Positions 1 through 64,000 of a stretch of 64,000 nt of DNA are shown here, in pieces. This DNA is from Prevotella sp. (lineage in GTDB: Bacteria; Bacteroidota; Bacteroidia; Bacteroidales; Bacteroidaceae), in contig JAFUFJ010000005.1 in NCBI GenBank assembly GCA_017469955.1, forward strand, positions 186,001-250,000. The letters run 5' to 3'. The translations under genes and the position numbers were made by a program. Numbering within the stretch: the stretch's first letter is position 1; every line of letters starts with the position of its first letter. The notes beneath the pieces were generated by a model, which had not been told where the DNA came from, made no database searches, and saw only the letters and a list, made by a program, of their open reading frames with translations.

Positions 1-193
1 GCTCCTGGTCGAGTTCTTGCTTTGCACACTCGGTCGGAAAGATGTGGGACAAGTCTTCCCACGACAAGGGTTGACGGGTTGCAGGATGAATGGGCATCAT
101 GGGCTTGTTGGGCATTTCGGCCTGGATGTTATACCACTCTCTTGGCAACTCACTCTCTTCAAGGATGAATTTCTTTTGTCTGCTCATAGTCAT
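1..193 (-). CDS. trpB: Tryptophan synthase beta chain, TrpB2-like (partial, N-terminal end only)
   Basis: Only about the first 64 codons lie in the window; the gene runs off the left edge. The translated start reads MSRQKKFILEESELPREWYN, followed by IQAEMPNKPMMPIHPATRQP and LSWEDLSHIFP. This is the N-terminal lead of the TrpB2-type (TrpB-like) tryptophan synthase beta chains, which are longer at the N-terminus than classical TrpB and make tryptophan from indole and serine with PLP. Two in-frame ATGs are possible, at 193 and 187. No trpA is visible, so its partner cannot be judged. The gene is divergent from the gene at 323. Family assignment rests on the leader alone. Confidence 0.7.
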   Translation of the reverse strand, partial: MTMSRQKKFILEESELPREWYNIQAEMPNKPMMPIHPATRQPLSWEDLSHIFPTECAKQELDQE

Positions 194-271
194 TCGGTTT
201 AAAATAAAAGATTCTCCATCTGCAAAAGTACTCAGAAAAACCGACAAACATCATTATTTTCCTGCATATTT

Positions 272-302
272 TTTGCAGGATATGCAGAAATACTTAACTT
301 TG
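272..302 (+). promoter_or_regulatory. Bacteroidales-type promoter for the 323-2241 gene pair
   Basis: TTTG at 272-275, exactly 19 bases, then TAACTTTG at 295-302. This matches the Bacteroides sigma-ABfr consensus TTTG-N19-TAnnTTTG and lies 20 bases before the ATG at 323. Confidence 0.7.
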
Positions 303-322
303 CACATGAAAGTTGAATAGAT

Positions 323-817
323 ATGAAGAAAGAAAGTATATTTTCCATCCTGAGCAGTGCGCTGACGATTCTTTTGGGTGGCGTCGCAGGACTGTTGTCG
401 TTGCTGGGCGGATATGCCGTCAGCCTGTTTCTCAAACGCGACGAAGCCGACTATCCCATGGAAGCCTTCAGGCGGGAAAAGGCATCGCCGACGGTCGGCC
501 AGCTTGTCTCCAAATACGGTGAACCCGACGATGTCATCATGGTGAATGCCACCCTTGGCAACGAGGCCACGGGCGTCATACTGGTCTATTCGGCGCAAAA
601 ATTCTTCATCATCAACGGCAACAAGGTCAAGAACGACGAGATTTCAAGCGTTACTTTCAACAACACGGCCACGCCATATGTGGCCGGAGAATACCAGATT
701 GTGGTAAACACCACGCTCAGAGACCTGCCCTATCTCTACATGAATGCAGGGCCTGATGCCTCCTATGCGAAAGACATCATGGCCTCAATCGAGAAGTATC
801 TGCCCCAGACCCGATGA
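323..817 (+). CDS. Small membrane-anchored protein of unknown function
   Basis: 164 residues that I do not recognise. Residues about 8-36 form one long hydrophobic segment rich in Leu, Gly and Ala (ALTILLGGVAGLLSLLGGYA), probably a membrane anchor or uncleaved signal; there is no lipobox. The rest is soluble and mixed alpha/beta, with a conserved-looking stretch around GQLVSKYGEPDDVIMVN. The stop overlaps the start of the downstream symporter (ATGA, 814-817), so the two are almost certainly translationally coupled. The role may be tied to that transporter, but this is inferred from position only. Confidence 0.75.
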   Translation: MKKESIFSILSSALTILLGGVAGLLSLLGGYAVSLFLKRDEADYPMEAFRREKASPTVGQLVSKYGEPDDVIMVNATLGNEATGVILVYSAQKFFIINGNKVKNDEISSVTFNNTATPYVAGEYQIVVNTTLRDLPYLYMNAGPDASYAKDIMASIEKYLPQTR

Positions 818-2241
818 CCATCCTGCTCACCATTCTCGGCTATTTTGCCGTACTTCTGCTGTTCAGCAGGCTGACAACCCGCAAGTCTGACAACGAGACT
901 TTCTATCGGGCCAACCGCCGAAGCCCATGGTATATGGTGGCTTTCGGCATGGTCGGGGCCAGCATCTCTGGCGTAACGTTTGTTTCCGTGCCGGGAATGG
1001 CCGTCAAAACCGACATGACCTACATGCAGACCTGTCTGGGATTCATCCTCGGATATCTGGCTGTTGCGTTCGTGCTGCTGCCCGTCTATTACCGTCTAAA
1101 CCTCACAACCATCTACACCTACCTGCTCGAACGCCTCGGCAGGCGTTCGTATAAGACGGGAGCTTGCTTCTTTCTCTTGTCGAAGATGACGGGAGCTGCC
1201 GTGCGCTTCTTTGTCGTGTGCTTCATTCTTCAGCGCTTTGTCCTCGACGCCGCGGGCATCCCTTTCTGGGTGACAGTGCCCCTAATGGTGCTGCTTATCT
1301 GGCTCTACACCCGGCGAGGGGGCATCAAGACGCTCGTCTGGACTGACTCTTTCCAGACGCTTTGCATGTTTACGGCCCTCATATTGATCATCTATAAAGT
1401 GGTCGGAGCATTAGACATGACCGTCGCAGAGGCCGTCAAAGCCGTGGCCAACGACGAGCATAGCCGCATGTTTGTCTTCGGAGACTGGGTGAGCAGGCAG
1501 AACTTTCTGAAGATGTTTCTTTCAGGCATCTTCATCACAATCGTCATGACTGGCCTCGATCAAGACATGATGCAAAAGAATATGACCTGCCGAAACTTGC
1601 GCGATGCCCAGAAAGACATGTGCACCTACGGGCTGGCTTTTGCCCCTGCCAACCTGCTTTTCCTCTCGTTAGGGGTGCTCCTGATGATGCTTGCACGTCG
1701 AGAGGGATTGCCCATTCCGGCCTCGGGTGACGAGCTGTTGCCTATGTTTGCAGCCACGGGAGCCTTAGGAAAAGAAGTGGTAGTGCTGTTCACTATCGGC
1801 ATCGTGGCAGCCTCTTTCTCGTCGGCCGACTCTGCCTTGACGTCGTTGACCACCAGCTGGTGTGTCGACATCTGCGAGCGTCCCGACGATGAACGCCTGC
1901 GCCGACGCTCGCACATCGGCATGGCTGTCGTCTTCACGCTGTTCATCTTAGCCTTCAGAATGGTCAATTCGACCAGCGTCATCGATGCCATCTATATCCT
2001 CTGCAGCTACACTTACGGACCGCTGCTCGGACTGTTCAGCTTCGGACTGTTCACCCGTCGTCCCGTCAACGACCGCCTTGTCCCCTATGTTTGCATAGCT
2101 TCTCCCCTCCTATGTCTTGCCCTTGACACCTTTGCCAAGCAGCTTTTCGGCTATGTTTTCGGCTACGAACTCCTGATGCTCAACGGCCTTTTCACCTTTC
2201 TCGGCCTCTGGTTCTTGCCGGGAAAAAGCCGTCAAGAGTAG
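814..2241 (+). CDS. Sodium:solute symporter (SSS family)
   Basis: 475 residues with about 13 hydrophobic segments. The start carries the typical SSS pattern: a first helix, then FYRANRRSPWYMVAFGMVGA and ISGVTFVSVPG. The segment SFSSADSALTSLTTSW near residue 340 matches the conserved sodium-binding region of helix 8 in this family. These inner-membrane carriers move sugars, amino acids or other small solutes with Na+. The substrate cannot be told from the sequence, and no catabolic gene is adjacent. The start overlaps the upstream small membrane protein by four bases. The gene converges on trxB, with a repeat array and a hairpin between them. Confidence 0.9.
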   Translation: MTILLTILGYFAVLLLFSRLTTRKSDNETFYRANRRSPWYMVAFGMVGASISGVTFVSVPGMAVKTDMTYMQTCLGFILGYLAVAFVLLPVYYRLNLTTIYTYLLERLGRRSYKTGACFFLLSKMTGAAVRFFVVCFILQRFVLDAAGIPFWVTVPLMVLLIWLYTRRGGIKTLVWTDSFQTLCMFTALILIIYKVVGALDMTVAEAVKAVANDEHSRMFVFGDWVSRQNFLKMFLSGIFITIVMTGLDQDMMQKNMTCRNLRDAQKDMCTYGLAFAPANLLFLSLGVLLMMLARREGLPIPASGDELLPMFAATGALGKEVVVLFTIGIVAASFSSADSALTSLTTSWCVDICERPDDERLRRRSHIGMAVVFTLFILAFRMVNSTSVIDAIYILCSYTYGPLLGLFSFGLFTRRPVNDRLVPYVCIASPLLCLALDTFAKQLFGYVFGYELLMLNGLFTFLGLWFLPGKSRQE

Positions 2242-2285
2242 CCCTTCCCATGCCTTTTCCCAGATGAAAGGCAGCCCTTACTCTC

Positions 2286-2395
2286 CAGAAAGCTTTCCCT
2301 TTTCAGGGTAAAAGATGATGTTTTGCAGTGCAAAAGATCATGTTTTGCTCAGCAATAGTTCATGTTTTGCCTGCAGAACGGATGGCTTTCACACA
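2286..2395. repeat. 22-bp modular repeat array, five units (outer A-type, inner B-type)
   Basis: Five units of exactly 22 bp. Units 2-4 are B-type; unit 3 has the core GCAAAAGATCATGTTTTGC, with arms GCAAAA and TTTTGC. Units 1 (CAGAAAGCTTTCCCTTTTC) and 5 (CAGAACGGATGGCTTTCAC) are A-like. The ATGATG or equivalent centre recurs at 2315, 2337 and 2359. The array sits between the convergent symporter and trxB genes. Confidence 0.85.
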
Positions 2396-2434
2396 AAAAA
2401 GGGCAGGCCTTCCCGCGAGGAAAGCCTGCCTTTC
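2396..2434. terminator. Bidirectional hairpin terminator between convergent genes
   Basis: An A-run and T-run flank a strong stem, GGCAGGC...GCCTGCC, around TTCCCGCGAGGAA. It can serve both the symporter (+) and trxB (-). Confidence 0.75.
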
Positions 2435-2457
2435 TGCTTCATATTTGCGACAAGAAC

Positions 2458-3390
2458 CTATAGCGTCTGCAAGTAGCGTTCGGCTTCAAGGGCAGCCTGG
2501 CAGCCCGTTCCGGCAGCCACAATGGCCTGCCTGTAGGTGGGATCAGCACAGTCGCCGGCAGCAAACACGCCGGGAACCTTGGTTCGTGGCGTGCCGTTGA
2601 GGGTGCGAATATAGCCTGTTTCGTCAAGGTCGAGCCACTCACGGAATATCTCTGTGTTGGGCTTATGGCCTATGGCAAGGAAGAATCCGTCAATCTGTAT
2701 GTCGACAAACGACTCGTCGGCCTCGCCCTTCCGGCGCACAAGATGGGCTCCTTCCACCCCTCCTTCGCCGAAAAGTCCCAGCGTGTTGTGTTCGAAAAGC
2801 ACCTCAATCTTCTCGTTTTCGAACACTCTGCGCTGCATAACCTCAGACGCTCTCAGGTAGGATTTGCGCACAATCATGTAGACTTTCTTGCACAACTGGG
2901 CCAGATAGAGCGCCTCTTCGCACGCCGTGTCTCCCCCTCCTACCACGGCAACGGTCTTCTTCCTGTAGAAAAATCCGTCGCAGGTGGCACAGGCCGACAC
3001 GCCAAGTCCGTTGTACTTCTTCTCGTCGTCAAGACCAAGATACTTGGCTGACGCGCCCGTTGCTATGATAACAGTGTCGGCTTCCAGCTGAACGTCGCGG
3101 TCAGTTGTCACGACATAAGGCCGCTTTGAGAAGTCAACAGCCGTGATAATGCCGTCGCGGATGTCGGTTCCGAAGCGCTCTGCCTGGCGTCTAAGCTGAG
3201 CCATCATCTCGTTACCGTCGACCCCTTCGGGGTAGCCTGGGAAGTTTTCAACCACAGTAGTCTGCGTAAGCTGGCCACCCATCTGCATCCCGCAGTACTC
3301 AACTGGCTGCAAATTAGCCCTTCCAGCATAGATAGCTGCAGTATAGCCGGCAGGTCCGCTGCCGATGATAAGACATTTTACGTGTTCCAT
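2458..3390 (-). CDS. trxB: Thioredoxin-disulfide reductase
   Basis: 310 residues, the usual length for low-molecular-weight TrxB. It transfers electrons from NADPH through FAD to thioredoxin in the cytoplasm. Visible parts are the FAD-binding GSGPAG at about 10-15, the redox-active CATC at 134-137, the NADPH-binding GGGDTA at 151-156 and the C-terminal FAD contact GVFAAGDCAD. The gene lies 37 bases downstream of a glutathione peroxidase-type gene on the same strand, so both probably share the promoter at 4027. The pairing suggests that reduced thioredoxin feeds the peroxidase. Confidence 0.97.
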   Translation of the reverse strand: MEHVKCLIIGSGPAGYTAAIYAGRANLQPVEYCGMQMGGQLTQTTVVENFPGYPEGVDGNEMMAQLRRQAERFGTDIRDGIITAVDFSKRPYVVTTDRDVQLEADTVIIATGASAKYLGLDDEKKYNGLGVSACATCDGFFYRKKTVAVVGGGDTACEEALYLAQLCKKVYMIVRKSYLRASEVMQRRVFENEKIEVLFEHNTLGLFGEGGVEGAHLVRRKGEADESFVDIQIDGFFLAIGHKPNTEIFREWLDLDETGYIRTLNGTPRTKVPGVFAAGDCADPTYRQAIVAAGTGCQAALEAERYLQTL

Positions 3391-3427
3391 TGTTTCAGAA
3401 TTATCGCTGCAAACGATGTCCCAGCGG

Positions 3428-3979
3428 CTATTTCAGCAGCTCTTCTATCTGCTTCTCTATGTTCTCTGTCTTCTCAGTAGGTTCGAAACGAGCCACAACT
3501 ACGCCGTATTTGTTGACGAGGAACTTGGTGAAGTTCCACTTGATGTCAGCCTTCTGCTTGTAATCCGGATCGACATCTGAGAGCATCTTGTCAAGTACTG
3601 GTGCGATAGGATGGCTGTCATCCCAGCCGGCAAATCCCTTTTGTTCCTGCAAGAACTGATAGAGAGGATCGGCTTCAGGACCGTTGACCTTGACCTTCTT
3701 GAACCGTGGAAACTCGGTGCCGAAGTTCAGTTTACAGAATTCATGGATGCTTTCATCGGTGCCAGGAGCCTGCTGTCCAAACTGGTTGCATGGGAAATCA
3801 AGGATTTCAAAGCCCTGACTGTGATACTTTTCATAAAGCTTTTCCAGCTCGTCATATTGCGGAGTAAATCCACACTTGGTAGCCGTATTGACAATGAGCA
3901 GCACTTCGCCCTGATAGGAACGCAGCGAAACATCTTGACCTTTGCGGTCTTTTACTGTGAAATCGAAAACGGTTTTCAT
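3428..3979 (-). CDS. Glutathione peroxidase family protein (probably thioredoxin-dependent)
   Basis: 183 residues. It reduces hydrogen peroxide and organic hydroperoxides. The catalytic tetrad is readable: Cys36 (TATKCGFTPQ), Gln70 (FPCNQFGQQ), Trp148 and Asn149 (KWNFTKF). The peroxidatic residue is Cys, not selenocysteine. Many bacterial and plant Cys-type members use thioredoxin rather than glutathione, and the adjacent trxB fits that. No signal peptide is seen, so it is cytoplasmic. A TATCTTTG promoter box lies about 48 bases upstream. Confidence 0.93.
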   Translation of the reverse strand: MKTVFDFTVKDRKGQDVSLRSYQGEVLLIVNTATKCGFTPQYDELEKLYEKYHSQGFEILDFPCNQFGQQAPGTDESIHEFCKLNFGTEFPRFKKVKVNGPEADPLYQFLQEQKGFAGWDDSHPIAPVLDKMLSDVDPDYKQKADIKWNFTKFLVNKYGVVVARFEPTEKTENIEKQIEELLK

Positions 3980-4026
3980 CTCTTTGAGGTTGTTAATTAA
4001 TACTTTTGTGATTACATTCCACTATG

Positions 4027-4034
4027 CAAAGATA
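4027..4034 (-). promoter_or_regulatory. Promoter -7 box for gpx-trxB
   Basis: Minus-strand TATCTTTG, preceded by ATTCG, as in several other promoters here. It lies about 48 bases before the peroxidase ATG. Confidence 0.6.
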
Positions 4035-4209
4035 CGAATAAAAAGACGAAAAGCGATGGTTGTTTTTCGGGAAAAATGCCTGTCTTTATGTAAATTAACA
4101 AATCAAGCGCGGACTCTTGCAGGGGAAAATGAGGAAACATGCTGCACAAAATAGGGATTTTCCTATGCACTTTTAGGGGAACCTCCTTGCAGGAGTCTCC
4201 TGAATAGGC

Positions 4210-4217
4210 TACCTTTG
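4210..4217 (+). promoter_or_regulatory. Promoter -7 box for the 4281 lipoprotein gene
   Basis: TACCTTTG, with TTGC about 20 bases upstream at 4187-4190. The leader is about 60 bases. Confidence 0.55.
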
Positions 4218-4280
4218 CATCAGACAACTGAGTGTGAACAAATTTTCTTTGAGAACCCATAACCGATAGGAGACACTACT

Positions 4281-4715
4281 ATGAAGAAGATGTACAACCT
4301 GATGATGATGCTCATGGCAGGCATTATGACGATGAGTCTCTCGTCATGCTACGACGAAGACGAGGCAATAGCCTACCATCTGGCAGGCCAATGGGACGGA
4401 ATGATCACAGACATGCGGGGCAGACGCTTCGATGTTACGATGTATTTCGACCAGCATAACAACAGCATTTATGCCAACTATGGCACGGGCTATGAGATCG
4501 ATCGCGGATGGCAAGGGCGAACAAGCCATATCGGATTCGACTGGAAAGTGCGCGACGGAGAGATCTATATCAACTATTATGACGGAACTCGCGTGGTCGT
4601 AGACTATGACAATCTGCCCTACAACAATCGAGTGGGAACGCGCTTCACCGGCTACTTTGTCGACTGGGACACGGGCGAAACGCTGGCTGAATTCTACCTC
4701 ATCAGGGTGGACTGA
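4281..4715 (+). CDS. Lipoprotein of unknown function
   Basis: 144 residues. The N-terminus is a short signal peptide ending in a lipobox, SLSSC, with the lipidated Cys near residue 23, followed by acidic residues (YDEDEA). The mature part is rich in Tyr, Asp, Gly and aromatic residues and looks beta-rich (AGQWDGMITDMRGRRFDVTM, then a second half with VDYDNLPYNN). It resembles the lipocalin-like small lipoproteins common in Bacteroidales, but I cannot assign a family. It has its own promoter and is followed by a strong hairpin, so it is monocistronic. Confidence 0.8.
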   Translation: MKKMYNLMMMLMAGIMTMSLSSCYDEDEAIAYHLAGQWDGMITDMRGRRFDVTMYFDQHNNSIYANYGTGYEIDRGWQGRTSHIGFDWKVRDGEIYINYYDGTRVVVDYDNLPYNNRVGTRFTGYFVDWDTGETLAEFYLIRVD

Positions 4716-4732
4716 ACGATTCATCAACAACT

Positions 4733-4791
4733 GAAAGGCTGGGAAACCTGGCGAGAACACGATCGATTCTCCCGAGGTCTCCCAGCCTTTC
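4733..4791. terminator. Bidirectional hairpin terminator
   Basis: GAAAGGCTGGGA pairs with TCCCAGCCTTTC across a loop of about 35 bases that can form a second stem (GAGAA...TTCTC). It separates the convergent lipoprotein and asnA genes. Confidence 0.75.
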
Positions 4792-4810
4792 TGCTGCTGA
4801 CGGGCATGGG

Positions 4811-5848
4811 CTACAGGAGATGCATGCCCCGCTGCTCGCACTCTTGGCGCATGTCTTCGGGCCAGATGCTGGCCTGTATCTCTCCGATATGGGCTTTCTG
4901 GAGCAGCATCATGCACAGCCTGCTCTGCCCGATGCCTCCTCCTACCGTGAGTGGAAGCTCGCCGTTGAGCAGCTTCTTGTGGAAATAAAGTGCGCGTTTT
5001 TCTTCCTGTCCTGTGAGGCTTAGCTGACGCAAGAGAGCCTCGGCGTCGACCCTGATGCCCATCGAAGACAGTTCAACTGCCCGTCCGAGCACAGGATACC
5101 AGACGAGAATGTCGCCGTTGAGCCCCGCGAGCCCTTTCTCGTCAACCGTAGACCAGTCGTCATAATCGGGCGCACGTCTATCGTGTGGCGACCCGTTTGA
5201 CAGCTTTCCGCCGATACCAATGACGAAGACTGCGCCGTATTTCCGGCAGACTTCATCCTCGCGTTCCTTCGGACTGAGGTGCGGATATGCCTGCAAAAGT
5301 TCTTCGCTATGTATGAAATGGATGCCAGAAGGCAGGAAAGGGCGGAGCTGATGGTAGGTCTCACTGACCAAGAACTCTGTACGCAGCAGGGCGTCATAGA
5401 TGCGCCTTACGGTCTGCAGGAGGAAGGTTTGTGAGCGTTGTTCACGAGTGATTACGGCCTCCCAGTCCCACTGATCTACGTAGAGAGAGTGCAGGTTGTC
5501 GAGCTCTTCGTCGGCACGTATGGCGTTCATGTCGGTGTAAATACCGTAGCCTGGGGCCACGTTGTAGTCGGCCAGCGTGAGTCTTTTCCACTTGGCCAGC
5601 GAGTGAACCACCTCTGCCTGCTGCTCCTTCATGTCCTTGATGGGGAAGGTGACGGGGCGTTCCACGCCGTTAAGGTCGTCATTGATGCCCAGTCCCTGCA
5701 GCACGAAGAGGGGCGCCGTGACGCGCCTCAACCGCAGTTCAGTGGAAAGATTCTGCTGAAAGAAGTCCTTGATCAGCTTGATGCCCTGCTCGGTCTGGTG
5801 CCGGTCAAGCAGAGGTTTGTATCGTTCGGGGTATGCCATCCTGCTCAT
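4811..5848 (-). CDS. asnA: Aspartate--ammonia ligase
   Basis: 345 residues from the chosen start. It makes asparagine from aspartate, ammonia and ATP. The family signatures EVVHSLAKWKR, LHSLYVDQWDWE, RAPDYDDWSTVDEKGLAGLN, DILVWYPVL, ELSSMGIRVD and TVGGGIGQSRL are all present in order, as in E. coli AsnA. An open frame extends upstream to 5995, but the promoter box TAACTTTG at 5881-5888 falls inside it, so the start is taken at 5848 (MSRMAYPERY). 5839 is the alternative. The gene is single, with no linked nitrogen genes. Confidence 0.95.
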   Translation of the reverse strand: MSRMAYPERYKPLLDRHQTEQGIKLIKDFFQQNLSTELRLRRVTAPLFVLQGLGINDDLNGVERPVTFPIKDMKEQQAEVVHSLAKWKRLTLADYNVAPGYGIYTDMNAIRADEELDNLHSLYVDQWDWEAVITREQRSQTFLLQTVRRIYDALLRTEFLVSETYHQLRPFLPSGIHFIHSEELLQAYPHLSPKEREDEVCRKYGAVFVIGIGGKLSNGSPHDRRAPDYDDWSTVDEKGLAGLNGDILVWYPVLGRAVELSSMGIRVDAEALLRQLSLTGQEEKRALYFHKKLLNGELPLTVGGGIGQSRLCMMLLQKAHIGEIQASIWPEDMRQECEQRGMHLL

Positions 5849-5880
5849 TTTCTTCAGATTTGGTGGTGAAACGGATGCTG

Positions 5881-5888
5881 CAAAGTTA
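5881..5888 (-). promoter_or_regulatory. Promoter -7 box for asnA
   Basis: Minus-strand TAACTTTG about 33 bases before the chosen ATG. Its position decides the asnA start, because longer starts would lie upstream of transcription. Confidence 0.6.
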
Positions 5889-5972
5889 GCAATATAATTC
5901 AGAAGGAGGAAAAAATTCACCGCAAAATAGGCTCCTGCTGACGGTAAACTGCCAAAAAAGTCAGCATAATAT

Positions 5973-6003
5973 TTTGCCGTCTGCCCGATAATCACTACCT
6001 TTG
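5973..6003 (+). promoter_or_regulatory. Promoter for tRNA-Arg
   Basis: TTTG at 5973-5976, 19 bases, then TACCTTTG at 5996-6003, ending 11 bases before the tRNA. Confidence 0.7.
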
Positions 6004-6014
6004 CAACCGCATTT

Positions 6015-6088
6015 GGTCCCGTAGCTTAGCTGAATAGAGCGTCAGATTCCGGTTCTGAAGGTCTTGGGTTTGAATCCCAACGGGATCA
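6015..6088 (+). tRNA. tRNA-Arg, anticodon CCG
   Basis: A full cloverleaf can be drawn. The acceptor GGTCCCG pairs with CGGGATC, the D arm is GCTT...GAGC, the anticodon stem TCAGA/TCTGA holds loop TTCCGGT (anticodon CCG), and the T arm is TTGGG/CCCAA with TTTGAAT. The discriminator is A. The 3' CCA is not encoded (ACA follows). Confidence 0.93.
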
Positions 6089-6096
6089 CAAATGAT

Positions 6097-6144
6097 GAAG
6101 ACTCCAAGGAAGAAAGCCCGGCTTTCGGAATTGGAGTCTTTTAT
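6097..6144 (+). terminator. Terminator after tRNA-Arg
   Basis: AAGACTCCAA pairs with TTGGAGTCTT, with an inner AAAGCC/GGCTTT stem, followed by a T-rich tail. Confidence 0.8.
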
Positions 6145-6185
6145 ATTTGCAGGAAAGCAGGTGCCAGACTTTCATCGATGCAACT

Positions 6186-6251
6186 CATACCAGGCACATG
6201 TATGGTTGATATTCATAAGATGTATGGACCGTACATCATAGATGTATGAAG
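6186..6251. repeat. 22-bp modular repeat array, C-type (three clear units)
   Basis: Unit cores are CATACCAGGCACATGTATG (6186), GATATTCATAAGATGTATG (6208) and CGTACATCATAGATGTATG (6230), each followed by a 3-bp spacer. The next 22 bp begin CATATTGATG and end with the A-type arm CTTTCTC, a possible degenerate fourth unit. The array sits between tRNA-Arg and the convergent fusion gene at 6375. The remaining bases of this gap show nothing further. Confidence 0.75.
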
Positions 6252-6374
6252 CATATTGATGCCCTTTCTCCCGGTGAGGGGTAAGGCCGGTGGCGGCGAC
6301 TGGGCACGGACGGCCGCTTGAACAGCCTTCTTCACCGGCAGGTCTGCTTTCTCTTCTGCTCCTGAAGCGGCCCT

Positions 6375-8234
6375 TTACATCTTCACGGTCCTGCCCTTCT
6401 TGTGGCTCTTTATGGCCGCATTCAGTATTTCAACGACAAGGAGATTGTTGTCTATCGAGGCCAAGTCGGACGGCTCAACGCTGATATGTCCGCGTACGGC
6501 AGCACGAAGATAGCGGAAAGAGTCGTCGTAAGGCGAAGGCAAAGGCTGCGGACGACGGGCTGCAGGGGCTGCTCCGGGCAGGAGAACCTCCATCTCGTCG
6601 GCCGTCTTCTGATAGAGATATCCCCGGTCGCCGTACACATACATGTCCTTACGGTTCATGGGCCAGCACCAGGATGCCATGATCTGAACGGTGGCATGGG
6701 GATAGTTGACGAGAATGGTAGCATCGTCGTCAACGCGTGAATACTTGTCTTTCTTGTGCTGTTTGAGCACGGCTTGCACGCTCAAGGGGCGCTCGTTACG
6801 GAGTAGCCACGTAGCCAGATTGGCGCCATAGCAGCCGAAATCCATCACGGCTCCTCCCCCATTGCCCACAGGATCGGTCAGCCAGTCGGTGAAAGCCTTG
6901 CCACATCCTATCTCGAAAGGCCCCTGATGACCGTCGTAGACGTTGATGCGACGCACGGCTCCGACGGCATCTTCGTCGACGAGACGCTTCACTTCATGGT
7001 TGGCTGCATACCATGACGTCTCATAGTTGGTCAGCACCATGATGCCGTATCGGCGCGAAAGTTCGGCCATTCGGCGAGCCTCCTTCACGGTGGTGGCCAG
7101 CGGTTTCTCGACCATCACGTGGATTCCTCGCGGAGCACAGGCCTCTACGACCTGCAGATGGTCGTGGATGCTGCCGTAGGCCACTACGGCTTCAGGCCGT
7201 GTCTCGTCAAGCATCTGGCCGAGATCCTGATAGAAGCAGGCGTCGTTGACTTGCCCTCTCAGGCCGTTGTCTTTGAGATATCGCCCGTCAGCCTCCCACA
7301 CGCCGACGATTTCAAACTCCTTCCACGGGATGCGACGCACGACTTCCCAGAGATGTCCGTGAGTGACGCCGGCCACAGCAAGGCGCAAAGGGCGTTCGAG
7401 GGGTGTCACTTTACCTGGTTCGAGCATGGCCTTGTGGGCTGCCTGCTGCGCTATTCCGGCCAGCTTGTCGCTGATGTTTGCCGGATGATAGGCAGCACCT
7501 ACAGCCGAAATGCCGGTCAAAGCCTCCAGCCAAGTGCAGGCTGCTGTGTAGCGTCCGAGCCCTAAGTCGAGGTGAAAGCCGTCTCGGCAGAGGCGGTCGC
7601 CTATATAACTCGTGCGTGCATTCTGTATGGCTGTGCCCGTCGGAACGATGAATTCAATCTCTGGATGGCGAGCCTTTGCCTCGGCATAGGCACTGACTAT
7701 GGCCGAGTACATCTTCATTTGGTCGCGGTCATAGTTCTTGAAACCGCCATGACTGGAATCCCTTGAGTAGGCCCAGGTTTGGTGAAGTCCGAAGCGTACG
7801 TCCTTGTTCTTGCAAAGGCCGGCCACGTATTTGATCAAGTTGCCTAAGTAAGGCTCGTAGGTTTCGGGAAGTCCGGCCTCCTGACTCACCTGCTGAAAGG
7901 TGACGACATCCCACGGCTCGTCCTCGACAATGGCCTTCAACGACTGCGCCTTGGTGTTGGTTCTCGTGCCTTTCACTATCTTCCGATACTCAAAAGAGTT
8001 GCCCTCCTCGGTCACATCCCTCCAGTGAGACTGCAGACTTTGGCCACCTCTGCAGGCGTTTCCGATGATGAGTTCGAGGTTGTTTTCTTGCGCAAGTTCG
8101 TAAAGATGCTGCTCTACGGCGTCCTCAGAGAAACTGTTTCCCACGGCCAACACACGCAGAACCTGGGCTTGTGACACTGCCGTTACGGCGAGCATCCACA
8201 GCATAGAAAGGATAAAATAGACTCGTTGTTTCAT
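6375..8234 (-). CDS. Secreted DUF4886 / Gfo-Idh-MocA oxidoreductase fusion
   Basis: 619 residues with two enzymes in one chain. Residues 1-23 are a signal peptide ending SQAQ. Residues about 26-270 match DUF4886, an SGNH-hydrolase-like fold: GNSFS at 32-36 carries the nucleophile Ser, and DGFHLD at 218-223 supplies a DxxH pair. Residues about 282-619 are a Gfo/Idh/MocA dehydrogenase: AVAGVTHGH as the Rossmann loop, then MVEKPLATT at about 374-382 with the family EKP motif, and the C-terminal beta-sheet domain. A glycan or glycoside substrate is likely, with deacylation and oxidation coupled, but the substrate is unknown. Secretion of a nucleotide-dependent oxidoreductase is seen in Bacteroidota, where the cofactor can be held tightly. 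Confidence 0.85.
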   Translation of the reverse strand: MKQRVYFILSMLWMLAVTAVSQAQVLRVLAVGNSFSEDAVEQHLYELAQENNLELIIGNACRGGQSLQSHWRDVTEEGNSFEYRKIVKGTRTNTKAQSLKAIVEDEPWDVVTFQQVSQEAGLPETYEPYLGNLIKYVAGLCKNKDVRFGLHQTWAYSRDSSHGGFKNYDRDQMKMYSAIVSAYAEAKARHPEIEFIVPTGTAIQNARTSYIGDRLCRDGFHLDLGLGRYTAACTWLEALTGISAVGAAYHPANISDKLAGIAQQAAHKAMLEPGKVTPLERPLRLAVAGVTHGHLWEVVRRIPWKEFEIVGVWEADGRYLKDNGLRGQVNDACFYQDLGQMLDETRPEAVVAYGSIHDHLQVVEACAPRGIHVMVEKPLATTVKEARRMAELSRRYGIMVLTNYETSWYAANHEVKRLVDEDAVGAVRRINVYDGHQGPFEIGCGKAFTDWLTDPVGNGGGAVMDFGCYGANLATWLLRNERPLSVQAVLKQHKKDKYSRVDDDATILVNYPHATVQIMASWCWPMNRKDMYVYGDRGYLYQKTADEMEVLLPGAAPAARRPQPLPSPYDDSFRYLRAAVRGHISVEPSDLASIDNNLLVVEILNAAIKSHKKGRTVKM

Positions 8235-8314
8235 AAGATGTATGTTGCTTTGTTGTCGTTTCCATCAAGAACCGGGTGGAATCGCTTCCGGAAGCTTCCG
8301 TGAAGAATCTCTCA

Positions 8315-8322
8315 CAAAGATA
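8315..8322 (-). promoter_or_regulatory. Promoter -7 box for the DUF4886/oxidoreductase gene
   Basis: Minus-strand TATCTTTG about 80 bases before the ATG at 8234. The 325-base gap 8235-8559 holds only this and the glnN terminator. Confidence 0.5.
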
Positions 8323-8474
8323 AATGTTTTGTCCGTCCTGACCAAAAATTTGACGGGATAAAACGCTTAATCGCATCTTTTTTTGCCTTTCCTCGCAAGT
8401 TTTCATGGCCGGAAGCAACAGTTTGAATGCGCAAAAAGGAAAGGGTTCTAATGCAGAAACAGATGGATACAAAA

Positions 8475-8539
8475 GCAGAAACGAAGGAACACAAGCCGGG
8501 AACGGTCCCGAAACTTGTGCTCCTTCGCCGGTTTTCTGC
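8475..8539 (-). terminator. Terminator downstream of glnN
   Basis: A long hairpin: GAAGGAACACAAG pairs with CTTGTGCTCCTTC (8483-8526), extended outward by GCAGAAAC with GTTTTCTGC. Confidence 0.7.
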
Positions 8540-8559
8540 CTATAAGAGCAGGCAGTTCA

Positions 8560-10749
8560 CTATCTGATGAACAGCAGTTCGCGGTATTTTGGCAGTGTCC
8601 ACAACTCGTCAGACACCACGAGTTCGAGCTTGTCTATTTGATATCTTATCTCTTCCATCTTAGGAGCGACGGTGTCATGATAGGCAATTGCGCGCAAGTG
8701 TTCTGAGTCAATACGGTTGGCTACACGCCGAGCCTCGACGAGTTCTTCAACCCCTGTCTCGATGGCTTGTGTGCGTTCAGCTATTTCCCGGATGATCTTC
8801 TTGTTGCGAGCAGTCAGGCTTTCGGCCTCCTCTGACGTGAATATCGAGTACATATTCTGCACGTTCTTGGCCAGTTGGCTTTGATAATGCGTGGCGACAG
8901 GCACGATATGGTTCATCGTTATGTCGCCCATGACGCGGGCTTCGATCTGTATTTTCTTGGTATAGGTTTCCCATTTTACCTCATTTCGGGCAGCAAGTTC
9001 GTTGCGTTTCATGACGTTCATGGCCTCGAACATTCGAACAGAATCGTCGTCAAGATAGCGTTCTATGACTCTCGGACATGAGTTTTCTACATCCAAACCG
9101 CGACGTTTGGCCTCCTGAACCCATTCGTCTGAGTATCCGTTTCCATCGAAATGTATGGGTTTACAGGTCTTGATGTCCTCACGAACGACATCGATAATGG
9201 CCTCAGTTTTGTCAGCTCCACCGTCGATAAGGCGGTCGACTCTCTGCTTGAAGTCGGCCAGTGCTTCGGCAACAGCGGTGTTAAGTACGATCATGGCAGC
9301 GGCACAATTGGCCTCTGAACCTACTGCACGAAACTCAAAACGGTTGCCGGTGAAGGCGAAAGGACTGGTTCGGTTGCGGTCGGTATTGTCGATAAGCAGC
9401 TCGGGAATCTCAGGAATGTCGAGCTTCATGCCCTGTTTTCCTGCCACGTTGAAGAGGTCGTGCGTGGTTGAATGCTCAATGGTTTCGAGCAGGTCGCTGA
9501 GCTGTTTGCCGAGGAACGAGGAGATAATGGCCGGAGGAGCCTCGTTGGCGCCGAGCCGATGGGCATTGGTTGCGCTCATGATGGATGCCTTGAGCAGCCC
9601 GTTATGGCGATAGACGCCCATGAGAGTCTCGACGATGAAGACGACGAAGCGCAGGTTGTCTTCGGGAGTCTTGCCTGGTCCGTGGAGCAGAACTCCCGTG
9701 TCGGTTGACAAGCTCCAGTTGTTATGTTTGCCAGAACCGTTGATGCCTGCGAAGGGTTTCTCGTGGAGAAGCACGCGGAAACTGTGCTTGCGGGCGACGC
9801 GTTTCATGAGCTGCATGAGCAGCATGTTATGGTCAACAGCCAGATTGGTCTCCTCGAAGATGGGCGCAAGCTCGAACTGATTGGGGGCGACTTCGTTGTG
9901 TCGTGTCTTGCAGGGGATGCCAAGCTCGAGGGCTTGTATCTCCAAATCCTTCATGAAGGCTTGCACTCGTTCGGGTATTGCGCCAAAGTAATGGTCGTCC
10001 ATCTGCTGGTTTTTTGCCGAGTCATGCCCCATCAACGTGCGGCCAGTCAGCATCAAGTCGGGGCGCGCAGAGTAGAGACTTTCGTCAACAAGGAAGTATT
10101 CCTGCTCCCAACCGAGGTTCGACGCGACCTTCTTTACTTCGGGATAAAAGAGACGAGCCACATCGGTCGCGGCCACATTGACGGCATGTAAGGCCCTCAA
10201 CAGGGGGGCTTTATAGTCGAGAGCCTCGCCAGTATAGGAGATGAAGATGGTGGGAATACACAGAGTGTCGTCGATAATAAAGACCGGACTTGTTGGGTCC
10301 CATGCCGAATAACCGCGAGCTTCGAAGGTGTTACGGATGCCTCCTGAGGGGAAGCTTGATGCATCAGGCTCCTGCTGAACGAGCAGCTTTCCCGAGAAGT
10401 CTTCAATCATTCCGCCCTTTCCGTCGTGCTCGATGAAGGCGTCATGTTTCTCCGCCGTGCCCTCGGTGAGTGGCTGAAACCAGTGAGTATAGTGGGTGAC
10501 GCCGTTCTCGTCGGCCCATTGTTTCATGCCTTTTGCCACGGCATCAGCGATAGAACGGTCAAGTCTTGAGCCGTTGTCGATGACGTCGATGAGCTTCACA
10601 TAGACGTCGTGAGGCAGATATTTGAACATCTTCTGCCTGTTGAAGACGTTTTTCCCGAAGAATTCAGAGGGTCGTTCACTGGGTGAAGCCACTTCGAGGG
10701 GCTTCTTTTTGTAGGCTTCGGCTACGGCCTCAAATCTTAGATTTCCCAT
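8560..10749 (-). CDS. glnN: Glutamine synthetase type III
   Basis: 729 residues from the chosen start, the length of the GSIII enzymes of Bacteroides. It assimilates ammonia into glutamine with ATP. The sequence has the GSIII N-terminal domain (FFGKNVFNRQKMFKYLP), the catalytic core with INGSGKHNNWSLST and EVAPNQFELAP, and the long GSIII C-terminal helical region. An open frame reaches 10851, but a TAACTTTG promoter box at 10818-10825 lies within it, so MGNLRFEAV at 10749 is taken as the start. Regulation by nitrogen is likely but no operator is evident. Confidence 0.96.
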   Translation of the reverse strand: MGNLRFEAVAEAYKKKPLEVASPSERPSEFFGKNVFNRQKMFKYLPHDVYVKLIDVIDNGSRLDRSIADAVAKGMKQWADENGVTHYTHWFQPLTEGTAEKHDAFIEHDGKGGMIEDFSGKLLVQQEPDASSFPSGGIRNTFEARGYSAWDPTSPVFIIDDTLCIPTIFISYTGEALDYKAPLLRALHAVNVAATDVARLFYPEVKKVASNLGWEQEYFLVDESLYSARPDLMLTGRTLMGHDSAKNQQMDDHYFGAIPERVQAFMKDLEIQALELGIPCKTRHNEVAPNQFELAPIFEETNLAVDHNMLLMQLMKRVARKHSFRVLLHEKPFAGINGSGKHNNWSLSTDTGVLLHGPGKTPEDNLRFVVFIVETLMGVYRHNGLLKASIMSATNAHRLGANEAPPAIISSFLGKQLSDLLETIEHSTTHDLFNVAGKQGMKLDIPEIPELLIDNTDRNRTSPFAFTGNRFEFRAVGSEANCAAAMIVLNTAVAEALADFKQRVDRLIDGGADKTEAIIDVVREDIKTCKPIHFDGNGYSDEWVQEAKRRGLDVENSCPRVIERYLDDDSVRMFEAMNVMKRNELAARNEVKWETYTKKIQIEARVMGDITMNHIVPVATHYQSQLAKNVQNMYSIFTSEEAESLTARNKKIIREIAERTQAIETGVEELVEARRVANRIDSEHLRAIAYHDTVAPKMEEIRYQIDKLELVVSDELWTLPKYRELLFIR

Positions 10750-10817
10750 TGTTTTGTTGCGGTTTTGCTGTTGATGTGAAACAATCTTTTTGTCTGACAG
10801 GCAGATTTTACTGCCTG

Positions 10818-10825
10818 CAAAGTTA
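10818..10825 (-). promoter_or_regulatory. Promoter -7 box for glnN
   Basis: Minus-strand TAACTTTG about 70 bases before the ATG at 10749. It rules out the longer open frame. Confidence 0.6.
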
Positions 10826-10946
10826 GCTCTTTTTTCCTGTATTACGGCCATTGTCAGAAGGTTTTCTTGCCGTCGGCGCGGTTTTTGACGTAAATCATTG
10901 CCTGCACCCGTGCCTGTTTTCCTGCATCTTCTGCCGGCTTGTCGCC

Positions 10947-11056
10947 GAGAAAGCTATCCTTTCAGGGTGAGAAGTCTATGGGTTATGCCTGAGAAAGCTA
11001 TCCTTTCTCACCCAGAAAGCTAAGACTTCTCGGGCTGAAACCTAAGCTTTCTCGCC
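10947..11056. repeat. 22-bp modular repeat array, A-type, five units
   Basis: Exactly 110 bp in five 22-bp units. Cores: GAGAAAGCTATCCTTTCAG, GAGAAGTCTATGGGTTATG, GAGAAAGCTATCCTTTCTC, CAGAAAGCTAAGACTTCTC, CTGAAACCTAAGCTTTCTC. It fills the gap between the glnN promoter and the 3' end of dapL. Confidence 0.93.
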
Positions 11057-11093
11057 GGCACTCCTCAGCCACCGTCCCGGAAAGGCTTGCCGC

Positions 11094-12335
11094 TCATCCC
11101 GCGACTTGCATCCACCGCTGCAGGCGACGCATGGCTTCACGGCAGTCTTCACGGCTTCCGAAGGCCGTCAGACGGACGTATCCTTCACCGCTTGGACCGA
11201 AACCTACGCCCGGCGTACATACCACTCCTGCGCCATAGAGCATCTCTGCGAAGAAACGCCACGAGGGGGTTCTGCCCGGCGTCTGCACCCACAGGTAGGG
11301 AGCATTCACGCCTCCGTAGACCTTAAACCCCATCTCGGAGAGGCTCTCTCGCATCACGCGCGCGTTACCTATATAATATTGTACGGTCTCCCGGGTCTGC
11401 TTTCGTCCCTCCGGAGTATAGATAGCTGAGGCAGCACGCTGGGCCAGATAGCTGGCTCCGTTGAACTTTGTCGACTGCCTCCGCTCCCAAAGACGGTTCA
11501 AAGAGACGCGCTGGCGACCGTCAATGGTCACGGCCGTGAGCTCCTTGGGTATGACTGTATAGCCGCAACGCACGCCCGTGAAGCCCGCAGTCTTGGAATA
11601 AGAGCGGAACTCTATGGCGCATCGTCGCGCACCACGTATCTCATAGATGCTGTGAGGAATCGTGTCGTCCTGGATAAAGGCTTCATAAGCTGCATCGAAA
11701 AAGATGAGGGCATCGTTGTGAAGGGCATAGTTCACCCACTGGCGCAACTGCGCTTTAGTCAGTACTGTGCCCGTGGGATTGTTGGGATAGCACAGGTAGA
11801 TGACGTCGACTCGCTGCTTGGGCAGCTCTGGAACGAACCCGTTCTCGGCCGTCGTGGGGAAGTAAGTCACGTTTGACCATCGACCCTTGTCGCACACACC
11901 TGCCCTGCCTATCATCACGTTTGAGTCGATATATACCGGATAGATGGGGTCGGTCACCCCCACCGAGTTGTCCCATCTGACCAGCTCCTGTATGTTTCCT
12001 ATGTCGCTTTTCGCACCGTCGCCGACGAAAACCTCGGACAAGTCGAGGTGGATGCCTCGAGGAAGATAGTCGTTCTTCACGATGGCTTCGCGCAGGAAGT
12101 CATAGCCTCGCTCGGGACCATAGCCATGAAACGTGGCCTGACTGCCCATCTCTTCGACCGCCTTGTGCATGGCTTCAATCACAGCAGGACAAAGAGGCTG
12201 CGTCACATCGCCGATGCCTAACGAGATGACTTGCTGCCGAGGATGCGAAACCTGATAGGCTTTCACCTTCTTTGCGATGTCTGCAAAGAGGTAGCTCTCT
12301 GTCAGTTTAAGAAAATGTTCGTTTACTAATGCCAT
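11094..12335 (-). CDS. dapL: LL-diaminopimelate aminotransferase
   Basis: 413 residues from MALVNEHFLKL, the standard start of this family; an ATG nine bases upstream is less likely. DapL converts tetrahydrodipicolinate directly to LL-diaminopimelate using glutamate, bypassing the DapD/C/E route to lysine and peptidoglycan. It is a class I/II PLP enzyme: the Schiff-base Lys248 is in SYSKTAGFTG, with YPNNPTGT and FFDAAYEAF nearby and LGIGDVTQPL near the N-terminus. It follows dapF by 26 bases on the same strand, so the last two steps to meso-DAP are one operon. Confidence 0.96.
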   Translation of the reverse strand: MALVNEHFLKLTESYLFADIAKKVKAYQVSHPRQQVISLGIGDVTQPLCPAVIEAMHKAVEEMGSQATFHGYGPERGYDFLREAIVKNDYLPRGIHLDLSEVFVGDGAKSDIGNIQELVRWDNSVGVTDPIYPVYIDSNVMIGRAGVCDKGRWSNVTYFPTTAENGFVPELPKQRVDVIYLCYPNNPTGTVLTKAQLRQWVNYALHNDALIFFDAAYEAFIQDDTIPHSIYEIRGARRCAIEFRSYSKTAGFTGVRCGYTVIPKELTAVTIDGRQRVSLNRLWERRQSTKFNGASYLAQRAASAIYTPEGRKQTRETVQYYIGNARVMRESLSEMGFKVYGGVNAPYLWVQTPGRTPSWRFFAEMLYGAGVVCTPGVGFGPSGEGYVRLTAFGSREDCREAMRRLQRWMQVAG

Positions 12336-12361
12336 AGCTTTCAATCCTTTTTAAGGGCTCT

Positions 12362-13258
12362 TCAGGGCACTTCCACCTCGCCTTCGAAGACGAATGCGGC
12401 CGGCCCGGACATGTAAACATGGCCGTCAGAGGCACGCCACTCCACCGAAAGGGTGCCCCCGTCGCAGACGATGTCTGCCGTACGACCTGCTACAAGGCCC
12501 AGTTTCGTCGCAGCAACAGCCGTCGCACAGGCGCCCGTTCCGCAGGCTTCAGTGATGCCCGAGCCACGTTCCCAGACTCGCATGCGCACCTTTCCCGGCA
12601 AGACTGCTCCCGCATGCGGGGCAGAAGCCTGGGCGTTCGCCGGACGACCGGCTGCAAGAATGGTTGCGAACTCTATGTTGCAACGGTCGGGAAAGGCTGC
12701 ATTCACCTCCAGCAAGGCTCCCTCTCCGGCCACGTCGAAGGCCTCAACGTCGCGAAGAAACACCACATAGTGGGGATTACCCATCGACACATACTGCGAA
12801 CACAGCCACGCTTCTGCACCTGAAGGAACCGTGGGATGGAGGTCTTCCGGCTGCGGCATGCCCATGTCGACGGTGACTTTCTCTACTTTCCGGTGCCCGT
12901 CATTGCCGGCAAATGCCGACAAATGCAGCTGCAACACTTTGACTCCCGAGCGGGTTTGCAGGCGAATCCGGGTCTTGTCAGTGAGCCTTTTCTCATAGAG
13001 ATACTTGCCTACACACCGGCTTGCGTTGCCACACATCATGGCTTCTGAGCCGTCTGCATTGAAGATGCGCATCGAAAAGTCGGCATCCGAAGCATCCTTC
13101 GCGCGGTCAACGACCACCAGTCCGTCGCTTCCCACGCCCTTATGACGGTCGCTCCAAAGGCGGGAAAGAGCCTCAAAGGGCAGGCTTCCGGGTGAAAACA
13201 GGTAGATGTAGTCGTTGCCTGCACCATGCATCTTGGTGAAATGTATCGTCTGGCTCAT
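12362..13258 (-). CDS. dapF: Diaminopimelate epimerase
   Basis: 298 residues. It interconverts LL- and meso-diaminopimelate for lysine and peptidoglycan, using two cysteines as acid and base: Cys76 in MMCGNASRCVG and Cys239 in EACGTGACAT. The start MSQTIHFTKMHGAGNDYIYL is the family N-terminus; a longer open frame to 13348 covers the promoter box and is rejected. A short Ala/Pro-rich insertion (about residues 203-218, ending near APHAGAVLPG) sits before the second Cys domain and looks like a surface loop. It is first gene of dapF-dapL. Confidence 0.96.
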   Translation of the reverse strand: MSQTIHFTKMHGAGNDYIYLFSPGSLPFEALSRLWSDRHKGVGSDGLVVVDRAKDASDADFSMRIFNADGSEAMMCGNASRCVGKYLYEKRLTDKTRIRLQTRSGVKVLQLHLSAFAGNDGHRKVEKVTVDMGMPQPEDLHPTVPSGAEAWLCSQYVSMGNPHYVVFLRDVEAFDVAGEGALLEVNAAFPDRCNIEFATILAAGRPANAQASAPHAGAVLPGKVRMRVWERGSGITEACGTGACATAVAATKLGLVAGRTADIVCDGGTLSVEWRASDGHVYMSGPAAFVFEGEVEVP

Positions 13259-13273
13259 CGGCTTATTTTCTTG

Positions 13274-13281
13274 CAAAGTTA
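13274..13281 (-). promoter_or_regulatory. Promoter -7 box for dapF-dapL
   Basis: Minus-strand TAACTTTG only about 16 bases before the dapF ATG, giving a very short leader. Confidence 0.6.
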
Positions 13282-13392
13282 TTGAGAAAGCAGGAAACAC
13301 AGAAAAAATACTGCCGGAAATCTGCTTTCTTTTTGCAAAAAATGTCAAATCGTAAGCACAGAGGCGGGCGATTTCTTTGTTTTGGGCATCAG

Positions 13393-13433
13393 AAAAGAGG
13401 CAGATGTTTCGATTTGAAACATTCTGCCTCTTT
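13393..13433. terminator. Hairpin terminator downstream of galM
   Basis: AAAAGAGGCAGATGTTTC pairs with GAAACATTCTGCCTCTTT with A and T runs at the ends. It lies past the 3' end of galM and upstream of the dapF promoter. Confidence 0.8.
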
Positions 13434-13493
13434 CTGGCGTATGGCTCCGTTGCACCACGGAAGGGTGGCTGCAGAGCCGGCGAAGTTCATGCC

Positions 13494-14651
13494 TTATTTG
13501 GTGAAGAACTTATAGATGCACACGTGATGGTAGTCCTGTCCCGGCTCAAGAACTGTGGTTGGGAAGGCTGGCTGGTTAGGACTGTCGGGATAATGCTGGG
13601 TCTCAAGGGCGAGCGAAGCACGGTGATTATAGGCTTTTCCCTGCTTTCCGGTCTTCGTTCCGTCAAAGAAGTTGCCTCCGTAGAACTGTATTCCTGGCTC
13701 TGTTGTGTAGACTTCAATGCCGCGACCGCTCTGTGGTTCGTAGACCACTGCTGCGAGTTGAGCCTCGTCGGTCTGGCCTTTGTCGAGCACCCAGTTATGG
13801 TCATAGCCGCGACAGTTGCGGAACTGTTCGAACTCTTCCTGCGTATAGTCGTCCTTAATGCGTGCTCCGATCTGGATGGGTTCGCGGAAATCCATCGGTG
13901 TTCCCTCAACTTCGGCGAGCTCACCTGTCGGTATAAGTGTGGCATCGACGGGCGTATACTTCGAGGCAAGTATCTGGAGTTCGTGGTCGTTGATGGTGCC
14001 TTCACCGGCTCCATGCAGGTTGAAGAACGAGTGATGGGTAAGGTTCAGGACGGTCTTCTTGTCGGTAACCTTGGCATCATGGGTGACGATGAACTCGTTG
14101 TCGTCATTGAGTTCGTAGGTCATCGTTACTTCAAGCGTGCCAGGATAGCCCATTTCGCCGTCGACAGAGGTATACTTCAACACCAGCTTTTCATCGCTTT
14201 GCTGGTCGGCATCCCATACCACCATGTCGAATCCCTTTGTGCCTCCATGGAGAGAATTGGGGCCGTCGTTGGTGGGAACGCTATACTCTACGCCGTCAAG
14301 AGTGAACTTTCCGTCCTTGATACGGTTGCCATAACGGCCGATAGTGGCGCCGAGAAAACGCTCGCCGTCATAGTTGACATACTCGTCAAGGGTTTCATGT
14401 CCGAGTACGATGTCGGCAAACTGACCGTCGCGATCGGGAGTGAAGATCTCGACAACGCGACCTCCGAAGTTGGTCACAGTCATCTCCAGTCCGTTAGCAT
14501 TCTTCAGGGTGTAGAGGTCAACGGGCTTGCCGTCGATCTCGCTTTGGAAGTCTTCACGGTCGACTTGCGAAAGACTCTTCACCTGATTGTCCTTTGTTGC
14601 ACAGCTGGCAAGCATGCCAACAGCCATAAGCATCAAAAAGATTTTCTTCAT
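13494..14651 (-). CDS. galM: Aldose 1-epimerase, lipoprotein form
   Basis: 385 residues. It interconverts alpha and beta anomers of sugars such as galactose. The first 17 residues are a lipoprotein signal with lipobox MLASC, so the enzyme is anchored in the envelope, a common arrangement in Bacteroidales. Family motifs in order: TVTNFGGRVVEIFTPD, GRYGNRIKDGKF, GPNSLHGGTKGFD, NLTHHSFFNLHG (catalytic His) and NCRGYDHNWVLD. It stands alone with its own promoter and terminator. Its job may be to prepare imported sugars in the periplasm. Confidence 0.94.
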   Translation of the reverse strand: MKKIFLMLMAVGMLASCATKDNQVKSLSQVDREDFQSEIDGKPVDLYTLKNANGLEMTVTNFGGRVVEIFTPDRDGQFADIVLGHETLDEYVNYDGERFLGATIGRYGNRIKDGKFTLDGVEYSVPTNDGPNSLHGGTKGFDMVVWDADQQSDEKLVLKYTSVDGEMGYPGTLEVTMTYELNDDNEFIVTHDAKVTDKKTVLNLTHHSFFNLHGAGEGTINDHELQILASKYTPVDATLIPTGELAEVEGTPMDFREPIQIGARIKDDYTQEEFEQFRNCRGYDHNWVLDKGQTDEAQLAAVVYEPQSGRGIEVYTTEPGIQFYGGNFFDGTKTGKQGKAYNHRASLALETQHYPDSPNQPAFPTTVLEPGQDYHHVCIYKFFTK

Positions 14652-14701
14652 TGTCGTAAATAGATTTATTAATTAGTACTGAATGTTTTCATTCCAACTA
14701 A

Positions 14702-14709
14702 CAAAAGTA
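14702..14709 (-). promoter_or_regulatory. Promoter -7 box for galM
   Basis: Minus-strand TACTTTTG about 50 bases before the ATG. Confidence 0.5.
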
Positions 14710-14802
14710 CGCATTATTCTGCTTACTCCGATGGGTCAGCCCGATGATTTATGTTTTTATAACAAATCGCCCGTCTCGCCGGGATGGCTGGGCATGCTCC
14801 TC

Positions 14803-14912
14803 GAGAAAGCTATCCTTTCAGGGTCATACATCATAGATGTACGAAGCATACATCTATGGAATATCGTCCGTATATCTATGATGTATGGACCTGAACCGTG
14901 AGCCTTCCCTGC
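14803..14912. repeat. 22-bp modular repeat array, mixed A and C dialects, five units
   Basis: Unit 1 is A-type (GAGAAAGCTATCCTTTCAG, identical to unit 1 of the 10947 array). Units 2-4 are C-type (CATACATCATAGATGTACG, CATACATCTATGGAATATC, CGTATATCTATGATGTATG). Unit 5 begins CTGAAC, an A-like end. All are in 22-bp register. It lies between galM and the 3' end of the GH28 gene. Confidence 0.85.
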
Positions 14913-14921
14913 CGCAAACGG

Positions 14922-16925
14922 CTATCTTGCGACGTATTTCCGGTGGTCTCTTATGTATATCAGGCCCTTTGGCATCGCGTCAGAGACCGCGTTTACGGCC
15001 GTCTTTCCATCGACAAGAAAAGCCTCTCCGCATCCTTTCTGCGCGTCGTCCGTGCCGATGGCAGGCAGCGACGTGCGCACTTCAGCGTCATTGCTGTAGG
15101 CCGAGAACTCGTGAAGGTTGGCATTTCCGTCCTTGCAATAGATGTAGAGCCGGAGCTTTTTGGCTGCAATCGTGAAGTCGCCATACTGATATCCTGCCGA
15201 CGTACAGTCCTGCAACGGCATGGCTTCCTGCCACTCGTTGGCCGTCAAGTCAGCCGAATTCCAGTCATCATCACTACCGTTCCAGTAGTCAATGCGCCAC
15301 TTGTCGACGTGCGCCCCTCCCCCATCTTGCCAAATCATGCCGCCGACAAGGTTGACAGGCGTCTGATAATGCTTCGCAAGGTCGAAGTATATATAGCCTT
15401 CATGAGTGCTGAAGCCGTTGCCATCGGCCGTCGACCCGTCCCAGAGATAGCTCAGAATACTTTGATTAAGGCCGTCGTCGGCCAGGTAAGTCATGGCGTT
15501 TGCCACGTTCTCCATCTTGTGTTCTTCCACGGTTACATTCTCCTGATTGACCGTTGCATCGGTCGATACGATGAACTTTCGGGCGTCGGCAGGACCTACG
15601 ACGAACCTGCAGTCCTTCAGATTGATGCCGTCTGCGTGCCTGATATAGAAGCCCCATACCGGTGTTTCGCCCCACATCGTGCTCTCTGGATACCGTCCAT
15701 CATACTCACTTGGAGCCTTTGGAACGGTCTGAAGGCCACCCGTGAACGAGACGTCCAGGCCTTCAAGCGTGACATTCTTCACCCGCATGTCGCGACCGTC
15801 CCTGCGGGTTCCCGAGATGATGGCTCCGTAGTTCATGCGGTTATGCACAGCCGTCACGTTCTTGATCAGCACGTTGTCGATCGTCCCATACCTCCTTTCT
15901 GCATGCCACATGGTGTTTCCGCGGTTGCCAAGTATGATGAATATGGGTATTCCTACACCATCCATCTCGATGTCTCTGAACTCGATTTCGGAGATGTCTG
16001 CTCCGTCAACAGACTCTATTGCGATGCCTGCAAGGTTGACATCTCTCATGGTTATGTCGTGGAACAGCATGCGTTTAAACCCTCCATAGCTCATCGTTCC
16101 GAACTTGATTCCATTGGCTCGTCCCGACTTTGTGAGTGAACAATGGCGCACGGTGACGTCCTCTACGCCCCGCGAATGGCCGCTCTTCGGGCATATACAG
16201 TCGTCGTCGGTATAGAAAGTGCAGTCCTCTACCAGCACGCGATGGCAGTCAACAATGTCAATACCGTCACGGTTGGGGATGATGTTGGCATTGATCTCGA
16301 CGCTGCGCATGGTGAAATCATCGGTTTCCATGGGCACAATGTTCCACATAGCGCCGTCCTTCAAGAGGAAGTTGTCAAGCAAAACACGCTCACACTGCAC
16401 CATATAGATGGGTATCGGACGTCCCAATTCGTGCTGTCCACTCCATGCAGATGCGTAGCCATTGCCGTTGATTGTGCCCGGTCCGGTTATGCGAACGTTA
16501 CGGGCTTGGTAAGCATAGATGAACGCACGGGCATAGCTTCCCTCGCTGCCCCAGTTGCAATTATCCGATTCAATGACACATGGAGGGAAGTCTTCCTGCT
16601 TGCCTGTGCACCTGAGTGTGGCCCCTTCATCTATCTTCAGGGTCATGTTCGACTTCAGCTGGATGGTCTTCGTCAGGTAGATGCCTTTGGGCAGTAGCAC
16701 GGTTCCGCCGTCGTTGGCCTCGGCACAGGCATCGATAGCACTCTGGATGGCATTCGTATCATCGGTTATTCCCACACCTCTCGCACCGTATTTCTTCACG
16801 TTATACACTGGTGCATCGTCAGGAAACTGAGGCTCTTCAGGCAGGGTTGGTGTGATTTGCGACCATGCAGTCTGCGACAAAATAGCCAGCAGTGCGACCA
16901 TGATGAATGATGACATTCGCTTCAT
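14922..16925 (-). CDS. Secreted glycoside hydrolase family 28 protein (polygalacturonase-like)
   Basis: 667 residues from the chosen start MKRMSSF; the longer frame upstream runs through repeat DNA. Residues 1-22 are a signal peptide ending AWSQ. The N-terminal YNVKKYGARGVGITDDTNAI is the usual opening of GH28 right-handed beta-helix enzymes. Catalytic elements appear as NRDGIDI (for NTDG), DDDC, GHSRG (for GHG) and ANGIKFG (for RIK). About 160 C-terminal residues form a beta-rich region resembling a discoidin-like carbohydrate-binding domain (WDGSTADGNGFSTHEGYIYF). The end, PKGLIYIRDHRKYVAR, looks like the last strand of a type IX sorting tail. The likely substrate is pectin or rhamnogalacturonan. 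Confidence 0.85.
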   Translation of the reverse strand: MKRMSSFIMVALLAILSQTAWSQITPTLPEEPQFPDDAPVYNVKKYGARGVGITDDTNAIQSAIDACAEANDGGTVLLPKGIYLTKTIQLKSNMTLKIDEGATLRCTGKQEDFPPCVIESDNCNWGSEGSYARAFIYAYQARNVRITGPGTINGNGYASAWSGQHELGRPIPIYMVQCERVLLDNFLLKDGAMWNIVPMETDDFTMRSVEINANIIPNRDGIDIVDCHRVLVEDCTFYTDDDCICPKSGHSRGVEDVTVRHCSLTKSGRANGIKFGTMSYGGFKRMLFHDITMRDVNLAGIAIESVDGADISEIEFRDIEMDGVGIPIFIILGNRGNTMWHAERRYGTIDNVLIKNVTAVHNRMNYGAIISGTRRDGRDMRVKNVTLEGLDVSFTGGLQTVPKAPSEYDGRYPESTMWGETPVWGFYIRHADGINLKDCRFVVGPADARKFIVSTDATVNQENVTVEEHKMENVANAMTYLADDGLNQSILSYLWDGSTADGNGFSTHEGYIYFDLAKHYQTPVNLVGGMIWQDGGGAHVDKWRIDYWNGSDDDWNSADLTANEWQEAMPLQDCTSAGYQYGDFTIAAKKLRLYIYCKDGNANLHEFSAYSNDAEVRTSLPAIGTDDAQKGCGEAFLVDGKTAVNAVSDAMPKGLIYIRDHRKYVAR

Positions 16926-17031
16926 AACAATCGTATTTAAAGGTCTGTATATTAGGAAGACGACCGGGAAGGCTGCCTCCACTAACCGCAAGAGGTGGCT
17001 TTTTCCAGCCAGAAAGACGGCCGGCAAGGGG

Positions 17032-17163
17032 CAGAAGCCTGTGCCTTCTGTGGGTAAGAGATGATGTATTGCAGGGCAAAAAATGATGTTTTGGCAGGGG
17101 AAAGATGATGTTTTGGCAGGGGAAAGATGATGTTTTGCTGCCGTGAAGCGATGTTTTTTCGGC
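17032..17163. repeat. 22-bp modular repeat array, B-type, about six units
   Basis: A first A-like unit with core CAGAAGCCTGTGCCTTCTG (17032) is followed by four B-type units. Their ATGATG centres are at 17061, 17083, 17105 and 17127, exactly 22 apart; an example core is GGGAAAGATGATGTTTTGC. A degenerate unit at 17142 follows. It lies between the divergent GH28 and DUF1080 genes, and the rest of that 356-base gap holds only the promoter at 17195. Confidence 0.85.
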
Positions 17164-17194
17164 AAAGAAGCTTGGCCTTTCGGTGTTTTTGGCG

Positions 17195-17202
17195 TACCTT
17201 TG
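17195..17202 (+). promoter_or_regulatory. Promoter -7 box for the DUF1080 gene
   Basis: TACCTTTG 80 bases before the ATG at 17282, just after the B-type repeat array. Confidence 0.55.
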
Positions 17203-17281
17203 CGAGCAGTAAGGGCGGTGACTGATGCCGTTGCCGCCCTCCAATGACGACAGACCATCAATCCTTATAACCATCAATCGT

Positions 17282-18052
17282 ATGAAGAAATCAGTATTTG
17301 CCGTAATGGCTTTGGTGCTGACAGCCGCTGCTGCTCAGGCACAAGAGAAGAAGTATCCCGAACCGATGCCCATGAAACCCGAGATGTCTGAGTACTGGAC
17401 ACCCCAGCCAAGGATAGTGACGCCGGGCAACATGGCCACACAAAGCGCGCCCTCCGACGCCATTATTCTCTTTGACGGGAAAGATCTCTCGGCATGGCAG
17501 CACTATAATGGCGACCCTGCTCAGTGGCCTATCAAGAACGGAGTGGTGACGGTTGACAAGTCGAAGGGCGACATCCGCACCCGTGAAGAGTTCGGGTCGT
17601 TCCAGTTGCACATCGAGTGGATGATTCCGAAAGGTATCGAAGGCGAGAGTCAAAGCCGAGGAAACAGCGGCGTATTCCTTCAGGGAAAATATGAAGTTCA
17701 GGTGCTTGACAGCTATGAAAACGAGACCTATGTGAACGGCATGGCTGGGTCAATCTACAAGCAAACTCCACCCCTTGTCAACGTGATGCGCAAGCCGGGC
17801 GAGTGGAATGTCTACGACATCATCTACAGTGCACCCGTGTTCAACGAAGACGGAACCTATCGTTTCAGACCCTATGTGACGGTGATTCAGAACGGCGTCG
17901 TGCTGCAAAATCACACAGAAATCTTGGGAACGACGGAGTGGATAGGATTCCCTCGCACCGAAAAACACGGCGACGGACCCATCATTTTGCAGTCGCATGG
18001 CGACCCAAGTGCTCCCATCAGCTTCCGTAATATCTGGATCAGAAGACTGTAG
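17282..18052 (+). CDS. Secreted DUF1080 protein (3-keto-disaccharide hydrolase-like)
   Basis: 256 residues from MKKSVFAVMAL; signal peptide residues 1-20 end AAAQAQ. The body is the DUF1080 domain, a concanavalin-like beta-sandwich. Family signatures are IILFDGKDLSAWQHYNG, the core RGNSGVFLQGKYEVQVLDSY, then AGSIYKQTPPL and PGEWNVYDI near the middle, and an end in SFRNIWIRRL. Members cleave 3-ketoglycosides made by Gfo/Idh/MocA-type oxidases. A secreted Gfo/Idh/MocA fusion sits about 9 kb away in this window, so the two could act in the same pathway, though they are not in one operon. The 57-base longer start is rejected for lack of a signal peptide there. Confidence 0.9.
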   Translation: MKKSVFAVMALVLTAAAAQAQEKKYPEPMPMKPEMSEYWTPQPRIVTPGNMATQSAPSDAIILFDGKDLSAWQHYNGDPAQWPIKNGVVTVDKSKGDIRTREEFGSFQLHIEWMIPKGIEGESQSRGNSGVFLQGKYEVQVLDSYENETYVNGMAGSIYKQTPPLVNVMRKPGEWNVYDIIYSAPVFNEDGTYRFRPYVTVIQNGVVLQNHTEILGTTEWIGFPRTEKHGDGPIILQSHGDPSAPISFRNIWIRRL

Positions 18053-18070
18053 AGGGAAAGGCTTCGCGCC

Positions 18071-18180
18071 GAGAAAGCTAAGGGTTCAGGTCGAGAAGTC
18101 TATGGGTTCTCGGTGAGAAAGGATAGCTTTCTTCAGCATAAACCTAAGACTTCTCATGCTGAAAGCTAAGCTTTCTCAAG
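18071..18180. repeat. 22-bp modular repeat array, A-type, five units
   Basis: 110 bp. Cores: GAGAAAGCTAAGGGTTCAG, GAGAAGTCTATGGGTTCTC, GAGAAAGGATAGCTTTCTT, CATAAACCTAAGACTTCTC, CTGAAAGCTAAGCTTTCTC. It starts 18 bases after the DUF1080 stop, in a convergent gap. Confidence 0.93.
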
Positions 18181-18272
18181 ATGAAGGCTGAAGAATGGAG
18201 GGACGAAGGGTAAGTTTTTTCCACCTGAAAAGAATCCGTTCGGCTCGTAACCATTTGACAATAAGCATAATG

Positions 18273-18308
18273 AAAGCGCCGAAGACCTTCCTGGTCTTCG
18301 GCGCTTTT
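18273..18308. terminator. Bidirectional hairpin terminator
   Basis: AAAGCGCCGAAGACC pairs with GGTCTTCGGCGCTTT around a TTCCT loop. It serves the convergent DUF1080 gene and the zincin gene. Confidence 0.85.
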
Positions 18309-18332
18309 GGTTTGCGAAGGGCAGCCGTCAGC

Positions 18333-20612
18333 CTATTTGCCTACATGCTTCCTGCCCTCGACGACCACTACTCCGCGGTAGTCTTCGCCGACCTGCTGGC
18401 CTTGCAGGTTGTATCGCTGCGCGCCAGAGGCCGTCTTTTCGGGTGTGACGATGCCGAGTTCCGACCCGCCTCCATAGTAGAACAGCTGGAAATTGCTGAA
18501 GATGACCCACGAGTTAGAGGGCGCCCGATTGCATGAGATACCGATGCGCAAGGTCGTCGTCGGGCTGCCATTCGAGGCTGTCAGCTTGGATTTCAGGGTG
18601 TTAAGATAGTTGCCCAAGAGGAAGAACCGGCGCGACGAATACATGTCATTGGGCACATAGACGGCAGGACTGCCTACGGAAATGTTGCCCGAGACTACCG
18701 ATTTTTCCGAAGCTCCGTCAAGGATGCCGCACAGCGGGGTCTGCTCTTTGCCCAAGAGCAGGTAGGCAGTAATCGTTTCAGTGCCGGCCTGATGGTTCTT
18801 ATAGGCGGTATCTATCGACGACGTGCGCTGGAAAGCATTCACACGCAGCTCATAGTTGCCCACCGGCATGGCCGTCAAATCCTGCGTGAACGTGAAGGTC
18901 TTCTGGAAGAACTCGGCGCAGTTGTTCTCGCAACGGGTGTCGGTTGACCACCCGTCTACGCTCTTCATCGAGGCGTTCTTGACAAGGAATGTGAGGTTGA
19001 ACGGTTTGCCTTCATCCGTAGCTATGGCCTGTCCGAGGAAGTCGACGGCAGCCTCTCTGGCCTGTGTCAGCAAGGAAGAAAGGCGTCCTACACTCATGTC
19101 GTCGTCCTGACTCTGGCTCTCAATCTGTGAGATGTACTGCTCAAAAGCCTCGTCGGCGTCGGCATTGCTGCCGGCATTGGTATGGGGAACCTTCAAGAGT
19201 TTGCGCAAGTCGGCAAGAAAAGAGCGAAGATTGCTCTTGGTACTCGCCACGAAAGTCTTCTCCAGACGTCTGGCTTCAGCCTCAGAAAGCACCAGCCAAC
19301 GCTGTGAAACGGCCGTGTTGGCCATGTCGTATGCCTGGGTTGTCAGCTGTCCTCCTGCCCTTGGTGCCACACAAGAGGGTGCAGACGACTTGGAAGGCAT
19401 CACCATCCAGTAGCTTCTGTGCTTGACTGTTGTGCTGACATCGGTACGCGAGCGCATGAGTTGGAGCGTCTGTCCTTCGGTCGTATCAGTGCAACTAAAG
19501 GTGTGACGGGCATAGACGAGCCTGTGACCTGTGGCCGCATTGACCAACTGATAGTACTGAGTCTGGGGATCATACTCAGGATACCAGGCCGCATGGTCGT
19601 CGGTAAAGGGGCTGTCGACGATGGTCCAAACCACTTTTCCGTCTTCTTTCTCATAGAGATAGCTGTCCTCCAGTCCGAATTCCGACGACTCACTTTTGAT
19701 ATAATACTTCTGGTTGTCGTCGTAACTGAGGGTATAGGCCGGGGTGGCAAAGCCCGAAGTAGGGGGTAGACCGTCCTCTCCAAGGGCCTGACAGATCGAC
19801 ACGTTACCCACATAAAGCATCTCCTCGCCGGTGTCTTCCCAGTTGCCGTTGATGCCGTAAGGCCACATATGCTGGGTGTCTCCCCAAAGGCTTGCCCCGC
19901 CATCGTTATCCAGGAAGCGCACGATCTCTGTGGCTCTCTCGCCTAACCAGCGCCCGCTGTTGCCGTCAGCCCTCAGGTTTGCGTTCCACCACATGTCTTG
20001 TGTTCCCACACCTATGCCATGAGCCATCTCATGAAGTATCGTGCCTACACGCTGATAATCCTGGTTTGGACCGATACGCATCCAGCCTCCATACGAGCAG
20101 TCGGCTGTCGGAATATCGGCACCAAAGCCCACATTGACGTAGTAGCCCTGTATGCTCGTGAAGCGGTTGTAGTAGGAAACAGCCCGTTCAAGCTCAGGCT
20201 TTACGCGGTTGACAAAGTCGGTTGGGCTGTCGTCGCGTATGCCATATGTGACGCTACCGCGAGGAAGGGTGTAGACTTTCAGGGGCTGTCCGTAGATTAC
20301 TGAGCCGTCTTTCAGGCGGGCATAGCCACGGATATAGTAGCGAGTGGCGGGAGTCAAATGCTCCATCACATAGATGTTTCCGTGATGGCCGATGACTCTG
20401 TCGGACAGGAGGTCGCCGGTCGTGGGCGACGTGGTTGTGCTGCTATAGCAGAAAACCATGGCAACGGCGTCGCCATCCGCTACATTGCTCAGCGTGATTC
20501 GGCCGTAGATGGCATCTGAACCGACAATCATGCGCTCGACGGTGGTTACGCTTTGCGCCCTGACAACTGCCGAGAGCAGTATTGCAAAGATACAGATCAT
20601 CAGCTTCTTCAT
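18333..20612 (-). CDS. Secreted zinc-metalloprotease-like protein with type IX sorting tail
   Basis: 759 residues from MKKLMICIF; residues 1-20 are a signal peptide ending RAQ. Residues about 25-120 look like a fibronectin-type beta domain (LTPATRYYIRGYARL). Residues about 125-290 hold a zincin core, TILHEMAHGIGVGTQ, with the HExxH zinc motif at 194-198. The third ligand of classical metzincins (HExxHxxGxxH) is not there, since that position is Thr. A ricin-like or lectin-like segment follows (about 330-430), then a helical region and a beta domain. The C-terminus reads YNLQGQQVG then GVVVVEGRKHVGK, the short sorting tail of Prevotella-type T9SS cargo. Peptidase activity is inferred only from the motif. 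Confidence 0.75.
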   Translation of the reverse strand: MKKLMICIFAILLSAVVRAQSVTTVERMIVGSDAIYGRITLSNVADGDAVAMVFCYSSTTTSPTTGDLLSDRVIGHHGNIYVMEHLTPATRYYIRGYARLKDGSVIYGQPLKVYTLPRGSVTYGIRDDSPTDFVNRVKPELERAVSYYNRFTSIQGYYVNVGFGADIPTADCSYGGWMRIGPNQDYQRVGTILHEMAHGIGVGTQDMWWNANLRADGNSGRWLGERATEIVRFLDNDGGASLWGDTQHMWPYGINGNWEDTGEEMLYVGNVSICQALGEDGLPPTSGFATPAYTLSYDDNQKYYIKSESSEFGLEDSYLYEKEDGKVVWTIVDSPFTDDHAAWYPEYDPQTQYYQLVNAATGHRLVYARHTFSCTDTTEGQTLQLMRSRTDVSTTVKHRSYWMVMPSKSSAPSCVAPRAGGQLTTQAYDMANTAVSQRWLVLSEAEARRLEKTFVASTKSNLRSFLADLRKLLKVPHTNAGSNADADEAFEQYISQIESQSQDDDMSVGRLSSLLTQAREAAVDFLGQAIATDEGKPFNLTFLVKNASMKSVDGWSTDTRCENNCAEFFQKTFTFTQDLTAMPVGNYELRVNAFQRTSSIDTAYKNHQAGTETITAYLLLGKEQTPLCGILDGASEKSVVSGNISVGSPAVYVPNDMYSSRRFFLLGNYLNTLKSKLTASNGSPTTTLRIGISCNRAPSNSWVIFSNFQLFYYGGGSELGIVTPEKTASGAQRYNLQGQQVGEDYRGVVVVEGRKHVGK

Positions 20613-20660
20613 TTCGATTGTTGTGCTGATAGGTTGTTGTAACAGGTTGGTTTTCGTGTG

Positions 20661-20691
20661 CAAATGTACGATTTTTTTGCCTATTGCCAAA
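20661..20691 (-). promoter_or_regulatory. Promoter for the zincin gene
   Basis: On the minus strand, TTTG (20688-20691), 19 bases, then TACATTTG (20661-20668). It lies about 48 bases before the ATG at 20612 and excludes the longer open frame. Confidence 0.65.
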
Positions 20692-20756
20692 TCTGAGACC
20701 CACTTTATGGCCCGGCCGGCTGTTCTTTCACCGTTTTTCCGCTCAGGAAAGGCCGT

Positions 20757-20866
20757 GAGAAAGCTATCCCTTATGGTCGAGAAGTCATAGCTTTATGGCC
20801 GAGAAAGGATAGCTTTATTGACAATAACCCATAGACTTCTCACCCTGAAAGCTTAGCTTTCTCGGG
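20757..20866. repeat. 22-bp modular repeat array, A-type, five units
   Basis: 110 bp. Cores: GAGAAAGCTATCCCTTATG, GAGAAGTCATAGCTTTATG, GAGAAAGGATAGCTTTATT, AATAACCCATAGACTTCTC, CTGAAAGCTTAGCTTTCTC. It lies between two tandem minus-strand genes; the rest of the gap shows nothing. Confidence 0.93.
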
Positions 20867-20959
20867 AAGAAGGCAAAAAGATGAGGGTCGGAAGGACGAG
20901 AAATATGGAGCAAAAGGGCATGCCATGCCGGTGTAAACGACTGGGAACGAGCCGCTAAG

Positions 20960-21931
20960 CTACGCCTGAAGCTGCTCTTGACGGCGGTGTTGCCAGATCT
21001 CAACCGAGTTGATGATGTTCTGCCAGAGGATGTAACATCCCGGACCTACGGAAGACAAAGGGTTGAGATAGGTGTAGGCTATCCAGATGGCAAAGGCCGT
21101 ATTTTTCTGACCAAGGGCCTGTCCGGCCTCCACGATACGGCCGGAATAGTGGCCTATCCATCGCCCTACTGCAAACTGAACGATGCAGAACACGAGCCCA
21201 AGCAGGCCTATCGTGAGCAGCAAGGCTACGGTGGTCTGGGCATGACAGATGTTCTTCACGGTCGTACCCGTGACGATAGCCAGCGAGACAGCCCACAGAT
21301 AGTAGGAGAGATCCTTGACAGAAATGATGCGCTTGTGCAAGGAATGCAGGGCATGTTTGGTGACATAGGCCAGCAGCATCGGCAAGACAAGTACCATGCA
21401 AACCTTATGAAGTATCAGCAGAAAGGCCGACCAGAACGTCATGTCGGCATCCTTTTCAACCAGAGGAAAACAAAGCGGTATGGCCAGGGCCGTGATGAAA
21501 TTCGACAAGAACGTGTAGGTTGTCATCTGTTCAAGGTTGCCTCCGAGCTTCTGAGTCACCACCGGAGCCGCCGCCGCACATGGCGCTACTACGCAACAAA
21601 GCAGGGCCTCCATGAGCACGAGTTCGCTGCCTTCAAGGCGATAAGTCAGGATGATGCCCATCAGAATGGCCACGAACACCATCTGGAACAGAGCCACCCA
21701 CAGATGCCATCCCACAGGCTTCATCTTGTGAAAGTCCACCTTACAGAACGTGACATATAGGATGAAGAACATGAACAACGGCAGGATAGCATCGAAGAAG
21801 GGGGCCATAGCCGTGGCAGCAGGGTCAAGAATCGGCACGTAGGCGAACAGCAAATACAGGACGCTACCTGTCGCAATAGCAATAGGCAGCGTCCAGTTCT
21901 TGAAGAAACGTATCAGGTCTTTCCTATTCAT
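20960..21931 (-). CDS. Bile acid:sodium symporter (BASS) family transporter
   Basis: 323 residues with about ten hydrophobic segments. The pair of BASS features is present: a first repeat with EALLCCVVAPCAAAAPVVTQ (discontinuous helix 4) and a second with GQALGQKNTAFAIWIAYTYL (helix 9). Members import organic anions with Na+ through the inner membrane. The start overlaps the end of the GH127 gene by eight bases, so the two are translationally coupled. An oligosaccharide product or aromatic acid released nearby is a possible substrate, but this is a guess from position. Confidence 0.8.
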   Translation of the reverse strand: MNRKDLIRFFKNWTLPIAIATGSVLYLLFAYVPILDPAATAMAPFFDAILPLFMFFILYVTFCKVDFHKMKPVGWHLWVALFQMVFVAILMGIILTYRLEGSELVLMEALLCCVVAPCAAAAPVVTQKLGGNLEQMTTYTFLSNFITALAIPLCFPLVEKDADMTFWSAFLLILHKVCMVLVLPMLLAYVTKHALHSLHKRIISVKDLSYYLWAVSLAIVTGTTVKNICHAQTTVALLLTIGLLGLVFCIVQFAVGRWIGHYSGRIVEAGQALGQKNTAFAIWIAYTYLNPLSSVGPGCYILWQNIINSVEIWQHRRQEQLQA

Positions 21932-23765
21932 CGGTATCGATCCATACCTTCATCTTAGAGGCATCACGGTTGTCCCAGGCATAATAGGGAATGAGACGGA
22001 GCACCTCTCTGCCGTTGTCGGCTGTGATTCCTTGCATACCTTGCAGCATTCCGCCGAGCGAACAGAGGGCAAATCGTGTCGTCGACGACAACCTGAATGA
22101 GTCATAGGTGCCGGCATTGTCAATGGCTTCGGCACAATAGACGAGCGGTCCGCGCTGTATAGCTCGCTTGCCTTTGTCCTCTTTCACGCGCTCATCGGCA
22201 GCCACTTTCTCGACGGGCATGGCCAGTTGCAGCTCTACAACGTCGCCTTTCTTCCACTTCCGGCTAAGCTTTGCGTAGCCCTTTTCTTCGGAAACAGCCC
22301 CTGAAGGCTTGCCGTTCACGGTCACTTTGTAGGCCTTACACCACCCTGGAATGCGCATTTTCAGGGCCTTGTCCATGCCATTTCTGAAGGTGATGCGAAT
22401 GGTTCCATCCCAAGGATACTGCGTGTTCATGGCCAGAGAGACCTGCTTTCCGTCGACGTTCAGCGAGGCTTCGTTGCCGATATAGAGGTTAACGTAGAGC
22501 GCATCTCTCGATGTTCCATATACATAATTGCCAACAGAGGGCAGGAAACGCGATACGTTGCTGGGGCAGCATGCACAGCCAAACCAGGCTTGACGGTGGT
22601 GGTTGCCGTCGGCTTCAAGCGGGTTTACGTAGAAGAACCGGTCGCCTTCAAGGTTTACTCCGGCGAGAACTCCGTTGTACATTGCCCGTTCAAGCACGTC
22701 AATATACTTAGCTTCGCCCGAGAATTGGTTCATCCTATAGTTCCACAACACCATGCCTATCGAGGCGCAAGTCTCACAATAGGCCGACGCATTGGGCAGG
22801 CTATAGTCTTCCGAGAAGCCTTCATTAGTGGCTGTTTGGCCAATTCCGCCGGTGATATACATATTGCGGTCGACCACGTCGTGCCACAGTTCGTCGAGAG
22901 CTTCCATGTATCCGGTGCCCTGTTTGTAGGCCGTTATGTCGGCCATTCCACAGAAAAGATACATCAGCCGGACGGCATGTCCGCCTATGTTCTCTAAGTT
23001 TCGCAGGGGTACTTCGTCCTGATAGTAGACCTTGTTCCACGGTCCGTTAGGGCCTATTCCGTGGCCATGTCCGCGCTCTTCGAGCAGCCAGTAGGCGAAG
23101 TTGAGGTATTTTTCTTCGCCTGTCGTCTCATAGAGCTTCACCAGAGCCAGTTCGATTTCTTCGTGTCCGGGCACCCAATGTCGCTTGCCCGGGCCAAAGA
23201 TCGACATCATGTGGTCGGCCATTCTCTCGCACACTTTTAGGAACTTGTCCTTGCCAGTGGCCAGATAGTAGGCCACAGCTCCCTCGATCATGTGTCCCGC
23301 ACAGTACATTTCATGGCGATCCATGTCGGTCCATCTCTTGTCGAGACCTGTGAGTGTATAGTAAGTATTGATATATCCGTCCTCGCGTTGTGCCGTTTCC
23401 ATGTAGTCAATCCATTGGTCAAGCTTGGCTTCAAGGGCCTTATCTGGGTGGTTGACAAGGCTGTATGCCATGCCCTCCATTGCCTTATATACGTCAGAAT
23501 CGTCGAAGAAGATGCCCGAGTGCCGGCCTTCTCCACGCCCTGCATTGATAAAGTTCTGGATGCGACCTGTCTGGTTTTCTATCTGGTCGATGCACGTTGG
23601 AAGGGTCGCAGTGACGTGACGTTCGAGCCTCGGCGACCAGAAGTCATCGGCAATACGCACGTGTGAGAAGTCCACTTGGTTAACAACTTTCTGTGTGTTT
23701 CCTCCCTCTGCCGAGGCTGAAAGGCAAGCCATCAGGACGAGAGCAGTCAGCAAAATCTTTTTCAT
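21924..23765 (-). CDS. Glycoside hydrolase family 127 (beta-L-arabinofuranosidase-like), secreted
   Basis: 613 residues; signal peptide residues 1-19 end SASA. GH127 enzymes remove beta-L-arabinofuranose from plant glycans with a zinc-bound catalytic Cys. The fold opening VDFSHVRIADDFWSPRLERH is diagnostic. The metal and nucleophile cluster is visible as WFGCACCPSNVSR with an upstream YCETCASIG segment, and GHMIEGAVAYYLATGK and TGGIGQ are also conserved. With GH28 and rhamnose genes in the same window it suggests use of pectin side chains. A BASS transporter gene overlaps its 3' end. Confidence 0.93.
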   Translation of the reverse strand: MKKILLTALVLMACLSASAEGGNTQKVVNQVDFSHVRIADDFWSPRLERHVTATLPTCIDQIENQTGRIQNFINAGRGEGRHSGIFFDDSDVYKAMEGMAYSLVNHPDKALEAKLDQWIDYMETAQREDGYINTYYTLTGLDKRWTDMDRHEMYCAGHMIEGAVAYYLATGKDKFLKVCERMADHMMSIFGPGKRHWVPGHEEIELALVKLYETTGEEKYLNFAYWLLEERGHGHGIGPNGPWNKVYYQDEVPLRNLENIGGHAVRLMYLFCGMADITAYKQGTGYMEALDELWHDVVDRNMYITGGIGQTATNEGFSEDYSLPNASAYCETCASIGMVLWNYRMNQFSGEAKYIDVLERAMYNGVLAGVNLEGDRFFYVNPLEADGNHHRQAWFGCACCPSNVSRFLPSVGNYVYGTSRDALYVNLYIGNEASLNVDGKQVSLAMNTQYPWDGTIRITFRNGMDKALKMRIPGWCKAYKVTVNGKPSGAVSEEKGYAKLSRKWKKGDVVELQLAMPVEKVAADERVKEDKGKRAIQRGPLVYCAEAIDNAGTYDSFRLSSTTRFALCSLGGMLQGMQGITADNGREVLRLIPYYAWDNRDASKMKVWIDTDE

Positions 23766-23796
23766 AGGCTGTCGGTATTATTGTTATTATGCTCCG

Positions 23797-23842
23797 CAAA
23801 GGTACGAAAAGAAGAGCGAAATGCAAAAAAAAATTTGCATTT
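23797..23842 (-). promoter_or_regulatory. Promoter with overlapping inverted repeat for GH127-BASS
   Basis: On the minus strand, TTTG (23824-23827), 19 bases, then TACCTTTG (23797-23804) preceded by TTCG. The -33 box sits inside an inverted repeat, AAATGCAAA...TTTGCATTT (23819-23842), a likely operator. The layout resembles the purL and aldo/keto reductase promoters. Confidence 0.65.
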
Positions 23843-23936
23843 CCGAGCGAGAGTAACTTATTTAAAAGTACAAAAAATTCTGGGATTTTTACGTATAGTG
23901 AATAAAAATGTCAAGACCTTTGCCGGCCTTCTCGCT

Positions 23937-24046
23937 GAGAAAGCTAAGGGTTTAGGGTGAGAAGTCATAGAGTTATCAGCGAGAAAGCTATGGGTTATCG
24001 GCAAGAAAGCTAAGACTTCTCGCCCTGAAGTCTTAGCTTTCTCGAG
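23937..24046. repeat. 22-bp modular repeat array, A-type, five units
   Basis: 110 bp. Cores: GAGAAAGCTAAGGGTTTAG, GAGAAGTCATAGAGTTATC, GAGAAAGCTATGGGTTATC, AAGAAAGCTAAGACTTCTC, CTGAAGTCTTAGCTTTCTC. It lies between tandem minus-strand genes. Bases 24047-24153 show no other feature. Confidence 0.93.
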
Positions 24047-24153
24047 GACTTCCATCAGGAAAGGCGCACATCTTGGGCCGGAGTTCGCCCGCAAGACGTG
24101 CGCCATCTGTGGCTGAAGGCTGTCTTCTGAGTCTTTCTTTGCTTTGTCTGCAG

Positions 24154-25056
24154 TCAGTTTTTCGACACCCAGACGATGTGCATCTGTGACAACTCTGTGC
24201 GCGATTCGCCGTTGGGCGTCATGGTAGTGATCACTACTTCCTTCGGCCATCCGTCGGGAAAATAGGAATACGAATAGTGTATCGTCTGCTGAACGCTGCC
24301 CGGGGCAACCGTCTCTATGCGCATATAGAGCTGATAGTCGTCGTCGAAGTCGTAGGCTTCGTCGCCGGTTTTGCCCTTCGAAGCTTCGATGTGTATCCGT
24401 TGTCCGTCGGCTTCCACGTCGTCTTCGCCCACCTCAAACTGCTGGCCATGCATCAGAAGCAGCAGGCCTGCATAGCTTTCTTCGAGCATCTGCTCGCTGC
24501 TTCCATAGCGTTCTTCCAATGCTTTTTTGAGCTGTTTCTCAAGCTCTGGCTGCGAGATCTGGGTGTAGAGCGACGGATTGTCCTCGTACATCTTCCGCGC
24601 ATAGACGGTCAGGTTGTCGGAGATCTTCTTCTTAAGCTCCCTGAAGTTTTCAATCTTCTGCGGCTGACCCACTTCGTTGGTCTGCACGATCATCTTGGCT
24701 CCTTGGTTTGACTGGCCCATCAGCTGCAGCGTCTTGCCTCGGAAAGAGGTCGTGTCGGAAGGCTCATATTCCTGTGTTTTGAATGCAAGGCGGTAGCCTT
24801 TCTTCGTGGAATCAGCCACGCAAACCTCAAATCTTGTGCGCACAGAGCTGTCGGTGATGGTGTCGTTGCCTTCGATATGTCCCTCGAGAGAGTAAGAGTC
24901 GTAGACCAGCGTGTCGGTCTTGTAGAACCATGCCACTATGCTTACCGTCGAATCAAGGTAGGCCTCCAGGTCTTGAACGACGACATCTTCCTGCGCAAAG
25001 ACTGCCTGCAGCGGGGCAAGAAGCAGCGCGACAAGCATGAAAACTGTTTTCTTCAT
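24154..25056 (-). CDS. Secreted protein of unknown function
   Basis: 300 residues from MKKTVFMLVALLLAPLQ; signal peptide residues 1-20 end VFAQ. I do not recognise a domain. The mature chain is acidic, with a beta-rich front (TVSIVAWFYKTDTLVYDSYS), a charged helical middle (ELEKQLKKALEERYGSSEQM) and a final beta region ending SQMHIVWVSKN. Start options are 25062 (MDMKK) and 25056; a promoter box at 25081 rules out the much longer open frame to 25488. It is monocistronic and divergent from the hydrolase gene at 25321. Confidence 0.75.
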   Translation of the reverse strand: MKKTVFMLVALLLAPLQAVFAQEDVVVQDLEAYLDSTVSIVAWFYKTDTLVYDSYSLEGHIEGNDTITDSSVRTRFEVCVADSTKKGYRLAFKTQEYEPSDTTSFRGKTLQLMGQSNQGAKMIVQTNEVGQPQKIENFRELKKKISDNLTVYARKMYEDNPSLYTQISQPELEKQLKKALEERYGSSEQMLEESYAGLLLLMHGQQFEVGEDDVEADGQRIHIEASKGKTGDEAYDFDDDYQLYMRIETVAPGSVQQTIHYSYSYFPDGWPKEVVITTMTPNGESRTELSQMHIVWVSKN

Positions 25057-25080
25057 ATCCATGATTTTTCTAAAACACGG

Positions 25081-25088
25081 CAAAGATA
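25081..25088 (-). promoter_or_regulatory. Promoter -7 box for the unknown secreted protein
   Basis: Minus-strand TATCTTTG about 25 bases before the ATG at 25056. Confidence 0.55.
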
Positions 25089-25216
25089 CCATTTTCCTGA
25101 CGAACAAAAGAAAAAAGAAACAGGAATTTAGCCCATGCGGTCGTTTTCCGACAGTCTTGGCTATCACCGAAATTACTCTGCACTCGGCAATGAAAAGAAA
25201 AATCATTCGTTTTTCT

Positions 25217-25247
25217 TTTGCATTGCCCTCGTTTTTGCGTAATTTTG
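25217..25247 (+). promoter_or_regulatory. Promoter for the two-domain hydrolase gene
   Basis: TTTG (25217-25220), 19 bases, TAATTTTG (25240-25247). An inverted repeat, AATGA...TCATT, lies just upstream at about 25189-25207, and the context TTCGTTTTTCTTTTGCATTG matches the purL promoters closely. Confidence 0.65.
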
Positions 25248-25320
25248 CAAAAATGGCCGGGAAGCCTGACGGTTGCCGGCATGAAACCCACGGGACATTC
25301 CCGGAAAAAGACTTCTGACT

Positions 25321-26295
25321 ATGGAACAGAACCCCTACTTGAAGCAGTTTCCCGACTTGATGGCGGGCAAGAAGATGATGTATGTCCACGGATTCGGCTC
25401 GTCGGCGCAAAGCGGAACGGTGAAGCTGCTGCGCACGACTTTTCCCGAAACCGAGGTAGTGGCCTATGACTTGCCGGTGGAACCCCATGAGGCTATTATA
25501 TTATTAAGGAACGCATGCGCGCGAGAAAAGCCCGACCTCATCATCGGAACCTCGATGGGAGGCATGTACACCGAGCAGCTCTATGGCTTTGACCGCATCT
25601 GTGTGAACCCGGCAATGCAGATTGCCGACACGATGGCTGCCCACGGATTAACGGGAAAACAGTCGTTCTTCAACCCCAGACAAGACGGGATACAGGAGTT
25701 CTATGTGGACAAACCGCTCGTGAAACGCTACCGGGAAGTGTCTGAACAGCGCTTCTCGGGCACGGGAGGCGTGTGCTATGGTCTCTTCGGCGACGAGGAT
25801 GATGTGGTGGATACGTTCGACATGTTCAGCGAACACTATCCGAACAGCATCCGCTTTCATGGCGGACATCGCATCACTGACAACACGTTCATGCACTACA
25901 TCGTGCCGGTTGTCCGCTGGATAGACGACCGTCAAGAGCACCGCCAGCGACCCATCGTCTACATCGACTTCGACACTCTTGCCGACAACCATGGCCATCC
26001 TGCCTCGTCGATGCACAAAGCCTACGAGATGCTGATCGAGCACTATGAGGTGTATCTCGTAGCTCCGTCGCCCGACAAGGGCGGAGAAAAGGAGCGATGG
26101 GCAGAGCAATACCTCAGTACTCCGGCATGGCACCGCACCATCTACACCAACCAACCCGGGCTGCTCTACGGCGACTATTTCGTGACAAGGAAAGCAAAGG
26201 GCGACTATATGGCCACGTGCGTCGAGTTCGGAAGCAGCGAATTCAAGACTTGGGAGGAAGTGATCAGCTACTTCGACATGCTGGGAGGCCAGTAG
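25321..26295 (+). CDS. YqiA-like alpha/beta hydrolase fused to a HAD-like C-terminal domain
   Basis: 324 residues, cytoplasmic. Residues about 15-200 are an alpha/beta hydrolase of the UPF0227/YqiA type: MMYVHGFGSSAQSGTVKLL at the start, the nucleophile elbow GTSMGG near residue 80, and GGHRITD near the end with the catalytic His. Residues about 213-324 begin PIVYIDFDTLADN and continue into a 5'-nucleotidase-like (NT5C) pattern, where DxD-type Asp residues would normally act. The motif is DFDTL here, with the second Asp kept, so phosphatase activity is possible. YqiA members are esterases. I have not seen this pairing named and the function is unknown. The stop codon lies inside a solo 22-bp repeat unit. 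Confidence 0.75.
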   Translation: MEQNPYLKQFPDLMAGKKMMYVHGFGSSAQSGTVKLLRTTFPETEVVAYDLPVEPHEAIILLRNACAREKPDLIIGTSMGGMYTEQLYGFDRICVNPAMQIADTMAAHGLTGKQSFFNPRQDGIQEFYVDKPLVKRYREVSEQRFSGTGGVCYGLFGDEDDVVDTFDMFSEHYPNSIRFHGGHRITDNTFMHYIVPVVRWIDDRQEHRQRPIVYIDFDTLADNHGHPASSMHKAYEMLIEHYEVYLVAPSPDKGGEKERWAEQYLSTPAWHRTIYTNQPGLLYGDYFVTRKAKGDYMATCVEFGSSEFKTWEEVISYFDMLGGQ

Positions 26296-26311
26296 AAGCC
26301 TTAGCTTTCTC
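26293..26311. repeat. Solo A-type repeat unit overlapping a stop codon
   Basis: TAGAAGCCTTAGCTTTCTC has the A-type core and right arm. Its first three bases are the TAG stop of the preceding gene. No further units follow in register. Confidence 0.5.
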
Positions 26312-26407
26312 GGCAGGAAGCGCCGGCAGTTGCGAGGAGAATGGCGGGGAGTCTGCCGCAGTATCACGCACAATCATCTGAACGTCAGGCAGATAGTTCA
26401 GACTCTT

Positions 26408-26532
26408 CACTTTCCTTCTACCCCACGAGAACTGGCCGCTTAAAGGTGCATATATCAAGAAAATCCTCGGTTTCGCTTCCCCTTTACCACATGAGAACTG
26501 GCCGCTTAAGGGTGCATATACAAAAAAATCCT
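26408..26532. repeat. 66-bp tandem duplication downstream of tRNA-Val
   Basis: Two imperfect copies of a segment containing GAGAACTGGCCGCTTAA and GGTGCATATA, starting at 26427 and 26493, exactly 66 bp apart. A minus-strand open frame repeats YAPLSGQFS across it, but nothing else supports a protein. Confidence 0.75.
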
Positions 26533-26570
26533 TCCACATCCGAGGACTTTTGTCCTGTTTTTGTGGAAGG
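26522..26570 (-). terminator. Terminator after tRNA-Val
   Basis: On the minus strand CCTTCCACA pairs with TGTGGAAGG, with an inner AGGAC/GTCCT stem, followed by ATTTTTTTG. Confidence 0.8.
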
Positions 26571-26582
26571 AAACACCCCTTG

Positions 26583-26657
26583 TGGGCGTTGACGGATTCG
26601 AACCGCCGACCCTCTGCTTGTAAGGCAGATGCTCTAAACCAGCTGAGCTAAACGCCC
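26583..26657 (-). tRNA. tRNA-Val, anticodon TAC
   Basis: On the minus strand the acceptor GGGCGTT pairs with AACGCCC, the D arm is GCTC...GAGC, the anticodon stem TCTGC/GCAGA holds loop CTTACAA (anticodon TAC), and the T arm contains GGTTCGAATCC. The discriminator is A and CCA is not encoded. Confidence 0.94.
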
Positions 26658-26677
26658 TTTCCTCTGAAAGGCGGGTG

Positions 26678-26685
26678 CAAAGTTA
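26678..26685 (-). promoter_or_regulatory. Promoter -7 box for tRNA-Val
   Basis: Minus-strand TAACTTTG, 20 bases before the tRNA 5' end. Confidence 0.6.
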
Positions 26686-26759
26686 TAGCTTTTCAGCGAA
26701 ACATGCAAATTTTTTTCCATCTTTTTTCAAAAATGAAGCCTATTTTCTATTATTCTTTG

Positions 26760-26767
26760 TAACTTTG
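26760..26767 (+). promoter_or_regulatory. Promoter -7 box for trpS
   Basis: TAACTTTG 44 bases before the trpS ATG. Confidence 0.6.
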
Positions 26768-26811
26768 CAACTCGGAAATACACATACCCATATCAATCAA
26801 GAAACAGAAAC

Positions 26812-27801
26812 ATGGAAAAAGTAGTTAGCGGCATACGTCCTACAGGAAACTTACACTTGGGCAACTATTTCGGAGCCGTGAAGAGCTTCGTCAAGATGCA
26901 AGACGAATACCAGAGCATGTTCTTCATCGCCGACTGGCACTCGCTTACCACCCACCCGAAGCCCGAAGACATACAGCAAAGCGTACGAACCATACTGGCA
27001 GAGTATCTCGCTTGCGGCATCGACCCTAAGAAAGCTCCCATATATGTGCAGAGCGATGTCAAGGAGACTCTTGAGTTCTATCTCTATCTTAACATGAACA
27101 CCTACATAGGAGAGCTGGGCCGCGTGACCACGTTCAAGGAGAAAGCACGCCAGCAACCCGACAATGTCAACGCCGGACTGTTCACCTATCCCACGCTCAT
27201 GGCTGCCGACATACTGCAGCATAGGGCAGTAAAAGTGCCCGTAGGAAAGGACCAGGAGCAGAACATGGAGATGGCACGCAAGTGTGCAAGACGCTTCAAC
27301 AACATCTATGGTGTCGAGTTCTTTCCCGAACCACAGAACTTCTACTTCAGCTCAAAGGCGCTGAAAGTGCCCGGACTTGACGGCTCGGGAAAGATGGGAA
27401 AGAGCACAGGTAACTGCATATACCTTAGAGACGACGACAAGACCATCACCAAAAAAGTGATGAAAGCCGTAACAGACAACGGACCTCAGACGCCCAACAG
27501 CGAGAAGCCTGAGGTGATAGAAAACCTGTTTACGTTCCTGAAGATCTGCTCTACGCAGGAGACTTACGACTACTTCGACGAGCAATGGAACAATTGTACC
27601 TTGCGATACGGCGACTTGAAGAAGCAGATCGCTGCCGACCTTTGCAAGACTGTTGCCCCTATTCGCGAACGCATCGAGGAGTTCTCGGCCAACAACGAGC
27701 TGCTCGACCGCATCGCACGCGAAGGAGCAGAGATAGCAAGAGCCAGCGCATCGGAGACGCTTCAGGAGGTAAGAAAGATCATCGGATTCCGCGTTTACTA
27801 A
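26812..27801 (+). CDS. trpS: Tryptophan--tRNA ligase
   Basis: 329 residues, normal for bacterial TrpS. It charges tRNA-Trp with tryptophan. The class I signatures are GNLHLGNY (HIGH-type) near residue 12 and GSGKMGKS (KMSKS-type) near residue 195. MEKVVSGIRPTGNLHLGNY is the canonical N-terminus, and FTYPTLMAADILQHRAVKVP is the conserved tryptophan-binding region. The gene stands alone with its own promoter and terminator, divergent from tRNA-Val. Confidence 0.97.
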   Translation: MEKVVSGIRPTGNLHLGNYFGAVKSFVKMQDEYQSMFFIADWHSLTTHPKPEDIQQSVRTILAEYLACGIDPKKAPIYVQSDVKETLEFYLYLNMNTYIGELGRVTTFKEKARQQPDNVNAGLFTYPTLMAADILQHRAVKVPVGKDQEQNMEMARKCARRFNNIYGVEFFPEPQNFYFSSKALKVPGLDGSGKMGKSTGNCIYLRDDDKTITKKVMKAVTDNGPQTPNSEKPEVIENLFTFLKICSTQETYDYFDEQWNNCTLRYGDLKKQIAADLCKTVAPIRERIEEFSANNELLDRIAREGAEIARASASETLQEVRKIIGFRVY

Positions 27802-27850
27802 TCCGCATCGGAAGAAACGCTGCAGTCCGCCGGAGTCTGCCAATACGAAT

Positions 27851-27884
27851 AATGCCACGTGGGAAGGCCTTCCTGCGTGGCATT
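27851..27884. terminator. Bidirectional hairpin terminator
   Basis: AATGCCACG pairs with CGTGGCATT around a GC-rich inner stem. It lies between the convergent trpS and MG2-like genes. Confidence 0.75.
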
Positions 27885-27894
27885 GCTGTCTATC

Positions 27895-30465
27895 CTACTC
27901 TGCAAACGAGCTGAACACCGCCGACACGGGCAACCCGTCAACAAGAGCTTCGGCCGAGATGTTCACGTAAGTAGGATTGAAACTGTTGAAACAGTCTATC
28001 ACTACAACCCCGTCGGCATCGGTTTTCAACGACGGATTCCAGTACAAAGTACGGCGACGATCCTCAACAAACTCAGGCACTCCACTCGAGTAAAGCGGAG
28101 CATAAAACTCAACGGGAAGGCTGTAACCCTGTATTTCTGTCTGGCGGATTCCATGCGTAGGCCGGTAGTTTTTGTTAGGATTCCACCTCGGATGCATCGA
28201 CAGTTCACACCGAACAAAGGTCTGGTTGAACATCGCATAGTTCGTCGTGTCTTGTTCAGTTGTATGCGTATTTGTGAAGAAATCGTCGGCATCTTTCTCC
28301 GTAACCCGGTAGCTGTTACCGCTGTAGGCATAAGAGCTGCGCCCCATCAGGTCATGGTATAACATCGCCGTCTCCATCATATCCATCGTTCCACGGTTGA
28401 TGAAATCCTGCGGAATGAGCTTTCCGTTGACGCTGTATTTGATGGTATCAACACCATAGGCGGTGCCTTCGCGGTTGATTTTCTTGGGATTGATGGTGTA
28501 GAGCAGGTTGCCGAAATCGTCAGGAACAAACTTACCCTCGTCGCGCATCCTCTCTATAATCTGCCTGATGTTGTAGTAAGCAAGGATATCTCGCTCAAAA
28601 GCCTCGGTGCGTTTGAGCAGGTTGCTGCGCTTCTTTCCTTTGACAACAACCTCATCAAGCTGCAGAGCATCGTAGTATTCGGTGCCCACTGAGAGCAAGG
28701 AATCTATCTCCTGATGCAGAGAAAGCGTGTCGGCAAGGTTGTCCCATCTGGGGTTCAACTCGCTGAACTCAAGCTTTCGCAGCGGAGGTTCGAACGTTCT
28801 GAAGAGACTGACACGAGTGTTTCTGTTGAATTGTTTGCCGTCTTTTTTCGTTTGAATGAGCGACTCCAGGATGCCATAGAACTCGTCGATGGGCACGTTG
28901 AAGTAGCCAAGTGAGTCAGTAACGGTAGATCCGGCGATATTGACCGTATCGTTTTGGGCCAGGATCGTCACTCCAAGTCCGGCTTGAAGCTTGCTGGTAT
29001 ACATCGATTTCACCTGTCCATACAGAGTGAGTCGGTCTTCTGGTACATAACGAGGCTCAAACTTCTTCTTGCCAAACTCGGCCTCTATGTCGTATCTTCG
29101 CCATCCACGGACGAGTAAAAGGTTGTCGAGCATCTTACGACGGCTGGCCGATTGCGTGGCGAAATAGAAGCCAGGCCGGCTGATATGGCCACGAAGGTCA
29201 GAGGTGAGGAGCAGGTTTGTGAGGATGTTGTCGTCGTTTTCAATGTAGTCACTCTCAATTCCGTCGCGCACAGATACGGCCAATGTGGCATTGCTGAGCG
29301 GCTTTCCTTGGGCATCGGCGAGCCTGATCTTGGTGTTGACGGCCTGATAAGGCTGGAACACCCGGCCTTCTACCTGGCCTGAAAGCTGCGGCATCTGGCG
29401 CGGATAGACAAAGGCAAAGCGGTCGAGAAGCGGTTGTCCTTGGGCATTTACCAGAGAGATGCGGGCTATGCCTGCCGGCAATTCGGCCGTCATCACTTTG
29501 AGATGCATCTCAGAAGTCTTGCCAAAGTCGACGGGAACATAGGTGCAAGGCACGCCTTGAGAGAAGACAAACAGGGCGAGAGGCTCGTCGTTTAAGGTCT
29601 GACTTCGCTGCACAGATATGTCAAAAGCGTCGCCTCTGTTGTTGACTCTCACGACGTATCCCTGGCTGAGTGCATCCGGAAGTTTGAAGGAATGCTTCTT
29701 TCCCTTGTATTCAAGGACTACCTTTCCCGGTTTTTCTCCTGGCTGATACATGAAGCTTCCCATGCCGTCGTGGACGGCAGCGATGGGAGATATGGGGGTG
29801 CCGTCGGCCGAAAGCAGCTGACCTGACAGGTTGACGTGGCCCGAATCGGTGCTGAATGCTTCGAAGGCTACTACCGATGTCAGTCCTTTTACGAGGTTTC
29901 CGCCTTCGGGAAAGAACCTTACCGTGAGTCCCTTTTCTTTGTCCTTAGGGCGTTGCTTCATGCTTTCATCCATACGATAGCTTGCGATACTTCTCGGTTC
30001 TTCTTGTGAAAGCCGCTTGCGATAGACGGGCAATGTACGCGAGAAGTATTGCGGATCGTCGCTGAAAGCCAGCATCCACTTGGTGTAAGCCCTTACCTCG
30101 TAGTAGCCTGTGAAGAAGGCATTAGCCAGAGATATCTGTCCCTGTCCCTCGCCATTGGTAAGCTTTATGATCTGCTTTTCCTGAACGTTGCCCAGCTGAT
30201 CGACCAGTTCTACGTACAAGGGTTTGCTGATTTGACTTGGCTGAAGGCTTGCTGCATCGACGACATAGGCCTTGAACCAGATGGTGTCTCCTTGGAAATA
30301 GCTGGTATTGTCGAACTGAAGATAGACCTTTTCTCTTGGCCAAAGCTGTGAGAACGACTGTGCTTCAGCGAAATATCGGTCGAACACAGACTCTTTGTTC
30401 TGTGCTCCGACCGATATGGTTTTGGCGATTGTCAGGAGGACAATCAGGAGGATTCTTTTTTTCAT
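27895..30465 (-). CDS. Large MG2-like (alpha-2-macroglobulin-type) envelope protein with plug-like segment
   Basis: 856 residues; signal peptide residues 1-21 end SVGA. Residues about 45-150 match the MG2 domain opening (KVYLQFDNTSYFQGDTIWFK), followed by a chain of beta-sandwich modules. Residues about 603-613 read LDEVVVKGKKR, which resembles the start of TonB-receptor plug domains (LDEVVVTG), and the next 130 residues keep plug-like spacing. Proteins of this shape are widespread in Bacteroidota and are thought to sit in the outer envelope; their function is unclear. It lies 42 bases after nhaD on the same strand, so the two may be cotranscribed. I see no thioester motif. Confidence 0.75.
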   Translation of the reverse strand: MKKRILLIVLLTIAKTISVGAQNKESVFDRYFAEAQSFSQLWPREKVYLQFDNTSYFQGDTIWFKAYVVDAASLQPSQISKPLYVELVDQLGNVQEKQIIKLTNGEGQGQISLANAFFTGYYEVRAYTKWMLAFSDDPQYFSRTLPVYRKRLSQEEPRSIASYRMDESMKQRPKDKEKGLTVRFFPEGGNLVKGLTSVVAFEAFSTDSGHVNLSGQLLSADGTPISPIAAVHDGMGSFMYQPGEKPGKVVLEYKGKKHSFKLPDALSQGYVVRVNNRGDAFDISVQRSQTLNDEPLALFVFSQGVPCTYVPVDFGKTSEMHLKVMTAELPAGIARISLVNAQGQPLLDRFAFVYPRQMPQLSGQVEGRVFQPYQAVNTKIRLADAQGKPLSNATLAVSVRDGIESDYIENDDNILTNLLLTSDLRGHISRPGFYFATQSASRRKMLDNLLLVRGWRRYDIEAEFGKKKFEPRYVPEDRLTLYGQVKSMYTSKLQAGLGVTILAQNDTVNIAGSTVTDSLGYFNVPIDEFYGILESLIQTKKDGKQFNRNTRVSLFRTFEPPLRKLEFSELNPRWDNLADTLSLHQEIDSLLSVGTEYYDALQLDEVVVKGKKRSNLLKRTEAFERDILAYYNIRQIIERMRDEGKFVPDDFGNLLYTINPKKINREGTAYGVDTIKYSVNGKLIPQDFINRGTMDMMETAMLYHDLMGRSSYAYSGNSYRVTEKDADDFFTNTHTTEQDTTNYAMFNQTFVRCELSMHPRWNPNKNYRPTHGIRQTEIQGYSLPVEFYAPLYSSGVPEFVEDRRRTLYWNPSLKTDADGVVVIDCFNSFNPTYVNISAEALVDGLPVSAVFSSFAE

Positions 30466-30507
30466 ACAGAGGGTGTCTGGGGGTGATTTTGTGCCGGTTC
30501 GGGCGGG

Positions 30508-31881
30508 TTAGGCTGCGAAGATGAACGTGCGGAGCGCCCAATAGCAGACTATTCCGGCCAGATAGCCCACGAAAGCGATCCACGTGATGTGCTTCATATA
30601 CCATCCGAACGTGATCTTTTCGAGGCCCATCACCACCACGCCTGCTGCGCTTCCGATGATGAGCATTGAGCCTCCTACGCCAGCACAGTAGGCCAACAGC
30701 TGCCAGAAGACGCCGTCTACGGCCATGTCTCCTACTTCGGCTACGGGATACATGCCCATGCAGCCGGCCACGAGGGGCACGTTGTCGACGATAGACGAGA
30801 GCACTCCTATGATGCCAGTGACCAGATAGTGGTTGCCTTTGAAGGCTACATCGAGTCCCTTTCCTAACATTGTAAGCACGCCAATGGTCTCAAGGCAGGC
30901 CACGGCCATGAGGATTCCGAGGAAGAAGAGTATGGTTGACATGTCAATACGCGACAGCATCGTGCTCACACGTTTCTGCATTGCTCCGCGCTCTTCTTTT
31001 TCTTTCAGGTTGGCATAGAACACCTCGGTGACCGTCCACAGTACGCCAAGCACGAGCAAGATGCCCACGAACGGGGGCAGATGGGTGATGCTTTTGAAGA
31101 TGGGAACGAAGACAAGTCCGCCCACACCGATGAAGAACACGGCCTTGCGCTGCCATGTAGTAAGGTCGCTTGCGCCCACTGTCTGTGCCTGAGTGGCGGT
31201 GAAGGTGAGGTCGCCTTTCAGCGAAAGTGAGAGTATATAGGCCGGGATGACCATCGAGACGAGCGATGGGATGAAGATTTCGGAGATGACTCCTGCAGCT
31301 GTGATGAGCCCTTTGTTCCAGAGCATGATGGTGGTCACGTCGCCGATGGGCGAGAATGCTCCGCCTGAATTGGCAGCTATGACGACGAGGGCTGCATAGA
31401 CGAGCCGGTCTTTTTTGTCGCTGACGAGCTTGCGAAGGATCATGATCATCACGATCGAGGTGGTCAGATTGTCGAGTATTGCCGAAAGGATGAAGGTCAT
31501 AAAGGCGATGCGCCAGAGCAAGGCCCGCTTGCTTTTAGTGTGTAAAGTGTCGCGCACGAAGTTGAAGCCTCCGTTCTGGTCAACCAGTTCGACGATGGTC
31601 ATTGCGCCCATCAGGAAGAACAGTGTCGTGGCCGTCGAGCCCAGATGACGCTCTATGAGGGTTGACACGAACTGCGCAATGCCGTCGTGACTGAGCGAGC
31701 CTTGGCCCACTGCTTCGGCTACTTCCTCCGAGATGGTGGGGTCGAGCATGAACAGTGTCCAGCAGCAGACGAACATCAACAGGGCTATTGCGGCCTTGTT
31801 CACTTTGGTAACACTCTCGATGGCTATGCAGAAATAGCCGATGCAAAACACGATAACGATAGCTAACGTCAGGGTTGCCAT
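30508..31881 (-). CDS. nhaD: Na+/H+ antiporter, NhaD type
   Basis: 457 residues with about 12 hydrophobic segments. NhaD exchanges cytoplasmic Na+ for external H+ and belongs to the ion transporter superfamily. Diagnostic regions are FFLMGAMTIVELVDQNGGF, ILDNLTTSIVMIMIL and NSGGAFSPIGDVTTIMLW in the first half and SIVDNVPLVAG in the second. It probably supports sodium balance in a host that uses sodium-coupled carriers, two of which are in this window. It has its own promoter and is followed closely by the MG2-like gene. Confidence 0.93.
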   Translation of the reverse strand: MATLTLAIVIVFCIGYFCIAIESVTKVNKAAIALLMFVCCWTLFMLDPTISEEVAEAVGQGSLSHDGIAQFVSTLIERHLGSTATTLFFLMGAMTIVELVDQNGGFNFVRDTLHTKSKRALLWRIAFMTFILSAILDNLTTSIVMIMILRKLVSDKKDRLVYAALVVIAANSGGAFSPIGDVTTIMLWNKGLITAAGVISEIFIPSLVSMVIPAYILSLSLKGDLTFTATQAQTVGASDLTTWQRKAVFFIGVGGLVFVPIFKSITHLPPFVGILLVLGVLWTVTEVFYANLKEKEERGAMQKRVSTMLSRIDMSTILFFLGILMAVACLETIGVLTMLGKGLDVAFKGNHYLVTGIIGVLSSIVDNVPLVAGCMGMYPVAEVGDMAVDGVFWQLLAYCAGVGGSMLIIGSAAGVVVMGLEKITFGWYMKHITWIAFVGYLAGIVCYWALRTFIFAA

Positions 31882-31931
31882 AATACTTCTTGAATAGATT
31901 GACTGTTTTGTTTGTTTATTTTAAGAGGCTG

Positions 31932-31939
31932 CAAAGTTA
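31932..31939 (-). promoter_or_regulatory. Promoter -7 box for nhaD
   Basis: Minus-strand TAACTTTG with TTTG (31960-31963) 20 bases upstream. The leader is about 45 bases. Confidence 0.6.
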
Positions 31940-32070
31940 CGGCAAACTGCCCGAATATGCAAATTTTTTGTTCGTTTTTTCCCTGTTCCACAGCCATTTA
32001 TGGGCAAAAAGAAAATTCTTGCCGACACCTTCTGAAAGCCTTCTGGCGCAGGCGGGGCAGCCATCGTCGC

Positions 32071-32180
32071 GAGAAAGCTTAGGTTTCAGCCCGAGAAGTC
32101 TTAGCTTTCTGCCCAATAAACCTATCCTTTCTCACCCATAACTCATAGACTTCTCACCCTGAAACCTAAGCTTTCTCAAG
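32071..32180. repeat. 22-bp modular repeat array, A-type, five units, with exact terminal inverted repeats
   Basis: 110 bp. Cores: GAGAAAGCTTAGGTTTCAG, GAGAAGTCTTAGCTTTCTG, AATAAACCTATCCTTTCTC, CATAACTCATAGACTTCTC, CTGAAACCTAAGCTTTCTC. Units 1 and 5 are exact reverse complements over all 19 bases. It lies in the divergent gap between nhaD and rhaB. Confidence 0.95.
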
Positions 32181-32230
32181 ACGAACGGCCAGCCTCCCGC
32201 CGGCGAAGGCAAAGCATTTCTGAGCGCACA

Positions 32231-32284
32231 GGCGAAAAAACTTCGCCTTTTCTTTTGCGTTGCACCTGACTTTTCGTATCTTTG
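32231..32284 (+). promoter_or_regulatory. Promoter with upstream inverted repeat for rhaB-rhaA
   Basis: TTTG (32254-32257), 19 bases, TATCTTTG (32277-32284). Immediately upstream is GGCGAA...TTCGCC (32231-32247), a perfect 6-bp inverted repeat that could bind a regulator. Confidence 0.65.
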
Positions 32285-32359
32285 TAGTCGGATTTCAAGC
32301 CCCTCGGGGCACGGCTTCCGCAAGCAAACAAGCCATTGTTAATCGTTTTCGGTCACATC

Positions 32360-33862
32360 ATGAAAAAGGAACATCGCTTTTTAGCCATCGACTTGGGGGC
32401 CACCAGCGGGCGCACCATCGTCGGCACTCTTAACGAAGGACGGCTCAAAATGGACGAGCTGACACGCTTCGACAACCAGCTCGTCAGCCGCGACGGCCAC
32501 GTCTATTGGGACTTTCAGGCCCTGTGGGGCAAGATAGTCGAAGCACTTCAGACCGTGGCCCGTGAGCATATCGACATCGAAAGCATCGGCATCGACACGT
32601 GGGGATGCGACTTTCTGTGCCTTGGAGCCGACGGAACCGTCATTGAACAACCGCTCGCCTACCGCGACCCCCACACCCTTCACACCATGGAACGCTACTT
32701 CGCGCAGGCAATGAAGGCCGACAAAGTCTATGAGAAGACGGGCATACAATTCATGAACTTCAACTCGCTCTTCCAGCTATACGCCATGCGCGAGGCCGGC
32801 AACAAGGCCCTCTCGCAGGCCGACAAGATAGCCTTCATCCCCGACGCCCTCATCCATCAGCTCACCGGAACGACCGTCTGTGAATACACTGTGGCGTCAA
32901 CGTCGCAGATGATCAACCCCTACACCCGCCAGCTCGACGAGGAACTACTGGCAACAGTGGGCCTGAAACGCAGCAACTTCGGACCCGTCGTGATGCCCGG
33001 AACTCACGTAGGCACCCTTAAAGACGAACTGTGCAGGCTGACAGGACTGAGACCCGTCGACGTGATTGCCGTGGCAAGCCACGATACAGCAAGCGCTGTC
33101 GCAGCCGTGCCGGCACTCAGTCAGCACTTCGCCTACCTCAGTAGTGGCACATGGAGCTTAATGGGCATCGAGAGCCGGCACCCCATCATCAGCCAGAGAA
33201 GCCTCGAACTCAACTTTACCAACGAAGGAGGAATCGACGGAACCACACGCTTCCTGAAGAACATCTGCGGCATGTGGCTCTACGAACGCTGCCGGGAAGA
33301 ATGGGCAACCGACGGCAAACAGCCCCACGAAGAGCTCATCAGGCAGGCCGAAGCCTCACCGTCCTTCCGCTCAATCATCAATCCGGATCACCCGCTTTTC
33401 AGCAATCCAACGTCGATGACCGAAGCCATTCACACCTACTGCAGGCTCACCTCACAGCCTGTTCCCGAAACAAAGGGACAGACCACACGCTGCATCTTCG
33501 AGTCGCTGGCATTGCGTTATCGGCAAGTACTCGACTGGCTGCGCGAGTTTTCCGCCGAGCCTCTCGACGTGCTTCACATCATAGGAGGAGGAGCACGCAA
33601 CCAACTCCTCAACCAATTCACCGCCAACGCCTGCAACATCAGCGTCGAAGCCGGACCACAAGAGGCCACAGCCATCGGCAACATCATGATGCAAGCCAAG
33701 AGCAAAGGACTCGTCGACGACAGTCAATCCATGCGAACCATCATCGCAAAAGCATACCCCACCCGCCACTTCAGTCCCGAAAACCAGGCAGAATGGCAGG
33801 AAGCCTACGGCCGGTTCCTCACCATCGTCAACCACCTCGAGCCCCAGACAACTACAGCATAA
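32360..33862 (+). CDS. rhaB: Rhamnulokinase
   Basis: 500 residues from MKKEHRFLAIDLGATSGRT. It phosphorylates L-rhamnulose to rhamnulose 1-phosphate. This is a FGGY-family kinase: the first phosphate loop DLGATSGRTIVG is at the N-terminus, VASHDTASAVAAVP and SSGTWSLMG are in the middle, and IIGGGARNQLLNQFTANA is the second ATP-binding segment. The 8-codon longer start lacks family similarity. rhaA follows after 21 bases. The aldolase (rhaD), transporter and AraC-type regulator that usually complete the operon are not in the window. Confidence 0.95.
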   Translation: MKKEHRFLAIDLGATSGRTIVGTLNEGRLKMDELTRFDNQLVSRDGHVYWDFQALWGKIVEALQTVAREHIDIESIGIDTWGCDFLCLGADGTVIEQPLAYRDPHTLHTMERYFAQAMKADKVYEKTGIQFMNFNSLFQLYAMREAGNKALSQADKIAFIPDALIHQLTGTTVCEYTVASTSQMINPYTRQLDEELLATVGLKRSNFGPVVMPGTHVGTLKDELCRLTGLRPVDVIAVASHDTASAVAAVPALSQHFAYLSSGTWSLMGIESRHPIISQRSLELNFTNEGGIDGTTRFLKNICGMWLYERCREEWATDGKQPHEELIRQAEASPSFRSIINPDHPLFSNPTSMTEAIHTYCRLTSQPVPETKGQTTRCIFESLALRYRQVLDWLREFSAEPLDVLHIIGGGARNQLLNQFTANACNISVEAGPQEATAIGNIMMQAKSKGLVDDSQSMRTIIAKAYPTRHFSPENQAEWQEAYGRFLTIVNHLEPQTTTA

Positions 33863-33883
33863 CAACCACTAAACCCAAACAAT

Positions 33884-35137
33884 ATGAACACCAACAACAT
33901 CGAAAAAGCCTATGCACTGGCTAAAGAACGCTATGCAGAATTCGGAATAGACACCGACAAGGCCATCAAGACACTCGAAAGCGTACCCATTTCCCTGCAC
34001 TGTTGGCAGGCAGACGACGTCATTGGATTCGAAAGAGGAGAAGCTCTCTCAGGAGGAATACAGACCACCGGCAACTATCCGGGACGCGCACGCAACATTG
34101 AAGAACTACGAAAAGACATCGAAAAGGTAACCTCTCTGCTCGCCGGAACCTACCGTTTAAACCTGCATGAGACATATGGAGAGTTCGGAAACGAATTCAT
34201 TGACCGCGACAAAGTAGAGGCACGACACTTCCAAGGATGGATGGACTGGGCAAAAGAACAGGGACTAAAACTCGACTTCAACTCCACTTCCTTCTCACAT
34301 CCCAAAAGCGGATACCTCTCACTGGCCAACCCCGACAAGGAAATACGCGACTTCTGGATCGAACATACCAAACGATGCAGACGCATTGCAGACGAGATGG
34401 GACGACAACAAGGCGACCCCTCCATCATGAACATCTGGGTACATGACGGACTGAAAGACATCACTGTCGAGCGACTTCGCTACCGACAGATACTCAAAGA
34501 GTCGCTCGACGACATCCTCAAAGAGAACCTTCCAAACATGAAAACCTGCCTCGAAGCCAAGCTCTTCGGCATCGGAATGGAAAGCTACACTGTCGGTTCA
34601 CACGATTTTTACGCAGGATACTGTGCCCAGAATAAGGTCATATATACCCTTGATACGGGACATTACGAGCAGACAGAGAACGTCTCTGACATGGTGAGTT
34701 CGCTGCTTCTTTACGTACCCGAACTAATGTTGCACGTCAGCAGGCCCATCAGATGGGACTCAGATCATGTCACTATTATGAACGATCAGACACTTGACCT
34801 CTTCAAAGAGCTTGTCAGAGCCGACGCACTTCATCGTGCTCATGTGGGACTTGACTACTTTGACGCGTCCATCAACCGCATCGGAGCCTACATCATCGGT
34901 GTGAGATCAACCCAAAAATGCTTGCTCCAGGCACTGCTTGAGCCATTGCATATCCTGCGTCAATACGAAGACAACAACCAGGGATTCGAAAGACTTGCCC
35001 TGCTCGAAGAGATGAAATCTATGCCATTCGGAGCGGTCTATGACTACTTCAACCTGAAGAACAACCGCCCTGTAGCCGAGCAATTCATCGCCGAAGTGCA
35101 GCAATATGAGCGCGACGTCACCGGCAAAAGATCGTAA
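33884..35137 (+). CDS. rhaA: L-rhamnose isomerase
   Basis: 417 residues, the family length. It converts L-rhamnose to L-rhamnulose, using a divalent metal in a TIM barrel. Family stretches include VPISLHCWQADDVIGFE, GGIQTTGNYPGRARN and LFGIGMESYTVGSHDFYAGY. The segment HVSRPIRWDSDHVTIMND carries metal-binding His and Asp residues. It follows rhaB by 21 bases in the same operon. Rhamnose is abundant in rhamnogalacturonan, matching the pectin-type hydrolases upstream. Confidence 0.96.
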   Translation: MNTNNIEKAYALAKERYAEFGIDTDKAIKTLESVPISLHCWQADDVIGFERGEALSGGIQTTGNYPGRARNIEELRKDIEKVTSLLAGTYRLNLHETYGEFGNEFIDRDKVEARHFQGWMDWAKEQGLKLDFNSTSFSHPKSGYLSLANPDKEIRDFWIEHTKRCRRIADEMGRQQGDPSIMNIWVHDGLKDITVERLRYRQILKESLDDILKENLPNMKTCLEAKLFGIGMESYTVGSHDFYAGYCAQNKVIYTLDTGHYEQTENVSDMVSSLLLYVPELMLHVSRPIRWDSDHVTIMNDQTLDLFKELVRADALHRAHVGLDYFDASINRIGAYIIGVRSTQKCLLQALLEPLHILRQYEDNNQGFERLALLEEMKSMPFGAVYDYFNLKNNRPVAEQFIAEVQQYERDVTGKRS

Positions 35138-35271
35138 GAATACAGGCTAAAGCCTTGCGGAAAGCATGTGAATCACAGCCGGAAAGTGGCCGAAAATGCA
35201 TAAAACACGCACTTTTGTCACTTTTCAGACGACAAAATTTGGCCAATAAAGAAATACTTGCTATCTTTGCA

Positions 35272-35279
35272 ACCAGTGA
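35272..35279 (+). promoter_or_regulatory. Promoter -7 box for the OmpA-family gene
   Basis: TATCTTTG 30 bases before the ATG at 35310, showing that the gene is not part of the rha transcript alone. Confidence 0.6.
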
Positions 35280-35309
35280 ATTGTTAATTAATAAAAATAA
35301 AACTAACGT

Positions 35310-36401
35310 ATGACAAACAAATGTAAAATGCTGATAACACTGCTGGCTTTGATGCTTACAGCAGCTGTTTCTGCCCAGAACAACGAGAAGAACTACTACA
35401 ACTATCCTTACGGTTTTGTAGGTGTTCAGGGTGGTGTTATTAAGAACTACAGCGGCCTTCTGCCCGACAGGACATGGAGTCCTGAGGCAGCTTTGTCGCT
35501 TGGTTACTTCTTTACTCCTGAGGTTGGTACACGTCTTTCGGCAGCCGGAACGAAGTGGAGTGCCGAGGTTCCCGGTCAGGAAGACTATGACAGCAAGATG
35601 CTTGACTTAAGCATCGACCTGTTGCTGAACTTCTCTAACATTCTCTTTCCTAACCGTCATAACGCAGTTAACGTGATCGGTGTGGCCGGCATGCCTTGGC
35701 AATTAGCGACACCACACACCTATATCGACAACTACGGAAGCACACTTGTGCAGAACTACGATAAATGGAACAGGGGCTGGAAAGGCGGCGGTATCATCGA
35801 GTTTGACGTCGCTAAGCACTGGGGAATCAACCTTGAGGCCGGCAGTATCTATATGCACAACCGCCAGCACAGTGTTGAAAACAAGAACCGTTGGTGGCCA
35901 TACGCCATGGCAGGTCTGACCTATAAGTTCGGCTTTAAGAAGAAACACACCGAACCTGTAGTGGTAGAAGAGACTTACGTTCCTGCTCCTGTTGTGGAAA
36001 AGAAGGCTGAACCCGTGGTGGAAAAGAAGCCGGAACCCGTCGTGAAGGAAGAGCCGAAAGTGGAGCCGAAGCCTTCAAAGGTCGAGGAGAACATCTTCTT
36101 CGTGATCGGCAAGTCTGACGTGAAAGCCGACCAGCAGGCAAAGATCGACGCCGTTGCAGCATGGGCCAAGGAGAATCCTAACGGCAAGATCGAGGTTGTC
36201 GGCTATGCTGACAAGGGCACAGGTAATGCCGCTATCAACAAGCGCATCTCTGAACGTCGTGCACAGAGCGTAAAGACCAAGCTGGTCTATGCCGGAGTTG
36301 ACGCCGTTCGCATCAGCACTTCTTCGAAGGGAGACTCTGTACAGCCATTTGCAAACAATGACGACAACCGCGTGGTTGTTATCGTTGGTGAGAGCAAATA
36401 A
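35310..36401 (+). CDS. OmpA-family outer membrane protein
   Basis: 363 residues; signal peptide residues 1-22 end VSAQ. Residues about 30-210 form an eight-strand beta-barrel with aromatic-rich strands. Residues about 212-255 are a flexible linker of Pro, Glu, Val and Lys repeats (EKKPEPVVKEEPKVEPKP). Residues about 256-363 are the OmpA peptidoglycan-binding domain (KIEVVGYADKGTGNAAINKR, NDDNRVVVIV). It anchors the outer membrane to the wall and is usually very abundant in this group. Its own promoter and a strong terminator make it a single-gene unit. Confidence 0.93.
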   Translation: MTNKCKMLITLLALMLTAAVSAQNNEKNYYNYPYGFVGVQGGVIKNYSGLLPDRTWSPEAALSLGYFFTPEVGTRLSAAGTKWSAEVPGQEDYDSKMLDLSIDLLLNFSNILFPNRHNAVNVIGVAGMPWQLATPHTYIDNYGSTLVQNYDKWNRGWKGGGIIEFDVAKHWGINLEAGSIYMHNRQHSVENKNRWWPYAMAGLTYKFGFKKKHTEPVVVEETYVPAPVVEKKAEPVVEKKPEPVVKEEPKVEPKPSKVEENIFFVIGKSDVKADQQAKIDAVAAWAKENPNGKIEVVGYADKGTGNAAINKRISERRAQSVKTKLVYAGVDAVRISTSSKGDSVQPFANNDDNRVVVIVGESK

Positions 36402-36453
36402 TCGTGACTGAGGCCTGCAAGGGGCAGGTTTCTGACCGAGAATCGGAAGCTAT

Positions 36454-36497
36454 AAAGCGGACAAGCATCATCAAGGTGCCTGTCCGCTTTCCTTTTT
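36454..36497 (+). terminator. Terminator after the OmpA-family gene
   Basis: AAAGCGGACA pairs with TGTCCGCTTT, followed by CCTTTTT. Confidence 0.85.
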
Positions 36498-36525
36498 ATG
36501 CGCCATTCTTGGGAACATCGTCGTC

Positions 36526-36635
36526 GAGAAAGCTTAGACTTTAGGGTCAGAACTCATAGACTTCTGGCTGAGAAAACTATGAGTTATCGGCAAGAACCCA
36601 TAGACTTCTCACCCTAAACTCTTAGCTTTCTCAAG
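36526..36635. repeat. 22-bp modular repeat array, A-type, five units
   Basis: 110 bp. Cores: GAGAAAGCTTAGACTTTAG, CAGAACTCATAGACTTCTG, GAGAAAACTATGAGTTATC, AAGAACCCATAGACTTCTC, CTAAACTCTTAGCTTTCTC. It lies between two same-strand genes, right after a terminator. Confidence 0.93.
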
Positions 36636-36665
36636 CAGGCCGACGAGGACTCCTGACGGCAATGA

Positions 36666-36818
36666 CAAGAAAAAACGGAAACAAGTTCCCGATTTTCTTG
36701 GTATTGTTCTCGCTTATTCGTAACTTTACAGAAGTTACTCCCGCTCGACAGTTCAAGAAAAAAAACGGAAACAAGTTCCCGATTTTCTTGGTATTGTTCT
36801 CGCTTATTCGTAACTTTG
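36666..36818 (+). promoter_or_regulatory. Tandemly duplicated promoter segment before the aldo/keto reductase gene
   Basis: Two near-identical copies of about 62 bp, 90 bp apart, each with ACGGAAACAAGTTCCCG then TTTTCTTGG and CTCGCTTATTCGTAACTTT. Copy 2 ends in the good -7 box TAACTTTG (36811-36818). Copy 1 has TAACTTTA, so it may be weaker. A 7-bp inverted repeat, GTAACTT/AAGTTAC, spans 36720-36738. Confidence 0.75.
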
Positions 36819-36844
36819 TGGCCAAGAATCAACATTCAAACATT

Positions 36845-38233
36845 ATGGAAGACAACAAGAACAACAACATCAGCCGGCGTGAATTCCTCACTCGGCTGGG
36901 CGTTTCGTCGGCATCTGCCGTGGGGCTTACTGTGCTGAATCCCTATAAAGCCTTTGCCTCGGACAGCGCCCCCGAAAGGCTTCAGCCGAAAAGTCCGCTG
37001 CCTCCAGACCCGGGAAAGATGACCTATCGCACCACTCCCAACACGGGCGACGAGGTGAGCCTGATGGGATTCGGCATGATGAGACTGCCAAGAAACGGAA
37101 GAAACATCGACCAGGAACTGACTAATAAACTTGTAGACTATGCCATAGAGCACGGCATCAACTACTTTGACACTGCCCCGGCCTACGGCGATTCGGAAGT
37201 GGCCACCGGCATAGCCCTGAAACGTCACCCGAGGGAAAAGTTCTATATCGCCACAAAAATGTCAAACCAGCACGGCGGAACATCGCTCGAAGAGGGCAAG
37301 GCCATGTACAAACGCTCGCTGGAACGCTTGCAGGTCGACTACATCGACTACTACCTCCTGCACAGCATCGGGCAGAATGGCATGAAAGACTTCAACCCCC
37401 GGTTCATCGACAACGGACTACTTGACTTCCTCGTCGAAGAGCGAAAAGCCGGACGTATACGCAATCTCGGATTCTCCTACCACGGCAATGTGGAGGTGTT
37501 TGACTGGCTGCTCGACCATGACGACGAATACAACTGGGACTTCTGCCAGATAGAAATGAACTACATCGACTGGCGTCACGCCTCGCTTGAGAGCTCAGGA
37601 TGGAAACATGATGCCGATGCAGAGTACCTGTACAACAAGCTTTCAAAACTTGACATACCGGCCGTTATCATGGAACCTTTGCTGGGAGGACGGCTTGCAG
37701 GCTTACCTGAAGAGATCAGTTTGCAGCTGAAACAAGTGCGCCCCAACGCCACTGATGCCCAATGGGCCTTCCGTTGGGTGGGCTCAAAGCCCAACGTACT
37801 GACCGTGCTCAGCGGCATGAACCGCATGGATCACTTGCAGGAGAACATCGCAAACTATTCGCCTCTCGACCCTTGTACAGAAGAAGAAAACGCGTTACTC
37901 GAAAGCATTGCCGACCAGATGTCTGGCTATCCTACCATACCTTGCACAGCATGCGCCTACTGTATGCCTTGCCCTTATGGGGTAGATATACCAGGCAACT
38001 TCGCCTATTACAATCAGGCTGTCAACACGAAAGAACTGCCATTGCCCGAAAAAACAGCACCCGACTACGCAAAAAGAGCCAAGAACTTTGCCAAGGGATA
38101 CAAGAAAGCACTTCCTAAGAAGGCATGGGCAACAAGGTGTATCGACTGCGAAAACTGCCTGTCGAAGTGCCCGCAACAGATACGAATACCAAACCAGATG
38201 AGCAGAATCACCGAACTTATCGCAAAGAAATAG
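36845..38233 (+). CDS. Tat-exported aldo/keto reductase with ferredoxin-type Fe-S clusters
   Basis: 462 residues from MEDNKNNNISRREFLTRLG. SRREFL starts a twin-arginine signal, so the folded protein is exported with its cofactors. Residues about 60-350 are an aldo/keto reductase TIM barrel with the catalytic DTAPAYGDSE (Asp, Tyr) and DYIDYYLLHSI. The C-terminal part has two cysteine clusters, CTACAYCMPCPYG and CIDCENCLSKCP, typical of 4Fe-4S binding. It may pass electrons between a small carbonyl or sugar substrate and an electron carrier; the substrate is unknown. The longer in-frame start at 36662 lies inside the duplicated promoter DNA and is rejected. Confidence 0.9.
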   Translation: MEDNKNNNISRREFLTRLGVSSASAVGLTVLNPYKAFASDSAPERLQPKSPLPPDPGKMTYRTTPNTGDEVSLMGFGMMRLPRNGRNIDQELTNKLVDYAIEHGINYFDTAPAYGDSEVATGIALKRHPREKFYIATKMSNQHGGTSLEEGKAMYKRSLERLQVDYIDYYLLHSIGQNGMKDFNPRFIDNGLLDFLVEERKAGRIRNLGFSYHGNVEVFDWLLDHDDEYNWDFCQIEMNYIDWRHASLESSGWKHDADAEYLYNKLSKLDIPAVIMEPLLGGRLAGLPEEISLQLKQVRPNATDAQWAFRWVGSKPNVLTVLSGMNRMDHLQENIANYSPLDPCTEEENALLESIADQMSGYPTIPCTACAYCMPCPYGVDIPGNFAYYNQAVNTKELPLPEKTAPDYAKRAKNFAKGYKKALPKKAWATRCIDCENCLSKCPQQIRIPNQMSRITELIAKK

Positions 38234-38240
38234 CACCTCC

Positions 38241-38306
38241 GCCAGGCAGAAACACAAGCCTGGCACACAAAAAAGAAACGCCGGCATCCACAAGACGCCG
38301 GCGTTT
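38241..38306. terminator. Two consecutive hairpins between convergent genes
   Basis: GCCAGGC/GCCTGGC (38241-38264), then AAACGCCGGC/GCCGGCGTTT (38276-38306). They terminate the reductase gene and tsf. Confidence 0.8.
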
Positions 38307-38355
38307 GTCATATCGAAACCATCGGAAAATCCGACAGCTTGCTGTCCGTTCAGCC

Positions 38356-39354
38356 CTATTCGGCTACAAGAGTAAAGCGCTTGAAGGCAACTATCTTCAG
38401 CTCTTTGTCCTGCTGACCCAGCCACATCGTTACGGTAGCCTTGTCACCATCGCCAAACTGGAACTCCTGATCAACCAGACAGTTCTCCTTCAAGAACTTC
38501 TGAACACGGCCTTTTGCAATGTTCTCAATCATTGCCATCGGCAGAGAAGCAGCCTTCTCAGCAGCAGCCTTTTCCTTCAAAGCACGAGCTTCGTCGGCCT
38601 GTTCCTGCGTGAGCCAGCCCTTCTTCATGTTCGATTCAATGTGGTCTTCACTGTCAACAAGGTTAGGATTGATGCCGGCCTTCTTCAAGACAGAGTCGAC
38701 ATATTTCTCAACCTGCTCAAGCTTCGTCTTCTCGACAGCAGTCTTATACTCCTCGTCAAGCACCGACTGTGGAACACTGTCGGCATCCAAGGCGACGGGT
38801 TTCATGGCTGCTACCTGCATGGCAAGCTTGTGTCCTGCCTCAGCATTCTCCTTGTTCAGCTGAACCATAGTGCACAAAGTGTGTTTGCCCATGTGGTCAT
38901 ATACCTCTACATTGGGACCTTCGAGCACGAGATAGCCGTCAAGTTCCATCTTCTCACCAGTGATACCTGAACGCTGAGTCACAGCATCCTGCACCTTCTG
39001 GCCGTCAGATAAGGTCAGCTCTTTTACCTCTTCAAGGGTTTGACACTTGTTGGCAACGGCCGCGTCAAGTATCGAACGTGTCAGAGAAATGAAGTCTGCG
39101 CCGTTGGCAACGAAGTCGGTTTCACACTTCAAGGCAATCGTTGCTGCAAAGCCATTCTCAGACTTTACGAGCACACAGCCGTTGGATGTCTCGCGGTCTG
39201 AGCGCTTTGCTGCGATAGCAAGGCCACGTTCGCGAAGCAGTTCCTTTGCCTTATCGAAGTCACCTTCTGCTTCTGTCAGTGCTTTTTTCACATCTGCAAG
39301 ACCCGCACCTGTCATGGTACGAAGCTTTTTGATATCTTCAATTGTGATAGCCAT
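38356..39354 (-). CDS. tsf: Translation elongation factor Ts
   Basis: 332 residues, the longer form typical of Bacteroidota. EF-Ts exchanges GDP for GTP on EF-Tu. The N-terminal UBA-like domain MAITIEDIKKLRTMTGAGLA and DVKKALTEAEGDFDKA is diagnostic, and the core contains IALKCETDFVANGADF. It follows rpsB by 34 bases, the usual rpsB-tsf order, and is the last gene of the cluster before a terminator. Confidence 0.97.
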   Translation of the reverse strand: MAITIEDIKKLRTMTGAGLADVKKALTEAEGDFDKAKELLRERGLAIAAKRSDRETSNGCVLVKSENGFAATIALKCETDFVANGADFISLTRSILDAAVANKCQTLEEVKELTLSDGQKVQDAVTQRSGITGEKMELDGYLVLEGPNVEVYDHMGKHTLCTMVQLNKENAEAGHKLAMQVAAMKPVALDADSVPQSVLDEEYKTAVEKTKLEQVEKYVDSVLKKAGINPNLVDSEDHIESNMKKGWLTQEQADEARALKEKAAAEKAASLPMAMIENIAKGRVQKFLKENCLVDQEFQFGDGDKATVTMWLGQQDKELKIVAFKRFTLVAE

Positions 39355-39388
39355 AATCTTTTTCTTGTTAGGAATGAATCGTTATTAA

Positions 39389-40234
39389 TTACTCAGCTGC
39401 CTCCTCTGCGGGCTCTTCCGGTGCTTCTGCCGGCTCTTCAGCGGCAGGAGTCTCTACTTCTTTGCGGGCTTTACGTGCGCGCTTTGGTTTGGCTTCTGCA
39501 GCTTCTTCGGCCTGTTCTGCGGCGGCTTTCTCATCGGCTTTTTCGGCTTTACGCTCCTCAAGTCCCTCGGCAATGGCCTGACAGCATGCTGTCAAGATGA
39601 CGTCGATTGAGTCTTTTGCGTCGTCGTTTGCGGGGATGACGAAGTCGATTCCGTTGGGGTCGCTGTTGGTATCAACCATTGCAAAGACAGGTATGCCCAG
39701 GCGATTGGCTTCCTTGATGGCGATGTTTTCTTTGAGAACGTCGACAACAAAGAGAGCGCTTGGCAGACGAGTAAGGTCGGCTATTGAGCCAAGGTTTTTC
39801 TCAAGTTTGGCGCGTTGGCGTGTAATCTGGAGCAGTTCGCGCTTTGAAAGGTTTGAGAATGTTCCGTCGGCCATGAGTTTATCGATGTTCGTCATTTTCT
39901 TGACTGCCTTACGGATGGTCGGGAAGTTGGTGAGCATACCGCCTGGCCAACGCTCGATGACGTAGGGCATGTTTACGCTCGTTGCCTTTTCGGCTACGAT
40001 GTCCTTAGCTTGTTTTTTAGTAGCGACGAACAGGATTTTCTTTCCTGACTTGGCGATTTGCTTGAGTGCGTCTGCAGCCTCGTCGATTTTTGCGACTGTC
40101 TTGTTAAGGTCGATGATGTGGATGCCGTTGCGTTCCATGAAGATGTAGGGAGCCATGGCGGGGTTCCACTTGCGTTTCAGGTGGCCGAAGTGGCAGCCTG
40201 CTTGCAGTAATTGGTCAAAATTTGTTCTTGACAT
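39389..40234 (-). CDS. rpsB: 30S ribosomal protein S2
   Basis: 281 residues. It opens MSRTNFDQLLQAGCHFGHLK and contains ATKKQAKDIV, ERWPGGMLTNFPTIRKA and PVFAMVDTNSDPNGIDFVIP, all S2 hallmarks. The last 50 residues are an Ala/Glu/Lys-rich tail (EEPAEAPEEPAEEAAE) common in this phylum. It is preceded by a 204-base gap after rpsI that may be a leader, and followed by tsf. Confidence 0.97.
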   Translation of the reverse strand: MSRTNFDQLLQAGCHFGHLKRKWNPAMAPYIFMERNGIHIIDLNKTVAKIDEAADALKQIAKSGKKILFVATKKQAKDIVAEKATSVNMPYVIERWPGGMLTNFPTIRKAVKKMTNIDKLMADGTFSNLSKRELLQITRQRAKLEKNLGSIADLTRLPSALFVVDVLKENIAIKEANRLGIPVFAMVDTNSDPNGIDFVIPANDDAKDSIDVILTACCQAIAEGLEERKAEKADEKAAAEQAEEAAEAKPKRARKARKEVETPAAEEPAEAPEEPAEEAAE

Positions 40235-40438
40235 TTTTGTTTCTTTTTAATTGTTTGTTTACTTTCTTTTTAATTCTTCTTAGAATCAGCCGGAGAGTAA
40301 TTGTTGCCTTTCGGGCGTGTTCAAGTCTCTTCGGTTTAGATACTAAACTTGTTCAGCGGGTTGCTGCCGGCCCGTTTGTCGGCTGTTCAGGCTGCCTGTT
40401 GGAGGTGTTGCCTGGCGCCGGTGCGGGTCAGTTGTATG
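40235..40438 (-). promoter_or_regulatory. Untranslated gap upstream of rpsB, candidate r-protein leader
   Basis: 204 bases between rpsI and rpsB with no open frame of note. It contains a short stem, GTTTAG-TAT-CTAAAC, and a GC-rich first half that could fold. A regulatory leader is plausible but I cannot match a known class. Confidence 0.35.
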
Positions 40439-40825
40439 TTAACGCTTGCTGAACTGGAAGTGACGACGTGCTTTGGGCTGTCCTGGCTTTTTGCGTTCTA
40501 CGACGCGTGCGTCGCGTGTGAGGAAGCCTTCTGCGCGAAGTGCCTTCTTGTCTTCTTCGTTCACCTTGACAAGTGCGCGTGCGATAGCGAGGCGAAGTGC
40601 CTGGCTCTGACCGGTGAATCCGCCTCCGAAGAGGTTGGCTTTGATGTCATACTGTTCTGTGACGCCGAGCAGTTCGAGTGGCTGTTTGACCACGTACTGC
40701 AGGATGGCTGATGGGAAGTATGTCTGGAGATCACGCTTGTTGATGGTGATTTTGCCGGTACCTTTTGTGAGGTAGACACGAGCTACTGAGCTCTTGCGAC
40801 GGCCAACTGCATTAATTTGTTCCAT
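40439..40825 (-). CDS. rpsI: 30S ribosomal protein S9
   Basis: 128 residues. It reads MEQINAVGRRKSSVARVYL at the start and ends with the basic KKPGQPKARRHFQFSKR that reaches the P-site tRNA. GGGFTGQSQALRLAIARAL is conserved. It follows rplM by 11 bases, the universal rplM-rpsI pair. Confidence 0.98.
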   Translation of the reverse strand: MEQINAVGRRKSSVARVYLTKGTGKITINKRDLQTYFPSAILQYVVKQPLELLGVTEQYDIKANLFGGGFTGQSQALRLAIARALVKVNEEDKKALRAEGFLTRDARVVERKKPGQPKARRHFQFSKR

Positions 40826-40836
40826 CTTGCTTATCT

Positions 40837-41298
40837 TTATTTATACTGGTTGATGTCAATTGCCTTTGGCTTCTGAGCCTCGTGTTTGTGCTCTGTGCCT
40901 GGGTATATGTACAGATTCTTCAGGATATGGCGTCCAAGGATGCCTTTTGGCAGCATGCCTTTCACTGCATGGCGCAGGATACGCTCGGTTCCATAGGGGA
41001 GCTTTCTGAGCTCTTCAGGGGTAGAGAAGCGCTGTCCGCCGGGGTAACCCGTGTAGCGGGTGTAGACCTTGTCGGTCTCTTTCTTACCTGTGAATACTAC
41101 TTTGTCGGCATTGATAATGATGACATTGTCGCCGCAGTCTACGTGTGGTGTGAAGCCGGGCTTGTACTTTCCGCGGAGAAGTTTTGCCACCTTCGAGGCG
41201 AGTCGGCCGACTACTTGGTCGGTTGCGTCGACTACCACCCACTCTTTCTGTACTGTTTCCTTGTTCAGGGAAATAGTTTTGTAACTTAAAGTGTCCAT
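40837..41298 (-). CDS. rplM: 50S ribosomal protein L13
   Basis: 153 residues. Signatures are VVDATDQVVGRLASKVAKLL, KYKPGFTPHVDCGDNVIIIN and HAVKGMLPKGILGRHILKNL. It is first in the rplM-rpsI operon and has a leader of about 225 bases from the promoter at 41530, long enough to hold autoregulatory structure. Confidence 0.98.
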   Translation of the reverse strand: MDTLSYKTISLNKETVQKEWVVVDATDQVVGRLASKVAKLLRGKYKPGFTPHVDCGDNVIIINADKVVFTGKKETDKVYTRYTGYPGGQRFSTPEELRKLPYGTERILRHAVKGMLPKGILGRHILKNLYIYPGTEHKHEAQKPKAIDINQYK

Positions 41299-41523
41299 TT
41301 CTTTTTTTGATTAACTACTAAAAAACATTTTCTTTCTTGCGCTCTCTGTTCCGCGACGGGACTTCTGCACGGCCGCATGCATGGCATGGCAAGCGAGCAT
41401 GGGTCTCCCGCCTACGTCACGTCAAGCGTTGCACAACCGATTCACTAACCGTGATGCCTGGCCAAAGACACCACTATTAACACTGCTGTGCTGGGGGTTC
41501 TAAGGACTTCCCCCGAAATAATC
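41299..41523 (-). promoter_or_regulatory. Long 5' leader of rplM-rpsI, candidate autoregulatory RNA
   Basis: About 225 untranslated bases. Next to the promoter, GGGGGAAGTCCTTAGAACCC is followed by CC, giving a GGGGG/CCCCC stem. Further GC-rich palindromic stretches (GCATGC and CATGCCATGC) occur in the middle. No long frame is open. Confidence 0.45.
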
Positions 41524-41529
41524 GGACTG

Positions 41530-41537
41530 CAAAGGTA
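41530..41537 (-). promoter_or_regulatory. Promoter -7 box for rplM-rpsI
   Basis: Minus-strand TACCTTTG about 230 bases upstream of the rplM ATG. Confidence 0.6.
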
Positions 41538-41659
41538 AGGCTTTTTCTCTGAAAGAGAATCTTCTGGCGGGACGGGGATGTTGTATTTTATAATAGTTTA
41601 ACATTTTTACAGACTATTAACGCGCGTCTTTCTGCCTGCCGGGCGTCAGGATGCTCGCC

Positions 41660-41769
41660 GAGAAAGCTTAGGTTTATGCCTGAGAAGTCATAGCTTTCTT
41701 GCCGAGAAAGCTATGGGTTCTGGACATGAATCCATAGACTTCTCACCCTGAAAGGATAGCTTTCTCGGC
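41660..41769. repeat. 22-bp modular repeat array, A-type, five units
   Basis: 110 bp. Cores: GAGAAAGCTTAGGTTTATG, GAGAAGTCATAGCTTTCTT, GAGAAAGCTATGGGTTCTG, ATGAATCCATAGACTTCTC, CTGAAAGGATAGCTTTCTC. It lies between the divergent rplM and flippase promoters. Confidence 0.93.
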
Positions 41770-41844
41770 GGGTTTACGCGCGCGCGTATTATTAAAAAGG
41801 TATAATATTTGGGGCGAAAAGTGGCGAAGTTGCCGAAAAATGCT

Positions 41845-41852
41845 TATTTTTG
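41845..41852 (+). promoter_or_regulatory. Candidate promoter -7 box for the glycan operon
   Basis: TATTTTTG about 80 bases before the flippase ATG. No clear -33 box is seen, so confidence is modest. Confidence 0.4.
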
Positions 41853-41932
41853 CCATAGGTAATCCGCCTTTCTTGCAACGAGAGTGCTTTCGCGTTGCCG
41901 GGATGTTGTGGGCATTGCCGGTTCAGAAGCTT

Positions 41933-43366
41933 ATGGAATCACTCAAGGAAAAGACGGCCCGCGGACTGTTCTGGGGCGGTATGAACACACTGGTTATGCA
42001 GCTTATCGGGGTGGCTTTCGGCATCTTGCTGGCCCGCCTGCTTGACACTTCCGACTATGGTATGATGGCCGCTGTGAGCGTGTTTACTATGATAGCTACT
42101 GAACTAAAGGACAGCGGATTCAAGACAGCGCTGACCAATCTGAAGCATCCCGAGGACCGCGACTACAATGCAGTGTTCTGGTTCAACCTCATTGCGGGGC
42201 TCGTTCTCTATGCCATCCTGTTCGTTTCCGCACCGCTGATCGGCCGATACTATGCCAACGAGGCCATCGTTCCGCTGGCCAGATATGCCTTTCTGAGCGT
42301 AGTGATCACTGCCTTCAGCACCTCACAGGGGGCCTGGCTCTTCAAGCAGCTGAAGACTAAAGAGCTGGCAAAGGCGTCGATGACGGCCACACTTGTGTCG
42401 AGCACGGTGGGCGCCGGCATGGCTTTCGGCGGATGCGGCTACTGGTCGCTGGCCACGCAGGGGCTGGTCTTCGTGCTCGTCAACACCCTTCTCGTGTGGC
42501 ATTACTCACCCTGGCGCCCCCATTTTGAACTCGACTTTGAACCAGCCTGGCGCATGTTCCGCTTCTCATTCAAGATCATGCTCACCGCCATTGCCACCCA
42601 GCTCAACAACAATGTCATCAACATCCTGGCCGTGAAATACTACAAAGTGGGGCCCGCAGGCCACTATAGCCAGGCCTATCAGTGGGACTTCAAGGCCTAC
42701 TCGCTCGTGCAAGGCATGGTCAATCAGGTAGCTCAGCCCGTGTTAGTCAGCCTCGACGACGACGGCCAACGACAGCTCAATGCCCTGAGAAAGATGATGC
42801 GGTTCACGGCCTTCATCGCCTTTCCGCTGCTCTTCGGGCTGGCATTAGTGTCGCGAGAGTTCATAGTCCTGGCCATCGGCACCAAGTGGCTGCCCAGCGT
42901 AGGGCTGCTTCGCCTGCTGTGTCTCAGCGGAGCCGTGATGCCGTTGTGCAGCCTTCTGTCGAACCTCATCATCTCAAAAGGCCGTTCGGGCACCTACATG
43001 TGGGCCACGCTCGTCCTCTGTGCAGCCCAGATAGCCCTGCTTGTCATGGTCAGAAAGCAGGGCATTCACGCCATGGTTCTGGCCTATACAGCCCTTAACA
43101 TCGCGTGGCTGATGGTGTGGTTTGCCCTCACAAGCAGGCTTACAGGCTATCGGTTCTTGCACTTCATCACGGACACTCTGCCCTTCGCTCTTGCGGCAAG
43201 CGGGGTGATGATGCTCACCTTTCTGCTCACGAAACCAATCGGAAGCCTCTGGCTTTTGCTCCTCTCGCGCATCGCAATTGCCGGACTGCTATACTACGTT
43301 GTCATGCGAATCGCCGGAGCAAAGATACTCCGCGAGTGCATGACATTCATCCTAAGACGACCATAA
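41933..43366 (+). CDS. Polysaccharide flippase (Wzx/MOP superfamily)
   Basis: 477 residues from MESLKEKTARGLFWGGMNTL, the usual start of this family; the frame to 41840 begins at the promoter. About 12-14 hydrophobic segments. The lead SLKEKTARGLFWGGMN and the segments DTSDYGMMAAVSVFTMIATE and YYKVGPAGHYSQAYQ are typical of the lipopolysaccharide/capsule flippases (Wzx or RfbX type) that move lipid-linked sugar units across the inner membrane. It is first of five tightly spaced genes (next start 4 bases after its stop), so it probably exports the product those genes make. Confidence 0.92.
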   Translation: MESLKEKTARGLFWGGMNTLVMQLIGVAFGILLARLLDTSDYGMMAAVSVFTMIATELKDSGFKTALTNLKHPEDRDYNAVFWFNLIAGLVLYAILFVSAPLIGRYYANEAIVPLARYAFLSVVITAFSTSQGAWLFKQLKTKELAKASMTATLVSSTVGAGMAFGGCGYWSLATQGLVFVLVNTLLVWHYSPWRPHFELDFEPAWRMFRFSFKIMLTAIATQLNNNVINILAVKYYKVGPAGHYSQAYQWDFKAYSLVQGMVNQVAQPVLVSLDDDGQRQLNALRKMMRFTAFIAFPLLFGLALVSREFIVLAIGTKWLPSVGLLRLLCLSGAVMPLCSLLSNLIISKGRSGTYMWATLVLCAAQIALLVMVRKQGIHAMVLAYTALNIAWLMVWFALTSRLTGYRFLHFITDTLPFALAASGVMMLTFLLTKPIGSLWLLLLSRIAIAGLLYYVVMRIAGAKILRECMTFILRRP

Positions 43367-43370
43367 ACGC

Positions 43371-44324
43371 ATGAAACTGGCCTTCCTTCTGTCGCCCTAC
43401 ACCGACGCGTCCCACCTGAAACGCCTCGTCGACTCGCTGCCAGGCGAGTCGGTATTCTTCGTGCATGTCGACAAGAAGTCTGACATTCGTCCCTTTGAAG
43501 AGGCACTGGCGGGCGACACACGGGTGAGGTTTCTCGCCAAGAGAGCCAACGTGGCATGGGGTTCAATCAGGCAAGTCGAGTATCAAATGGAACTCATCCG
43601 AGCCGCACTTGCTGCCGAAGAAGCGTTCGACTACTTCGTCACCATGAGCGGAATGGACTATCCCGTGTGGAGCAACCGGCGCATACTTGACCATCTTGAG
43701 CAACATCGCGGACGACAATTCCTACAGGCCATCTGCATGAAAGGACAGGGAAAGAGCGCCGAAATCTACACCATCTACCGCCCTTTCGCCAGCCATCCGT
43801 GGGCGAAAGGCTCGGCAGGCAGCAAGCTTCGGGCAGCCCTTCGCAAGACAATCGCATGGATGGGCATCAGGAAACCGATCGAATTCGACGCAGACGGACG
43901 CCACTACACCCTCTACAAAGGCTCCGACTGGCACGCCATCACTCCCGAATTAGCCCGTTATGTGCTCGAAAAGTGGGACCACATACCTGCCCTCAGACGC
44001 TATTTCAAGAACAGCTTCACACCCTCAGAGACCCTCATTCACACCCTGGCTTTCAACTCTTCGTTCGCAAAGGACTGCATGCTTGTCGAGGGGAAATACG
44101 AGAGTCTTGCAGCACTCACACCGCTCACTTACATCGACTATCATCCCGATATCAAGGTACTTTCTGAAGAAGACTTCCCCAGAATCGTCAGCTCCGGCAA
44201 GATGTTCTGTCGGAAAGTCATCAGCGGAAAGAGCGACAAACTCGTCAAGATGCTTGACCGCCATCGGGCACTCGAAGAAGAAAACATCACGCCAAACGGC
44301 ATCCGCCGTCCCGGCAACTCATAA
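43371..44324 (+). CDS. Glycosyltransferase family 14-like (core-2/I-branching type)
   Basis: 317 residues, cytoplasmic. It begins MKLAFLLSPYTDASHLKRLV and carries SVFFVHVDKKSD, VAWGSIRQVEYQMELI and TMSGMDYPVWSN, the pattern of beta-1,6-N-acetylglucosaminyltransferase-like GT14 enzymes, which transfer a sugar from a nucleotide donor. KGSDWHAITPELARYVLEKW is the acceptor-side region. The donor and acceptor are unknown. It starts four bases after the flippase and is followed 24 bases later by the nucleotidyltransferase fusion. Confidence 0.88.
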   Translation: MKLAFLLSPYTDASHLKRLVDSLPGESVFFVHVDKKSDIRPFEEALAGDTRVRFLAKRANVAWGSIRQVEYQMELIRAALAAEEAFDYFVTMSGMDYPVWSNRRILDHLEQHRGRQFLQAICMKGQGKSAEIYTIYRPFASHPWAKGSAGSKLRAALRKTIAWMGIRKPIEFDADGRHYTLYKGSDWHAITPELARYVLEKWDHIPALRRYFKNSFTPSETLIHTLAFNSSFAKDCMLVEGKYESLAALTPLTYIDYHPDIKVLSEEDFPRIVSSGKMFCRKVISGKSDKLVKMLDRHRALEEENITPNGIRRPGNS

Positions 44325-44348
44325 CGACAACCACCAAACAACAAACAT

Positions 44349-46166
44349 ATGCAAGCAATAATTCTGGCCGCAGGCATGGGCCGAAGACTGGGTGATTACA
44401 CAAAAGACAACACCAAATGCATGGTTCCCGTAAACGGAGTCAGGCTCATCGACCGTCTGCTCGGCCAGCTTTCAAGGCTCTCCATCGGCAGAGTCATCAT
44501 CGTCGTGGGCTACAAAGGCGACAATCTACGACGACACATCGGCCAAAGATACCCCGAACTCAACATCGAATACATCGAAAACCCCGTCTACGACCGCACG
44601 AACAACATCTATTCTCTCGCACTTGCAAAAGAAAAGATGCAGGAAGACGACACCCTTCTCATCGAGAGCGACCTCATCTTCAGCGAAAAACTGCCACAGA
44701 TGATCCTCGAAAACCCCTACCCCAACCTCGCCCTTGTGGCCAAATATGAACCTTGGATGGACGGAACCATGGTCAGAATCAACCAGGACATGGACATCAT
44801 CAACTTCGTTCCCAAGCAAGCTTTCAGCTATTCTGACGTCGGAAAATACTACAAAACCGTCAACATCTATAAGTTCTCACGCGAATTCATCTGCCAGAAA
44901 TACATACCTTTCCTCAACGCTTACTGCCAGGCTCTTGGCAACAACGAGTATTATGAGCAAGTGTTGCGCGTCATCACCCTGCTCGATCAAAGCGAATTGA
45001 AGGCCCTTCCAATAGGTAATGAGAAGTGGTATGAGATCGATGATGTGCAGGATCTTGACATAGCAGAGACACTTTTCGCAGGCGAAGACGAGATGATTCA
45101 TCGCTTCAACTACCGCTATGGAGGTCATTGGAGGTTTCCGAAGATGCTCGACTATTGCTACCTTGTCAACCCCTATTTCCCTCCTTCCCAGCTTAAAGAG
45201 GAACTGAAGGCCAGCTTCGACGTGCTGCTTACGGAGTATCCTTCCGGCATGTATGTCAATGCTTTGCTTGCCGGAAAGTACTTCGGCATCAGGAAAGAGC
45301 ACGTCGTTGTCGGCAATGGTGCGGCAGAACTCATAAAAAGCATGATGAGTTTTACCGAGGGAAAAACTGGTATTGTCTATCCAACCTTCGAGGAATACCC
45401 CAACCGTTATGCGAAGGAAGACATCGTTGCTTTCGTTCCTTCGACAGAAAACCTGAGCTATACGGCCGACGATCTGATGGAGTATTATAAGGAAAGACCC
45501 GTTAAACACTTACTTCTCATCAATCCAGACAATCCCTCTGGCAACTATATTCCTCGAGAAAACGTGCTGAGATTGGCCACATGGTGCGAGGAGAAAGGCA
45601 TCACTTTCGTGGTAGATGAGTCGTTTGTCGACTTCAGCGAGGGCTTCCTTCACAACACGCTTCTTACCGATGACATACTTGAAAGCCATCCCAACATGGT
45701 CGTCATCAAGAGCATTTCGAAGTCGTATGGTGTGCCTGGTCTGCGACTTGGCATACTTGCCTCGGCCAACAAGGCGCTCGTTGACCGCGTGAAGGCTGAC
45801 GTAAGCATCTGGAACATCAATTCCTTCGCCGAATACTACATGCAGATTTTCGGCAAATATCAGAAGGATTATGTGAAGGCCTGCCATCGGTTCGTGGCTG
45901 AAAGGAAGCGCTTTCTCGGCCTGCTCCAGCAGATATCCTTCCTGAGAGTGCTGCCTTCGCAGGCCAACTTCTTCTGCTGCGAGGTGACGAAGTTCTACAC
46001 TTCCGGCGAACTTACGCTCCGTCTGCTGGCCGACTACAATATCATTGTCAAGGACTGCGACAGCAAAACTGGCCTTGCAGGGCGCAACTTCATACGCATA
46101 TCTGTACGCAACGAGGCCGACAACGACCAGCTCTTCAGCGCACTTCGCGACCTTGACAGGGCGTAA
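44349..46166 (+). CDS. LicC-like nucleotidyltransferase fused to CobD/HisC-like PLP enzyme
   Basis: 605 residues, two domains. Residues 1-240 are a sugar/choline-phosphate nucleotidyltransferase: AIILAAGMGRRLGDYTKDNT (GxGxR loop), KCMVPVNG, LLIESDLIF and WYEIDDVQDLD, closest in pattern to LicC-type CTP:phosphocholine cytidylyltransferases. Residues about 255-605 are a class I/II PLP-dependent fold: NPDNPSGN (392-399), VDESFVDF (422-429) and the Schiff-base Lys458 in KSISKSYGVPGLRLG. That half resembles histidinol-phosphate aminotransferase and threonine-phosphate decarboxylase (CobD). A simple reading is that one domain makes an aminoalcohol phosphate and the other activates it as a CDP derivative. 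Aminotransferase action is the alternative. Confidence 0.88.
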   Translation: MQAIILAAGMGRRLGDYTKDNTKCMVPVNGVRLIDRLLGQLSRLSIGRVIIVVGYKGDNLRRHIGQRYPELNIEYIENPVYDRTNNIYSLALAKEKMQEDDTLLIESDLIFSEKLPQMILENPYPNLALVAKYEPWMDGTMVRINQDMDIINFVPKQAFSYSDVGKYYKTVNIYKFSREFICQKYIPFLNAYCQALGNNEYYEQVLRVITLLDQSELKALPIGNEKWYEIDDVQDLDIAETLFAGEDEMIHRFNYRYGGHWRFPKMLDYCYLVNPYFPPSQLKEELKASFDVLLTEYPSGMYVNALLAGKYFGIRKEHVVVGNGAAELIKSMMSFTEGKTGIVYPTFEEYPNRYAKEDIVAFVPSTENLSYTADDLMEYYKERPVKHLLLINPDNPSGNYIPRENVLRLATWCEEKGITFVVDESFVDFSEGFLHNTLLTDDILESHPNMVVIKSISKSYGVPGLRLGILASANKALVDRVKADVSIWNINSFAEYYMQIFGKYQKDYVKACHRFVAERKRFLGLLQQISFLRVLPSQANFFCCEVTKFYTSGELTLRLLADYNIIVKDCDSKTGLAGRNFIRISVRNEADNDQLFSALRDLDRA

Positions 46167-46207
46167 TGCGAGCCATTTCAATCCGACAAAGCCATTCTTT
46201 CAAGCCT

Positions 46208-47950
46208 ATGAACATCTGTATTTGCGGAGGCGGACATCTGGGACATGTCAGTGCAGGCTATCTCTCCACCCGTGGAAAAGCCACCGTCGACGTGCTGACA
46301 CGGCGTCCTGAACGGTGGGGAAAGACGCTCATCATCAACACACCCGAAGGCAATGAGCTGAATGCAGACCTGCATTGTGTGACATCTGACCCGAGGGAAG
46401 TCGTCGGCAATGCCGACCTTGTACTGCTGTGTCTGCCGGGAATGTCGATTGCTCCCGTGCTCAGTCAGATCAAGGATCACCTGCGTCCCGGCACGCCAGT
46501 GGGCTCCATCGTGAGCAACACCGGTTTCTTTTTCGAGGCGAAGCGGCTGCTCTCTCCTGCGCAACCCTTGTTCGGATTCCAGCGAGTGCCGTTCATTGCC
46601 CGCACGACCGACTACGGACATCGTGCACGACTCTTAGGCTACAAGCCGGAACTTGCCGTGGCCATCGAGCAGACTGACGACAAAAATGCCCTTAAGGAGA
46701 CGCTGAGCCAGCTGTTCAACACGCCCGTAAGACTGCTTGAAAGCTACTTTGAAGCCAGCCTTTCCAATAGCAATCCGCTGCTGCATCCTGCCCGCTTATA
46801 TGAACTTTGGTCATGTTGGACGCCGGGAATCGTATATCCTCGCCGTGCTCTTTTCTATGAAGAATGGGGTGTCAAGGCTGCCCAGACCTACATTGAAATG
46901 GATGGTGAGCTGCAGTGTCTGCTGCGCTGTCTGGGCGTCAATGAGAAGAGTGTTCCCGACGTTCTGACCTATTACGAGAGCACTGACGCCCCCTCTCTGG
47001 CCGAAAAGCTGCGCTCCATTGAGGCATTCAAGGGCATAGAGGCGCCCATGAAAGCCACGACTGGCGGATGGATGCCTGACCTTGACAGCCGCTATTTCAC
47101 TGAAGACATCCCCTACGGACTGGCCACTATCCGCCGGCTGGCTCACGAACACGGGGTAGCATGCCCCACTATCGACCGCATCTACGCATGGGGCGAGGGG
47201 CTGATATGCCACCGCCACCACCAGCTTCGCATGCTCGACATCCTCACTGAGGTCGACAAAGTGTGCCGCAGGCACGACATTCGCTACTGGCTCAGCTCTG
47301 GTACGCTCATCGGAGCCCTGCGCCATGGCGGGTTCATTCCTTGGGATGACGACCTTGACATCGAAATGATGAGGGCCGACTACCTGCGCCTGCTGCCTCT
47401 CCTGGAGCAGGAACTTCCCGATTGGCTCGCCCTGCAGACCCACGCAACCGACCCCAACTACTGCTTTTTCTATGCCAAAATACGCGACAAACGGTCGTTC
47501 ATCGAGGAGGAGAATCATTATGATTCAGCCTTTAAGGAGCGAGGCATCTACATCGACATCTTCCCCCTTGAAGCGCAAAGAAAGTGGGTTCACCTGCTGT
47601 CAGAGCATACCTTTGGCCACGCCTATAAGTGGTGGAAACGCGGACAACTCTCGCGCGTGCGTATATTATATAAGGTGAACGAAGGTCTGATCTACCCGCT
47701 TTTGAGGCTCATCAACCGATGGACTCACGCCCGCGTCATTACGAGCGGTCTGGGTATTCCGTTTCACAACCCGCGCTACAAGGAGGAGATTTTCCCCCTT
47801 TCCGAGCACGAGTTTGAGGGGCGGAGCTTCCCCGTGCCGGGCATGGCCGACAGTCATCTGCGCCACATCTACGGCGACTACATGAAGCTGCCCGACCCGA
47901 AGACCGTCAGTCTTCATCTCTCTACCATCAAGTTCAACGACAAATCCTGA
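46208..47950 (+). CDS. Opine dehydrogenase-like domain fused to LicD phosphotransferase domain
   Basis: 580 residues from MNICICGGGHLGHVSAGYLS; an ATG at 46166 overlapping the previous stop (TAATG) is possible but adds residues ahead of the Rossmann start. Residues 1-300 match NAD/NADP octopine/nopaline dehydrogenases: GGGHLGH (7-13) binds the dinucleotide and SNSNPLLHPA (187-196) holds the catalytic His. Such enzymes join an amine to a 2-oxo acid and reduce it. Residues about 335-580 are LicD: YWLSSGTLIGALRHGGFIPW then DDDLDIEMMR (360-389), the metal-binding core of the family that transfers phosphocholine-like groups to glycans. Cytoplasmic. This is the key enzyme of the operon and an unusual fusion. 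Confidence 0.88.
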   Translation: MNICICGGGHLGHVSAGYLSTRGKATVDVLTRRPERWGKTLIINTPEGNELNADLHCVTSDPREVVGNADLVLLCLPGMSIAPVLSQIKDHLRPGTPVGSIVSNTGFFFEAKRLLSPAQPLFGFQRVPFIARTTDYGHRARLLGYKPELAVAIEQTDDKNALKETLSQLFNTPVRLLESYFEASLSNSNPLLHPARLYELWSCWTPGIVYPRRALFYEEWGVKAAQTYIEMDGELQCLLRCLGVNEKSVPDVLTYYESTDAPSLAEKLRSIEAFKGIEAPMKATTGGWMPDLDSRYFTEDIPYGLATIRRLAHEHGVACPTIDRIYAWGEGLICHRHHQLRMLDILTEVDKVCRRHDIRYWLSSGTLIGALRHGGFIPWDDDLDIEMMRADYLRLLPLLEQELPDWLALQTHATDPNYCFFYAKIRDKRSFIEEENHYDSAFKERGIYIDIFPLEAQRKWVHLLSEHTFGHAYKWWKRGQLSRVRILYKVNEGLIYPLLRLINRWTHARVITSGLGIPFHNPRYKEEIFPLSEHEFEGRSFPVPGMADSHLRHIYGDYMKLPDPKTVSLHLSTIKFNDKS

Positions 47951-47954
47951 CGAC

Positions 47955-48974
47955 ATGAGCCAGACTTCAACCCTTGAAGTGTCGGTGTTGATCGTTTTCT
48001 TCAACCGACCCGAAACCCTCAGACAAGTGTTCGACGAAGTGAGGAAGGCACGCCCTTCGCGACTGTTTCTCTATCAGGACGGCCCCAGGAGCGAGACCGA
48101 CCTGCCTGCCATCGAGGCCTGCAGAGCGATTGTCGAGGCAGTAGACTGGCCCTGCGAGGTGAGCCGTCTGTATCAGGAGCGCAACCTCGGCTGCGACCCT
48201 TCGGGCTTCATCGCCCACCGATGGGCCTTCTCTATGGCCGACAAGGTGATCGTGATTGAAGACGATGTGGTGCCTTCGCAGTCGTTCTTCGTGTTCTGCA
48301 AGGAGATGCTCGACCGCTATGAACACGACGAACGCGTCACGATGGTGGCGGGATTCAACACCGACGGCGTGACGAAAGACCAGCCTGCCGACTATTTCTT
48401 CACGTCGTTCATGAGCATATGGGGCTGGGCTTCTTGGCGAAGAGTGGCCGAACGATGGGATCCCAGCTACGGGTTTATGGCCGACAAGCATGCCCTTGGC
48501 CTGCTGAAAGGCTTAGCCCGCCAGCGCGGATGCCGCAGCGACATGCTCGAGATGTTCCGACAGCACAGCCTGAGCGGGAAGCCCTATTTCGAGAGCATCT
48601 ACTGGGCTGACATGCTGCTCAACAACGGACTCTGCATCATGCCCACGAAGAATCTGGTCAACAACGTTGGTCTTTCTGGACCCGCAACCCACTTCTCTGC
48701 CGACCTCAAGACGATGCCGCGACGCCTGCGGAGCATCTTCACCATGCCGCGATACGAACTGCAGCTGCCCCTGAAGCACCCCGGATATGTGGCTGAAGAC
48801 ACGGCCTACAAGGAGCGAAGGTACAAGGTTCTGGGCTGGAACCACCCCCTGACCAAGGCTGCCTACTCGATGGAAGAGCTCTGGCTCAACCTCCGATATG
48901 GCCGGCTGAAGCACATAAGACAGGCTGCCTTCGCCCGGGTCAAGACCCTGATGGGGCTGAAACGCCACCGATAG
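47955..48974 (+). CDS. Glycosyltransferase, GT-A fold
   Basis: 339 residues. The N-terminus EVSVLIVFFNRPETLRQVFD is a GT2-like nucleotide-binding start, and KVIVIEDDVVPSQSFF holds the acidic metal-binding EDD. SFMSIWGWASWRRVAERWDP and a Trp/aromatic-rich middle are shared with bacterial proteins distantly like GNT-I (GT13). The donor sugar is unknown. Its ATG is four bases after the LicD stop, making it the fifth and last gene of the glycan operon. Confidence 0.85.
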   Translation: MSQTSTLEVSVLIVFFNRPETLRQVFDEVRKARPSRLFLYQDGPRSETDLPAIEACRAIVEAVDWPCEVSRLYQERNLGCDPSGFIAHRWAFSMADKVIVIEDDVVPSQSFFVFCKEMLDRYEHDERVTMVAGFNTDGVTKDQPADYFFTSFMSIWGWASWRRVAERWDPSYGFMADKHALGLLKGLARQRGCRSDMLEMFRQHSLSGKPYFESIYWADMLLNNGLCIMPTKNLVNNVGLSGPATHFSADLKTMPRRLRSIFTMPRYELQLPLKHPGYVAEDTAYKERRYKVLGWNHPLTKAAYSMEELWLNLRYGRLKHIRQAAFARVKTLMGLKRHR

Positions 48975-49123
48975 GCCCAAGCCTCCACAGCCTCTCCTCT
49001 GCCCCCTGAGGGCCGAAACGGGACCGCAAGCCGGCACGTTACGCCCTCTCTCACCACCTCTTTCCCTGCCTTTTCCCCACTATTCCGGTCCTCCTCTTTC
49101 GGCCGTTGCCCCTGCATCATGGC

Positions 49124-49255
49124 CATACATCTAAGGTGTATGCCGGATACATCTGCCATGTACAGACCATACATCTAAGGTGTACGCCCGAGAAAGCTAT
49201 GGGTTATGCACAAGAAAGGTGCCCGTTCTCAGGCAGAAAGCTAAGCTTTCTCAAC
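49124..49255. repeat. 22-bp modular repeat array, six units, three C-type followed by three A-type
   Basis: C units: CATACATCTAAGGTGTATG, GATACATCTGCCATGTACA, CATACATCTAAGGTGTACG. A units: GAGAAAGCTATGGGTTATG, AAGAAAGGTGCCCGTTCTC, CAGAAAGCTAAGCTTTCTC. All starts (49124, 49146, 49168, 49190, 49212, 49234) are exactly 22 apart across the dialect switch. The 345-base convergent gap holds this and the hairpin at 49281 only. Confidence 0.92.
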
Positions 49256-49280
49256 AGGAACGGACACCTTGCAGAACTGA

Positions 49281-49311
49281 AGAAGGCACGCTTCACGCCG
49301 GCGTGCCTTCT
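49281..49311. terminator. Hairpin terminator
   Basis: AGAAGGCACGC pairs with GCGTGCCTTCT around TTCACGCCG, just past the 3' end of the secreted DUF3472 gene and downstream of the glycan operon. Confidence 0.8.
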
Positions 49312-49319
49312 GCTTTATA

Positions 49320-52300
49320 CTATCGGTTGACGTGTTTCTTGCCGTCGCGAATGAGGATTCCCTTCGTCAACTCGCCTACCTGACGGCCTTGCACGTCGTA
49401 GGTCTTCGCCGAAGAAGCCTGTGCAGGCAGCGAGAATATGCCAGTGGGGTCGAAGTCAAACGTCAGCTTTGCGAGGCCGACCGGTACGTCATCAACCGGA
49501 ACATAGACCTCGTTGGCCGGGAGAACCGACTGGGCCAGGGGCTGCATGAAGGCTTCCGAACCCTCGGCAGCCAGCGTATAGACGGAGCCTTGCTCGACCG
49601 TTTCAGACAGTAATGTGCCACGAAGCATGCTCATCTCCATCATGCTTGTCAGGAACGGAGCTGCTGCATTCAGGGCAAAAACACTATTGGGAGCACCGAA
49701 AAGCAGCACGGGCTTGCCGGTCTCCAGTTGGTTAGATTCAAGTTGCTCGAGCTTCAACACACCGTCGGCCGTCACCGAAGTGGCGACGTAGGCTGTCACA
49801 TCGTCGGGCAATATGACGTCGAAGTCCACGCACAACGAAGCGAAACCGCCGGCATTGCTCGTCACTTCATAGGTAGCAACAGGCTCAAGAAACCACTGGG
49901 CACGCTCGTTTCTCGAGCTGGCTGTCGACAGATTCGTCGACGAAGTGCCGATGCTGTAGGCCGAGTTGGCTGCACCCGTGATGGTGAAGTGGGCGTTTCC
50001 AAGGTCGGTCAGGTAGGCCACGACGGGCTCGTCGGTGGCAGTTACGCGCTTCGAATTTGACAAGGCAATCTCGCCAAGACCCTTGCCCTGACTGTAGATC
50101 AGATAGCCTTCGCCGCTTCTCACAAAGCGCCACAGCTGGCTTGCATTGCCATTGTCGGCAGAAGTGATCGAGAGAGTAAGGTCATCATTCATGGTCATAT
50201 AGGGCTTTGACTTATTGCCTGAACTGGCAGAACGCACACGATAGACAACCTTCTCAGGCGCAAATTCGATGCGCTTCATCTGCTTAAGCATCTCGATAAC
50301 GGCAGCAGCCTCGCCGGCATTCAGGTCGCCTCCGTTGTAGGCTTGCTCCAGTTTTGCGCGGTCTGCAGCATCAGCAAGACTGCCAACCACGCCCTCTGGC
50401 AAGCTGAGAATGTCGGAAACATCCGAAAGCTCAGCCATCAAGTCGTTGTACATCTTGGTCTGGTCGATCAGGTTGTAGATGTATTCGTCAGAAGGCTGCT
50501 CGGTAATATTGTCGCGCAACTCAAAGTAAGAACTCAGACCTGCACTACGTGCGCGGGTAATAGTTGCTGCCGAAGAGGTGGGCGTCACTGACAGATACCA
50601 CGAACCTTGCTTAATGCTGAACCCGCGAGTCGCCTTGGAAATCTCCACCGCAACAGGCTTGTTGCCAAGCAAAGTGGCCTGACTCATGTCGAGATACTTA
50701 CCCAGACCAATGTTATAAAGATAGTAAGTATCATCCTCTTCAAAGCGAAGAACCACCCAGTTGGCCATCGGATCATACACAGGAACAAACTCCTTCGCAG
50801 CCTCAACGGCATTCTTGTTCTCCGAGTTGACAGCCCGAAGCGTGTTTACTCCGTCAACTGTCGTGCCGGCAACAACACCCTCTCCCGTCGCCTGATAGAG
50901 CTGATATGCACGGAACGTACCGATGTTTTCCTTCCTCAACACTGAGCTGTATTTCAGAGGTTCGGCACTGCCGGCAAGGTTTCTCAAGGCATTTCTCAGC
51001 ACGGAAATGCTGGTACAGTTGCCATCATCATAAGCATCAATCAGCGCTTGCGCATCAGCTTTGCGGTAGCCATTGAACTTATCTACTCCATCAACGACCT
51101 CCTTCGCAATCTCTTTCATCTTGTCAATGCTCCGAATTGCGTCCGTAACACGCTTGATCATCACAGAATCCTCATAGTGAACAATCGCCTGGTCAACCCT
51201 GCGACGCATCACATTCAGGTCGATAGTATCGACACATTCATCGCTCGTTGCTAACGGAACAGAGATTGTTTTGTTGACACCATTGTGCATCGTAAAGAAG
51301 CCTCCTGCCGACATATAGACAGTCTTGTTGTCGTCTTTCACGCCGAATTCCATGTCAAGTCGGCGGTCACGAAGGTCAGCACGCAAACGGTTCCTGTCGT
51401 AATAGAAACCCGTTGTCGTCGTGTTACAGTTGTACCACTTGCCTGAAGCGATTGAATGCAGGTAGCAATTGCGGAACAAAGCCGTGCGCTTGAACTGTCC
51501 AGCTGTGGGTGACCAGTTCTCAAGAAAGGCACCCCATGTATCAACATAGTTGCCCATTCCACTCTTTCTTAAGGTAGCATGATAAGTCCACTCTGTCTCA
51601 TCACTCATCTTATACCACAAAGAAACGATAGTGTTGTTGTAGAGAAGTGTTATGGAATCATTGCCAGCTTGGTCCTGAAGTGTGACGGTAATGTCCTCTG
51701 GTCTGCAGGTGAAAAGCATCTGAACCCACTTACCAGGCTGCCACCAATCACCGTTACCTTTCATGGCTTGTATGCCAGTTCCCTCGTTTCCAAAGCGGTT
51801 GAACTTAACCATTTCGTGCTTGTCAAAGCCCCCTGATCGAAGATATTCGGGCAGATATGGGGTCTTATCTGTATCGCCGTTGTCCCACATTGAGAAGATA
51901 ACGTTGTGCCAATAGTCCTTGAAATAGTTGCGAGGGGTTAGGTCTCCGTTCAAGCATGACTGTATTCCAAGGTATCCTCCGAGTAGGTTCATGGTGGAGA
52001 TATATGAGTTAATACTCTCTTCATCCTCAGGAGCCTGGACCTCAAGGTATACGCAATCGTAGGATGCTCCTGCGGGTGCTGCGGTATTTGAGGTACGCCA
52101 GCTGTTCAGATAGGTTGCCAATGCGCTGTAGATTCGTGGAGTGCAGATGGCGTCTTTCGATTCTCTTTGGAAGGTGATGTAGTCGAATCGTCCGAGATAA
52201 TCGTTACCATTCTCGCAGTAAAAGTCCAGTCTGTACCACCCGTCTTTCTCAATATTGATGTCGGGAAGGCATTCGACTGTTTGTTTCTTTCCCGGTTCTG

Positions 52301-52691
52301 GTATGAGAATATCGTCCTTGTAGAGGGTGTCATTTGTCACGGGATCGATGAAGTTTACGTGCACTGTCGGGGTTTGGTTGGCGCGGGTTGTGATGAGCAT
52401 GTCTGCCCTTGCGTGACCAGCCGGCATATGGACGTAGTAGGCAAGTTTTCGTGTTCCGGTGGGCCATGTTGATAGATATCGGATCCAACTGTTTGATCCG
52501 GTCTCCGGCTTGACGAGGTTTCCCTTTTTGTCATATTCGGGTCGGTCGGTATTGCTGACATAGTTGTTGACCATGTCTTCAATACATACGTTGCGTGCAT
52601 AGACTGTATCAAGTACGTTTTGATAAGTCTGTGCCTTGGCATTGGCTATGAATGCCAATGTGATCATTACGGTAAGTAGATACTTCCTCAT
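49320..52691 (-). CDS. Large secreted DUF5077/DUF3472-type protein with type IX sorting tail
   Basis: 1123 residues; signal peptide residues 1-20 end AKAQ. Residues about 60-170 fit the DUF5077-like front (KLAYYVHMPAGHARADMLIT), and about 200-450 the DUF3472 region (LGGYLGIQSCLNGD, VIFSMWDNGD, GWYRLDFYCENGNDY before it). The middle 500-750 is helical, and about 760-1000 has ricin- or lectin-like repeats (KPYMTMNDDLTLSITSADNG). The C-terminus, YDVQGRQVGELTKGILIRDG then KKHVNR, is a clear Prevotella-type sorting tail. Probably surface-exposed or released, perhaps glycan-binding. Function unknown. Confidence 0.8.
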   Translation of the reverse strand: MRKYLLTVMITLAFIANAKAQTYQNVLDTVYARNVCIEDMVNNYVSNTDRPEYDKKGNLVKPETGSNSWIRYLSTWPTGTRKLAYYVHMPAGHARADMLITTRANQTPTVHVNFIDPVTNDTLYKDDILIPEPGKKQTVECLPDINIEKDGWYRLDFYCENGNDYLGRFDYITFQRESKDAICTPRIYSALATYLNSWRTSNTAAPAGASYDCVYLEVQAPEDEESINSYISTMNLLGGYLGIQSCLNGDLTPRNYFKDYWHNVIFSMWDNGDTDKTPYLPEYLRSGGFDKHEMVKFNRFGNEGTGIQAMKGNGDWWQPGKWVQMLFTCRPEDITVTLQDQAGNDSITLLYNNTIVSLWYKMSDETEWTYHATLRKSGMGNYVDTWGAFLENWSPTAGQFKRTALFRNCYLHSIASGKWYNCNTTTTGFYYDRNRLRADLRDRRLDMEFGVKDDNKTVYMSAGGFFTMHNGVNKTISVPLATSDECVDTIDLNVMRRRVDQAIVHYEDSVMIKRVTDAIRSIDKMKEIAKEVVDGVDKFNGYRKADAQALIDAYDDGNCTSISVLRNALRNLAGSAEPLKYSSVLRKENIGTFRAYQLYQATGEGVVAGTTVDGVNTLRAVNSENKNAVEAAKEFVPVYDPMANWVVLRFEEDDTYYLYNIGLGKYLDMSQATLLGNKPVAVEISKATRGFSIKQGSWYLSVTPTSSAATITRARSAGLSSYFELRDNITEQPSDEYIYNLIDQTKMYNDLMAELSDVSDILSLPEGVVGSLADAADRAKLEQAYNGGDLNAGEAAAVIEMLKQMKRIEFAPEKVVYRVRSASSGNKSKPYMTMNDDLTLSITSADNGNASQLWRFVRSGEGYLIYSQGKGLGEIALSNSKRVTATDEPVVAYLTDLGNAHFTITGAANSAYSIGTSSTNLSTASSRNERAQWFLEPVATYEVTSNAGGFASLCVDFDVILPDDVTAYVATSVTADGVLKLEQLESNQLETGKPVLLFGAPNSVFALNAAAPFLTSMMEMSMLRGTLLSETVEQGSVYTLAAEGSEAFMQPLAQSVLPANEVYVPVDDVPVGLAKLTFDFDPTGIFSLPAQASSAKTYDVQGRQVGELTKGILIRDGKKHVNR

Positions 52692-52733
52692 AGTAATAAA
52701 ATTTAGATGTTTGGTATTATTTTTAAAGTTTTC

Positions 52734-53507
52734 TCAGTTCATTTCCCTTGCGAGCACGCTTTCGAGCTCCTCAGCAGACAGCCTCAACCGGAATTCTCCT
52801 TTGAGTGCTACGCTGATTCGGCCAGTTTCTTCGCTGACGACGATGGCCAGTGCGTCGCTGCTTTGTGAGATTCCCATGGCAGCTCTGTGGCGTAAGCCGA
52901 GCTCTTTCGGTATGTCATAGTTGTGGCTTACGGGCAGAATGCAGCCTGCAGCCTTGATGCGTTTCTTCGAGATGATCATGGCTCCATCGTGTAATGGTGA
53001 GTTTTTGAAGAACACATTTTCGATGAGTCTCTGCGAGATTTTTGCGTCGACAGGCTCGCCAGTGTCGACGATGTCGTCGAGAACGATAGCCCGTTCGATG
53101 ACGATGAGTGCTCCTGTTTTTGATTTTCCCATGCTCATGCAGGCCATGACGATGGGCATAATGGTCGATTTGTCTTCCTCCGGCGTCTTGTGACTGGGGG
53201 TGAAGAAGCGTGTCAAGGCACGCACACGTTGGTGAGCACCGAGTGAATACAGGAACTTTCTGATCTCTTCTTGAAAGAGTATTATCAGTCCTATCACTCC
53301 CACGCTGACCAGTTTGTCCATGATGCTTCCCAAGAGTCGCATCTCCATTACCTGACTGACGAAGAGCCAGATGAGTACGAACACCATGATGCCGATGAAG
53401 ACATTGAGCGAGCGGCTCTCCTTCATCAGGCGGTAAATGTAGTAGAGCATCAGTGCCACGAGCACGATGTCTATGATGTCTTTGATTCCTATTTCGAATG
53501 GCAGCAT
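52734..53507 (-). CDS. cdaA: Diadenylate cyclase (c-di-AMP synthase), CdaA type
   Basis: 257 residues from MLPFEIGIKDIIDIVLVALM; an upstream extension to 53693 is Arg/His-rich antisense-type sequence and is rejected. Three transmembrane helices fill residues 1-75, followed by the DAC domain: DGA at 174-176 (PLHDGAMII) and RHR at 206-208 (GLRHRAA) are the catalytic motifs that join two ATP into c-di-AMP. c-di-AMP controls osmolyte and wall balance. The gene is 20 bases after folP and probably cotranscribed with it. Confidence 0.96.
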   Translation of the reverse strand: MLPFEIGIKDIIDIVLVALMLYYIYRLMKESRSLNVFIGIMVFVLIWLFVSQVMEMRLLGSIMDKLVSVGVIGLIILFQEEIRKFLYSLGAHQRVRALTRFFTPSHKTPEEDKSTIMPIVMACMSMGKSKTGALIVIERAIVLDDIVDTGEPVDAKISQRLIENVFFKNSPLHDGAMIISKKRIKAAGCILPVSHNYDIPKELGLRHRAAMGISQSSDALAIVVSEETGRISVALKGEFRLRLSAEELESVLAREMN

Positions 53508-53527
53508 GCTGTTGTTCAGGTTCTTTT

Positions 53528-54373
53528 CTAAGGGTTTTCTGGGTGAAGGGTTCGGCTGACGAGGGTGATGGCTTCGACTGCCTGCCTTACGTCGTGCACT
53601 CTCAGGATGTGAGTTCCGGCCATGATGGCCATTGTGTTGAGCACTGTTGTGCCGTTGAGGGCCTCTTCGGGGGTGGCGTTGAGCGTCTTCCATATCATGC
53701 TCTTGCGCGAAACTCCCACGAGCAGGGGCAGTCTGAGGGCATGAAGAGCGTTCAGCGAGGCCATCACCTCAAAGTTCTGTCTGACTGTTTTGCCGAATCC
53801 GAAGCCCGGATCGAGCACGATGTCGGTTGCTCCCAGTGCCTGAAGCTCGGCTACTTCGCGGCTGAAGCGTTCGAGCATGAGGGATGTGGTGGGCTGGACT
53901 GACATCAGAATGTAGGGTGCTTTCAGGCTTGCCACCACGTCAAACATGCGTTCTTCCTCATGGATGGGTGTGTCGACGATGCCTGTAAGGCCTCCTTCCG
54001 AGACGTCGTTGATGATGTCTGCGCCCCACTCTTCTATGCATTGCCGGGCTATTCGGGGCCGGTAGGTGTCGACCGAGACCACTGCTTCAGGCTGTTCGCG
54101 GCGCACGATGTGCAGCGCCTGACGCAGCCTTCTGGCCTCCTCTTCTTCCGAAACCTCCTGAGCTCCGGGCCTTGTCGAGAAGGCTCCCACGTCGATCATG
54201 GCCGCTCCTTCTGCCACTATCTGGTTGGCCCGGTCGGCAATCTCGCGCTCAGTCTGCACCCTGCTGCCCGAGAAGAACGAGTCGGGCGTGGCATTGAGGA
54301 TGCCCATCACGACGGGCCGGCTGAGGCTTATCAGTCGCCCGCGCACGTTTATCGACAGTTCTGCCTTGTCCAT
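53528..54373 (-). CDS. folP: Dihydropteroate synthase
   Basis: 281 residues. It joins p-aminobenzoate to dihydropterin pyrophosphate for folate. Conserved parts are VVMGILNATPDSFFSGSR, AAMIDVGAFSTRPGA, VVSVDTYRP, IINDVSEG, VLDPGFGFGKT and LLVGVSRKSMIW, the target region of sulfonamides. First gene of folP-cdaA, with a TATATTTG promoter box upstream. Confidence 0.97.
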   Translation of the reverse strand: MDKAELSINVRGRLISLSRPVVMGILNATPDSFFSGSRVQTEREIADRANQIVAEGAAMIDVGAFSTRPGAQEVSEEEEARRLRQALHIVRREQPEAVVSVDTYRPRIARQCIEEWGADIINDVSEGGLTGIVDTPIHEEERMFDVVASLKAPYILMSVQPTTSLMLERFSREVAELQALGATDIVLDPGFGFGKTVRQNFEVMASLNALHALRLPLLVGVSRKSMIWKTLNATPEEALNGTTVLNTMAIMAGTHILRVHDVRQAVEAITLVSRTLHPENP

Positions 54374-54404
54374 CGGCCGTTCTTCACTTGCTTTTTAATT
54401 GGTG

Positions 54405-54412
54405 CAAATATA
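54405..54412 (-). promoter_or_regulatory. Promoter -7 box for folP-cdaA
   Basis: Minus-strand TATATTTG 31 bases before the folP ATG. Confidence 0.55.
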
Positions 54413-54533
54413 GTGATTTTCCCTTGAAACGGCAACATTTTTCCTCAAAAAAACCTTCTCTCATCCGAAAAAGCAGGCCGACAGTCGGCTGCAGGTCTGG
54501 CGGTTCTGCCCGAAGTGCGGATGCATACCGGCC

Positions 54534-54621
54534 GAGACATGCCGTTGGTATGGTTCATACCTGGCACATGTATGGATGATATTCCTAAGATGTATGGAGC
54601 ATACATGGCAGGTGTACAAAC
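54534..54621. repeat. 22-bp modular repeat array, C-type, four clear units
   Basis: Cores: GAGACATGCCGTTGGTATG, CATACCTGGCACATGTATG, GATATTCCTAAGATGTATG, CATACATGGCAGGTGTACA. The second and third differ from the 6186 array at only two positions altogether in the core. It lies in the divergent folP-murF gap. Confidence 0.85.
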
Positions 54622-54718
54622 CCGAAACGGCTCCCTTCATCGCGGATGCCGGCAGGCTTTTTGCCGGCGCCGGCCACAATTCCGCGGGTGAAGGCTTGCC
54701 GTTCTCGGAAAATCTTCT

Positions 54719-54726
54719 TACTTTTG
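54719..54726 (+). promoter_or_regulatory. Promoter -7 box for murF
   Basis: TACTTTTG about 20 bases before the ATG at 54747. This supports the shorter start. Confidence 0.55.
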
Positions 54727-54746
54727 CACGCGACAAGCCATCTGAT

Positions 54747-56060
54747 ATGGACATTCAACAACTGTATAAGCTCTACGAAGCGCATCCCATGATCACGACC
54801 GACAGCCGTGACTGCAGGCCGGGAAGCATCTTTCTGGCACTGAAGGGGGCTTCGTTTGACGGCAACCTCTTTGCCCGTTCAGCCCTTGAGAAGGGCTGCT
54901 CCTATGCCATCGTCGACAGCTCCGAGGCCGTCGTCAAGGGCGACTCACGCTATATTCTCGCCGACGACTGCCTGAAGACCTTCAAGCTGCTGGCCCGCGA
55001 ACACCGCCGTCGCCACCCTGTTCCCGTCATTGCCATCACGGGAACCAACGGCAAGACCACCACGAAGGAGCTCATTGCAGCCGTGCTGAGCCGACGGTTC
55101 AACGTGCTTTTCACCGAGGGCAACTTCAACAACGACGTCGGTGTACCCAAGACTCTCTTCCGACTCTCGCCCGAACACGAGATGGCTGTCGTCGAGATGG
55201 GAGCCAGCCATCCGGGAGACATCAAAACGCTCGTCGAGACTGCCGAGCCCACTTGCGGGCTCATCACCAACGTCGGACGGGCCCATCTCGAAGGGTTCGG
55301 CTCGTTTGAGGGCGTGAAGAAGACCAAGGGCGAGCTCTACGACTACCTTGCTTCCTGCCAAGGGCTCGTCTTCATCGACCGCGACAACGCCGATCTCTGT
55401 GAGATGGCTCGCCAGCGAGGCATCGCCAACACCGTCGGATATGGCACCGGCGAGGGCTGCAACATCCGCGGACGCGTGGTGAGTTGCTCGCCGTTCCTCT
55501 GCTTCGAGTGGACCGACGAGACCTTGGATGGAAAGACTTTTGCCGTAGAAACCCACCTCGTGGGCGCCTACAACATCACCAACATGCTCGCCGCCATTGC
55601 CGTAGGACGGCATTTTTGCATTGACGCCCAGACCGTCAGTGAGGCACTTGCGGCCTACATCCCGAAGAACAACCGCTCGCAACTCACCGCCACCTCGCGC
55701 AACCAGCTCATCGTCGACGCCTACAACGCCAACCCAACCTCGATGCTCACCGCCCTGAAGAGCTTCGCCATGATAAGCGCTCCCGGCAAGATGGCTATCC
55801 TTGGCGACATGCGAGAACTGGGAAAAGCGAGCGAGGAAGAGCACCAAAGCGTGGCAGACTTCATTGCCTCCCACCGCGAAGAGCTGGGCGAAGTGTGGCT
55901 CGTGGGCCATGAATTCATGAAAGTCTCGACCGACCTCAGGCGCTTCTCCACCACCGAAGAGGTGGGCGAAGAGCTGCGGCGACACCCTGTAAGCAGCCGC
56001 ACCATCCTCATCAAGGGCAGCAACGGCATGCGCCTCTACCAGCTTCCCGAGCTGCTCTGA
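54747..56060 (+). CDS. murF: UDP-MurNAc-tripeptide--D-Ala-D-Ala ligase
   Basis: 437 residues from MDIQQLYKLYEAHPMITTDS; the frame back to 54576 covers repeat DNA. It adds D-Ala-D-Ala to the peptidoglycan precursor using ATP. The Mur ligase P-loop is GTNGKTTT at 98-105. EGNFNNDVGVPKTLF, VVEMGASHPGDI and VDAYNANPTSMLTALK are MurF-specific. It is not linked to other mur genes here. Confidence 0.96.
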   Translation: MDIQQLYKLYEAHPMITTDSRDCRPGSIFLALKGASFDGNLFARSALEKGCSYAIVDSSEAVVKGDSRYILADDCLKTFKLLAREHRRRHPVPVIAITGTNGKTTTKELIAAVLSRRFNVLFTEGNFNNDVGVPKTLFRLSPEHEMAVVEMGASHPGDIKTLVETAEPTCGLITNVGRAHLEGFGSFEGVKKTKGELYDYLASCQGLVFIDRDNADLCEMARQRGIANTVGYGTGEGCNIRGRVVSCSPFLCFEWTDETLDGKTFAVETHLVGAYNITNMLAAIAVGRHFCIDAQTVSEALAAYIPKNNRSQLTATSRNQLIVDAYNANPTSMLTALKSFAMISAPGKMAILGDMRELGKASEEEHQSVADFIASHREELGEVWLVGHEFMKVSTDLRRFSTTEEVGEELRRHPVSSRTILIKGSNGMRLYQLPELL

Positions 56061-56138
56061 CGAAGGAAGCCGGCCGGCTGGCTGGCCATACACAGGAAAA
56101 ACACGGACAAAAGCCTCCAGGAAGACTGCCGGCACATA

Positions 56139-56180
56139 AAAAGAAAGCTCCGGAAACATCGCGTTTTCCGGAGCTTTCTT
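56139..56180. terminator. Bidirectional hairpin terminator
   Basis: AAGAAAGCTCCGGAAA pairs with TTTTCCGGAGCTTTCTT around CATCGCG, between convergent murF and the OmpA-type lipoprotein gene. Confidence 0.85.
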
Positions 56181-56211
56181 CGTTGCGAAGGCTGTCCCTT
56201 CATGCCTGTTT

Positions 56212-57096
56212 CTACTTCTCTGCATCCTCGGGAGCCTGCTCGATGAGGTCCATGAACTCGTCGAGTTTCGGCGTGATGATGATCTGAGTACGGCGGTTGC
56301 GCTGCTTGCCGACGGCTGTAGAGTTGTCGGCAATGGGGTTGTACTCTCCGCGTCCACCGGCAGTAAGGCGCTTCGGATCGACGCCATACCTTGTCTGCAA
56401 CTCCTGCACAACGCTCGATGCACGCAGGCAAGAGAGGTCCCAGTTGTTGCGAATGTTCTCGCGAGAGATGGGCACATCGTCGGTATTACCCTCGATGAGC
56501 ACGTCATAGTCCTTGTAGTCCGTGATGATCTTTGCAATCTTCGAGAGCGTTTCCTGGGCACGGTCGTTGATCTCATACGAGCCACTCCTGTACAACATGT
56601 TGTCGGCCAGCGAGATATATACCACACCTTTCAGCACCTGCACGTCGACTTCCTTGAGCTCTTCCTTCGAGAGTGAGCGCGTAAGATTGTTCTGAAGCAC
56701 GAGGTTCAGCGAGTCACTCTTGGTCTTTACGTCGACCAAGTGTCGTATATACTGGTTGGAAGCGTTGATCTGGTCGACCAGCTTCTCTATCGAAACATTG
56801 TTTTGTGAAGCGTTGTTCAGGCTCTTGTCGAGCGAGTTTTGCAGCAAGGCATAGTCCTTCTTCTGCTGGTCAATGTATTCCTTTTGCTGGGTGTTCAGTT
56901 CGCGTTGCTGGGCTAACTGCTCCTCCAGGCTCGCCACACGGGCCTGGGCTGTGGCCAACTGTTCTTTGGTTGACATCACGGTTCCCGTCAGTTCCTTATT
57001 CTCGAAGATGCAGTTTTGCAGCTGCTTCTTGCTGGCACAACTCGACAAAAGCACGAGAGTGCCCACCATGGTCGTTGCTAAAATGTTCCTGTTCAT
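56212..57096 (-). CDS. OmpA-family lipoprotein with coiled-coil region
   Basis: 294 residues. The signal ends in lipobox LLSSC, so the N-terminus is lipid-anchored. Residues about 40-150 are heptad-rich and rich in Gln, Glu, Lys and Asn (EQLATAQARVASLEEQLAQQ), a likely coiled coil. Residues about 155-280 are the OmpA/MotB peptidoglycan-binding domain (VLIEGNTDDVPIS, NNWDLSCLRASSVVQEL, RRTQIIITP). It should bridge the outer membrane and wall. It is monocistronic. Confidence 0.92.
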   Translation of the reverse strand: MNRNILATTMVGTLVLLSSCASKKQLQNCIFENKELTGTVMSTKEQLATAQARVASLEEQLAQQRELNTQQKEYIDQQKKDYALLQNSLDKSLNNASQNNVSIEKLVDQINASNQYIRHLVDVKTKSDSLNLVLQNNLTRSLSKEELKEVDVQVLKGVVYISLADNMLYRSGSYEINDRAQETLSKIAKIITDYKDYDVLIEGNTDDVPISRENIRNNWDLSCLRASSVVQELQTRYGVDPKRLTAGGRGEYNPIADNSTAVGKQRNRRTQIIITPKLDEFMDLIEQAPEDAEK

Positions 57097-57157
57097 ACCT
57101 TATTCGCTTGAAGGGTTATTACTGTCGCACCCCTGAATCGAGGTGCCATTGGAAGTG

Positions 57158-57165
57158 CAAAGTTA
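57158..57165 (-). promoter_or_regulatory. Promoter -7 box for the OmpA-type lipoprotein
   Basis: Minus-strand TAACTTTG about 60 bases before the ATG. Confidence 0.6.
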
Positions 57166-57528
57166 TTGATATGACGCTGAAAAACGCGATTTGTCAGCTG
57201 TGTTTAGCGAAATTTAACCTCAGAAGGGCAAAAAAAACGGCCTTTAACATGTCGCTTCGTCTGTTTTCAGGCGCTCTGTTCGCGCAGGCTTCAAGGCGGA
57301 AAGCCCTGCACCGGGCATGCAGAAAGGGAGCGAAGGGCTACCGGTCGCGCCACGAAACCGGGGCTTCCAACGAGGCCGGAGACAAGGAAACAGGGCACAG
57401 GAAGTGTCAAGTTATTTGCCTGATTTTAACACTTCGCGGGGCGAAACCTGTGACAAATCGGGCGGAAAAACGACCTCTTAATCTGGGGAAACGGACACTT
57501 GACTGCTTGAACGGCCGGCTGTCAAGAG
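57166..57528. other. Intergenic stretch with no recognised feature
   Basis: Part of the longest gap in the window (57097-58075). Plus-strand open frames here lack ribosome-binding context and protein-like composition. I see no RNA or repeat in it. Bases 57639-57870 are likewise empty. Confidence 0.6.
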
Positions 57529-57638
57529 CAGAAAGCTGTCCTTTCTCGCCCGCAGAGCAAAGGGTTCTGAGCGAGAACCGGCCTGTTTCTCGGCAAGAAC
57601 CCATAGACTTCTCACTGAGAAAGGGCAGTTTTCTTGCG
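57529..57638. repeat. 22-bp modular repeat array, A-type, five degenerate units
   Basis: 110 bp. Cores: CAGAAAGCTGTCCTTTCTC, CGCAGAGCAAAGGGTTCTG, GAGAACCGGCCTGTTTCTC, AAGAACCCATAGACTTCTC, GAGAAAGGGCAGTTTTCTT. Arms and 22-bp register are kept while the inner bases have drifted. It lies between the divergent OmpA-lipoprotein and purL genes. Confidence 0.8.
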
Positions 57639-57881
57639 CACAAGCCGGACGCCTCGAGCAAAGAAAGGTCTCTATCGTGCGTCAAAAAGACTGCAAATTA
57701 ATGATATTCACGTGGTTATAATTTTCAAGACTTTCCAGTTCCTATTTCGGGAAAAAGCAGGCTACATGTCGCGTTTAAGAACAATACGGCCGGTGTTTGT
57801 CCGCCTTTTTCATCGTTTTTTAACATTTCCGCTCACAAAGAACGGCAAGACTTAAAAGAAGAAACGTGCTCAGTCATTGCA

Positions 57882-58030
57882 AAAAAAAACGAAAACAAGT
57901 ATTCGTTTTGTTTTGCGTCAGGCCCGCTTATGCGTACCTTTGAAGAAGGTACTTGCGCTCGACAATTGCAAAAAAAACGAAAACAAGTATTCGTTTTGTT
58001 TTGCATTGTGCTCGCTTATTCGTACCTTTG
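57882..58030 (+). promoter_or_regulatory. Tandemly duplicated promoter before purL
   Basis: Two copies 88 bp apart, each with ACGAAAACAAGTATTCG then TTTTGTTTTGC. Both have intact boxes: TTTG (57912) to TACCTTTG (57935-57942), and TTTG (58000) to TACCTTTG (58023-58030), each with a 19-base spacer. A 7-bp inverted repeat, GTACCTT/AAGGTAC, spans 57934-57952. It is homologous to the duplicated segment at 36666. Confidence 0.8.
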
Positions 58031-58075
58031 CACAAGAATTCAGCTACACATCATATCATCTATAAAAAGAACAGC

Positions 58076-61000
58076 ATGATACTTTTCTTCAGAACACCCA
58101 GCAAGAGTGTGATTGCAACGGAGTTTGACCATCAGCCTACAGCCGACGAAACGGCCCGGCTCGAATGGCTTTACGGCGGGGCAGAGTGCCTCAAGGACGA
58201 GGCTCTGGAGGGGCTTTTCGTAGGCCCGCGCCGCGAAATGATTACCCCTTGGTCGACGAATGCCGTTGAGATAACACAAAACATGTGCCTCAACGGCATC
58301 GCTCGTATTGAGGAATTCTTCCCCATCGGCAAGGAGGCTGACTACGACCCCATGCTGCAACGGCGCTACGAGGGGCTCAACCAAGACATCTTCACCGTCA
58401 ACCACGAGCCCGAACCCATCAGATATGTAGACAACCTTGAGCAGTATAACGAGCAGGAAGGACTGGCACTGTCGCCCGAAGAGATGGCCTATCTGCACAC
58501 CATCGAAGAGCAAAACGGACGACCTTTGACCGACTCTGAGGTGTTCGGGTTCGCACAAATCAACTCCGAACACTGCCGGCATAAGATATTCGGAGGAACA
58601 TTCATCATCGACGGGGAGGTGAAAGAGTCCAGCCTTTTCCAGATGATCAAGCGGACAACACAAGAAAACCCGAACAGCATCCTCTCGGCCTACAAAGACA
58701 ATGTGGCCTTCTCACAAGGACCTGTGGTAGAACAGTTCGCACCAAAAGACCAGACCAAGCCCGACTTCTTCGAGGTAGACGACATTGAAAGCGTCATATC
58801 GCTGAAGGCCGAGACCCACAATTTCCCCACGACAGTTGAGCCTTTCAATGGTGCAGCCACGGGAACTGGCGGCGAGATTCGTGACAGAATGGGAGGAGGA
58901 ACGGGCTCATGGCCCATCGCAGGAACGGCCGTTTACATGACCGCCCCACGCTCTTCTCAGCGTCCTTGGCTCTATCAGACACCCGAACAGATACTCATCA
59001 AGGCCTCAAACGGTGCCTCCGACTTCGGAAACAAGTTCGGACAACCGCTCATCTGCGGGTCGGTGCTCACGTTCGAACATCAGGAAAAACCACAAGAAGA
59101 CGCCACCCTCAACGAGCCATCCGGAAAGAATCAGACCGGCGAGCCTACCTACTCCTACGACAAAGTCATCATGCTCGCAGGCGGAGTGGGCTACGGAAAG
59201 AAGCGCGACTGCCTGAAAAAAGAACCGCAGAAAGGCAACAAGATCGTCGTAGTCGGCGGAGACAACTACCGCATCGGACTCGGTGGCGGATCAGTATCGT
59301 CGGTCGACACGGGCAGATACTCCAACGGCATCGAGCTGAACGCCATCCAACGTGCCAATCCCGAGATGCAGAAGCGCGCCTACAACCTTGTAAGAGCACT
59401 CGTGGAAAGCAAGGAAAACCCCGTTGTTTCCATCCATGACCACGGGTCAGCAGGCCATTTGAACTGCTTATCCGAACTGGTTGAGGAGTGCGGAGGAGAG
59501 ATAGATATGGCAAAACTGCCCATCGGCGACAAAACTTTGTCGGCAAAAGAAATCATTGCCAACGAGAGTCAAGAGCGTATGGGCTTGCTCATCGACGAGA
59601 GACACATCGACGACGTGCGCAAGATAGCTGAGCGAGAACGGGCACCTCTCTACGTAGTCGGCGAGACAACTGGCGACGCACATTTCTCATTTAGACAAGC
59701 TAACGGAGTGAGACCTTTCGACCTTGATGTGGCACAAATGTTCGGACACTCACCAAAAACCGTCATGCGCGACGAGACCGTAGAGCACCATTATGAACCC
59801 GTAAGCTATGCCAACAGCCAGGAAACCATCACCCACTACCTCGAAAAAGTGCTGCGTCTCGAGGCTGTTGCCTGCAAAGACTGGCTCACAAACAAGGTAG
59901 ACCGTTCGGTCACAGGCAAGATAGCACGCCAGCAATGCCAAGGAGAAATACAGTTGCCACTGTCGGATTGCGGCGTCGTAGCACTCGACTATCGCGGACA
60001 AAAAGGCATAGCAACGGCCATAGGACATGCCCCTCAGGCCGGTCTGGCTTCCCCAGAAGCAGGTTCAGTCTTGTCAGTCGCCGAGGCTTTGACCAACATT
60101 GTGTGGGTACCTCTTGCCGGAAATCTGTCAGGAGTGTCGCTTTCGGCCAACTGGATGTGGCCCTGTCGGTCGCAGAAAGGAGAGGATGCACGACTGTATA
60201 GCGCCGTAAAAGCCCTGTCAGACTTCTGTTGTCAGCTGCAGATCAACGTGCCTACAGGAAAAGACTCCTTGTCAATGACCCAGCAATATCCCAGCGGAGA
60301 GAAGATCATCTCGCCGGGAACTGTCATCGTTAGCGCAGGAAGCGAGGTGACAGACGTCAGGAAAGTAGTCTCGCCTGTGGTCGTAAATGACAGTCATGCC
60401 TCGATCTATCATATCGACTTCTCTTTCTGTGAACAGCGACTTGGGGGCTCAGCCTTCGCACAAAGTCTCGGGAAAGTAGGCAGTGATGTGCCGACAATAT
60501 GCAATGCAGAGTACTTCTCTGACTGCTTCAATGCCGTGCAATATATGATTGAACAGGGATGGATCATGGCCGGACACGACATCTCTGCCGGCGGACTTGT
60601 CACCACTTTACTCGAAATGACCTTTGCAAACAACCGCGGAGGCATGCACGTCAACCTGCACAACATTTGCTCAGACGGCGACGTTGTCAAAGCACTCTTT
60701 GCTGAAAACCCGGGAGTTGTCATCCAGGTGAGCGACAGACATCAGAAAGAAATGTATGAGTTCTTGGAGGATTGTGGCGTCGGTTTCGCCAAGATCGGCT
60801 ACACAACCAGCGAACGTTTGCTGACCCTCAAGCTGGACAACTGGCAGGAATCTCTTGATATTGACTCGCTTCGTGACGTGTGGTATGAGACCTCTTATGA
60901 GCTTGACACCAAGCAAAGCTTCAACGGAAAGGCCAAGGAACGCTTCGAGAACTACAAGCACCAGCCCATTGAAATCAAGCTTCCGCGAGGCTTCCAAGGC

Positions 61001-61819
61001 ACGTTATCGCAATACGGACTTAGCCCTCGTCATGCAGAAGGCATAGAAAGGCCGAAGGCAGCCATCATCAGAGAGAAGGGAACTAACGGCGAACGTGAGA
61101 TGGCTTACTCGCTGTTCTTGGCGGGTTTCGATGTGAAAGACGTCACGATGACTGACCTTATCTCGGGACGAGAGACGCTTGAAGAGGTGAACATGATTGT
61201 CTTTTGCGGGGGATTTTCCAATAGCGACGTGCTCGGTTCTGCTAAGGGTTGGGCCGGTTCTTTCTTGTATAACCCGAAGGCAAAGGAAGCCCTTGACCGC
61301 TTCTATGCCCGTGAAGACACTCTTTCTTTGGGCATCTGCAACGGTTGCCAGCTGATGGTTGAGCTCGGCCTTGTCGGCCAATCGTCGGACGAAGGCAGCC
61401 CGTTGAAGGCAAGAATGCTGCACAACGATTCCCATAAGTTTGAAAGCGAGTACATCTCTTTGCTGATTCCTCAGAACGAGAGCGTGATGTTCTCAAGTCT
61501 TGGAGGGTGCAAACTTGGCCTGTGGGTAGCCCATGGAGAGGGCAAGTTCTCGCTGCCTGAAGCCGAAGACCGCTACCACATCATCGCCAAATACAACTAT
61601 GCTGACTATCCCGCAAACCCCAATGGCTCGGATTACAACGTAGCCGGCATCTGCTCAAAGGACGGACGTCACCTGGCCATGATGCCCCATCTCGAGCGGG
61701 CTATATTCCCATGGCAGTGTGCATGGTATCCGCAAGACAGGCGCATGGACGAGGTAACTCCCTGGATGGAGGCCTTTGTCAACGCCAGACGATGGGTGGA
61801 AAAGCAGCTGAAGGGTTAG
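58076..61819 (+). CDS. purL: Phosphoribosylformylglycinamidine synthase (single-chain)
   Basis: 1247 residues from MILFFRTPSKSVIATEFDHQ; the frame to 57953 covers the promoters and is rejected. It performs the fourth purine step, FGAR plus glutamine and ATP to FGAM. This is the large form with synthase and glutaminase in one chain: FAQINSEHCRHKIFGG and TGTGGEIRDRMGGGTGSWP in the FGAM domain, and SLGICNGCQLMVELG with nucleophile Cys1088 in the class I glutaminase domain. Two tandem promoters precede it. Two chromate-transporter genes follow after 97 bases and might be read through. Confidence 0.97.
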   Translation: MILFFRTPSKSVIATEFDHQPTADETARLEWLYGGAECLKDEALEGLFVGPRREMITPWSTNAVEITQNMCLNGIARIEEFFPIGKEADYDPMLQRRYEGLNQDIFTVNHEPEPIRYVDNLEQYNEQEGLALSPEEMAYLHTIEEQNGRPLTDSEVFGFAQINSEHCRHKIFGGTFIIDGEVKESSLFQMIKRTTQENPNSILSAYKDNVAFSQGPVVEQFAPKDQTKPDFFEVDDIESVISLKAETHNFPTTVEPFNGAATGTGGEIRDRMGGGTGSWPIAGTAVYMTAPRSSQRPWLYQTPEQILIKASNGASDFGNKFGQPLICGSVLTFEHQEKPQEDATLNEPSGKNQTGEPTYSYDKVIMLAGGVGYGKKRDCLKKEPQKGNKIVVVGGDNYRIGLGGGSVSSVDTGRYSNGIELNAIQRANPEMQKRAYNLVRALVESKENPVVSIHDHGSAGHLNCLSELVEECGGEIDMAKLPIGDKTLSAKEIIANESQERMGLLIDERHIDDVRKIAERERAPLYVVGETTGDAHFSFRQANGVRPFDLDVAQMFGHSPKTVMRDETVEHHYEPVSYANSQETITHYLEKVLRLEAVACKDWLTNKVDRSVTGKIARQQCQGEIQLPLSDCGVVALDYRGQKGIATAIGHAPQAGLASPEAGSVLSVAEALTNIVWVPLAGNLSGVSLSANWMWPCRSQKGEDARLYSAVKALSDFCCQLQINVPTGKDSLSMTQQYPSGEKIISPGTVIVSAGSEVTDVRKVVSPVVVNDSHASIYHIDFSFCEQRLGGSAFAQSLGKVGSDVPTICNAEYFSDCFNAVQYMIEQGWIMAGHDISAGGLVTTLLEMTFANNRGGMHVNLHNICSDGDVVKALFAENPGVVIQVSDRHQKEMYEFLEDCGVGFAKIGYTTSERLLTLKLDNWQESLDIDSLRDVWYETSYELDTKQSFNGKAKERFENYKHQPIEIKLPRGFQGTLSQYGLSPRHAEGIERPKAAIIREKGTNGEREMAYSLFLAGFDVKDVTMTDLISGRETLEEVNMIVFCGGFSNSDVLGSAKGWAGSFLYNPKAKEALDRFYAREDTLSLGICNGCQLMVELGLVGQSSDEGSPLKARMLHNDSHKFESEYISLLIPQNESVMFSSLGGCKLGLWVAHGEGKFSLPEAEDRYHIIAKYNYADYPANPNGSDYNVAGICSKDGRHLAMMPHLERAIFPWQCAWYPQDRRMDEVTPWMEAFVNARRWVEKQLKG

Positions 61820-61915
61820 CATCCCGGCCTGCCGACGGGGCGAAAGCCCGGCTGACAGGCCGTGAGACTGGTCGGGAAATCAACGAATTGACAGGAAGAA
61901 AGGCTAATAAGCAAA

Positions 61916-62458
61916 ATGACAAGACAGTTGTTCGTCACCTTCTTTAGGATCGGAGCTTTCACATTAGGGGGAGGCTACGCCATGATACCCATCATCGAAG
62001 CCGAGGTGGTTGACCGTCACAAATGGATCAGCCGGGAAGAGTTTCTCGACCTGATAGCCATCGCCCAAAGCTGTCCGGGGGTGTTTGCCATCAACATCAG
62101 CGTGTTCATTGGCTACAAGCTTCGCAAGACAAGCGGGGCAGTATGGTCAGCCTTGGGCACGGCTTTGCCCTCGTTTCTCATCATACTTCTCATAGCCATG
62201 TTCTTCCATAGGTTCATGGACGTGCCCTGGATTGCTGCCATGTTTCGCGGTATCCGACCGGCAGTCGTGGCCCTGATTGCCGTGCCTACGTTCAATCTTG
62301 CCCGCAGTGCGAAGATCAATTTCGCCAACTGTTGGATTCCCGTCTGTTCGGCTTTACTCATTTGGCTCTTAGGAGTCAACCCCATTTTCATCATCCTTGC
62401 AGCCGGCATCGGAGGCTATTTGTACGGTACATTATTGGAAAGCGAGGTGAAAGAATGA
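61916..62458 (+). CDS. Chromate transporter, short-chain subunit 1
   Basis: 180 residues with about six hydrophobic segments. The N-terminal FRIGAFTLGGGYAMIPIIEA is the CHR signature (FGGGYAM-P-I-E). Single-domain CHR proteins act as pairs of opposite topology; the partner starts inside its stop codon (ATGA overlap at 62455-62458). CHR transporters can export chromate, but in gut and oral anaerobes the natural substrate is unclear and may be another oxyanion. Also within it, AQSCPGVFAINISVFIGYKL is the second conserved segment. Confidence 0.9.
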   Translation: MTRQLFVTFFRIGAFTLGGGYAMIPIIEAEVVDRHKWISREEFLDLIAIAQSCPGVFAINISVFIGYKLRKTSGAVWSALGTALPSFLIILLIAMFFHRFMDVPWIAAMFRGIRPAVVALIAVPTFNLARSAKINFANCWIPVCSALLIWLLGVNPIFIILAAGIGGYLYGTLLESEVKE

Positions 62459-63030
62459 TATTCCTGCAACTCTTCTGCACGTTCTTCGTCATCGGCCTCT
62501 TTGGCTTTGGAGGCGGATATGGCATGCTGTCGCTGATCCAAACCGAGACCGTCGTGCACCACACATGGCTGTCTTCTGCCGAATTTACCAATATCGTTGC
62601 CATCTCACAAATGACCCCTGGACCCATAGGAATCAACTCAGCCACCTACTGCGGGTATGCCGCTGTCCACAATGCAGGCTATGGTGACGCCCTTGCCGTC
62701 TTAGGATCGACGGTAGCAACCTTTGCCCTTGTGCTGCCTTCAGTGGTGCTAATGATACTTATCAGCCGCATGTTCATGAAGTATATGCACACCTCTGCCG
62801 TCGAGAACATCTTCACAGGCCTGCGTCCGGCCGTAGTAGGATTGCTCGCGGCAGCCACCCTCCTGCTCATGAACCGCGAGAACTTCTCTACGCCGTCGGA
62901 AGACTCGTGGCAGTTCTTCGTCAGCGTCTTCCTGTTCATAGCCACCTTTGTCGGCACAAAATACGTGAAAGTACACCCCATCACCATGATTGCCTTCTCG
63001 GCCTTTGCCGGCCTTCTGTTGCTGTACTGA
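62455..63030 (+). CDS. Chromate transporter, short-chain subunit 2
   Basis: 191 residues with about six hydrophobic segments. It carries the same signature in its first helix, FVIGLFGFGGGYGMLSLIQT, and the second conserved region ISQMTPGPIGINSATYCGY. Overlap of the start with the stop of subunit 1 (ATGA) shows translational coupling, so the two probably form a heterodimer. The frame upstream to 62332 belongs to the shadow of subunit 1. Confidence 0.9.
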   Translation: MIFLQLFCTFFVIGLFGFGGGYGMLSLIQTETVVHHTWLSSAEFTNIVAISQMTPGPIGINSATYCGYAAVHNAGYGDALAVLGSTVATFALVLPSVVLMILISRMFMKYMHTSAVENIFTGLRPAVVGLLAAATLLLMNRENFSTPSEDSWQFFVSVFLFIATFVGTKYVKVHPITMIAFSAFAGLLLLY

Positions 63031-63073
63031 CCGCCAAAGACCCTGCAAGAACGGCAGAAAATCCCGAACAAAA

Positions 63074-63115
63074 AAGCTCCGGAAACCCCTGTATCCAAAG
63101 GCTTCCGAGACATTT
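63074..63115. terminator. Imperfect hairpin, possible terminator
   Basis: CTCCGGAAACC pairs imperfectly with GGCTTCCGAG, with A and T runs outside. It lies after the chromate transporter genes and before the repeat array. Confidence 0.4.
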
Positions 63116-63154
63116 TCCACAGCTCCCTGCACACCATCGGCAAGCATTGTCGCC

Positions 63155-63264
63155 GAGAAAGCTAAGCTTTCAGGGCGAGAAGTCTATGGGTTCTGGGCAA
63201 TAACCCTATCCTTTCTCACCCATAAAGCTATGACTTCTCGGGCTAAAACCTAAGCTTTCTCGAA
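63155..63264. repeat. 22-bp modular repeat array, A-type, five units
   Basis: 110 bp. Cores: GAGAAAGCTAAGCTTTCAG, GAGAAGTCTATGGGTTCTG, AATAACCCTATCCTTTCTC, CATAAAGCTATGACTTCTC, CTAAAACCTAAGCTTTCTC. It lies between convergent genes. Confidence 0.93.
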
Positions 63265-63323
63265 AAGAATGAGGAGCTTCGCGAGGCAGAGCGACGAAAA
63301 CTGAGGGTGAAAGGGCAGTCCCT

Positions 63324-64000
63324 TCACTCGCTCATCAGCTTGTCATAATCCACACAATCGTGAATGATGCGGGGCGGGCAGACGTAGGACGAACTGAGCA
63401 CATTGCGGTCTTCCCGATAGCAGTCAGCCTCGATACCGCCGAGAAAGAGCAGCATCTGGCAGAGGTTGTCGCTCATCAGCGGGCGGTCTGCAGCCTGCTT
63501 TATCTTCTCTGTCATGGCCGGATAGCGACTCATATAGGCGTCGGAACACCACACGACGAAAGGAATCTCGAACTCATACCGGGCCACTTCGCAGGTGATG
63601 TGCGGATTGTGTTCGCGTCCGAACTGCTCCCTGTAGTCGTAAACCTCGTCGCCATGGTCGGAGAGATATACCAACACACAGGGCGTATCGCGAAACAGGT
63701 TCATGATGCTGTAGAGCACATCGTCGTTGTATCGCGTCGCATTGTCATAGTCTGCGATATGCTTCCGGTGCTCTTTGGTCAGCCAGGCGTCCGGCCTGCG
63801 TATGCTGTCAGCCGTGAAATGCTCGTATTCGGGCGTGTGAGGGAAGTGCGAAGACGCGTCGACATGCTGTCCCTGCAGATGGAATATCACCAGATTGCGC
63901 GCCTCGTTTGCCGATGTTTCTTGCTGTCTATACAGGTCGATGAACGGACCGTCGAACTCGAAACTCTCGGTGTTGGTCAGCGAATACGACCTTTCCGAGA
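63324..64000 (-). CDS. Sulfatase-fold phosphoethanolamine transferase-like protein (partial, C-terminal part)
   Basis: The frame is open to the right edge of the window, so the N-terminal part is missing; about 225 residues are present. LVIFHLQGQHVDASSHFP, YDNATRYNDDVLYSIMNLF and VYLSDHGDEVYDYREQFGRE are typical of the EptA/CptA branch of the alkaline-phosphatase-like sulfatase fold, where Asp and His (SDHGDE) bind zinc. Such inner-membrane enzymes add phosphoethanolamine to lipid A or other surface glycans from the periplasm. The transmembrane front expected for this family would lie outside the window. Confidence 0.8.
   Translation of the reverse strand, partial: SERSYSLTNTESFEFDGPFIDLYRQQETSANEARNLVIFHLQGQHVDASSHFPHTPEYEHFTADSIRRPDAWLTKEHRKHIADYDNATRYNDDVLYSIMNLFRDTPCVLVYLSDHGDEVYDYREQFGREHNPHITCEVARYEFEIPFVVWCSDAYMSRYPAMTEKIKQAADRPLMSDNLCQMLLFLGGIEADCYREDRNVLSSSYVCPPRIIHDCVDYDKLMSE

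Follow-up and report, generated by a model that had tools for sequence, protein, structure and literature searches.

A kilobase-phased AA/TT lattice and dispersed five-unit 22-bp arrays in the chromosome of a Prevotella species

Whether the weak 11-bp rhythm found in bacterial DNA has any meaning for nucleoid structure is a long-standing question. Long-range AA/TT phasing at the helical repeat (~10 bp) is a feature of the periodic An/Tn clusters of Caenorhabditis elegans, mainly in introns; there the carrier is eukaryotic intron sequence, whereas in the Prevotella genome analysed here it includes bacterial coding sequence, by way of synonymous sites. In bacteria, A-tract periodicity at 10-11 bp has been described repeatedly (PMC4132750, PMC1242344, PMC3431218, PMC7537859), and the accessible portions of these papers report that it is gone beyond 70 bp in Helicobacter pylori (PMC1242344), consists of segments of ~100 bp in Escherichia coli (as stated in PMC4132750) and is carried in cyanobacteria by both amino-acid order and codon usage (PMC4132750). 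Persistent periodicity is known for some chromosomes (PMC3431218), where the accessible text uses the term for a dominant period along the chromosome and does not raise phase coherence. Our search of the open-licence literature for periodicity with phase coherence matched only PMC4132750. Whereas the periodicity described in these sources is short (tens to ~100 bp), the phase reported here holds beyond 1-2 kb and is tied to dispersed arrays.

Among described repeats, PINSR is a published 188-bp Prevotella element, intergenic and lineage-specific, with ~180 copies per genome and unknown function, which its paper places downstream of a tnaA-like gene in P. intermedia; the accessible part of that paper gives the 188-bp consensus and is silent on any 22-bp layout or lattice. 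In one congener (G100) we found, downstream of a tnaA-like gene, a repeat with at least 40 long copies, in which four 22-bp units are clear and a fifth is weaker. This repeat is probably PINSR, and PINSR is probably one of the 22-bp palindromic arrays; like the element studied here it is intergenic, lineage-specific and of high copy number, and the two differ in sequence. Because the PINSR-like repeat contains such units, the claim of an earlier, sequence-only reading that no described REP, BIME, MITE or CRISPR has this layout is weakened. A CRISPR reading is not supported, as the arrays are made of 19-bp variable units with 3-bp spacers, not of identical repeats with unique ~30-bp spacers.

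The BrickBuilt MITE of Porphyromonas gingivalis is likewise an intergenic, species-specific tandem short repeat of Bacteroidales, described in the accessible text as 19 copies of 1 to 22.8 units of 23 nt with a leader, a tail and GAGACC-type ends (PMC4596501). It is not supported as a match, since the arrays have 22-bp units and GAGAAAGC ends, not variable numbers of 23-nt units with GAGACC-type ends. The left arm of unit 1 and the right arm of unit 5 do form terminal inverted repeats, as in MITEs. REP/BIME elements share short palindromes, many copies and species-specific families, as far as the accessible text shows (PMC3733652); they differ in that our arrays have five in-phase 22-bp units, and no Y1 transposase was found in the 75.6%-complete genome. 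A GTAG or CGTC tag is absent from the consensus of 104 arrays. Among the open-licence papers listed for intergenic 22-bp palindromes in Bacteroidetes or Prevotella, judged by titles and abstract beginnings, none shows a repeat of this layout.

The window, a stretch of 64,000 nucleotides from one contig, contains dispersed five-unit arrays as the sequence-only reading had described. All eight begin where it placed them, and each comprises five 22-bp units over 110 bp. Unit division, profile and orientation fit locate them at 18071..18180, 20757..20866, 23937..24046 and 36526..36635 on the plus strand and at 32071..32180 and 63155..63264 on the minus strand; orientation is weakly supported at 10947..11056 (minus, margin 3.3) and 41660..41769 (plus, margin 4.0). 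A ninth, at 57529..57638 (unit division and profile, unstranded), is a degenerate copy, as had been proposed. A profile built from the eight arrays scores them at 146-157 bits, the next-best place in the window (57529) at 54 bits and a base-shuffled window at no more than -66. Self-matching at lag 22 (threshold 37 of 66 matches) gives 13 clusters, and all other lags from 15 to 39 give 0 or 1.

Additionally, the window holds further 22-bp families of the same layout, with CATACATCT/AGATGTATG and GCAAAAGAT/ATGTTTTGC units, and mixed arrays, none of them assigned a strand. GAA-type outer units surround three GCAAAAGAT-type units at 2286..2395, an array with four AGATGATGTTTTG-type units at 17032..17141 falls within the 5' portion of a called ORF, three CATACATC-type units precede three GAGAA-type units at 49124..49255, and a CATAC-type array with three clear and two weak outer units lies at 54534..54643, all four drawing on the lag-22 scan. 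By eye, a mixed array at 14803..14912 has a GAGAAAGCTATCCTTTCAG outer unit, three CATACATC-type units and a CTGAA outer unit. Three CATAC-type units occur at 6185..6250.

At least 110 places in the 2.26-Mb draft genome carry similar arrays, and our genome-wide array statistics rest on 104 that were extracted. The strict five-unit layout of a dispersed intergenic element is borne out: a 107-bp model fits 104 of 104 without indels, and none scores between 40 and 103.9, with 'five units' being partly a product of the five-unit search model, as one array (L011) seems to continue past unit 5. Unit 1 left reads AGC in 102 of the 104 arrays and unit 5 right in 101; GTC occupies unit 2 left in 86 and unit 4 right in 90. 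The element had been called a palindrome of palindromes; its arms are indeed inverted repeats, but it is no simple palindrome, as the centre is oriented. A fit with an oriented centre reaches a log-likelihood of -4732 against -5133 +/- 34 for independent columns, a gap that is overstated because the null ignores linkage within triplets. We also discarded a perfect palindrome; the strong central avoidance of complementarity seen in unoriented arrays stemmed largely from mixing two orientations. After orienting, residual avoidance persists between the halves of unit 3 (0 matches, 9 expected) and between unit 3 right and unit 4 left (7, with 20.5 expected), while the right half-site of unit 1 matches the left half-site of unit 5 above expectation (30 vs 16.6). 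Linkage between columns is strongest within units.

The statement that nearly every gap over about 200 bp has an array holds only loosely, as 8 of 21 gaps of at least 180 bp (by our own gene calls) contain one. To within 8 bp, 11 of the 13 lag-22 clusters fall in such gaps; another (54529-54622) straddles a called start and another (17026-17187) lies inside a called ORF, in its 5' part. The statement that no gene body has an array needs qualifying across the genome: of 104 arrays, 96 are classed intergenic, 4 partly overlap a called ORF at its edge and another 4 sit at the edge of a locus. Convergent gaps hold 25 of the 96 classed arrays and divergent gaps 19, and relative to tandem genes the orientations split 25:27, with no preferred direction. 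Of 92 gene starts, 49 have the promoter-like motif TAnnTTTG between array and gene, 7 have it on the far side of the array and 2 within the array, compared with 7 between and 2 beyond for a reversed control; promoter motifs, where found, lie mostly between array and gene, with the array upstream. The neighbours are unrelated metabolic genes (10 window proteins), no flanking inverted repeats were found outside the 104 arrays, and most arrays differ widely from one another in sequence (mean pairwise identity 0.75).

Our data show that AA/TT dinucleotides are periodic near 11.02 bp in the window, coding sequence included, and in seven of seven further stretches of the same genome, on four other contigs. 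The lattice spans the whole window (1..64000, coding and non-coding, period 11.02-11.03 bp), with a global peak at 11.0255 bp and a power of 189 (background mean 1.1, maximum 7.3). Its autocorrelation amplitude is 0.0315 at separations of 30-250 bp, 0.0226 at 500-1000 bp, 0.0137 at 1000-2000 bp and 0.0044 at 8-16 kb, where phase is still detectable; 50 kb of E. coli K-12 gives 0.0017, 0.0010, 0.0006 and 0.0006, about one-eighteenth of the window's value at short range. Masking 16 array regions cuts the signal by less than a fifth. Synonymous shuffling lowers the coding amplitude in the window from 0.0258 to 0.0028 +/- 0.0004, and in the seven other stretches it does so about 5-10-fold; the lattice in genes depends on synonymous codon choice. 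A separate long-range 22-bp AA-minus-TT signal is weak or absent across the window, and in coding DNA 11 bp is the main period. The lattice surveys used stretches of 9 kb or more that were not rich in N, leaving out L311 in one of them. A congener with a one-contig genome (G016) has the lattice in three of four stretches. When glutamine synthetase orthologues were compared for lattice phase, amino-acid constraint by itself yielded a common phase.

Arrays and their flanks are phase-locked with the lattice. AA at unit position 4 with TT at position 15 has a frequency of 0.276 in flanking gaps, against 0.05-0.15 at other shifts, and the same phase is found at depths of over 200 bp in genes, up to ~700 bp away from an array (0.103 vs a minimum of 0.030). 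The AA/TT phase continues through gaps into neighbouring genes, which leaves the view of the 110-bp array as a self-contained unit unsupported. In windows with amplitude above 2, arrays agree with their left flanks at R=0.87 and their right flanks at R=0.90 (n=87 each). Under the same threshold, agreement across arrays (R=0.80, n=77) exceeds that at random places (R=0.65, n=107) and that inside genes at equal separation (R=0.49, n=43, from overlapping windows of few genes), a comparison that is confounded because array-side windows include gap DNA with stronger signal and gene-interior windows do not. Gap DNA may contribute to the better agreement across arrays than in genes.

The expectation that related genomes have the element holds for its layout and fails for its sequence. 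Congeners carry 22-bp palindromic arrays with species-specific sequences, and we rejected a sequence family common across species, as the unit-1/unit-2 pattern occurs in 0 of 29 congeners. Scanning 84,980 species genomes, a set that may omit records of the genome itself, gave three single pattern matches (Phormidesmis, Ruminococcus and Saprospiraceae). Profile R1 finds weak relatives in 43 of 397 congeners under stricter filters and, among 16 order-level genomes, one weak match (E 0.005) in one genome. In the congener lag scan, lags 21, 24, 28 and 42 (multiples of 3 or 7) are also raised at this threshold, lag 21 no less than lag 22, and non-multiples mostly are not, save 22, 44 and 66; every lag is inflated by all-N stretches in the congener set (L156, L157, L164, L165, L169) and the order set (L177, L179, L188, L189), with one more contributed by 100 consecutive N in L163. 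About 0.6 Mb from other families holds one 22-bp cluster. In the stretches read from two congeners (G024, G013), arrays occur without visible lattice, and therefore arrays alone do not produce the lattice.

We tentatively favour, at somewhat less than even confidence, a reading in which a rotational positioning signal in the chromosome would direct a periodic DNA coat, made of a putative protein and anchored at the arrays. AA/TT steps every ~11.02 bp, in phase over kilobases, would constitute that signal, written in genes through synonymous codons and in gaps through 22-bp near-palindromes, and the five-unit arrays would be its strongest, sequence-specific lattice points. Most likely, an abundant dyad-symmetric DNA-binding protein would cover 22 bp per repeat, equal to two turns on one face, nucleate on the arrays between transcription units and coat or wrap the DNA outward across genes at a fixed rotational setting. 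We infer the protein, wrapping and nucleation from these patterns, as well as any consequence for transcription, supercoiling or segregation. Unit sequences vary greatly by species, an unusual pattern if a single conserved protein recognised them, and this counts against the favoured reading. HU (PF00216) has six matches in this genome; its copy number was set aside as an explanation of the lattice, as HU is present in 60 of 61 Bacteroidota searched. No histone-fold protein (PF00808) was matched in the 75.6%-complete genome.

The lattice could instead be a by-product, in which ~11 bp per turn from supercoiling or ordinary HU imposes a self-reinforcing, face-dependent mutation or repair bias and arrays mark places without opposing coding constraint. 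We consider this unlikely. The signal runs continuously through genes on synonymous sites, as a mutational process would give, and ~11 bp is the usual bacterial period as far as the accessible text of PMC4132750 goes; however, the specific common sequence and unit order of the arrays go beyond what bias alone would give, and congener arrays exist without visible lattice.

It is also rather unlikely that the arrays arose as a non-autonomous mobile or REP-like element which dispersed into gaps and acquired its lattice phase secondarily. The many similar genomic places and the inverted outer arms fit such spread, as do 10 of 5356 array pairs above 90% identity (0.5 expected from permuted blocks), an identity spread wider than permuted (sd 0.051 vs 0.041) and the PINSR-like repeat in G100, whose copies are 83-89% identical to the query copy. 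Yet Y1 transposase (PF01797) was not found in the 75.6%-complete genome, mean identity is low with linkage strongest inside units, and the phase extends outside the element.

We doubt still more that a conventional regulator of neighbouring promoters uses the arrays as operator platforms; palindromic units on one face upstream of promoter motifs suit that role, but arrays also occupy convergent gaps, their neighbours are unrelated metabolic genes and the phase enters genes. Folded RNA (3' hairpins, terminators or processing sites) is very improbable, for although the units are near-palindromic, folding gives the arrays a long hairpin (mean MFE -48 kcal/mol) and unit 1 right matches unit 5 left above expectation, orientation is balanced, divergent gaps hold arrays, promoter motifs mostly separate array from gene, no Rfam family reaches gathering score at the arrays and observed half-site combinations fold no differently from permuted ones (-48.1 vs -47.65 +/- 0.52, 12 permutations). 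Of the two options the sequence-only reading offered, units on one DNA face are thus favoured over folded RNA by the orientation split, the promoter motifs and the unchanged folding energy after half-site shuffling.

The positioning-signal reading, which we prefer, extends to a broader possibility that we hold with more reserve: that sequence-positioned chromatin has a bacterial counterpart in this lineage, where a coat of 22-bp repeat would nucleate at five-unit anchors, selection on synonymous codons would keep the register for kilobases, and anchors would turn over by species together with their reader. A lattice many times stronger than the known bacterial periodicity, kilobase-phased, mostly lost on synonymous shuffling and linked to identifiable candidate anchors would make the question of whether such periodicity matters to the nucleoid directly testable. 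Our results suggest that the DNA sequence of this bacterium encodes the wrapping of its chromosome. If true, chromosome packaging could govern synonymous codon choice, and PINSR and similar unexplained intergenic repeats would gain a frame for their interpretation.

We have confirmed eight intergenic arrays in the window, starting at 10947, 18071, 20757, 23937, 32071, 36526, 41660 and 63155, each built of five 22-bp near-palindromic units as the sequence-only reading described; the array at 57529 is a degenerate relative. The eight score 146–157 bits against the array profile and the next place in the window 54 bits, and among repeat distances from 15 to 39 bp, enrichment is confined to 22 bp, with 13 clusters versus 0 or 1 for each other lag. 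Further 22-bp arrays in the window are made of other units, of the CATACATCT.AGATGTATG and GCAAAAGAT.ATGTTTTGC types, and units of these types also replace the inner units of mixed arrays. The expectation that nearly every gap over about 200 bp holds an array was too generous, as the described array occurs in 8 of 21 gaps of at least 180 bp, delimited by our own gene calls from a simple ORF scorer.

Promoter-bearing segments of ~90 bp at 36666–36853 and 57880–58065 are each duplicated in tandem (88–90 bp apart) and resemble one another, and a related segment also follows the array in locus L029; these duplicates look like a second dispersed family tied to promoters. Additionally, a ribosomal protein leader (Rfam L13-Bacteroidia) lies at 41439–41514, upstream of rplM and adjoining the array at 41660.

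Across the organism's own draft genome (2.26 Mb, 22 contigs, 75.6% complete), the pattern of units 1 and 2, with up to two mismatches, gave 138 forward and 142 reverse matches, versus 1 and 0 for a reversed control, and at least 110 distinct array places can be named. All 104 distinct arrays extracted from the window and fetched loci fit a 107-bp model without indels, with no score between 40 and 103.9, although the model requires five units and would miss arrays of other length. The array in locus L011 seems to extend beyond unit 5. Over the 104 arrays, AA at positions 4–5 and TT at positions 15–16 are near-invariant in every unit, and half-site triplets come from a small alphabet, being nearly fixed as AGC in unit 1 left (102 arrays), GTC in unit 2 left (86), GTC in unit 4 right (90) and AGC in unit 5 right (101). 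The description of the whole as a large imperfect palindrome applies to the arms, which are inverted repeats; the centre is oriented. When arrays are oriented, complementary triplets in both halves of unit 3 occur 0 times versus 9 expected, and the right half-site of unit 1 matches the left half-site of unit 5 in 30 arrays versus 16.6 expected.

Gap class could be assigned for 96 of the 104 arrays (52 tandem, 25 convergent and 19 divergent gaps); of the remaining eight, four overlap a called ORF at its margin and four lie at a locus edge. Median distance is 110 bp to a gene 3′ end and 165 bp to a 5′ start. TAnnTTTG is the Bacteroidetes −7 motif. Oriented to the gene at 92 array-facing starts, it falls between array and gene in 49 cases, beyond in 7 and inside the array in 2, versus 7 between and 2 beyond for the reversed motif. 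Taken together, this placement, the 25:27 orientation of arrays relative to genes in tandem gaps and a neutral folding test speak for a DNA element that is mostly outside the downstream transcript.

The phase of the arrays runs on outside them, within an AA/TT periodicity (hereafter the lattice) of 11.02–11.03 bp over the whole window, the period for every data set being the best of the same ~100 trial values. AA at unit position 4 and TT at 15 reach 0.276 in flanking gaps, where other shifts give 0.05–0.15. In gene interiors, over 200 bp from the gene edge and within ~700 bp of an array, the array register is 0.103 versus a minimum of 0.030, and at 800–1500 bp the wave is still there, displaced by one or two bases. 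Autocorrelation amplitude in the window is 0.0315 at 30–250 bp, 0.0265 at 250–500, 0.0226 at 500–1000, 0.0137 at 1–2 kb, 0.0059 at 2–4 kb, 0.0071 at 4–8 kb and 0.0044 at 8–16 kb; in E. coli K-12 (50 kb) it is 0.0017 at 30–250 bp and 0.0006–0.0010 at 500 bp and beyond. In the global spectrum the peak lies at 11.0255 bp and has a power of 189 (background mean 1.1, maximum 7.3), and local phase is near-constant over stretches such as kb 1–9 of the window, then changes. With 16 array regions masked, the amplitude drops by under one fifth. Coherence was measured on the single 64-kb window and on 20-kb stretches; seven of seven further stretches of this genome, on four other contigs, carry the lattice at amplitudes of 0.014–0.029.

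The lattice relies on synonymous codons. Permuting these within genes, with amino acids unchanged, reduced the coding amplitude in the window from 0.0258 to 0.0028 ± 0.0004 and lowered it ~5–10-fold in the seven other stretches, with comparable or somewhat smaller drops in stretches of the genomes G016, G006, G012 and G010. Observed and shuffled amplitudes did not clearly differ in E. coli, G009 or the same-order stretch L172, and an outgroup stretch (L302) gave a weak signal, 0.0055 versus 0.0023 shuffled, at another period, 11.37 bp. As the shuffle removes most of the coding amplitude, amphipathic helices are excluded as the main source.

Among congeners, three of the four G016 stretches carry the lattice strongly, as do stretches from G006 and G012 that were selected for their array matches. 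The signal is moderate or mixed in G010, G092, G138, G004, G003, G014 and G133, and absent from view in stretches of G001, G007, G008, G009, G013, G019, G024, G061 and G282. In all 19 outgroup stretches amplitude was at most 0.0044 at short range and 0.0023 at 250–1000 bp. Some congeners carry arrays with no visible lattice, which shows that the two are separable. The remaining G016 stretch, L167, has a low GC of 0.37 and neither lattice nor arrays, both of which the other three contain; it is possibly acquired DNA, and lattice loss might mark recent acquisitions.

The pattern of units 1 and 2 was found in none of 29 congeners and gave three single matches across 84,980 species genomes; with the array profile, 43 of 397 congeners show diverged relatives. 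Fetched examples again consist of 22-bp near-palindromes, many with a central TA flanked by AA/TT, and their unit cores are species-typical (for example, AAAGCATAGCTTT, GAAACCAATGGTTTC and GAAAACGTTGTTTTC). Stretches of 14 congeners not selected for matches (569,589 bp; four congeners came from genomes with a profile match) contain 26 places where sequence repeats itself at 22 bp (lag-22 clusters). Palindromy exceeded that of random same-locus places in 16 of the 26 (p < 0.05) and did not in 10. Across congeners, lag 21 is at least as common as lag 22 at the same threshold, as coding repeats would give. Other families of the order (232,415 bp, ~7 kb of it N) gave zero lag-22 clusters once N-only stretches were removed, and 19 stretches further out in the phylum gave one. 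On these pattern, profile and lag-22 results, the layout looks widespread in the genus and its sequence species-specific. Judged by how many species it contains, this genus is probably GTDB Prevotella. One relative, at L274 1411–1583 (G360), is a long homogeneous array of at least eight near-identical units of the GTGAAAGATAAGGTTTTGC type rather than five varied ones. Congener arrays at L225 67–198 and L271 1469–1620 are seemingly bracketed by outer inverted repeats, such as ACCGTACAG...CTGTACGGT; none brackets the arrays of the own genome.

A published account describes a 188-bp intergenic repeat, PINSR, in Prevotella intermedia, present in 177–184 copies and found downstream of tnaA too (PMC4755523). 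A lag-22 cluster is present at 8 of 20 tnaA-like congener loci fetched, including one downstream of the tnaA-like gene of G100 (2.7 Mb, two contigs). This stretch recurs in at least 40 matches of at least 188 bases, 83–100% identical, among the 40 of 288 candidates scored, and is probably PINSR. Its consensus, from 25 fetched copies, shows four units clearly at 22-bp spacing and a fifth more weakly, which qualifies the earlier statement that no described repeat has this layout.

The main rival explanation for the arrays is that they are a mobile repeat. In the own genome, at 75.6% completeness, a search for a Y1 transposase gave no match. For the lattice, the main rival is a self-reinforcing periodic mutation bias.

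We find moderate evidence that arrays set or hold the phase of the lattice. Flank and array phases agree with R = 0.87 on the left and 0.90 on the right (87 of 104 arrays each, with enough flank and amplitude). Left and right flanks agree across the array with R = 0.80 (n = 77), versus 0.49 (n = 43) at the same separation inside genes and 0.65 (n = 107) at random window positions, a comparison confounded by array-side windows that include gap DNA with stronger signal and by overlapping gene-interior windows derived from few genes. The likeliest reader would be a DNA-coating or DNA-wrapping protein that is dyad-symmetric and has a 22-bp repeat. In the 75.6% of the own genome represented, no candidate coat protein was identified and no histone fold matched; HU gave six matches, but this protein is present in 60 of the 61 Bacteroidota searched. 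Two neighbouring HU-type matches lie at 7368–7926 of contig C19, one within a 477-codon open frame. We conclude that the arrays are putative points of high affinity at which the phase of a rotational positioning signal is set.
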